Shown here in pieces: positions 1 through 35,871 of a DNA stretch of 35,871 bases. Origin of the DNA: Neocallimastix lanati (nom. inval.) (taxonomy: Eukaryota > Neocallimastigomycota > Neocallimastigomycetes > Neocallimastigales > Neocallimastigaceae); contig JACVTC010000373.1 of the NCBI GenBank assembly GCA_016946835.1, positions 1 to 35,871 on the forward strand, written 5' to 3'. The notes below the pieces were generated by a model. That model was not told where the DNA came from. It ran no database searches and saw nothing but the letters and a program-made list of their open reading frames with translations. Position 1 is the first letter of the stretch, and each line of letters begins with the position of its first letter. The translations under genes and the position numbers were made by a program.

Positions 1-186
1 TTTGATACCAAATTTAATGAACTTAAGCAATCTACGAATATTCAGAATGAAATAAGAAAAGTTAAAAATGAACAAAAAGTCTGTTTATCCGGTAGTAACT
101 GTTTGTCGGAACTTAAGATATCTAAAATTTATGATGTAGAAAATGAATTAACCGATTTATTACATACTCTTCAAACTAGGGGTTAG
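1..186 (+). CDS. Partial C-terminal gene fragment ending in telomeric repeat
   Basis: An open frame runs from the first base of the window for 61 codons to a TAG at 184-186. No in-frame ATG is present, so the gene starts upstream. Base composition (about 30% GC) and codons such as TCG, GTC, ACC and GGT set it apart from the almost pure A+T that follows. The peptide is rich in Lys, Glu, Asn, Leu and Ser. Residues 1-27 are charged and helix-like (NEIRKVKNEQK), two Cys lie at 28 and 34, and the tail is amphipathic (ENELTDLLHTLQ). I do not recognise a family. The last codons (Thr-Arg-Gly-stop) run into the telomeric tract that starts at 177, so the native C-terminus appears to be lost. It may be a gene broken and healed by telomere addition, or the natural last gene of the arm. 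It is real coding sequence with moderate confidence only; function unknown. Confidence 0.5.
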   Translation, partial: FDTKFNELKQSTNIQNEIRKVKNEQKVCLSGSNCLSELKISKIYDVENELTDLLHTLQTRG

Positions 187-201
187 GGGTTAGGGGTTAG
201 G
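177..201 (+). repeat. Telomeric tract 1, TTAGGGG type
   Basis: About three and a half G-rich repeats (TAGGGG, TTAGGGG, TTAGGGG, TTAGG) lie between the gene fragment and unit A copy 1. The four-G spelling differs from the three-G spelling of the other tracts, as expected of telomerase slippage rather than copying of one fixed element end. The G-rich strand is on +, so the original chromosome end would have pointed right. Confidence 0.85.
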
Positions 202-404
202 TTTTAAATTCTTTTATTTATTTAAGATTTACAAAGTATTACATGTATTTGATAAATATAATAATTACAAGAATAAAATATAATAATATAAAAATTATTT
301 AAAGTATTTACTAAATATAACTATTATAAGAATTAATAAGTAATTTGAAATATTAAATATTATTACTAAGTTAAAATTAATAAAGATTTAACTAACTAAT
401 AAAA

Positions 405-540
405 TTATTTAATATTAAAATATTTAAAGTTTGATAAAAAATATAAATTTAAAGTTATTAAAATTTTGATCAAAAATAAATTTAAAGTTATTAAAGTTTT
501 GATCAAAAGTAAATTAAAGTATTTAAAATTTTGATTAAAA
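405..540. repeat. Short direct repeats with TTTTGATCAAAA core
   Basis: Three imperfect direct repeats of about 30 bp (AAAGTTATTAAA, then TTTTGATCAAAA or TTTTGATTAAAA) lie near the left end of unit A copy 1. TTTTGATCAAAA is a perfect 12-bp palindrome. The same block follows 3385 in copy 2. The truncated A copy at 33399 stops just before this block. Confidence 0.55.
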
Positions 541-548
541 AGTAAAAC

Positions 549-567
549 GGATATACTAAATATGTCC
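549..567. repeat. Small hairpin in unit A
   Basis: Seven-base arms flank the loop CTAAA. In copy 2 (3508-3526) the arms GGACATA/TATGTCC pair perfectly. In copy 1 the single C-to-T change turns one pair into T552/G564, a wobble that RNA would still tolerate. It lies in one of the few GC-containing patches of the unit. Confidence 0.45.
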
Positions 568-839
568 ATTATCTAAAAAAGGAAAATATTCTAATTAACT
601 ATATCTAAGAGAAAATTATGAAAATTTAACTAACTTAAAATTCGTATACTGAAATCCCATGAGGAATTTCAATATCTTGACTATCTCTAAAAGGAAATAT
701 TAAAATAACTATTATTAAGTATTAATATCTATAAGTAAATATATCTAAAATAGATAATTATTATAAGTAAATAATTATATATGATAATAATCTAAGTATT
801 ATATAAGATATTAATCTAAGTATATAACTATAAAAAGTA

Positions 840-1960
840 ATAATAAAAATATATAATTATATAATTATTAAAATAAATAATTATATAAATGAATAAAATA
901 TATAATTATAAATGAAATATAATTATATAATAAAATAAAAATAAAAAATATAATTATTAAAATAAATAATTATATTAGATAATAATAAAAATATATAATT
1001 ATAAGAAAATAATTATATAAGTGAATAAAATATAATAAAATATATAATTATTATAAGCAAATAATTATATAAGTGAATAAAATATATAATTATTATAAGC
1101 AAATAATTATATTAGTGAAAAAAAAAATATATAATTATAAAAGATATATAAGTATATAATATAATAATAAAAATATATAATTATTAAAAGAAATAATTAT
1201 ATAAATAAATAATAAAATATATAATTATAAAAAGTATATAATTATATAAGTAAGTAAAAAGTATATAACTATTAAAGAAATAATTATATAAGATAATGAA
1301 AAAATATATAATTATTTAAAATAAATAATTATATAAGTAAATAAAAGTATATAATTATAAAAGATATATAATTATATAAGTAAATAAAAGTATATAATTA
1401 TAAAAGATATATAATTATATAAGTAAATAAAAAGTATATAATTATTTTAAGCAAATAATTATATAAGATAATGATAAAGAAAGTATATAATTATTTAAAA
1501 TAAATAATTATATAAGTAAATAATAAAAATATATAATTATAAAAGGTATATAATTATATAAGATAATAAAAAGTATATAATTATTAAAAGAAATAATTAT
1601 ATAAGAAAAAAGAGAAGTATATATAATTATTTAAAGAAAATAATTATATAAGAAATTAAAAAAAATATAATTATAAAAGATATATAATTATATAATAAAA
1701 TAAAATAAAAGTATATAATTATTAAAAGAAATAATTATATAAGATAATAAAAAATGTATAATTACTTAAAGTAAATAATTATACAAGAAAAGAAAAGAAG
1801 TATATATAATTATTAAAAGAAATAATTATATAAGATAATAATAAAAAGTATATAATTATAAAAATATAAAATTATATAAAATGATAAAAGTTTATATAAA
1901 ATTATATAAAATGATAAAAATTTATATAAAATTATATAAAATGATAAAAGTTTATAATTA
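840..1960. repeat. Tandem hairpin array in unit A copy 1
   Basis: More than twenty degenerate units of about 40-45 bp follow each other. Each carries arms of the type TATATAATTATT and AATAATTATATA around a short AAAAGA-like loop, so every unit can fold on itself. Spacers are variable AAG/TAAATAAAA text. One unit (1756-1784) has an A-T to G-C change present in both arms. The array is shared with copy 2 with small copy-number changes. No coding frame crosses it. Confidence 0.75.
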
Positions 1961-2337
1961 TTATCTAAAGATAATAACTATAATAAAATAAGAGTTAATA
2001 ATTAAAAAATAAAGGGTAAATAAAGTAAAGTAATTATTAACCAAAGTAAATAAAATAAATAAAAAAAGGTAAGGTTGAAAGAATAATAAAGGTTATAAAA
2101 ATATAATTATTATAATGAAAAAAAATAAAAGGTATTATATAAATATTTAAATTATTATGAAGACATAATAAAATAAGATATATATATATAGAGATAATTT
2201 ATAAAAGATAATTTATAAAAGATAAAAATAAAAATAAAATAAAAAAAGAATAAAAGAAAATAAAAAATAAAATAATAATTATTCTTATGTTATTTATATA
2301 TAATTAAATAAAAAGATTAAAAAAAAATAAATCTTTT

Positions 2338-2412
2338 AATAATTTATATATAAAGGGAACACAAGAAAAATTTATAATAATTTATATATAAAGGGAACAC
2401 AAGAAAAATTTT
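2338..2412. repeat. 38-bp tandem duplication, copy 1 only
   Basis: A segment containing AAAGGGAACACAAGAAAAAT is present twice in a row in unit A copy 1 and once in copy 2 (about 5308-5345). This is a simple duplication or loss since the two units diverged. Confidence 0.75.
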
Positions 2413-2752
2413 TAATATAAATTTTTTAAATATAAATATAAAAGAAGAATTATAATAAAAATTATAGAATTATATTAAAAGTAAAATAAAAGGATAACTA
2501 TTGTAAAAGTTAAAAGGGTAAATAAAGAAAGGAAAAATTATAAAACTATATAATTAATAAAAATCTAATATGTAAATAAATAAAAAAAATATATTTTATA
2601 CTAAATAAAAACTATATATAAAATAATTTAATTCTTTAATAATAAATAATAAAATAATAATAAAAATTATTATAAAAATTATTTATTAAAAAATTATTAA
2701 ATTATTTTATATAAGAGAAAAAAAAATAAAATATTAAAAATTAAATGAATTA

Positions 2753-2833
2753 AAAAGTGCACTTTTAAAATAATTATTTAACATTATTTGTTTTTATTCT
2801 TTTAAAATAGTTTTAATAATTATTTTAAAAGTG
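2753..2833. repeat. 14-bp palindrome nested in 19-bp inverted repeat
   Basis: AAAAGTGCACTTTT (2753-2766) is a perfect palindrome. From its centre a 19-base arm (2760-2778) pairs perfectly with 2815-2833 across a 36-base loop. The structure is unchanged in copy 2 (5676-5756). It could be a fold in a transcript or a cruciform; nothing tells which. Confidence 0.6.
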
Positions 2834-2926
2834 TAAATAAAAAAAAGTCAATAAAAAATTTTTTAATAACAATAAATAAAAATATAAAAAAAAATATAAT
2901 TATTTAGAGTTATCAAAAATAATGTA

Positions 2927-2957
2927 GTACAAAAAATAAAAATAAATTTTTTTGTAC
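2927..2957. repeat. GTAC hairpin
   Basis: GTACAAAAAA (2927-2936) pairs with TTTTTTGTAC (2948-2957) over an 11-base loop. It is present in both copies of unit A, in the copy 2 stretch near 5848-5881. Confidence 0.45.
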
Positions 2958-3069
2958 CGCAAAATATATATAATAATTAATAAATAGATAAATATGAATT
3001 ACCGTTATGATATAAAAAGATTTATAATAAATATAATTATTTAATAAAAAAAAAATAATTAAATAATAA

Positions 3070-3142
3070 ACCATAATGTATTTTGGATTATACATTAGGA
3101 GAAAAAACCATAATGTATTTTGGATTATACATTAGGAGAAAA
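3070..3142. repeat. Terminal 37-bp repeats of unit A copy 1 (x2)
   Basis: Two tandem 37-bp repeats end the unit immediately before a telomeric tract. Each contains the hairpin TAATGTAT / TTTGGATT / ATACATTA (arm, loop, arm). Copy 2 has three of these repeats (5993-6101), so the number varies. Confidence 0.8.
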
Positions 3143-3160
3143 GGGGGGTTTAGGGTTAGG
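3143..3160 (+). repeat. Telomeric tract 2
   Basis: Six G, then TTTAGGG, then TTAGG, joined directly to TTTTAAATTC of unit A copy 2. G-rich strand on +. Confidence 0.8.
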
Positions 3161-3799
3161 TTTTAAATTCTTTTATTTATTTAAGATTTACAAAGTATTA
3201 CATGTATTTGATAAATATAATAATTACAAGAATAAAATATAATAATATAAAAATTATTTAAAGTATTTACTAAATATAACTATTATAAGAATTAATAAGT
3301 AATTTGAAATATTAAATATTATTACTAAGTTAAAATTAATAAAGATTTAACTAACTAATAAAATTATTTAATATTAAAATATTTAAAGTTTGATAAAAAA
3401 TATAGGTTTAAAGTTATTAAAATTTTGATCAAAAATAAATTTAAAGTTATTAAAGTTTTGATCAAAAGTAAATTAAAGTATATAAAGTTTTGATTAAAAA
3501 GTAAAACGGACATACTAAATATGTCCATTATCTAAAAAAGGAAAATATTCTAATTAACTATATCTAAGAGAAAATTTATGAAAATTTAACTAACTTAAAA
3601 TTCGTATACTGAAATCCCATGAGGAATTTCAATATCTTGACTATCTCTAAAAGGAAATATTAAAATAACTATTATTAAGTATTAATATCTATAAGTAAAT
3701 ATATCTAAAATAGATAATTATTATAAGTAAATAATTATATATGATAATAATCTAAGTATTATATAAGATATTAATCTAAGTATATAACTATAAAAAGTA

Positions 3800-4925
3800 A
3801 TAATAAAAATATATAATTATATAATTATTAAAATAAATAATTATATAAATGAATAAAATATATAATTATAAATGAAATATAATTATATAATAAAATAAAA
3901 AATAAAAAATATAATTATTAAAATAAATAATTATATTAGATAATAATAAAAATATATAATTATAAGAAAATAATTATATAAGTGAATAAAATATAATAAA
4001 ATATATAATTATTATAAGCAAATAATTATATAAGTGAATAAAATATATAATTATTATAAGCAAATAATTATATTAGTGAAAAAAAAATATATAATTATAA
4101 AAGATATATAAGTATATAATATAATAATAAAAATATATAATTATTAAAAGAAATAATTATATAAATAAATAATAAAATATATAATTATAAAAAGTATATA
4201 ATTATATAAGTAAGTAAAAAGTATATAACTATTAAAAGAAATAATTATATAAGATAATGAAAAAATATATAATTATTTAAAAATAAATAATTATATAAGT
4301 AAATAAAAGTATATAATTATAAAAGATATATAATTATATAAGTAAATAAAAGTATATAATTATAAAAGATATATAATTATATAAGTAAATAAAAAGTATA
4401 TAATTATTTTAAGCAAATAATTATATAAGATAATGATAAAGAAAGTATATAATTATTTAAAATAAATAATTATATAAATAAATAATAAAAAATATATGAT
4501 TATAAAAGGTATATATTTATATAAGATAATAAAAAGTATATAATTATTAAAAGAAATAATTATATAAGAAAAAAGAAAAGTATATATAATTATTTAAAGA
4601 AAATAATTATATAAGAAATTAAAAATATATAATTATAAAAGATATATAATTATATAATAAAATAAAATAAAAGTATATAATTATTAAAAGAAATAATTAT
4701 ATAAGATAATAAAAAATGTATAATTACTTAAAGTAAATAATTATACAAGAAAAGAAAAGAAGTATATATAATTATTAAAAGAAATAATTATATAAGATAA
4801 TTATAATTATTAAAAGAAATAATTATATAAGATAATAATAAAAAGTATATAATTATAAAAATATAAAATTATATAAAATGATAAAAGTTTATATAAAATT
4901 ATATAAAATGATAAAAGTTTATAAT
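3800..4925. repeat. Tandem hairpin array in unit A copy 2
   Basis: Counterpart of the 840-1960 array, with the same 40-45 bp self-complementary units. The doubly substituted unit is conserved at 4718-4746 (GTATAATTA and TAATTATAC arms). Confidence 0.75.
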
Positions 4926-5992
4926 TATTATCTAAAGATAATAACTATAATAAAATAAGAGTTAATAATTAAAAAAGAAAGGGTAAATAAAGTAAAGTAA
5001 TTATTAACCAAAAGTAAATAAAGTAACTATAAAAGGTAAGGTTGAAAGAATAATAAAAGTTATAAAAATATAATTATAATAATGAAGAAAAATAAAAGGT
5101 ATTATATAAATATTTAAATTATTATGAAGACATAATAAAATAAGATATTTATATAAAGATAATTTATAAAAGATAATTTATAAAAGATAAAAATAAAAAT
5201 AAAAGAAAAAAAAGAAAAAAAGAAAATAAAAAAATAAAATAATAATTATTCTTATGTTATTTATATATAATTAAATAAAAAGATTTTTAAAAAAAAATAA
5301 ATCTTTTAATAATTTATATATAAAGGGAACACAAGAAAAATTTTTAATATAAATTTTTTAAATATAAATAAAATTAAATATAAAAGAATTATAATAAAAA
5401 CTATAAAATTATATTTAAACTATTGTAAAAGTTAAAAGGGTAAATAAAGAAAGGAAAAAATTATAAAACTATATAATTAATAAAAATCTAATATGTAAAT
5501 AAATAAAAAAAAAAAATATTTTATACTAAATAAAAACTATATATAAAATAATTTAATTCTTTAATAATAAATAATAAAATAATAATAAAAATTATTATAG
5601 AAATTATTTATTAAAAAATTATTAAATTATTTTATATAAGAGAAAAAAATAAAATATTAAAAATTAAATGAATTAAAAAGTGCACTTTTAAAATAATTAT
5701 TTAACATTATTTGTTTTTATTCTTTTAAAATAGTTTTAATAATTATTTTAAAAGTGTAAATAAAAAAAAGTCAATAAAAAATTTTTTAATAACAATAAAT
5801 AAAAATATAAAAAAAAATATAATTATTTAGAGTTATCAAAAATAATGTAGTACAAAAAATAAAAATAAATTTTTTTGTACCGCAAAATATATATAATAAT
5901 TAATAAATAGATAAATATGAATTACCGTTATTATCTAAAAAGATTTATAATAAATATAATTATTTAATAAAAAAAAATAATTAAATAATAAA

Positions 5993-6101
5993 TCATAATG
6001 TATTTTGGATTATACATTAGGAGAAAAAACCATAATGTATTTTGGATTATACATTAGGAGAAAAAACCATAATGTATTTTGGATTATACATTAGGAGAAA
6101 A
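5993..6101. repeat. Terminal 37-bp repeats of unit A copy 2 (x3)
   Basis: Three repeats with a 37-bp period, starting at 5993, 6030 and 6067; the first differs from the others by a C-to-T change. They end at a telomeric tract. Confidence 0.8.
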
Positions 6102-6115
6102 GGGTTAGGGTTAGG
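6102..6115 (+). repeat. Telomeric tract 3
   Basis: GGGTTAGGGTTAGG between unit A copy 2 and unit B copy 1; the next bases are TTTTAAACG. Confidence 0.8.
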
Positions 6116-6161
6116 TTTTAAACGTTATAATTTTATTTAATAAAATTAATCAAAATAGTTA

Positions 6162-6178
6162 ATACATTATTAATGTAT
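6162..6178. repeat. Left-end inverted repeat of unit B
   Basis: ATACATTA-T-TAATGTAT, a 17-base inverted repeat 46 bp inside the left end of B. It recurs at 33685-33701, and unit C has an 18-bp perfect version at 33075-33092. The same octamers form the hairpin of the 37-bp terminal repeats of unit A. Confidence 0.6.
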
Positions 6179-6784
6179 ATATAATTTAAGAAAAATCATT
6201 ATTGATTTTCAAGAAGTTTAATTATTAAACTATTCTAGCGACTATTATTATTTTAAACAAATAATAATAGAAAATAAGATTTTTATTTTAGATATTAAAA
6301 TCTATTCTAAGATTTTTAAACTATTCTATTTGTAACAAAGAATTCTATACTATTCTAGAGAATTATTATTAAGAAAATAATAATAATTATAGCAAGCGAA
6401 TAATAACTTTAAATATTAAGTAATTATTATTGTAAAATAATAATTAATACAATCTTTAAGAATTAATATTATTATAAAAATAATAATTAATACATGAGTT
6501 TATAATTATTATGAGAAATAATAATTAATACATGAGTTAATAAATAATACATTTTAAAATAGAAAATTATTATTATTATGAAAAAAATAATAATTAATAC
6601 ATGATTTTATAGAAGATTATTATTATGAGAAATAATAATCAAACAATTTTGATTAAAAAATATTGTTATTATATAAATAATAACAATTATACATAAGTTT
6701 ATTAAATAGATTATTATAATAATAAAATAATTAATTATTAAATAAATAATAATTAATTAAAAGTATTGTTAATTATTATAACAA

Positions 6785-7215
6785 TCATAGAGAATAAAGA
6801 AAATACATCCCAAGAAGGTAAGGTCGGAGAACCGAGAACCAAAAAAAGGGATCCAAAGAATCCAGAATAACCCAAAGAATAGACAAGAGAACTAAAAGAC
6901 AAGAACTCTGAATCAAAGGAGTACCCTGGAGAATAAGCAAACGAGAATCTAACAACCAATCAAGTAACCAGAAGAATAACCGAAAGAGAATCCAGCAAAC
7001 CAACAAAGAGTAAACCGGAGAGTTCAGCAAGACAACAGAAATCCTGAAAACCAAAAGGAACCAAAAAATCATTCCAAAAGGAAACCGGAGAGATTACATT
7101 CCAGTAATCAAAAGTGAGAACCGGAGTTTAAATCAAAAAGAGTCCAGCTAACAAAAGTGTCAACTGGAAGAGTTTAAAGACATTCCAGAAAACAGGTTAA
7201 AAAACCTGAATTCTG
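6785..7215. other. T-poor, GC-elevated island in unit B copy 1
   Basis: Around 430 bp with roughly 40% GC by eye and very few T on the + strand, inside 90% A+T sequence. It shows a degenerate 35-36 bp periodicity: CCGGAG at 7015, 7085 and 7121, the related CTGGAAGAG at 7164, and repeated TTCCAG and GAATCCAG words. It ends with a perfect hairpin, CAGGTT/AACCTG (7193-7208). Two overlapping - strand frames (6785-7072, ATG start, 95 codons, Leu/Phe-rich; 6753-6959, no ATG) exist, but T-poor sequence lacks stops on its complement, so they are weak. The second copy at 34308-34738 differs at one base in this block (T6950 versus C34473). It may be a decayed minisatellite or a non-coding RNA; a small hydrophobic protein is possible but unsupported. 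Confidence 0.55.
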
Positions 7216-7794
7216 GGCGAATTATTTAAATATATTTTATTTTATTTTGATATAATGAATATTGCAAACGAATACTCATTAATACGGAAAAAATATTTTA
7301 AAAAAAAACAAAAGATATTTATACTCTAAATTTCTTTATTATTAAAAAAATAAAACAAAATATTATAAAATAAAACAAAATATTATAGGTCCACTTTTAA
7401 TTTACATTTTAATACAAAGGGATTTATTCTTTTATTTAAAATAATTTATTTATATTAATAAAATAAAATAAAATAAAAAAACGGATTCATAAAAATTTAT
7501 TTGTTTTTAAAATAATTTATTTATTATTTTGTTTTATCAAAGGGATGATGCAAATATAAAAACAATATAATTATAAAACTATTATTTTAAACAATATTTA
7601 AAAATAAATAAATAATGACAATAAACAATAGAACAAACGCTTTTATTTTATATAATATAAATTTTTAATTAATAATTTCAAATAATTTCGTAAAACTAAA
7701 TTAAAATTATTTTTTAAAATTTAAAACTGAATTAAAAGTAATTAATTTTATATAAGTTTTTCATATTTTATAAATTTAAAAAAAAAATAATATA

Positions 7795-7975
7795 TATATA
7801 TATATATATATTTTTTTTTTTGCTTTGCTTCTTTTTTTTCTTTTTTTTTTTTTTTTTTTTTTTTTTTTCTTTTTTTTTGCTTTGCTTCTTTTTTTTTCTT
7901 TTTTTTTTTCTTTTTTTTTTTTTGGTTATATAGTAATAAAAATCTAATAAAAAAAAAAAAAAAAAAAAAAAAAAG
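7795..7975. repeat. Polypyrimidine and poly-A tract of unit B
   Basis: A (TA)n run leads into T-rich sequence with TTGCTTTGCTTC twice (once in the second copy), followed by about 26 A. Length differences here account for most of the size difference between the two B copies. Confidence 0.75.
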
Positions 7976-8324
7976 TTTTTTAAATAATAATAATTTAAAT
8001 ATTAAACAAAAACTAATAAATAAAATATTTTAATATAGTTATTTAAAAATTAATAATTAATTAAATTTCATAATTAAATATTAATAAATTATAGTTATAA
8101 TACAATGAAAATAGCATTAAAAAAAATACTATTTGTTATTTATAAATTAAACATTAATCCAATCAATATATATTAATATAAATATTAAAATTATCATATT
8201 AAAATGAAAATTTTGTATAAATTTTATTATTAGTTATATATATTGATATTTTGGTATTATTTAGGTATTATATTTATTATCTATTATATAATTTATTTTA
8301 TTATTTATAATTTTAATAAATGTT

Positions 8325-8460
8325 TATTATTATTTATGATTCTTTAATATTTATAATTTTAATAAACGTTAATAATTATTTATTTATGATTCTTTAATTT
8401 ATAATTTTAAAAAACGTTAATAATTATTTATTTATGATTCTTTAATTTATAACTTTTAAT
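8325..8460. repeat. Short tandem repeats around AAACGTTAATAATT
   Basis: Three to four imperfect units of about 50-55 bp carry TTTATGATTCTTTAAT and AAACGTTAATAATTATT. The window's end lies inside the equivalent block of copy 2. Confidence 0.6.
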
Positions 8461-8639
8461 TATTTTTTTTTAATAATTATTTTTAAAAATAAAAAATGGG
8501 TTATCCATATTTTAAAGTAAAACTTTTTTAAAATAAATTTAAGACATTTAAAATTATAAGGTCTTTAATAAAAAAAAGATAGTTATACTCATTTCATGAC
8601 CTTTTTTTAAATAAATAATTTTTGAAAAAAAATTAATTA

Positions 8640-9210
8640 ATTTACATATAATAAAAAAATACTTCTTCCCATAATGTTTAATTTTTTTTATTTTATTTAA
8701 TTTTTTTATTTTATTTTTTTTTTTTTTTTAATAAAAATGAAAGAAAGAAAAAACCATAATAAAAAATATTATTTTTTCTATCTTTCTAAAATTTAGCCTT
8801 TTAATAAGCAAAAAAAGGATAGCAAAAAAAAATTCTTATATTCTTTTATTTTTTTTTCCTTTCTTTCTTTCTTTCTTATTTTTTTTAAATAAAAAACATA
8901 TATATTATTGTTTTTAATTTTCTAAAATTTTAGCCTTTTACAATTAAAAAAAGAAAAAAAAAATTCATCTCCTCCCTCTCATCACTTTTTTTTTATTTTT
9001 ATTTTATTTTATTCTTTAAAAAAAATAATTAAAAATAAAAATAAAAAATTAAAATAAAAATGAAGGAAAAATATTTTTTCTTTTTATCTTTCTAAAATAG
9101 AAAAAAAAAATTTCCTTCTTCCATTTCATCATTTTTTAATTTTTTTTATTTTTATTTTTATTTTATTTTTTTTTTAAAAATAATTTAAAATAAAAATAAT
9201 AAAAAAATTA

Positions 9211-9248
<38 letters not shown>

Positions 9249-9881
9249 TTATTTCTTTTATCTTTCTAAAGTAGAAAAAAAAAAAGAAAAAAATTTCCCT
9301 CTTCCTTTCATCATTTTTTAATTTAATTTATTTTTTTTTAAAAAATAATTTAAAATAAAAATAAAAAAAAAAAAATAAAAAAAAAAAGAAAGAAAAAAGA
9401 AAAATATTATTTCGTTTATCTTTCTAAAATAAAAAAAAAAAAAAAGAAAAAAATTCCCCTCTTCCTTTCATCATTTTTTAATTTTTTTTTTTTTTTTTAA
9501 TTTTATTTTATTTTATTTTTAAAATAAAAATAAAAAAAAAATAAAAAAAAAAAAAAAGAAAGAAAAAAGAAAAATATTTATTTCTTTTATTTTTCTAAAA
9601 TAGAAAAGAAAAAAGAAAAAAATTCCCCTCTTCCTTTCATCATTTTTTAATTTTTTTTTTTTTTTTAATTTTATTTTATTTTATTTTTAAAATAAAAATA
9701 AAAAAAAAATAAAAAAAAAAAAAAGAAAGAAAAAAGAAAAATATTTATTTCTTTTATTTTTCTAAAATAGAAAAGAAAAAAGAAAAAATTCCCCTCTTCC
9801 TTTCATCATTTTTTAATTTTTTTTTTATTTTTATTTTTATTTTATTTTTAAAATAAAATAATTTAAAATAAAAATAAAAAA

Positions 9882-9921
<40 letters not shown>

Positions 9922-10150
9922 AAGAAAGAAAAATATTTATTTCTTTTATTTTTCTAAAATAGAAAAAAAAGAAAAAGAAAAATTTTCCCCTCTTCCTCTC
10001 AACATTTTTTAATTTTTTTTTTTTTATTTTTATTTTTATTTTATTTTTAAAATAAAATAATTTAAAATAAAAATAATAAAAAAAATTAATAAAAAAAAAA
10101 AAAAAGAAAGAAAGAAAGAAAAATATTTATTTCTTTTATCTTTCTAAAGT
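8640..10150. repeat. 160-196 bp purine/pyrimidine tandem repeat
   Basis: About eight units, each with a C+T patch (CCCTCTTCCTTTCATCA), a T-rich run, an A-rich run, an AAGAAAGAAAAA stretch and a small TTTTCTA/TAGAAAA hairpin. CTTCC landmarks fall at about 9301, 9461, 9630, 9796 and 9992. Leftmost units are most diverged. No coding frame. Confidence 0.7.
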
Positions 10151-10316
10151 TAAACTTTTTACAAAGTAAAAAGCTTGCAATAAGAAAAAAAAAATTAAAA
10201 AAAAAAATAAATATTATCTATGCACCAAAAATAATTATTATCCCAAAAAAAAACCCACAATCAAAAATTTTATTTCGCTATTTAAAATTTTAATAATTAT
10301 ATAATTTTATTTTATT

Positions 10317-10354
<38 letters not shown>

Positions 10355-10974
10355 CCCATCACATAGATAAAAAACCAAAAAAAATGACCACCCCCTTAGC
10401 AAAAGCGGGTTTTATTTGTCAAAGTAGAAAAATTTTTCTATTTAAAAATCGATTGGTCCAAAAAAATTTAAATTTTTAATTTAATTATAGATTTATATTA
10501 AATTAATTATAAAATAAAATTTCGGATATGCCATTTTTTTAAAAACTTAATTTTTTAAATTTTTTAATCAAAATTTAATTTTAAAGCTGAAAAGAAAAAA
10601 CTTTTTTTTTTTTTTTTTAATTATTATATTAATATATAGATAAAAAATAATAATAGATAAATATAAAATATTAATGAACAATATTTAATTATAGTTTATT
10701 TTAGAGTACATTAGATGATTAATTTTTTTAAGGAATAAAAAAAAATAAAAATAAATAAAAATATTATTTATACTAAAAAATAAAATCAAATAGTATTTTA
10801 TTAAACACAATATAATTAATCTACATTTAGGATTATAAAAATATTTAAATCTTTAACTATAAAAATTATTAAATAATTAAAAAATAAAATAATATCTAAT
10901 GTACATAACCACGAATAAATTATATAAAAATAATTAATAAGAAATTAACAATTAAAATAATTTATAAATATATA
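10151..10974. other. Unique A+T-rich stretch
   Basis: No gene seen. It contains poly-T of about 36 (10319-10354), a slightly GC-richer patch (10385-10460, with ACCACCCCC and AGCGGG words) and a perfect 16-bp palindrome TAGAAAAATTTTTCTA at 10425-10440. The rest is plain A+T. Confidence 0.5.
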
Positions 10975-11260
10975 TATTTTTTTATTTTATTATTTTTTTA
11001 TTTAATTTTTTTTTGTAGCATTTATTTATTATTTATTATTTAATTATTTAATTATTTAATTATTATTTATTTATTTATTATTTAATTATTAATTATTTAT
11101 TATTTATTATTTATTATTTTTTATTACTTATTTATTACTTATTATTTAATTATTTATTATTTATTATTTTTATTTATTATTTATTTTTTTATTTATTATT
11201 TATTATTTATTTTTTTATTTATTATTTATTATTTATTTATATATAATTTTTATTTACTTA
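10975..11260. repeat. TTATTATTTA low-complexity tract
   Basis: An irregular mixture of TTATT, TTATTT and TTAATTA words, pyrimidine-biased on +. Similar text recurs inside the foldback element at 20657-20941. Confidence 0.7.
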
Positions 11261-11464
11261 TTTCTTTTTTTATTTTATAAAAAAAAAAGGAAAAGAATAA
11301 ATTATTATAAATAAAAAAAATAAATATATATATTTAAAATTAAGTAATACTAAATATTATTATTTTATTTTATAAAAAAAATAAAAATATATCTTTAAAA
11401 TTAAATAAAATATTAAATATATATTTGATTTAATTTATGATACATTTTGAAATACAACTTTCTC

Positions 11465-12170
11465 TTTAGAAATTTTTAGGTCAAAAAAATTTTTTGGGGT
11501 ATTGAAAAATTTAGGGTCAAAGAATTTTTTAGGTCAAAAAATTTTTTTGGTTTATTGAAAAATTTAGGGTCAAAGAATTTTTTAGGTCAAAAAATTTTTT
11601 TTGGTTATTGAAAAATTTAGGGTCAAAGAATTTTTTAGGTCAAAAAATTTTTAGGTCAAAAAATTTTTAGGTCAAAAAATTTTTAGGTCAAAAAATTTTT
11701 TTTGGTTATTGAAAAATTTAGGGTCAAAAAATTTTTTTGGTTTATTGAAAAATTTAGGGTTAAAGAATTTTTTAGGTCAAAAAATTTTTAGGTCAAAAAA
11801 TTTTTTAGGTCAAAAAATTTTTTTGGGTTATTGAAAAATTTAGGGTCAAAAAATTTTTTTGGGTTATTGAAAAATTTAGGGTCAAAGAATTTTTTAGGTC
11901 AAAAAATTTTTTTGGGTTATTGAAAAATTTAGGGTCAAAGAGAATTTAGAGTCAAAAAATTTTTAGGTCAAAAAATTTTTTTGGGTTATTGGAAAAATTA
12001 GGGTCAAAGAAATTTTTAGGTCAAAAAATTTTTTTGGGTTATTGAAAAATTTAGGGTCAAAGAAAATTTAAGGTCAAAGAAAATTTAAGGTCAAAGAAAT
12101 TTTTTTGGGTTATTGAAAAATTTAGGGTCAAAGAAGATTTAAGGTCAAAGAAATTTTTTGGGTTATTGAA
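11465..12170. repeat. AGGTCAAAAAATTT composite tandem array
   Basis: Two modules alternate: a 17-bp module (TTTTTAGGTCAAAAAAT, four in a row near 11635-11700) and a module of about 35 bp containing GGGTTATTGAAAAATTTAGGG. About a dozen of the longer modules are present. The right-hand ones change to AAGGTCAAAGAAATT. Stops occur in all frames. TTTAGGGTCAAAG looks telomere-like but never forms two telomeric repeats in a row. Confidence 0.75.
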
Positions 12171-12951
12171 ATTAGTGGATATATAAAATATAAGTAAAAT
12201 TAATAATAATAATCAATAAATATTTATATTTTGATAAAAAAAGTAATAAATGTAAATAAATAAAATAAAATGTTATTTATTATTTTATTATTTTTATTTC
12301 AAGAGGTACATAACTTTTAATATTATTACTATTTTTTATTATTCATAATTATTATTAATAAGATGAATATTTATTTAAATATTAATTATTAAATATTCAT
12401 TCTTTAATAAAATAAACATTTAAGAAATATTATTTAAAAGATATATTATTTATTGTACTACCATTTTTATTTCAAGAATTATTAAGCTTTAAATATTATA
12501 TATATTTATTTAGTATATTAATATTTATTACTAACAATATTTTTATAAAGGATTTTGAAGATTAATATTTAATTAATCATTTAGTATTCAAAACATAATA
12601 AAATAAACCTATAATGATAAAAAAGAAAATATAAAAGTACTTTTTTATAAAAAAAATAATGTCAAAACTTTATAATAACATAAAATATGTATTTTAATAA
12701 TTTTTATAAAAAAAAAATAAAATTAAATAATTTTTCTTAATTATTAATAATAATTTTTTAAATATAATATTTTTTTATATATATTTAAATATTAAATATT
12801 TTTTAAATCAAAAATAAAAAGAATAAATAATTAAAGGTCACTCACTTTACAAATAATTTCTTTTTTATAGTAATTAAATGATATATTTTTATAGTTCTAA
12901 TATAATTATTTTAAAAGAAACTAAATTATATATTTCATTTTTTTTATTTAT

Positions 12952-12990
<39 letters not shown>

Positions 12991-13216
12991 GATTTGAGAC
13001 TTAGATATTTTATTTAAAAATTAATAAAGATTCAAATTTTATTTAAATAATATAATAAAAAGGCATATAATAATATATTATTTGAAAATACAATATTACT
13101 TGTTTATGAAAAATTAAAATTTATTTTTTTTTTTTGTTTGTTTTTTTGTTTTTTTGTTTTGGTTTTTTTTTTTTTTTTTTATTTGTTTGTATGTGTGTGT
13201 GTTTCAAAAAATAGTG
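12171..13216. other. A+T-rich spacer with homopolymers
   Basis: No gene seen. It holds AT-rich text, poly-A of about 30 (12957-12987), and a T/G tract ending in GTATGTGTGTGTGTTTC (about 13120-13205) just before the satellite. Confidence 0.5.
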
Positions 13217-13610
13217 TTGAGATTTAATGGTTTACAATTATTGAAATAACTAACGAACAAATTAAAATTATATTATAAGATGCTTATCAATTAAATGTAT
13301 ATTTCATTAAATGTTGAACCCTTCACAACTAAATTTTCAAGATATTCAAATATTTGTTTAAACTTAGGGTTATTTTTATTAAATTATTAATAATACATAT
13401 AGATAGTTTTGAGATTTGAAGTTTTATAACTTTTTAAATTTTTAACGAATAAATGAAAATAATATATCACTAGATGCACAATAAATAGGGTTTTATTATA
13501 TTAAACGTTGAATTCATCGCAACTAAATTTTAAAATTATTCAAGTATTTTTTTAATTTTTTCAAAAATTTTATAATTAATTTTAATTATTAACCCTGAAA
13601 TAATATTGTA
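13217..13610. repeat. Two diverged edge monomers of the 195-bp satellite
   Basis: Two copies with a period of about 192 bp (TTGAGATTT at 13217 and about 13409; GTTGAA then CACAACTAAATTTT or CGCAACTAAATTTT in each). They resemble the main monomer (AATAACT..CGAA, ATATCA..AGATGC) but lack its A-run/T-run block. They look like old edge copies. Confidence 0.5.
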
Positions 13611-16600
13611 TATACGATGAAATAATTCATGAAATAGTAAACCTAGAATAAAATAAATTATATCATTAGAAAAGCTTTTTTTTTCGCTAATTTTAAATGA
13701 AAATAAATTGTTTGTAACTTCATTTTTAAAAAAAAAAATTTTTTTTTTTTTTTTTCAGTATAATTTTTATAATAAATTTTTATAATAAGCATGTATCAAG
13801 TTGGATATATAGGTTGAAATAACTCATGAAATAGTAAACCTAGAATAAAATATATTATATCATTAGAAATGTATTTGTTTGAGCTTACTTAAAATGAATA
13901 TAAATTATTTTTAACTTCATTTTTAAAAAAAAAATTTTTTTTTTTTTTTTCAGTAAAATTTTTATAATAAATTTTTATAATAATCATGAATCAAGTTGGA
14001 AATATAGGTTGAAATAACTCATGAAATAATAATCTTAAAATAAAAATAAATATATCATTAGAAAAGCATTTGTTTTCGCTTACTTAAAATGAAAATAAAT
14101 TATTTGTAACTTCATTTTTAAAAAAAAAATTTTTTTTTTTTTTTTCAGTAAAATTTTTATAATAAATTTTTATAATAATCATGAATCAAGTTGGAAATAT
14201 GGGTTGAAATAACTCATTAAGTAGAAAACCTAGAATAAAATAAATATATCATTAGAAATGCATTTGTTTGCGTTTACTTAAAATGAAAATAAATTATTTG
14301 TAACTTCATTTTTAAAAAAAAATTTTTTTTTTTTTTTTTAGTAAAATTTTTATAATAAATTTTTATAATAAGCATGGATCAAGTTGGAAATATGGGTTGA
14401 AATAACTCATGAAATAATAATCTTAAAATAAAAATAAATATATCATTAGAAAAGCTTTTGTTTGCACTTACTTAAAATGAAAATAAATTATTTATAACTT
14501 CATTTTTAAAAAAAAAATTTTTTTTTTTTTTTTCAGTAAAATTTTTATAATAAATTTTTATAATAAGCATGGATCAAGTTGGAAATATGGGTTGAAATAA
14601 CTCATGAAGTAGTAAACCTAGAATAAAATATATTATATCATTAGAAAAGCATTTGTTTTCGCTTACTTAAAATGTAAATAAATTATTTGTAACTTCATTT
14701 TTAAAAAAAAAAAATTTTTTTTATTTTTTAGTAAAATTTTTATAATAAATTTTTATAATAAGCATGAATCAAGTTGGAAATATTAGTTAAAATAACTCAT
14801 GAAGTAGTATACCTATAATAAAATAAATTATATCATTAGAAAAGCATTTGTTTTCGCTTACTTAAAATGAATATTAATTATTTGTAACTTCATTTTTAAA
14901 AAAAAAAAATTTATTTTATTTTTTACTAAAATTTTTACAATAAATTTTTATAATAAGCATGGATCAAGTTGGAAATATAGGTTGAAATAACTCATGAAGT
15001 AGTAAACCTAGAATAAAATAAATTATATCATTAGAAAAGCATTTGTTTTCTCTTACTTAAAATGAATATTAATTATTTGTAACTTCATTTTTAAAAAAAA
15101 AAAATTTTTTTTATTTTTTACTAAAATTTTTATAATAAATTTTTATAATAATCATGAATCAAGTTAGAAATATGGGTTGAAATAATTCATGAAATAGTAA
15201 AAGTAGAATAAAATATAATATATCATTAGAAATGCATTTGTTTTCTCTTACTTAAAATGAAAATAAATTGTTTGTAAAATCATTTTTAAAAAAAAAATTT
15301 TTTTTTTTATTTTTCAGTAAAATTTTTATAATAAATTTTTATAATAAGCATGGATCAAGTTGGAAATATGGGTTGAAATAACTCATGAAATAGTAAACTT
15401 AGAATAAAATAAATTATATCAATAGAAAAGCATTTGTTTTCTCTTACTTAAAATGAATATAAATTATTTGTAACTTCATTTTTAATAAAAAAAATTTTTT
15501 TTTTTTTTTCAGTAAAATTTTTATAATAAATTTTTATAATAAGGATGGATCAAGTTGGAAATATGGGTTGAAATAATTCATGAAATAGTAAACCTAGAAT
15601 AAAATATATTACATCATTAGAAATACATTTATTTGCTCTTACTTAAAATGAAAATAAATTATTTGTAACTTCATTTTTAAAAAAATTTTTTTTTTTTTTT
15701 TTTTTCAGTAAAATTTTTATAATAAATTTTTATAATAAGCATGGATCAAGTTGGAAATATGGGTTGAAATAACTCATGAAGTAGTAAACCTAGAATAAAA
15801 TATATTATATCATTAGAAAAGCTTTTTTTTCGCTAATTTTAAATGAAAATAAATTATTTGTAACTTCATTTTTAAAAAAAAATTTTTTTTTTTTTTTTCA
15901 GTATAATTTTTATAATAAATTTTTATAATAAGCATGGATCAAGTTGGATATATAGGTTGAAATAACTCATGAAATGGTAAACTTATAATAAAATATATTA
16001 TATCATTAGAAATGCATTTGTTTGCACTTACTTAAAATGAAAATAAATTATTTGTAACTTCATTTTTAAAAAAAAAATTTTTTTTTTATTTTTTAGTAAA
16101 ATTTTTATAATAAATTTTTATAATAATCATGAATCAAGTTGGAAATATGGGTTGAAATAACTCATGAAATAATAATCTTAAAATAAAAATAAATATATCA
16201 TTAGAAAAGCATTTGTTTTCGCTTACTTAAAATGAATATAAATTATTTGAAACTTCATTTTTAAAAAAAAAATTTTTTTTTTATTTTTTACTAAAATTTT
16301 TATAATAAATTTTTATAATAATCATGAATCAAGTTAGAAATATGGGTTGAAATAACTCATGAAGTAGTAAACCTAGAATAAAATATATTATATCATTAGA
16401 AAAGCATTTGTTTTCGCTTACTTAAAATGAATATAAATTATTTGTAACTTCATTTTTAAAAAAAAAAAAAATTTTTTTTTTTTTTCAGTATAATTTTTAT
16501 AATAAATTTTTATAATAATCATGAATCAAGTTGGAAATATGGATTGAAATAACTCATGAAATAATAATCTTAAAATAAAAATAAATATATCATTAGAAAA

Positions 16601-18300
16601 GCATTTGTTTTCGCTTACTTAAAATGAATATAAATTATTTGTAACTTCATTTTTAAAAAAAAAATTTTTTTTTTATTTTTTACTAAAATTTTTATAATAA
16701 ATTTTTATAATAATCATGAATCAAGTTAGAAATATGGGTTGAAATAACTCATGAAGTAGTAAACCTAGAATAAAATAAATTATATCATTAGAAAAGCATT
16801 TGTTTTCGCTTACTTAAAATGAATATAAATTATTTGTAACTTCATTTTTAAAAAAAAAAAAATTTTTTTTTTTTTTCAGTATAATTTTTATAATAAATTT
16901 TTATAATAATCATGAATCAAGTTGGAAATATGGGTTGAAATAACTCATGAAATAATAATCTTAAAATAAAAATAAATATATCATTAGAAAAGCATTTGTT
17001 TTCGCTTACTTAAAATGAATATAAATTATTTGTAACTTCATTTTTAAAAAAAAAAATTTTTTTTTTATTTTTTACTAAAATTTTTATAATAAATTTTTAT
17101 AATAATCATGAAACAAGTTGGAAATATGGGTTGAAATAACTCATGAAGTAGTAAACCTAGAATAAAATAAATTATATCATTAGAAAAGCATTTGTTTTCG
17201 CTTACTTAAAATGAATATAAATTATTTGTAACTTCATTTTTAAAAAAAAAAATTTTTTTTTTATTTTTTACTAAAATTTTTATAATAAATTTTTATAATA
17301 ATCATGAAACAAGTTGGAAATATGGGTTGAAATAACTCATGAAGTAGTAAACCTAGAATAAAATAAATTATATCATTAGAAAAGCATTTGTTTTCTCTTA
17401 CTTAAAATGTAAATAAATTATATGTAACTTCATTTTTAAAAAAAAAATTTTTTTTTTTTTTTCAGTAAAATTTTTATAATAAATTTTTATAATAAAGATG
17501 GATCAAGTTGGAAATATGGGTTGAAATAACTCATGAAATAGTACTCTTAGAATAAAATATATTATATCATTAGAAAAGCACATATTTGCGCTTACTTAAA
17601 ATGAAAATATATTATTTGTAACTTCATTTTTAAAAAAAATTTTTTTTTTTTTTTTTCAGTAAAATTTTTATAATAAATTTTTATAATAATCATGAATCAA
17701 GTTGGAAATATGGGTTGAAATAACTCATGAAGTAGTAAACCTATAATAAAATATATTATATCATTAGAAAAGCATTTGTTTTCGCTTACTTAAAATGAAT
17801 ATAAATTATTTGTAACTTCATTTTTAAAAAAAAAATTTTTTTTTTATTTTTTACTAAAATTTTTATAATAAATTTTTATAATAATCATGAATCAAGTTAG
17901 AAATATGGGTTGAAATAATTCATGAAATAGTAAAAGTAGAATAAAATATAATATATCATTAGAAATGCATTTGTTTTCTCTTACTTAAAATGAAAATAAA
18001 TTGTTTGTAAAATCATTTTTAAAAAAAAAATTTTTTTTTTTATTTTTCAGTAAAATTTTTATAATAATTTTTTTTAATAAGCATGGATCAAGTTGGATAT
18101 ATAGGTTGAAATAATTCATGAAGTTCTAAGCTTAGAATAAAATAAATTATATCATAAGAAAAGCATTTGTTTTCGCTAATTTTAAATGAATATAAATTAT
18201 TTGTAACTTCATTTTTAAAAATAGATATTTTTTTTTTAATAAAATTTTTATAATAAGCATGAATCAAGTTGGATATATAGGTTAAAATAATTCATGAAAA
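13611..18300. repeat. 195-bp satellite, about 24 units
   Basis: Head-to-tail monomers; AA(C/T)TCATGAA landmarks lie 193-197 bp apart from 13624 to 18112, with a last 177-bp step to 18289. Each monomer contains TCAAGTTGGAAATAT, CATTAGAAAAGCATTTG, TTGTAACTTCATTTT, and a run of about 8-14 A directly followed by up to 17 T (some interrupted by A). Variant monomers alternate as dimers at 16159-17138. There is no reading frame. Monomer length and A/T blocks recall nucleosome-phased satellites of centromeres or subtelomeres; which applies is unknown. Confidence 0.9.
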
Positions 18301-18589
18301 AATAAGTATATAATAAAAATGAAAATATCATTAAATATTTAATATTAGAAATATTTAATTTATAAAAATTTAAACTCTTAATTATTAATATTTAAAGCTG
18401 ATAATTAAAAAAAAATACCTATTCATATGTAATAAAATATTATTTATAATTAGATATATAAAAAAAATATAAATTTAAATATTAAATAAATTTAATTTAA
18501 AATATTAATGAATAAATATTAATTATATAAATAATTAAATATTTTAATAAAAAAAAATATTTTTATTTTATAGAATAAAATAAAGCATA
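18301..18589. other. A+T-rich spacer between satellites
   Basis: No gene or clear repeat; only A+T text with TTTAATATT words joining the 195-bp and 274-bp arrays. Confidence 0.5.
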
Positions 18590-20385
18590 TTTAAGCCATA
18601 TATGTCAAAAAAAATAGCGAAAAAACTTTTTTCTTTCAAATGCAAAAATATTTGAATATTTTATTCATAATAAGCAAAAGTATTTTCAGATTAATTTTTT
18701 TTTATAATTATTATTTAAAATAAAAAGTTTATATAAGTGGATGTATATTATGTTTATAAATAAATCAACTATACATATTAATGAATAAATAATTATAAAA
18801 TAAATAAATAAATAATTTCATAAACAAATTCTTTTATTTTTGGTAAATAAAAAAAATTTGCTCAAACCGTATATGTCAAAAAAAAATAGCGAAAAAACTT
18901 TTTTCTTTAAAATGCAAAAATATTTGAATATTTTATTCCCAATAAGCAAAAGTATTTTCAGATTAATTTTTTTTTATATAATTATTATTTAAAATAAAAA
19001 GTTTATATAAGTGGATGTATATTATGTTTATAAATAAATCAACTATACATATTAATGAATAAATAATTATAAAATAAATAAATAAATAATTTAATAAACA
19101 AATTCTTTTATTTTTGGTAAATAAAAAAAATTTGCTCAAACCGTATATGTCAAAAAAAAAATAGCGAAAAAACTTTTTTCTTTAAAATGCAAAAATATTT
19201 GAATATTTTATTCATAATAAGCAAAAGTATTTTCAGATTAATTTTTTTTATATAATTATTATTTAAAATAAAAAGTTTATATAAGTGGATGTATATTATG
19301 TTTATAAATAAATCAACTATACATATTAATGAATAAATAATTATAAAATAAATAAATAAATAATTTAATAAACAAATTCTTTTATTTTTGGTAAATAAAA
19401 AAAATTTGCTCAAACCGTATATGTCAAAAAAAAAATAGCGAAAAAACTTTTTTCTTTAAAATGCAAAAATATTTGAATATTTTATTCATAATAAGCAAAA
19501 GTATTTTCAGATTAATTTTTTATATATAATTATTATTTAAAATAAAAAGTTTATATAAGTGGATGTATATTATGTTTATAAATAAATCAACTATACATAT
19601 TAATGAATAAATAATTATAAAATAAATAAATAAATAATTTAATAAACAAATTCTTTTATTTTTGGTAAATAAAAAAAATTTGCTCAAACCGTATATGTCA
19701 AAAAAAAATAGCTAAAAAACTTTTTTCTCTAAAATGCAAAAATATTTGAATATTTTATTCATAATAAGCAAAAGTATTTTCAGATTAATTTTTTTTTATA
19801 TAATTATTATTTAAAATAAAAAGTTTATATAAGTGGATGTATATTATGTTTATAAATAAATCAACTATACATATTAATGAATAAATAATTATAAAATAAA
19901 TAAATAAATAATTTCATAAACAAATTCTTTTATTTTTGGTAAATAAAAAAAATTTGCTCAAACCGTATATGTCAAAAAAAAATAGCTAAAAAACTTTTTT
20001 CTCTAAAATGCAAAAATATTTTAATATTTTATTCCTAATAAGCAAAAGTATTTTTGGATTAATTTTTTTTATATAATTATTATTTAAAATAAAAAGTTTA
20101 TATAAGTGGATGTATATTATGTTTATAAATAAATCAACTATACATATTAATGAATAAATAATTATAAAATAAATAAATAAATAATTTCATAAACAAATTC
20201 TTTTATTTTTGGTAAATAAAAAAAATTTGCTCAAACCGTATATGTCAAAAAAAAATAGCTAAAAAACTTTTTTCTCTAAAATGCAAAAATATTTTAATAT
20301 TTTATTCCTAATAAGCAAAAGTATTTTTGGATTAATTTTTTTTATATAATTATTATTTAAAATAAAAAGTTTATATAAGTGAATG
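18590..20385. repeat. 274-bp satellite, seven units
   Basis: Units start (TATGTCAAAAAA landmark) at 18601, 18872, 19146, 19420, 19694, 19968 and 20241, so periods are 271-274 bp; the last is incomplete. Each has CTCAAACCGTATATGTC, TAGCGAAAAAACTTTTTTCT, AAGCAAAAGTATTTT and AAGTGGATGTATATTATG. The first unit begins with TTTAAGCCATATATGTC instead. An 87-codon - strand frame at 19150-19413 is a by-product of one unit; 274 is not a multiple of three and the other units do not keep it. Confidence 0.9.
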
Positions 20386-20600
20386 TAAAAATATAAATAA
20401 ATAAATTTATTTATTAACATTAATGAATGTAAATTAATAATATAAATAAATATTTTAATATAAATATTAATGAATATATTAATATATTAAATAAATATTT
20501 TGACATATCTATTAATGAACATGTATTAATAATATAAATAAATAATTCAATATAGTTATTAATGAATATTTATTAATAAAATAAATAAAATAGGATTATG
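20386..20600. repeat. 47-bp family satellite, block 1
   Basis: Diverged units of ATTAATGAATAT and AATAAATATTTT text. The right part (about 20495-20640) is duplicated at about 21455-21600, including the motif CATTTCGGATAACGTGGCTT. Confidence 0.6.
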
Positions 20601-20601
20601 A

Positions 20602-20640
20602 GTTGCATTTCGGATAACGTGGCTTTTTAAATTTAAATAA
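20602..20640. repeat. Solo TIR-like motif
   Basis: TTGCATTTCGGATAACGTGG followed by CTTTTTAAATTTAAATAA. It has the same layout as the ends of the foldback elements (GTGCATTTCGCAAT..GTGGCTTA) but no partner arm nearby. Confidence 0.45.
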
Positions 20641-20656
20641 ATTAAATCGGAGAGAT

Positions 20657-20941
20657 GTGCTTTTCACAAAATGTGGCTTAAAATATTTTTATTATTTATT
20701 ATTTATTTATTATATTATTATAATTATTTATTATATTTATTATTTGTTATTATATTTTATATTTATTATTTGCTGTTGTTTATTATTTATTATTATTTTT
20801 TATATTTATTATTTCCTATTATTTATTATTTGCTATTATTTATTATTTATTATTTATTATTTACTAGGGTTATTTATTGGTTAAAAAAATATATATTGTG
20901 GCAATTAATTAAAAATATTTAAGCCACATTGTGAAAAACAC
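20657..20941. mobile_element. Foldback/MITE-like element 1 (285 bp)
   Basis: The left end (20657-20694) begins GTGCTTTTCACAAAATGTGG and the right end (20908-20941) is nearly its reverse complement, ending in AAGCCACATTGTGAAAAACA plus C; arms are about 35 bp with a few indels. The centre is TTATTATT low complexity without coding capacity. A 75-83 codon frame crossing it is hydrophobic F/Y/I/L translation of T-rich repeats and was not accepted. A second right-end-like motif (GCGAAATGCAC, to 20955) and a left-end-like motif (20975-21000) follow. No clear target duplication. The family is unknown to me. Confidence 0.55.
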
Positions 20942-20974
20942 AATTGCGAAATGCACATTTGCACATTCATAAAA

Positions 20975-21000
20975 TTGCATTTTGAAAATGTGGCTTTTTA
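20975..21000. repeat. Solo TIR-like motif
   Basis: TTGCATTTTGAAAATGTGGC followed by TTTTTA, in left-end orientation, directly after foldback element 1. Confidence 0.45.
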
Positions 21001-21031
21001 AAGTTTTAAATAATTAATTAATAAATAAAAG

Positions 21032-21631
21032 TTAGGGTCAGAGATTTTTTAATTTTTATATTATTAAGTTATTAATAATATAAATATTATAATATATATT
21101 AATGAATATATTCTACTATTTTAAATAAATATTAATAAAATATTATATAAGTGTATGTATATAATGTATATAAATAAATTTAATTGTAAATATTAATGTA
21201 TATATATTAATTATGTAAATAAATATTTTAATAAAAATATTAATCAATATATATTTATATACTATAAATAAATATTATAATGTATATTAATGAATATTTA
21301 TTAATAATACAAATTAATATTATAATATATATAAATTAATATTTAATAACAATATAAATAAATATTTATATATATATAAATGAATATTTAATAACAATAT
21401 AAATAAATATTTTAATATATATATTAATGTATATATATTAATTTTTTAAATAAATATTTTTATATATCTATTAATGAACATGTTTTAATAACATAAATAA
21501 ATAATTCAATATATATATTAATGAATATTTATTAATAAAATAAATAAATAGGGTTATGAGTTCCATTTCGGATAACGTGGCTTGTTAAAATTTAAATAAA
21601 TAAAATAAAATTTAAAAATCTCTAACCCTAA
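21032..21631. repeat. Inverted-repeat bounded block around 47-bp satellite
   Basis: TTAGGGTCAGAGATTTTTT (21032-21050) is nearly the reverse complement of 21613-21631 (ending in CTCTAACCCTAA). Between them lie 47-bp family repeats (21060-21545) and a TTCCATTTCGGATAACGTGG motif (21560-21579). The whole can fold back. Confidence 0.5.
21060..21545. repeat. 47-bp family satellite, block 2
   Basis: Diverged units of AATAAATATT and ATTAATGAATATATATTAAT, same orientation as blocks 1 and 3. Confidence 0.6.
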
Positions 21632-21666
21632 TATTTATTTATTATTATTTAATTTTTATTTCTTTT

Positions 21667-21700
<34 letters not shown>

Positions 21701-22247
21701 TTTTATTTCTATTATTATTATTTATTTATTTTAAAAAATAGTTATATAAAAAAAAATATAAATCAATAAAAAATATTTTAAATAAAAAATATATATTTAT
21801 ATATAAAATTTAAAAAGGTTTATATATATATTTAAAATATAAAAAATTAATTATATTTAAATTTTAAAAATCCTTATAAATATCTTTAAAGTTATATTTA
21901 AAACTTAAAAAGGTTATATATCTTTTAATTATAAAAAAAAATATTCCTTAAATATTCTTCAGAAATATAAATAAAAGTTTTAAAATAAATTTTCTTTAAA
22001 TGTTTATTAATTATTTAAGGTTAATAAAACAATTGTGACAGAATTCAGATAATTCTTTTCGTTTGATAATTAACCTGTAATTTATTATAAATTGGTATTT
22101 TCATTACTTAATTTAATTAAATATTTAAACTATCATTTAATATTATCATTTCTTAGTTCTTCCAGTATCATCAAACATTGTTTACATCATAAGAAAGTTT
22201 ATTTACTTATTTTTTTTTTTTTTTGTTATTTATGATTTAATTGAGGA
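21632..22247. other. A+T-rich spacer with poly-T
   Basis: Poly-T of about 30 (21669-21698), then A+T text. 22020-22200 is a little less biased (GACAGAATTCAGATAATTC; TAGTTCTTCCAGTATCATC), but stops occur in every frame I followed, so I see no gene. Confidence 0.45.
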
Positions 22248-22520
22248 TAGTGCATTTCGCAATGTGGCGTATTTTTGTATTTTACTATTTTTTTAATAAT
22301 ATAATAAATAATAAGTATTCTTTTTTCTTTTTTATATATAATTTATTAATATTCCATTGTAAAAATAAGTTTTTATAAAAAATAATTTTTAATATTTCTT
22401 TTGAAATAGTAATTATTTTTATATTTATTTATGATTATATAGAATATCTTAAAAATGTATGGCTTTATTTTTTTAAATATTTAAGCCACATTACAAATCA
22501 AATTATTGTGAAATGTACTA
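22248..22520. mobile_element. Foldback/MITE-like element 2 (about 270 bp)
   Basis: The left end TAGTGCATTTCGCAATGTGG pairs with the right end, whose reverse complement reads TAGTACATTTCACAAT, then a 15-bp insertion, then GTGGCTTAAATATTT. The outer TA on both sides could be a TA target duplication as in Tc1/mariner-derived MITEs; that is inference. The core is A+T-rich and non-coding. It shares end motifs with element 1. Confidence 0.5.
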
Positions 22521-22777
22521 TATTCGAATTACTTGCATAAATCCCATTTTTTTTGTGATACTTTATTAAATATATGTTTAAGTTTATACTGAAAAGAATT
22601 GAACTTTTTGCCGTTTCATCTTAAATTTTATTTTCTTCAATTGATATAGATGTATTAAATTCTTTTAGGGATGATTATTTAAGCATTCATATTTAGGGGT
22701 TTTTATTTTTTTTAACATTTAAAATAATGAAAGATTTGCATTTATATAGTTTTATCATATATTATATTTAGGAATTA

Positions 22778-22812
<35 letters not shown>

Positions 22813-22824
22813 AAATATATTTTA

Positions 22825-22864
<40 letters not shown>
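22521..22864. other. A+T-rich spacer with two poly-T runs
   Basis: 22550-22720 is moderately complex text without an open frame of note. Then come poly-T runs at about 22779-22808 and 22827-22860, each followed by AAATAAATATATTTTA-like text, so a small duplication. Confidence 0.45.
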
Positions 22865-23660
22865 AATATATTTTAACTATTTAAATAAATATTTTGATAT
22901 ATATTTAAATGAATATATATTAATTAATTAAATAAATATTTTGTTATATATATAAATGTATATATAATAATTATTTAAATAAATATTTTGATATATATAT
23001 TAATGAATTTATAATAACTAATTAAATAAATATTTTGATATATATTTAAATGTATATAATAATTATTTAAATAAATATTTTGATATATATATTAGTGAAT
23101 ATATAATAATTATATAAATAAATATTTTGATATATATATTAGTGAATATATAATAATTAATTAAATAAATATTTTGATATATATATTAGTGAATATATAA
23201 TAAATAATTAAATAAATATTTTGATATATATTTAAATGTATATAATAATTATTTAAATAAATATTTTGATATTTATTTAAATGTATATAATAATTATTTA
23301 AATAAATATTTTGATATATATATTAGTGAATATATAATAAATAATTAAATAAATATTTTGATATATATATTAGTGAATATATAATAAATAATTGAATAAA
23401 TAATTTGATATATATATTAGTGAATATATAATAAATAATTAAATAAATATTTTGATATATATATTAATGAAAATATAATAATTAATTAAATAAATATTTT
23501 GATATATATATAAATGTATATATATTAATTAATTAAATAAATATTTTGATATATATTTAAATGAATATATATTAATTAAATAAATAAATATTTTGATATA
23601 TATATTAATGAATATATATTAATTAATTAAATAAATATTTTGATATATATATTAATGAAT
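22865..23660. repeat. 47-bp satellite, block 3
   Basis: About 17 regular units, AATAAATATTTTGATATAT then ATTA(A/G)TGAATATATAATAA; the period is 47 bp where checked (23167 to 23214). It joins the pentamer array at its right end. Confidence 0.85.
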
Positions 23661-26600
23661 ATTTAAATAAAGAATAAAATAAAGATAAAATAAAATAAAG
23701 AATAAAATAAAGATAAAATATAATAAAGAGAAAAAAAATAAAATAAAAAAAATAAAATAAAATAAAGAATAAAATAAAGAATAAAATAAAAAATAAAATA
23801 AAATAAAGAATAAAATAAAAATAAAGAATAAAATAAAAATAAAGAATAAAATAAATCAAAATAACATAAAATAAAATAAAGAATAAAATAAAGAATAAAA
23901 TAAAATAAAAAATAAAATAAAATAAAGAATAAAATAAATCAAACCAACATAAAATAAAATAAAGAATAAAATAAAGAATAAAATAAAGAATAAAATAAAA
24001 ATAAAATAAAATAAAATAAAATAAAAAAGAAATAAAATAAAATAAAATAAAGAATAAAAAGAAATAAAATAAAAATAAAATAAAATAAAATAAAATAAAA
24101 ATAAAATAAAATAAAATAAAAAATAAAATAAAAAAGAAATAAAAAAAAAATAAAGAATAAAATAAAATAAAAAATTAAAATAAAATAAAACATAAAGAAT
24201 AAAATAAAATAAAATAAAGAATAAAAAAGAAATAAAATAAAATAAAGAATAAAAAAGAAATAAAATAAAATAAAGAATAAAATAAATCAAAATAAAGAAT
24301 AAAATAAAATAAAAAATTAAAATAAATCAAAATAAAGAATTGAATGAAATAAAAAATTAAAATAAAATAAAATAAAGAATTGAATAAAATAAAATAAATA
24401 ATGAAATATAAAATAAAATAAAACATAAAAAATAAATAAAAAATAAAATAAAAAAAATAAAATAAAACATAAAGAATAAAATAAAATAAAACATAAAGAA
24501 TAAAATAAAATAAAACATAAAGAATAAAATAAAATAAAGAATAAAATAAAATAAAACATAAAGAATAAAATAAAATAAAGAATAAAATAAAATAAAACAT
24601 AAAGAATAAAATAAAATAAAACATAAAGAATAAAATAAAATAAAGAATAAAATAAAGAATAAAATAAAATAAAATAAAATAAAGAATAAAATAAAATAAA
24701 ATAAAATAAAGAATAAAATAAAATAAAATAAAATAAAGAATAAAATAAAATAAAATAAAATATAGAATAAAATAAAATAAAATAAAATAAAATAAAATAA
24801 AATAAAATAAAATAAAAAATAAATCAAAATAAAATAAAATAAAGAATAAAATAAATCAAAATAAAATATAATAAAGAATAAAATAAATCAAAATAAAATA
24901 AAATAAAAAATAAAATAAAATAAAATAAAGAATAAAATAAAATAAAATAAAATAAAGAATAAAATAAAATAAAATAAAATAAAGAATAAAATAAAATAAA
25001 ATAAAATAAAATAAATAAAATAAAATAAAATAAAATAAAATAAAATAAAATAAAATAAAATAAAATAAAATAAAATAAAATAAAATAAAATAAAAATAAA
25101 TCAAAATAAAATAAAATAAAGAATAAAATAAATCAAAATAAAATATAATAAAGAATAAAATAAATCAAAATAAAATAAAATAAAAAATAAAATAAAATAA
25201 AATAAAGAATAAAATAAAAAAGATATAAAAAAAAATAAAGAATAAAATAAAAAAGATATAAAAAAAAATAAAGAATAAAATAAAAAAAATAAAGAATAAA
25301 ATAAAAAAAAATAAAGAATAAAATAAAATAAAATAAAGAATAAAAGAGAAATAAAATAAAATAAAATAAAATAAAATAAAGAATAGAATAAAATAAAATA
25401 AATAATAAAATATAAAGAAATAAAATAAAACATAAAAAATAAATAAAAAATAAAAAAAAAAAAAAATAAAACATAAAGAATAAAATAAAGATAAATAAAA
25501 TAAAATAAAGAATAGAATAAAATAAAATAAAGAATAAAATATAAAGAAAATAAATAAAAAAAATAAAATAAAACATAAAGAATAAAAAAAAAAATAAAAT
25601 AAAACATAAAGAATAAAAAAAAATAAAATAAAACATAAAGAATAAAAAAAATAAAATAAAACATAAAGAATAAAAAAAATAAAATAAAACATAAAGAATA
25701 AAAAAAAATAAAATAAAACATAAAGAATAAAATAAAATAAAGAATAAAATAAAATATAATAAGGAATAAAATAAATCAAAATAAAATATAATAAAGAATA
25801 AAATAAATCAAAAAAAATAAAATAAAAAAAAAATAAAATAAAACATAAAGAATAAAATAAAGATAAATAAAATAAAATAAAGAATAGAATAAAATAAAAT
25901 AAAGAATAAAATATAAAGAAAATAAATAAAAAAAATAAAATAAAACATAAAGAATAAAAAAAAATAAAATAAAACATAAAGAATAAAATAAAATAAAATA
26001 AAATAAATAAAATAAAATAAAATAAAATAAAATAAAATAAAATAAAATAAAATAAAATAAAATAAAATAAAATAAAATAAAATAAAAAATAAATCAAAAT
26101 AAAATAAAATAAAGAATAAAATAAATCAAAATAAAATATAATAAAGAATAAAATAAATCAAAAAAAATATAATAAAGAATAAAATAAATCAAAAAAAATA
26201 AAATAAAAAAAAAATAAAATAAAACATAAAGAATAAAAAAAAGATAAATAAAATAAAGAATAAAATATAAAGAAAATAAATAAAAAAAATAAAATAAAGA
26301 TAAATAAAATAAAATAAATAAAATAAAATAAAGAATAAAATAAAATAAAATAAAGAATAAAATAAAGATAAATAAAATAAAATAAAGAATAGAATAAAAT
26401 AAAATAAAGAATAAATAAAATATAAAGAAATAAAATATATCATAAAAAATAAATAAAAAATAAAATAAAAAAAAATAAAATAAAACATAAAGAATAAAAT
26501 AAAGATAAATAAAATAAAATAAAGAATAAAATAAAAATTAAAATAAAATAAAAAAGAAATAAAATAAAACATAAAAAATAAAATATAAAGAAATAAAATA

Positions 26601-28320
26601 TATCATAAAAAATAAATAAAAAATAAAATAAAGAATAGAATAAAATAAAACATAAAGAATAAAATAAAACATAAAGAATAAAATAAAGATAAATAAAATA
26701 AAATAAAGATAAATAAAATAAAATAAATAAAATAAAATAAAGAATAAAATAAAATAAAATAAAGAATAAAATAAAGATAAATAAAATAAAATAAAGAATA
26801 GAATAAAATAAAATAAAGAATAAATAAAATATAAAGAAATAAAATATATCATTAAAAAATAAATAAAAAATAAAATAAAAAAAAATAAAATAAAACATAA
26901 AGAATAAAATAAAGATAAATAAAATAAAATAAAGAATAGAATAAAATAAAATAAAGAATAAAACAAAGATAAATAAAATAAAATAAAGAATAGAATAAAA
27001 TAAAATAAAGAATAAAACAAAGATAAATAAAATAAAATAAAGAATAGAATAAAATAAAATAAAGAATAAAACAAAGATAAATAAAATAAAATAAAGAATA
27101 GAATAAAATAAAATAAAGAATAAAATAAAATAAAATAAAGAATAAAATAAAATAAAATAAAGAATAAAATAAAATAAAATAAAGAATAAAATAAAATAAA
27201 ATAAAGAATAAAATAAAATAAAATAAAGAATAAAATAAAAAAGAAATAAAATAAAATAAAAAATAAAATAAAATAAAATAAAAAATAAAATAAAATAAAA
27301 TAAAATAAAAAATAAAATAAAATAAAATAAAATAAAATAAAGAATAAAATAAAAAAGAAATAAGAATAGAATAAAATAAAATAAAGAATAAAACAAAGAT
27401 AAATAAAATAAAATAAAGAATAGAATAAAATAAAATAAAGAATAAAACAAAGATAAATAAAATAAAATAAAGAATAGAATAAAATAAAATAAAGAATAAA
27501 ATAAAATAAAATAAAGAATAAAATAAAATAAATAAAGAATAAAATAAAATAAAATAAAGAATAAAATAAATAAAATAAATAAAATAAAATAAAATAAAAT
27601 AAAATAAAATAAAATAAAATAAAATAAAATAAATAAATAAAATAAATAAAATAAAATAAATAAAAATAAAATAAAATAAAATAAAATAAAGAATAAAATA
27701 AAGAATAAAATAAAATAAAAAATAAAATAAAATAAAATAAAATAAAATAAAAAATAAAATAAAATAAAATAAAATAAAAAATAAAATAAAGAATAAAATA
27801 AAATAAAAAATAAAATAAAATAAAATAAAATAAAATAAAAAATAAAATAAAATAAAATAAAATAAAATAAAGAATAAAATAAAAAAGAAATAAGAATAGA
27901 ATAAAATAAAATAAAGAATAAAATAAAGATAAATAAAATAAAATAAAGAATAGAATAAAATAAAATAAAGAATAAAATAAAATAAAATAAAGAATAAAAT
28001 AAAATAAAATAAAGAATAAAATAAAAAAGAAATAAAATAAAATAAAGAATAAAATAAAATAAAATAAAATAAAAAATAAAATAAAATAAAATAAAATAAA
28101 AAATAAAATAAAATAAAATAAAATAAAGAATAAAATAAAGAATAAAATAAAATAAAAAATAAAATAAAATAAAATAAAATAAAAAATAAAATAAAATAAA
28201 ATAAAATAAAATAAAAAATAAAATAAAATAAAATAAAATAAAATAAAGAATAAAATAAAAAAGAAATAAAATAAATAAAATAAAATAAAGAATAAAAAAA
28301 AATAAAATAAAAAATAAAAC
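23661..28320. repeat. AAAAT / AAAGAAT microsatellite array (4.6 kb)
   Basis: Nearly pure AAAAT pentamers with regular AAAGAATAAAAT interruptions and rarer GATAAAT, GAAAT, CATAAAG, CAAAT and ACAAAGAT variants. It shows higher-order periods, e.g. 54 bp between AAACAAAGAT words at 26961, 27015 and 27069. The complement (TTTTA)n contains no stop codon in any frame, so - strand frames of up to 631 codons (26440-28335) made of F, Y, I and L arise by chance. None is accepted as a gene. Confidence 0.9.
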
Positions 28321-28750
28321 GAAAAATAAAAACATTTAATGACTATTTTTTTTTTAAGGAATATATTATTTTTAGCAATACTTTTTTTATTTAAAAGAAT
28401 AATTTTTTTTAAATAATATTTTATTCTTTTAAATAATATTTTATTTGAAGTTTATTTTAAAGTATCATTTTTTTTTTATTATTAAGAATATTTTTTTTTT
28501 TTAGGTATAGGTACTTTTTTTAAATACAAATATTTTTAAGACTTTTTTAATTTTTAAATATAAGAATATATATATATTTTATTATTTAAATATTTTTATT
28601 GAATATTTTATTTTATATTTATTTATTTATTTTTTTTTAAAATAAAAATAAATAAGAAAAAAAAAAAAAAAAAAAAAAAAAAACTTTAATACTAATTTAA
28701 CATTATTTATTAAAACTGCTTATTTATTAATTCAATTATTAAAAATTTAG
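28321..28750. other. A+T-rich spacer
   Basis: T-rich text with AAATAATATTTTATT repeated (28411-28445) and poly-A of about 35 (28649-28683). No gene seen. Confidence 0.5.
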
Positions 28751-28751
28751 T

Positions 28752-28774
28752 TAGCCACATTTTTCGAAATACTA
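28752..28774. repeat. Solo TIR-like motif, inverted
   Basis: TAGCCACATTTTTCGAAATA followed by CTA is the reverse complement of the left-end motif (TATTTCG..ATGTGGCTA). Read on the - strand, the 47-bp block 4 runs into it, as blocks 1 and 2 do on +. Confidence 0.45.
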
Positions 28775-28779
28775 TAATT

Positions 28780-29290
28780 CCATATTCATTAGTATATTAA
28801 AATATTTATTTATATTATTAATATATATTCATTAAAATATATAATAAATAATTTATTTATATTATTAATATATATTCATTAAAATATATAATAAATAATT
28901 TATTTATATTATTAATATATATTCATTAAAATATATAATAAATAATTTATTTATATTATTAATATATATTCATTAAAATATATAATAAATAATTTATTTA
29001 TATTATTAATATATATTCATTAAAATATATAATAAATAATTTATTTATGTTATTAATATATATTTATTAAAATATATAATAAATAATTTATTTATATTAT
29101 TTATATATATTCATTAAAATAGATATTAAAATATTTATTTATATTATTAATATATATTCATTAAAATATATATCGAAATATTTATTTAAGTAATTAATAA
29201 ATATTCATTAATATATATATCAAAATATTTATTTAAGTAATTAATATATATTCATTAATATATATATTAAAATATTTATTTAAGTAATTA
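28780..29290. repeat. 47-bp satellite, block 4, inverted
   Basis: About ten units of TATATTCATTAAAATATATA and AATAATTTATTTATATTATT, period 47 bp (28817 to 28864). This is the reverse complement of the block 1-3 family. Confidence 0.85.
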
Positions 29291-29510
29291 TTTTATTTTT
29301 TTTATTCTTTATTTTATTTTATCTTTATTTTATTCTTTATTTTATTTTATTTTTTTTATTTTTTATTTTATTTTTTTTTTATATTCTTTATTTTATTTTA
29401 TTTTTTATTATATTATTTTTTATTTCTTTTTTATGTTTTATTTTATTTATTTTTTATTTTATTTATTTTTTATTTTATTTTATTTATTTTTTATTTTATA
29501 TTTTTATATT
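29291..29510. repeat. TTTTATTCTT tract, inverted pentamer array
   Basis: TTTTA pentamers with TTCTT interruptions, the reverse complement of the 23661-28320 array, adjoining inverted 47-bp units just as the large array adjoins direct ones. Confidence 0.75.
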
Positions 29511-29850
29511 ACAATTTTTTTTATATTTTGATTTATTTAATTAGAAATTGCTTTAAAGAAAATATTTTATTGTATTAAAAAAAAAAAAAAAATAAATAAT
29601 TTATTAGTTAAAAATTAAAATAATAAATAATTAATCTTATAAATATTAATAACTATTAATTGAATATATATAAATTATTTGATGGATGATATAATCCATT
29701 AAATTAAAAATTTAATATTATAAATAAATTTTTATTAAACATAAAAATATATCAAAACAATTTTTTCTTAAAATATTATTTAATTTTAATATGATTAACA
29801 TAAATTAAAGATAAATTATCCTATGATAATTTCATTTTTTTATGTAAAAA
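29511..29850. other. Unique A+T-rich spacer
   Basis: Plain A+T text with a short poly-A near 29578-29592. No gene or clear repeat. Confidence 0.45.
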
Positions 29851-30470
29851 TCATTTATAGTTCATGTGGAAAACATAAATAAATGACAAAATAGCATATG
29901 ATTTTACATAATTTTATGAAAATAAAGCATTATTTTTCATGTGGAAAACATAAATAAATGACAAATTATCATATGATTTTTACATAATTTTATGTAAAAA
30001 ACATTAATTTTTCATGTGAAAACATAAATTAATGACAAAATATCATATGATTTTTACATAATTTTATGTAAAAAACATTAATTTTCATGTGAAAAAAATA
30101 TTAATATCATATGATTTTACATAATTTTATGTAAAAAAACATTAATTTTTCATGTGAAAAACATAAATTAATGACAAAATATCATATGATTTTTACATAA
30201 TTTTATGTAAAAAAACATTAATTTTTCATGTGAAAAACATAAATAAATGACAAAATATCATATGATTTTTACATATTTTTATGTAAAAAAACATTAATTT
30301 TTCATGTGAAAAACATAAATTAAAGACAAACTATCATATGATTTTTACATAATTTTATGTAAAAAAACATTTATTTTTCATGTGAAAAACATAAATTAAT
30401 GATAAAAAAAATTAATGATGAAATATCAAATGATGATTTATATAATTTAATATAAGAAAACAAATAAAAT
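29851..30470. repeat. 75-bp palindrome-rich tandem repeat
   Basis: Seven to eight units; CATATG landmarks at 29895, 29970, 30044, 30108, 30183, 30259 and 30335 (period 74-76, one of 64). Each unit carries ATCATATGAT, ACATAATTTTATGT and TTTTCATGTGAAAA, three self-complementary or near self-complementary words. Confidence 0.85.
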
Positions 30471-30684
30471 TATATTTTATTTTTTTATATTTAATTGCAA
30501 TTATTTTAAATTATATAATTATTAATAGATTAGTATGTTGTTTGAATAATACTAATCAATATTAAAAATTTAAAAATTTTTTATATTTATATTTATTTTT
30601 TATTTTATATTTTATATTTGATTTTAATTTATTTTAAATTATTACTTAGATTTTAATTTACATTAGAATAAAGTTAATTAATTA

Positions 30685-31080
30685 AATTTATAATGATTAA
30701 ATAATTAATAACATATAATTATGATATTATAAAATTTATATTTTTAATTTTATAATGATTAAATAATTTATAACATATAATTATGATATTATAAAATTTA
30801 TATTTTTAATTTTATAATGATTAAATAATTAATAACATATAATTATGATATTATAAAATTTATATTTTTACTTTTATAATGATTAAATAATTAATAACAT
30901 ATAATTATAATATTAATAAAATTTTATTATTTAATAATGATTAAATAATTAATAAAATTTACTATGATATTAGAGAAATTTTTATTTTTAATTAAATAAT
31001 TATTAAATAATAAATAATATATCATTATTATTTATATTTTTAATTTGATAATGATTAAATAATAAATAAAATATATATAT
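30685..31080. repeat. 62-bp tandem repeat
   Basis: TAATGATTAAATAATTAATA at 30691, then about 30753, 30815 and 30877 (62-bp period), decaying to the right. Confidence 0.75.
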
Positions 31081-33022
31081 AATATTATTAAAATTCACAT
31101 TTTTAATTAAAATATAATTTTTAAATAAAATTTAAATTTATATTTTAATAATTAATTATATATTATATTGTGAAGTATATATAATTATATTGATAATAAA
31201 TATTATTTGCAATATATTAAATTTTAAATAAAATATTACAATTTTTAAATAATAATTTACTTAATCTCAATGATAGTATATAAATACAGCTATTATTTTA
31301 TTAATAAAAATTTAAATTATATTATAAATGATATGAACAATTAAATTTTAAAATTATTAAAAATATTTATTTTATTTGTTTAATTATTAGTAAAAAAGAA
31401 TAATAAGAATATTACATTATACATATGGAAAAATTTATAATATTAAAATTTAATATAGAAGATAAAAAAAAAAATTTTTTTTATATATTTATATAAAATA
31501 AATAAAAATATTTAATTTTTTTTTTTTAATTTAAAATTTTGTTATTTTTTGTTTTAATGTATAAATTAAAAAAAAAAAATGAAAGTTTATTTTAAAATAT
31601 AATGTATATATATAAAAAATTTTTTTTTATATTCAGGTATATATAAAAATTGAAATTTTTTATTTTTAATTAGTTCAGAATTATTTTATTTTTACTATTA
31701 ATGTATAAAAAAATAAACATAAAAATAATTATTTATATTTTAAATTAATAATAATAAATTTAAAAATTTATAAAAAAATAATTTTATGTAAATAATGTAT
31801 ATTATTAAATTATGTTTTAAGTGGTAAAATGATATAAATTTATATTAATATATAAATATAATTATTTTTTTAGAATATAAAATTTAAATGATTTTTCAAT
31901 TTAAAATTAAATACTTTATATAAAAATTTCAATTAATATATAATATTAATTTAAATAAATTTAAAATTTAATAGTATAAGATTACTTCTATTTAAATTTA
32001 ATATTAAATATTATTATATTATTATTAAAATATTTTATTTATTATAGTATATTTTTAGTAATTAGTATTAACGTTTGAATATAATAATCTTGATAGATTA
32101 CTATAAATATTAAAATATTTCGTTTTTAAAAAATATAATTATTCGTATAAAATAATATATATATTATTTTTATTATTTATTTTATTTATTTTCTAAATAA
32201 AAAGAAAATAAATTGCAATAAAAAATATTTAAAAGAATTAATAATTGAAATATTTTTTTATAAAGGAAAGTATTTATTAAAAAAATTAATAAAAAAAAAA
32301 AAATATTAATATAATTAAATTAATTTAAAAATTCAATTATCGAATATTTTTAGTTTTATAATTAATAAAGAAATATATTTAATATATTTTAAATTGATTT
32401 ATTAAAATTAGTATTTTCATTTTAATTTATATTTTATCAATAATAATTTCAATTATTTTAAATTTCAAATTATAAATTTAGAAAATTGTATATATATATT
32501 AAATTATTATTATAATGGAAAGGTATAAAATTATTTATATTATTACAGTTTATTAGATTTTAAAAATATATAATTTTTGATTAATATAATAAGTTTTTAT
32601 TTATATAAAATACTTTCAAGTATAAAATTAAGAAAATTTATTTTCAATTATGAACAAAATATTAATATTTAATTTAATAAATAAAAATAAGATTTATTTA
32701 AAATTTATTGTTAAATTTAAGGCTAATAATTTTTATTTTATAATTAAAATGATTAATATTTTGTTATTAAAATAAAAACAAATAACTTTTAAGATTATTT
32801 AATATTTAAAATTGAAATAAAATTATTTAAATATAAATTAATTTAAAAAATAAAGAAAATTTAGTTTAAATGAAATTTATAAATTTGTTAAAAATTTTCC
32901 AATATAAGAGTAAAACGGATTCATTGAAAAAATAAAATTAGTCTAACTAATTTAAAAAATTAAATTATTTTATAAGAAAGAAATAAAAATAAAAAATAAA
33001 GATAAATTTAAATTATTATTTA
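31081..33022. other. Unique A+T-rich stretch up to telomeric tract 4
   Basis: Nearly 2 kb with no accepted gene, tandem array or RNA. Only homopolymers and scattered A+T words. It stops at a telomeric tract. Confidence 0.5.
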
Positions 33023-33032
33023 TAGGGTTAGG
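33023..33032 (+). repeat. Telomeric tract 4
   Basis: TAGGGTTAGG, followed directly by TTTTAAACTTTG. Short, but the same junction as the other five. Confidence 0.7.
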
Positions 33033-33388
33033 TTTTAAACTTTGTAATTTTTATTAAAATTATTCGATTAGATAATACATTAATTAATGTATATATAAAT
33101 TATATGAAATCATGACTACATGATTTTAAGTAAATTAATACATTTTTAGTAAAAAATAAAAGTTCGATAAAGTAAAAAAAGTATATATCTATAAAGTTTA
33201 GAATTTTAAGGAAGAGAAAAATTATTCTTTTAAAGTAGATGAATAATAAAAGTAATTCTAATAAAAGAATTTTTGTAATTATTTAAAAGAATATAAAGTT
33301 TTTTAAATGATAATAAAGTATTTTAAAATTAAATTTATAAAGAATTTAAGTTTTAGTTTGTTTGTAAATAAGTATAAGTATTTAAAGC
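33033..33388. repeat. Unit C, short diverged relative of unit B left end
   Basis: The first 90 bp align with unit B (TTTTAAAC, TAATTTT, TTAATACATTA, TTAATGTATATATAA), including a perfect 18-bp palindrome at 33075-33092. The rest is unlike B, and the unit stops after 356 bp at a telomeric tract. No coding frame. Confidence 0.65.
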
Positions 33389-33398
33389 TAGGGTTAGG
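33389..33398 (+). repeat. Telomeric tract 5
   Basis: TAGGGTTAGG followed by TTTTAAATTC. Confidence 0.7.
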
Positions 33399-33626
33399 TT
33401 TTAAATTCTTTTATTTATTTAAGATTTACAAAGTATTACATGTATTTGATAAATATAATAATTACAAGAATAAAATATAATAATATAAAAATTATTTAAA
33501 GTATTTACTAAATATAACTATTATAAGAATTAATAAGTAATTTGAAATATTAAATATTATTACTAAGTTAAAATTAATAAAGATTTAACTAACTAATAAA
33601 ATTATTTAATATTAAAATATTTAAAG
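33399..33626. repeat. Unit A, truncated copy (left end only)
   Basis: Matches 202-429 of unit A copy 1 without indel (and 33627-33629 continues the match). It then passes straight into telomeric sequence, so the right 2.7 kb of unit A is missing. Confidence 0.85.
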
Positions 33627-33638
33627 TTTAGGGTTAGG
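33627..33638 (+). repeat. Telomeric tract 6
   Basis: TTTAGGGTTAGG. The TTT can belong either to unit A (TTTGATAAA) or to the telomeric repeat, a 3-bp overlap at the breakpoint. Confidence 0.75.
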
Positions 33639-35420
33639 TTTTAAACGTTATAATTTTATTTAATAAAATTAATCAAAATAGTTAATACATTATTAATGTA
33701 TATATAATTTAAGAAAAATCATTATTGATTTTCAAGAAGTTTAATTATTAAACTATTCTAGCGACTATTATTATTTTAAACAAATAATAATAGAAAATAA
33801 GATTTTTATTTTAGATATTAAAATCTATTCTAAGATTTTTAAACTATTCTATTTGTAACAAAGAATTCTATACTATTCTAGAGAATTATTATTAAGAAAA
33901 TAATAATAATTATAGCAAGCGAATAATAACTTTAAATATTAAGTAATTATTATTGTAAAATAATAATTAATACAATCTTTAAGAATTAATATTATTATAA
34001 AAATAATAATTAATACATGAGTTTATAATTATTATGAGAAATAATAATTAATACATGAGTTAATAAATAATACATTTTAAAATAGAAAATTATTATTATT
34101 ATGAAAATAATAATAATTAATACATGATTTTATAGAAGATTATTATTATGAGAAATAATAATCAAACAATTTTGATTAAAAAATATTGTTATTATATAAA
34201 TAATAACAATTATACATAAGTTTATTAAATAGATTATTATAATAATAAAATAATTAATTATTAAATAAATAATAATTAATTAAAAGTATTGTTAATTATT
34301 ATAACAATCATAGAGAATAAAGAAAATACATCCCAAGAAGGTAAGGTCGGAGAACCGAGAACCAAAAAAAGGGATCCAAAGAATCCAGAATAACCCAAAG
34401 AATAGACAAGAGAACTAAAAGACAAGAACTCTGAATCAAAGGAGTACCCTGGAGAATAAGCAAACGAGAATCCAACAACCAATCAAGTAACCAGAAGAAT
34501 AACCGAAAGAGAATCCAGCAAACCAACAAAGAGTAAACCGGAGAGTTCAGCAAGACAACAGAAATCCTGAAAACCAAAAGGAACCAAAAAATCATTCCAA
34601 AAGGAAACCGGAGAGATTACATTCCAGTAATCAAAAGTGAGAACCGGAGTTTAAATCAAAAAGAGTCCAGCTAACAAAAGTGTCAACTGGAAGAGTTTAA
34701 AGACATTCCAGAAAACAGGTTAAAAAACCTGAATTCTGGGCGAATTATTTAAATATATTTTATTTTATTTTGATATAATGAATATTGCAAACGAATACTC
34801 ATTAATACGGAAAAAATATTTTAAAAAAAAACAAAAGATATTTATACTCTAAATTTCTTTATTATTAAAAAAATAAAACAAAATATTATAAAATAAAACA
34901 AAATATTATAGGTCCACTTTTAATTTACATTTTAATACAAAGGGATTTATTCTTTTATTTAAAATAATTTATTTATATTAATAAAATAAAATAAAATAAA
35001 AAAACGGATTCATAAAAATTTATTTGTTTTTAAAATAATTTATTTATTATTTTGTTTTATCAAAGGGATGATGCAAATATAAAAACAATATAATTATAAA
35101 ACTATTATTTTAAACAATATTTAAAAATAAATAAATAATGACAATAAACAATAGAACAAACGCTTTTATTTTATATAATATAAATTTTTAATTAATAATT
35201 TCAAATAATTTCGTAAAACTAAATTAAAATTATTTTTTAAAATTTAAAACTGATTTAAAAGTAATTAATTTTATATAAGTTTTTCATATTTTATAAATTT
35301 AAAAAAAAATAATATATATATATATATATATTTTTTTTTTTTGCTTTGCTTCTTTTTTTTCTTTTTTTTTTTTTTTCTTTTTTTTTTTTTTTTTGGTTAT
35401 ATAGTAATAAAAATCTAATC

Positions 35421-35453
<33 letters not shown>

Positions 35454-35871
35454 TTTAAATAATAATAATTTAAATATTAAACAAAAACTAATAAATAAAA
35501 TATTTTAATATAGTTATTTAAAAATTAATAATTAATTAAATTTCATAATTAAATATTAATAAATTATAGTTATAATACAATGAAAATAGCATTAAAAAAA
35601 AATACTATTTGTTATTTATAAATTAAACATTAATCCAATCAATATATATTAATATAAATATTAAAATTATCATATTAAAATGAAAATTTTGTATAAATTT
35701 TATTATTAGTTATATATATTGATATTTTGGTATTTTTTAGGTATTATATTTATTATCTATTATATAATTTATTTTATTATTTATAATTTTAATAAATGTT
35801 TATTATTATTTATGATTCTTTAATATTTATAATTTTAATAAACGTTAATAATTATTTATTTATGATTCTTT
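33639..35871. repeat. Subtelomeric unit B, copy 2 (cut by window end)
   Basis: Near-identical to 6116-8395, same orientation and same telomeric left junction. It is 47 bp shorter, almost all in the T/A homopolymer tract near 35330-35450. It continues beyond the window, so whether the following satellites are also repeated cannot be seen. Confidence 0.85.
34308..34738. other. T-poor, GC-elevated island in unit B copy 2
   Basis: Second copy of the island described at 6785-7215; one base differs in the part compared (C34473). The same overlapping - strand frames exist; in the shorter frame the change swaps Arg for Gly and in the longer it is silent. Not accepted as a gene. Confidence 0.55.

Follow-up and report, generated by a model that had tools for sequence, protein, structure and literature searches.

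The window analysed here, the whole of contig C305 (35,871 bp) of the 199-Mb, 762-contig assembly of Neocallimastix lanati, was found to carry a series of units separated by short telomeric tracts (Table 1). The 12-mer TTAGGTTTTAAA started at 197, 3156, 6111, 33028, 33394 and 33634, always on the + strand, and no copy was present on the - strand of the whole window. Dinucleotide shuffles of the window yielded this 12-mer 0.09 times on average and never six times, which confirmed the claim of an earlier note on this DNA that six TTAGG|TTTTAAA joints are located here in a single phase, with the telomeric G-strand on +. The first tract (177..201) consisted of the G-run variant (TAGGGGT)n. The sequence preceding it (1-176) was a reading frame of ordinary composition that was broken off by the tract, as if a gene at a broken chromosome end had then been healed. 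No terminal telomere was found at either end of C305 (35,871-bp window).

Table 1. Units, telomeric tracts and repeats along the window (contig C305)
Feature	Position	Strand	Remarks
Left flank, reading frame FDTKF...LHTLQT	1..176	+	translation; tract directly after AAAC
Telomeric tract, TAGGGGT repeats, last unit TTAGG	177..201	+	
Unit A1, 2,948 bp	202..3149	- (RNA sense)	3' end at 202; other copies with same distal end
37-bp repeats, 2 copies, 5' (distal) end of A1	3068..3142	.	
Telomeric tract	3150..3160	+	
Unit A2, 2,944 bp	3161..6104	-	95.7% identity to A1
37-bp repeats, 3 copies, 5' (distal) end of A2	5990..6101	.	
Telomeric tract	6105..6115	+	
Unit B1, 26.9 kb	6116..33022	-	without RT or ORF-X
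B1 repeat array, period near 168 bp	8986..10148	.	~79-86% identity to C126 region upstream of RT gene
B1 part at 98% on C126 (stretch L092)	26671..31378	.	there cut at 31378, then TTTGGGGGGTTAGG and C unit
Telomeric tract TAGGGTTAGG	33023..33032	+	
Unit C, 356 bp, 5'-truncated	33033..33388	-	100% to 3' end (before ORF-X) of C5 copy
Telomeric tract TAGGGTTAGG	33389..33398	+	
Unit A3, 230 bp, 5'-truncated	33399..33628	-	100% to A1 start; last base common with tract
Telomeric tract	33629..33638	+	
Unit B2, 2,233 bp visible	33639..35871	-	open at contig end; 97% identity to B1

Unit families in the window

The distal end of family A consisted of the 37-bp repeats followed by GGG, an arrangement seen twice in the window and again on C57, C126 and C200, and the A sequences of C200 and the window were 99.8% identical. 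A1 was taken as a full-length non-autonomous element, other copies having the same distal end. Between A and B/C, the only common sequence was the terminal heptamer TTTTAAA. The earlier note, according to which units A and B differ completely after these seven bases, therefore held for A versus B, to which we add that B and C are related. Specifically, a C copy identical to that of the window aligned with the first 84 bp of B at 80% identity, and B itself was, over its first 71 bp, 98.6-100% identical to an autonomous element (see below) in the copies compared.

Unit B1 combined these 3' 71 bp with a body of its own and a 5' region partly found on C126, while at 8.0-10.1 kb it had much in common with the autonomous unit (80-92%). 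A search for telomere tracts of at least two units gave none within 6116..33022, and the unit starting at 6116 was therefore followed up to 33022. This 27-kb B1 is a putative single transcribed element, which we read as a probable non-autonomous derivative whose long 5' part consists mostly of repeat arrays, and C126 and C305 may have an old chromosome end in common. No match to reverse transcriptase (RT) or to the ORF-X protein described below was obtained in the window, in agreement with the earlier view that its units encode no RT and are non-autonomous. Families A and B indeed look non-autonomous, and C appears to derive from the autonomous lineage by 5' truncation. When folding of the 3'-terminal 110 nt was compared with that of shuffled sequences, A folded no better than these (z of 0.66), and B and C gave z values of -1.96 and -0.91.

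Further arrays in B1 were located at 13546-18333 (period 195 bp), 18483-20460 (period 274 bp) and 22780-23683 (period 47 bp). A repetitive region at 23664-28331 had no one clear period and ~5% G+C. All nine ORFs of at least 100 aa (bacterial code) were on the minus strand of 23856-28335; they resemble low-complexity by-products of the repeat sequence. At 11468-12171, TTTAGGGTCAAAAAA-like units formed a minisatellite that contained TTAGGG-like pieces and was not a telomeric tract.

Joints and chromosome ends across the assembly

Genome-wide, the 12-mer TTAGGTTTTAAA was not enriched (295 copies versus 468 for its reversed control), being common by chance because the genome is so AT-rich. The telomere-extended 17-mer TAGGGTTAGGTTTTAAA was found 106 times, versus 0 for its reversed control. 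The 100 matches listed out of these 106 were spread over 47 contigs, arguing against an assembly artefact, and each of the 22 contigs with several of these listed matches carried them on one strand only. Distances were known for 75 of the 100 listed junctions, 67 of which were within 50 kb of the contig end pointed to by the G-strand and 8 farther away, so that among the matches listed the junction was not mostly found away from telomeres. On C58, a joint and a telomere were located 66-69 kb inside the contig. Among the 100 listed of 317 telomere matches, 12 contig ends (on C57, C126, C131, C141, C177, C185, C191, C197, C200, C269, C296 and C349) carried a terminal telomere, i.e. an array within ~600 bp of the end, and all 12 had an outward-pointing joint within 5 kb. 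At C212:1486026-1486388, a telomere array was observed ~27 kb from the near end of a 1.51-Mb contig, and its G-strand pointed away from this end; such an array would be the product of a fusion, an inversion or a misjoin.

The phase of the joints was examined by searching for the 3' ends without telomere sequence in the pattern and reading the preceding bases. TTAGG preceded 94 of the 100 listed B/C ends (115 in all) and 56 of the 63 A ends, revealing one dominant telomere phase rather than many. The penultimate repeat contained three G in 63 and four G in 23 of these 94 B/C ends, and the last repeat exactly two. None of the listed ends had an extra T after TTAGG, and B/C ends with three T were absent from the genome. 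Of the 13 listed ends that TTAGG did not precede, one C end and one A end were on TAGG, one end was on a telomeric TTAGA (C22), and two B ends were joined to a T-run and not to telomere (C57:3608-3641 and C537:3646-3679). The other eight, on AT-rich or other non-telomeric sequence, were taken for chance matches or odd copies. Two copies adjoined non-telomeric DNA through a minimal tract, namely a B copy on TAGG on C505 (...GATAC|TAGG|TTTTAAAC) and a copy on TTTAGG on C98, and both joints fit healing of broken ends.

Removal of identical sequences from the stretches analysed left 57 distinct joint contexts, a number that haplotype variants may inflate. Over these contexts the tract comprised no unit in 2 cases, one in 3, two in 30, three in 15, and four to 22 in 7, with G-runs of 3, 4 or more within a single family. 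The tract started with TAGGG wherever C was the last base of the element (9/9 contexts). Since the present telomeres on C57 and C126, which cap truncated units, also start with TAGGG after C, the distal border is best read as telomerase healing.

Five chromosome-end stretches of ~10 kb were read, and contained A, B and C units with their 3' end inward. Four of them reached the terminal telomere, with arrays of 82, 244, at least 334, and 439 bp. Measured from the 3' end, copies of B extended over ~30 bp to 27 kb, and a C copy on C177 broke off within the RT gene. Moreover, near-identical copies were cut at different points, the 3' end being fixed and the 5' truncation variable. Two weak matches to the telomerase RNA-binding domain were obtained on C106 (28.5 and 27.4 bits, with a cut-off of 25), one of which contained two internal stops.

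A coding partner with the same 3' end

The earlier note had advised a search for RTs near chromosome ends, and an RT-bearing partner was indeed found outside the window. On C126, a unit with the B 3' end encoded a 1,201-aa LINE protein (AP-type endonuclease, RT and zinc knuckle) and, downstream of the RT, a second, RNA-binding-like protein (ORF-X). The RT preceded ORF-X in three copies, and no further ORF was found in 3.7 kb upstream of the RT. The RT was of the LINE type (RVT_1, 1.6e-31; LINE-1/R2 in PDB by both sequence and fold). The AP-like endonuclease was N-terminal and intact in fold and motifs, with TRAS1 (1wdu) as best fold match, tied with L1 and R1. No C-terminal restriction-like endonuclease was found in the ~40 residues following the knuckle (1134-1172 of P0001, and at most ~30 more on C126), in which no RHD motif was seen by eye. 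This combination of LINE-type RT and AP-type endonuclease differs from a PLE/TERT-type RT and from GIY-YIG or endonuclease-less types.

In a quick tree of 34 RTs that included no named R1 element, the query was placed with Orpinomyces and unnamed proteins, at a distance from bird, plant and jockey-like sea-urchin sequences. The match in Orpinomyces was 65% over half the length of the RT, and both RT and ORF-X were also present in separate ENA contigs of 3-6 kb.

Probable attachment to chromosome ends

The units are very probably telomere-associated LINEs working like MoTeR1/2 or TRAS/SART, with a different lineage and gene order. Target-primed reverse transcription from the G-strand characteristically leaves a fixed 3' joint, copies directed outward and truncated 5' ends. 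The proposal in the earlier note that reverse transcription is primed by the telomeric G-strand 3' end thus gains sequence-based support from the strict 3' phase, the outward orientation, the many distal cut points and the RT partner on C126. The autonomous lineage (ends B' and C) encodes the AP-endonuclease/RT protein and the downstream ORF-X, and its RNAs, like those of the non-autonomous relative B and the hitch-hiker A, would end in UUUAAAA. The RT, which would also make the A and B copies, would start exactly at the four A's from the TTAGG 3' end of the G-strand, so that the copy would extend outward from a proximal 3' end. Copies would then stop short (5' truncation) or be eroded later; we infer truncation during synthesis rather than erosion, although distal truncation could be erosion plus healing. 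Telomerase would finally cap the end with TAGGG first, and the next copy would attach to that short stub. The stubs comprise two or three units versus 82-439 bp at present ends, which speaks for attachment to very short ends. That A is copied by the same RT is putative, since A has only TTTTAAA in common with B/C and its 3' fold is no better than that of shuffles.

The choice of TTAGG might be made in three ways, i.e. by an endonuclease nick at TTAGG^G, by pairing with an exposed overhang, or by an RNA with CCUAA. As a tentative and rather doubtful extension of the last, element RNA with a telomere-complementary 3' tail (...UUUAAAACCUAA), originating from read-through into the proximal stub, might pair with exposed TTAGG and be copied across the joint like a telomerase template. 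If true, this would account for the constant TTAGG and the four-A run in three families. In a fungus endowed with telomere repeats as well, the element would then act as a healer of chromosome ends, including those nearly devoid of telomere (C505).

A TRAS/SART-like course, in which the endonuclease nicks double-stranded repeats at TTAGG^G so that insertion takes place inside the telomere and not at its end, is plausible without being probable. It is in keeping with an endonuclease domain that is intact in fold and motifs, with the constant phase of the 5' side (TAGGG after C, 9/9), as a staggered cut would give, and with SART1, which passages of PMC7265360 report to insert into telomeres and not at the end. 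However, random sites would give all tract lengths, whereas 30 of the 57 contexts had two units and 15 three, against the 82-439 bp of terminal arrays. The same passages state that SART1 requires at least three repeats, and the TAGGG start is also seen at truncated units capped by a terminal telomere, so that telomerase healing suffices. Insertion inside the telomere with later shrinkage of the tract is possible.

It is unlikely that the joints were mainly spread by recombination, i.e. break-induced replication between interstitial tracts following a few true old attachments. Some exchange or duplication is apparent: arrays of the same spacing on C57/C537/C545, C157/C297, C175/C402 and C126/C269/C347/C497 are duplications or haplotigs, and in stretch L094 two B units (~2.3 kb and 0.1 kb) recur as a pair with identical cut points, indicating recombination there. 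Such events are also documented for MoTeR arrays in parts of PMC7367193. Against recombination as the general source stand the 57 distinct contexts (possibly inflated by haplotype variants), the one phase in three families with different bodies, and the different cut points of near-identical copies.

The suggestion in the earlier note that the tract is a fixed part of the element's end, which would imply an RNA ending in ...UUUAAAACCUAACCCUA, seems quite improbable for TAGGGTTAGG. The modal tract of two units (30/57), the constant phase of both borders, and the C505 and C98 copies on TAGG and TTTAGG beside non-telomeric DNA would agree with it, but tracts of 1 to 22 units with G-runs of 3, 4 or more within one family do not support the whole 10-mer as a fixed end; the last TTAGG may be templated by the RNA. 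An assembly artefact or foreign contigs, which AT-rich repeats and several near-duplicate contigs might suggest, are extremely improbable given the 62x PacBio reads behind the published N. lanati assembly (as stated in part of PMC8561657), the occurrence of the pattern on 47 contigs among the matches listed, and the RT and ORF-X in separate ENA contigs and the RT in Orpinomyces.

As probable telomere-associated LINEs attaching to chromosome ends, the Neocallimastix units are like the fungal telomere-associated LINEs MoTeR1/MoTeR2 (Magnaporthe/Pyricularia oryzae) and FoTeRs (Fusarium oxysporum). Of these, MoTeR2 is shorter and serves as a non-autonomous companion. Passages of PMC7367193 describe arrays of MoTeR at chromosome ends, in which interstitial tracts are short and 5' truncation is followed by telomere healing, and the Neocallimastix units likewise occur in telomere arrays with short tracts. 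Truncated MoTeR/FoTeR copies are capped from in-frame seeds or after C, according to parts of PMC7367193 and PMC12857005. Parts of the latter also assign a C-terminal restriction-like endonuclease to FoTeR and MoTeR1 and group them with Cnl1, CRE and SLACS. In contrast, the Neocallimastix endonuclease is N-terminal and AP-type, a second protein is encoded downstream of the RT, and the element is, judging from its domains, not a member of the restriction-like endonuclease group of MoTeR/FoTeR/Cnl1.

The endonuclease class is that of TRAS/SART of Bombyx mori, and TRAS1 is among the tied best fold matches. Passages of PMC7265360 describe TRAS/SART as LINEs with an AP-type endonuclease that occupy telomeric repeats in a host retaining these repeats, the insertion point in the repeat being between C and T or between T and A, with SART1 containing ORF1 and ORF2 and a poly(A) end. 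The Neocallimastix element differs in that its RT precedes ORF-X, its end is exactly AAAA, and its joint follows TTAGG of TTAGGG. No poly(A) end was seen among the listed ends, the TTTT at the joint having no longer or shorter forms after TTAGG.

HeT-A, TART and TAHRE form head-to-tail arrays with an RT-less member. They are retrotransposons added to the chromosome ends of Drosophila, which is without telomerase and telomere repeats (passages of PMC7265360). The Neocallimastix genome has not lost its repeats in this manner, and differs in having terminal TTAGGG arrays together with the weak telomerase matches. Terminal attachment, short telomeric stretches and very long units are features of Athena/Coprina Penelope-like elements and bdelloid terminons. 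Endonuclease-deficient PLEs at telomeres are described in part of PMC3846280, whereas the Neocallimastix RT is of the LINE type with an AP endonuclease.

MoTeR, FoTeR and Cnl1 all belong to the restriction-like endonuclease group in the passages on them, and here the same niche is occupied by an AP-endonuclease LINE in a fungus of another phylum, which points to independent origins of telomere targeting. The Neocallimastix system combines a TRAS1-like endonuclease fold, a second protein after the RT and two kinds of RT-less units, one reaching 27 kb. With 57 distinct joint contexts in the stretches analysed and more than 100 genome junctions, it provides a natural data set that bears on joint choice and end healing in a fungus that keeps its telomere repeats.

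Diverged relatives were observed as well. Pieces of ORF-X with 32-77% identity adjoined A-type joints in L045 (C128) and L053 (C168), and perhaps represent an older autonomous subfamily. On C1, near 3776000-3778100 (L004, L005), a further RT fragment with 37% identity to the first was located beside a diverged C-like end.
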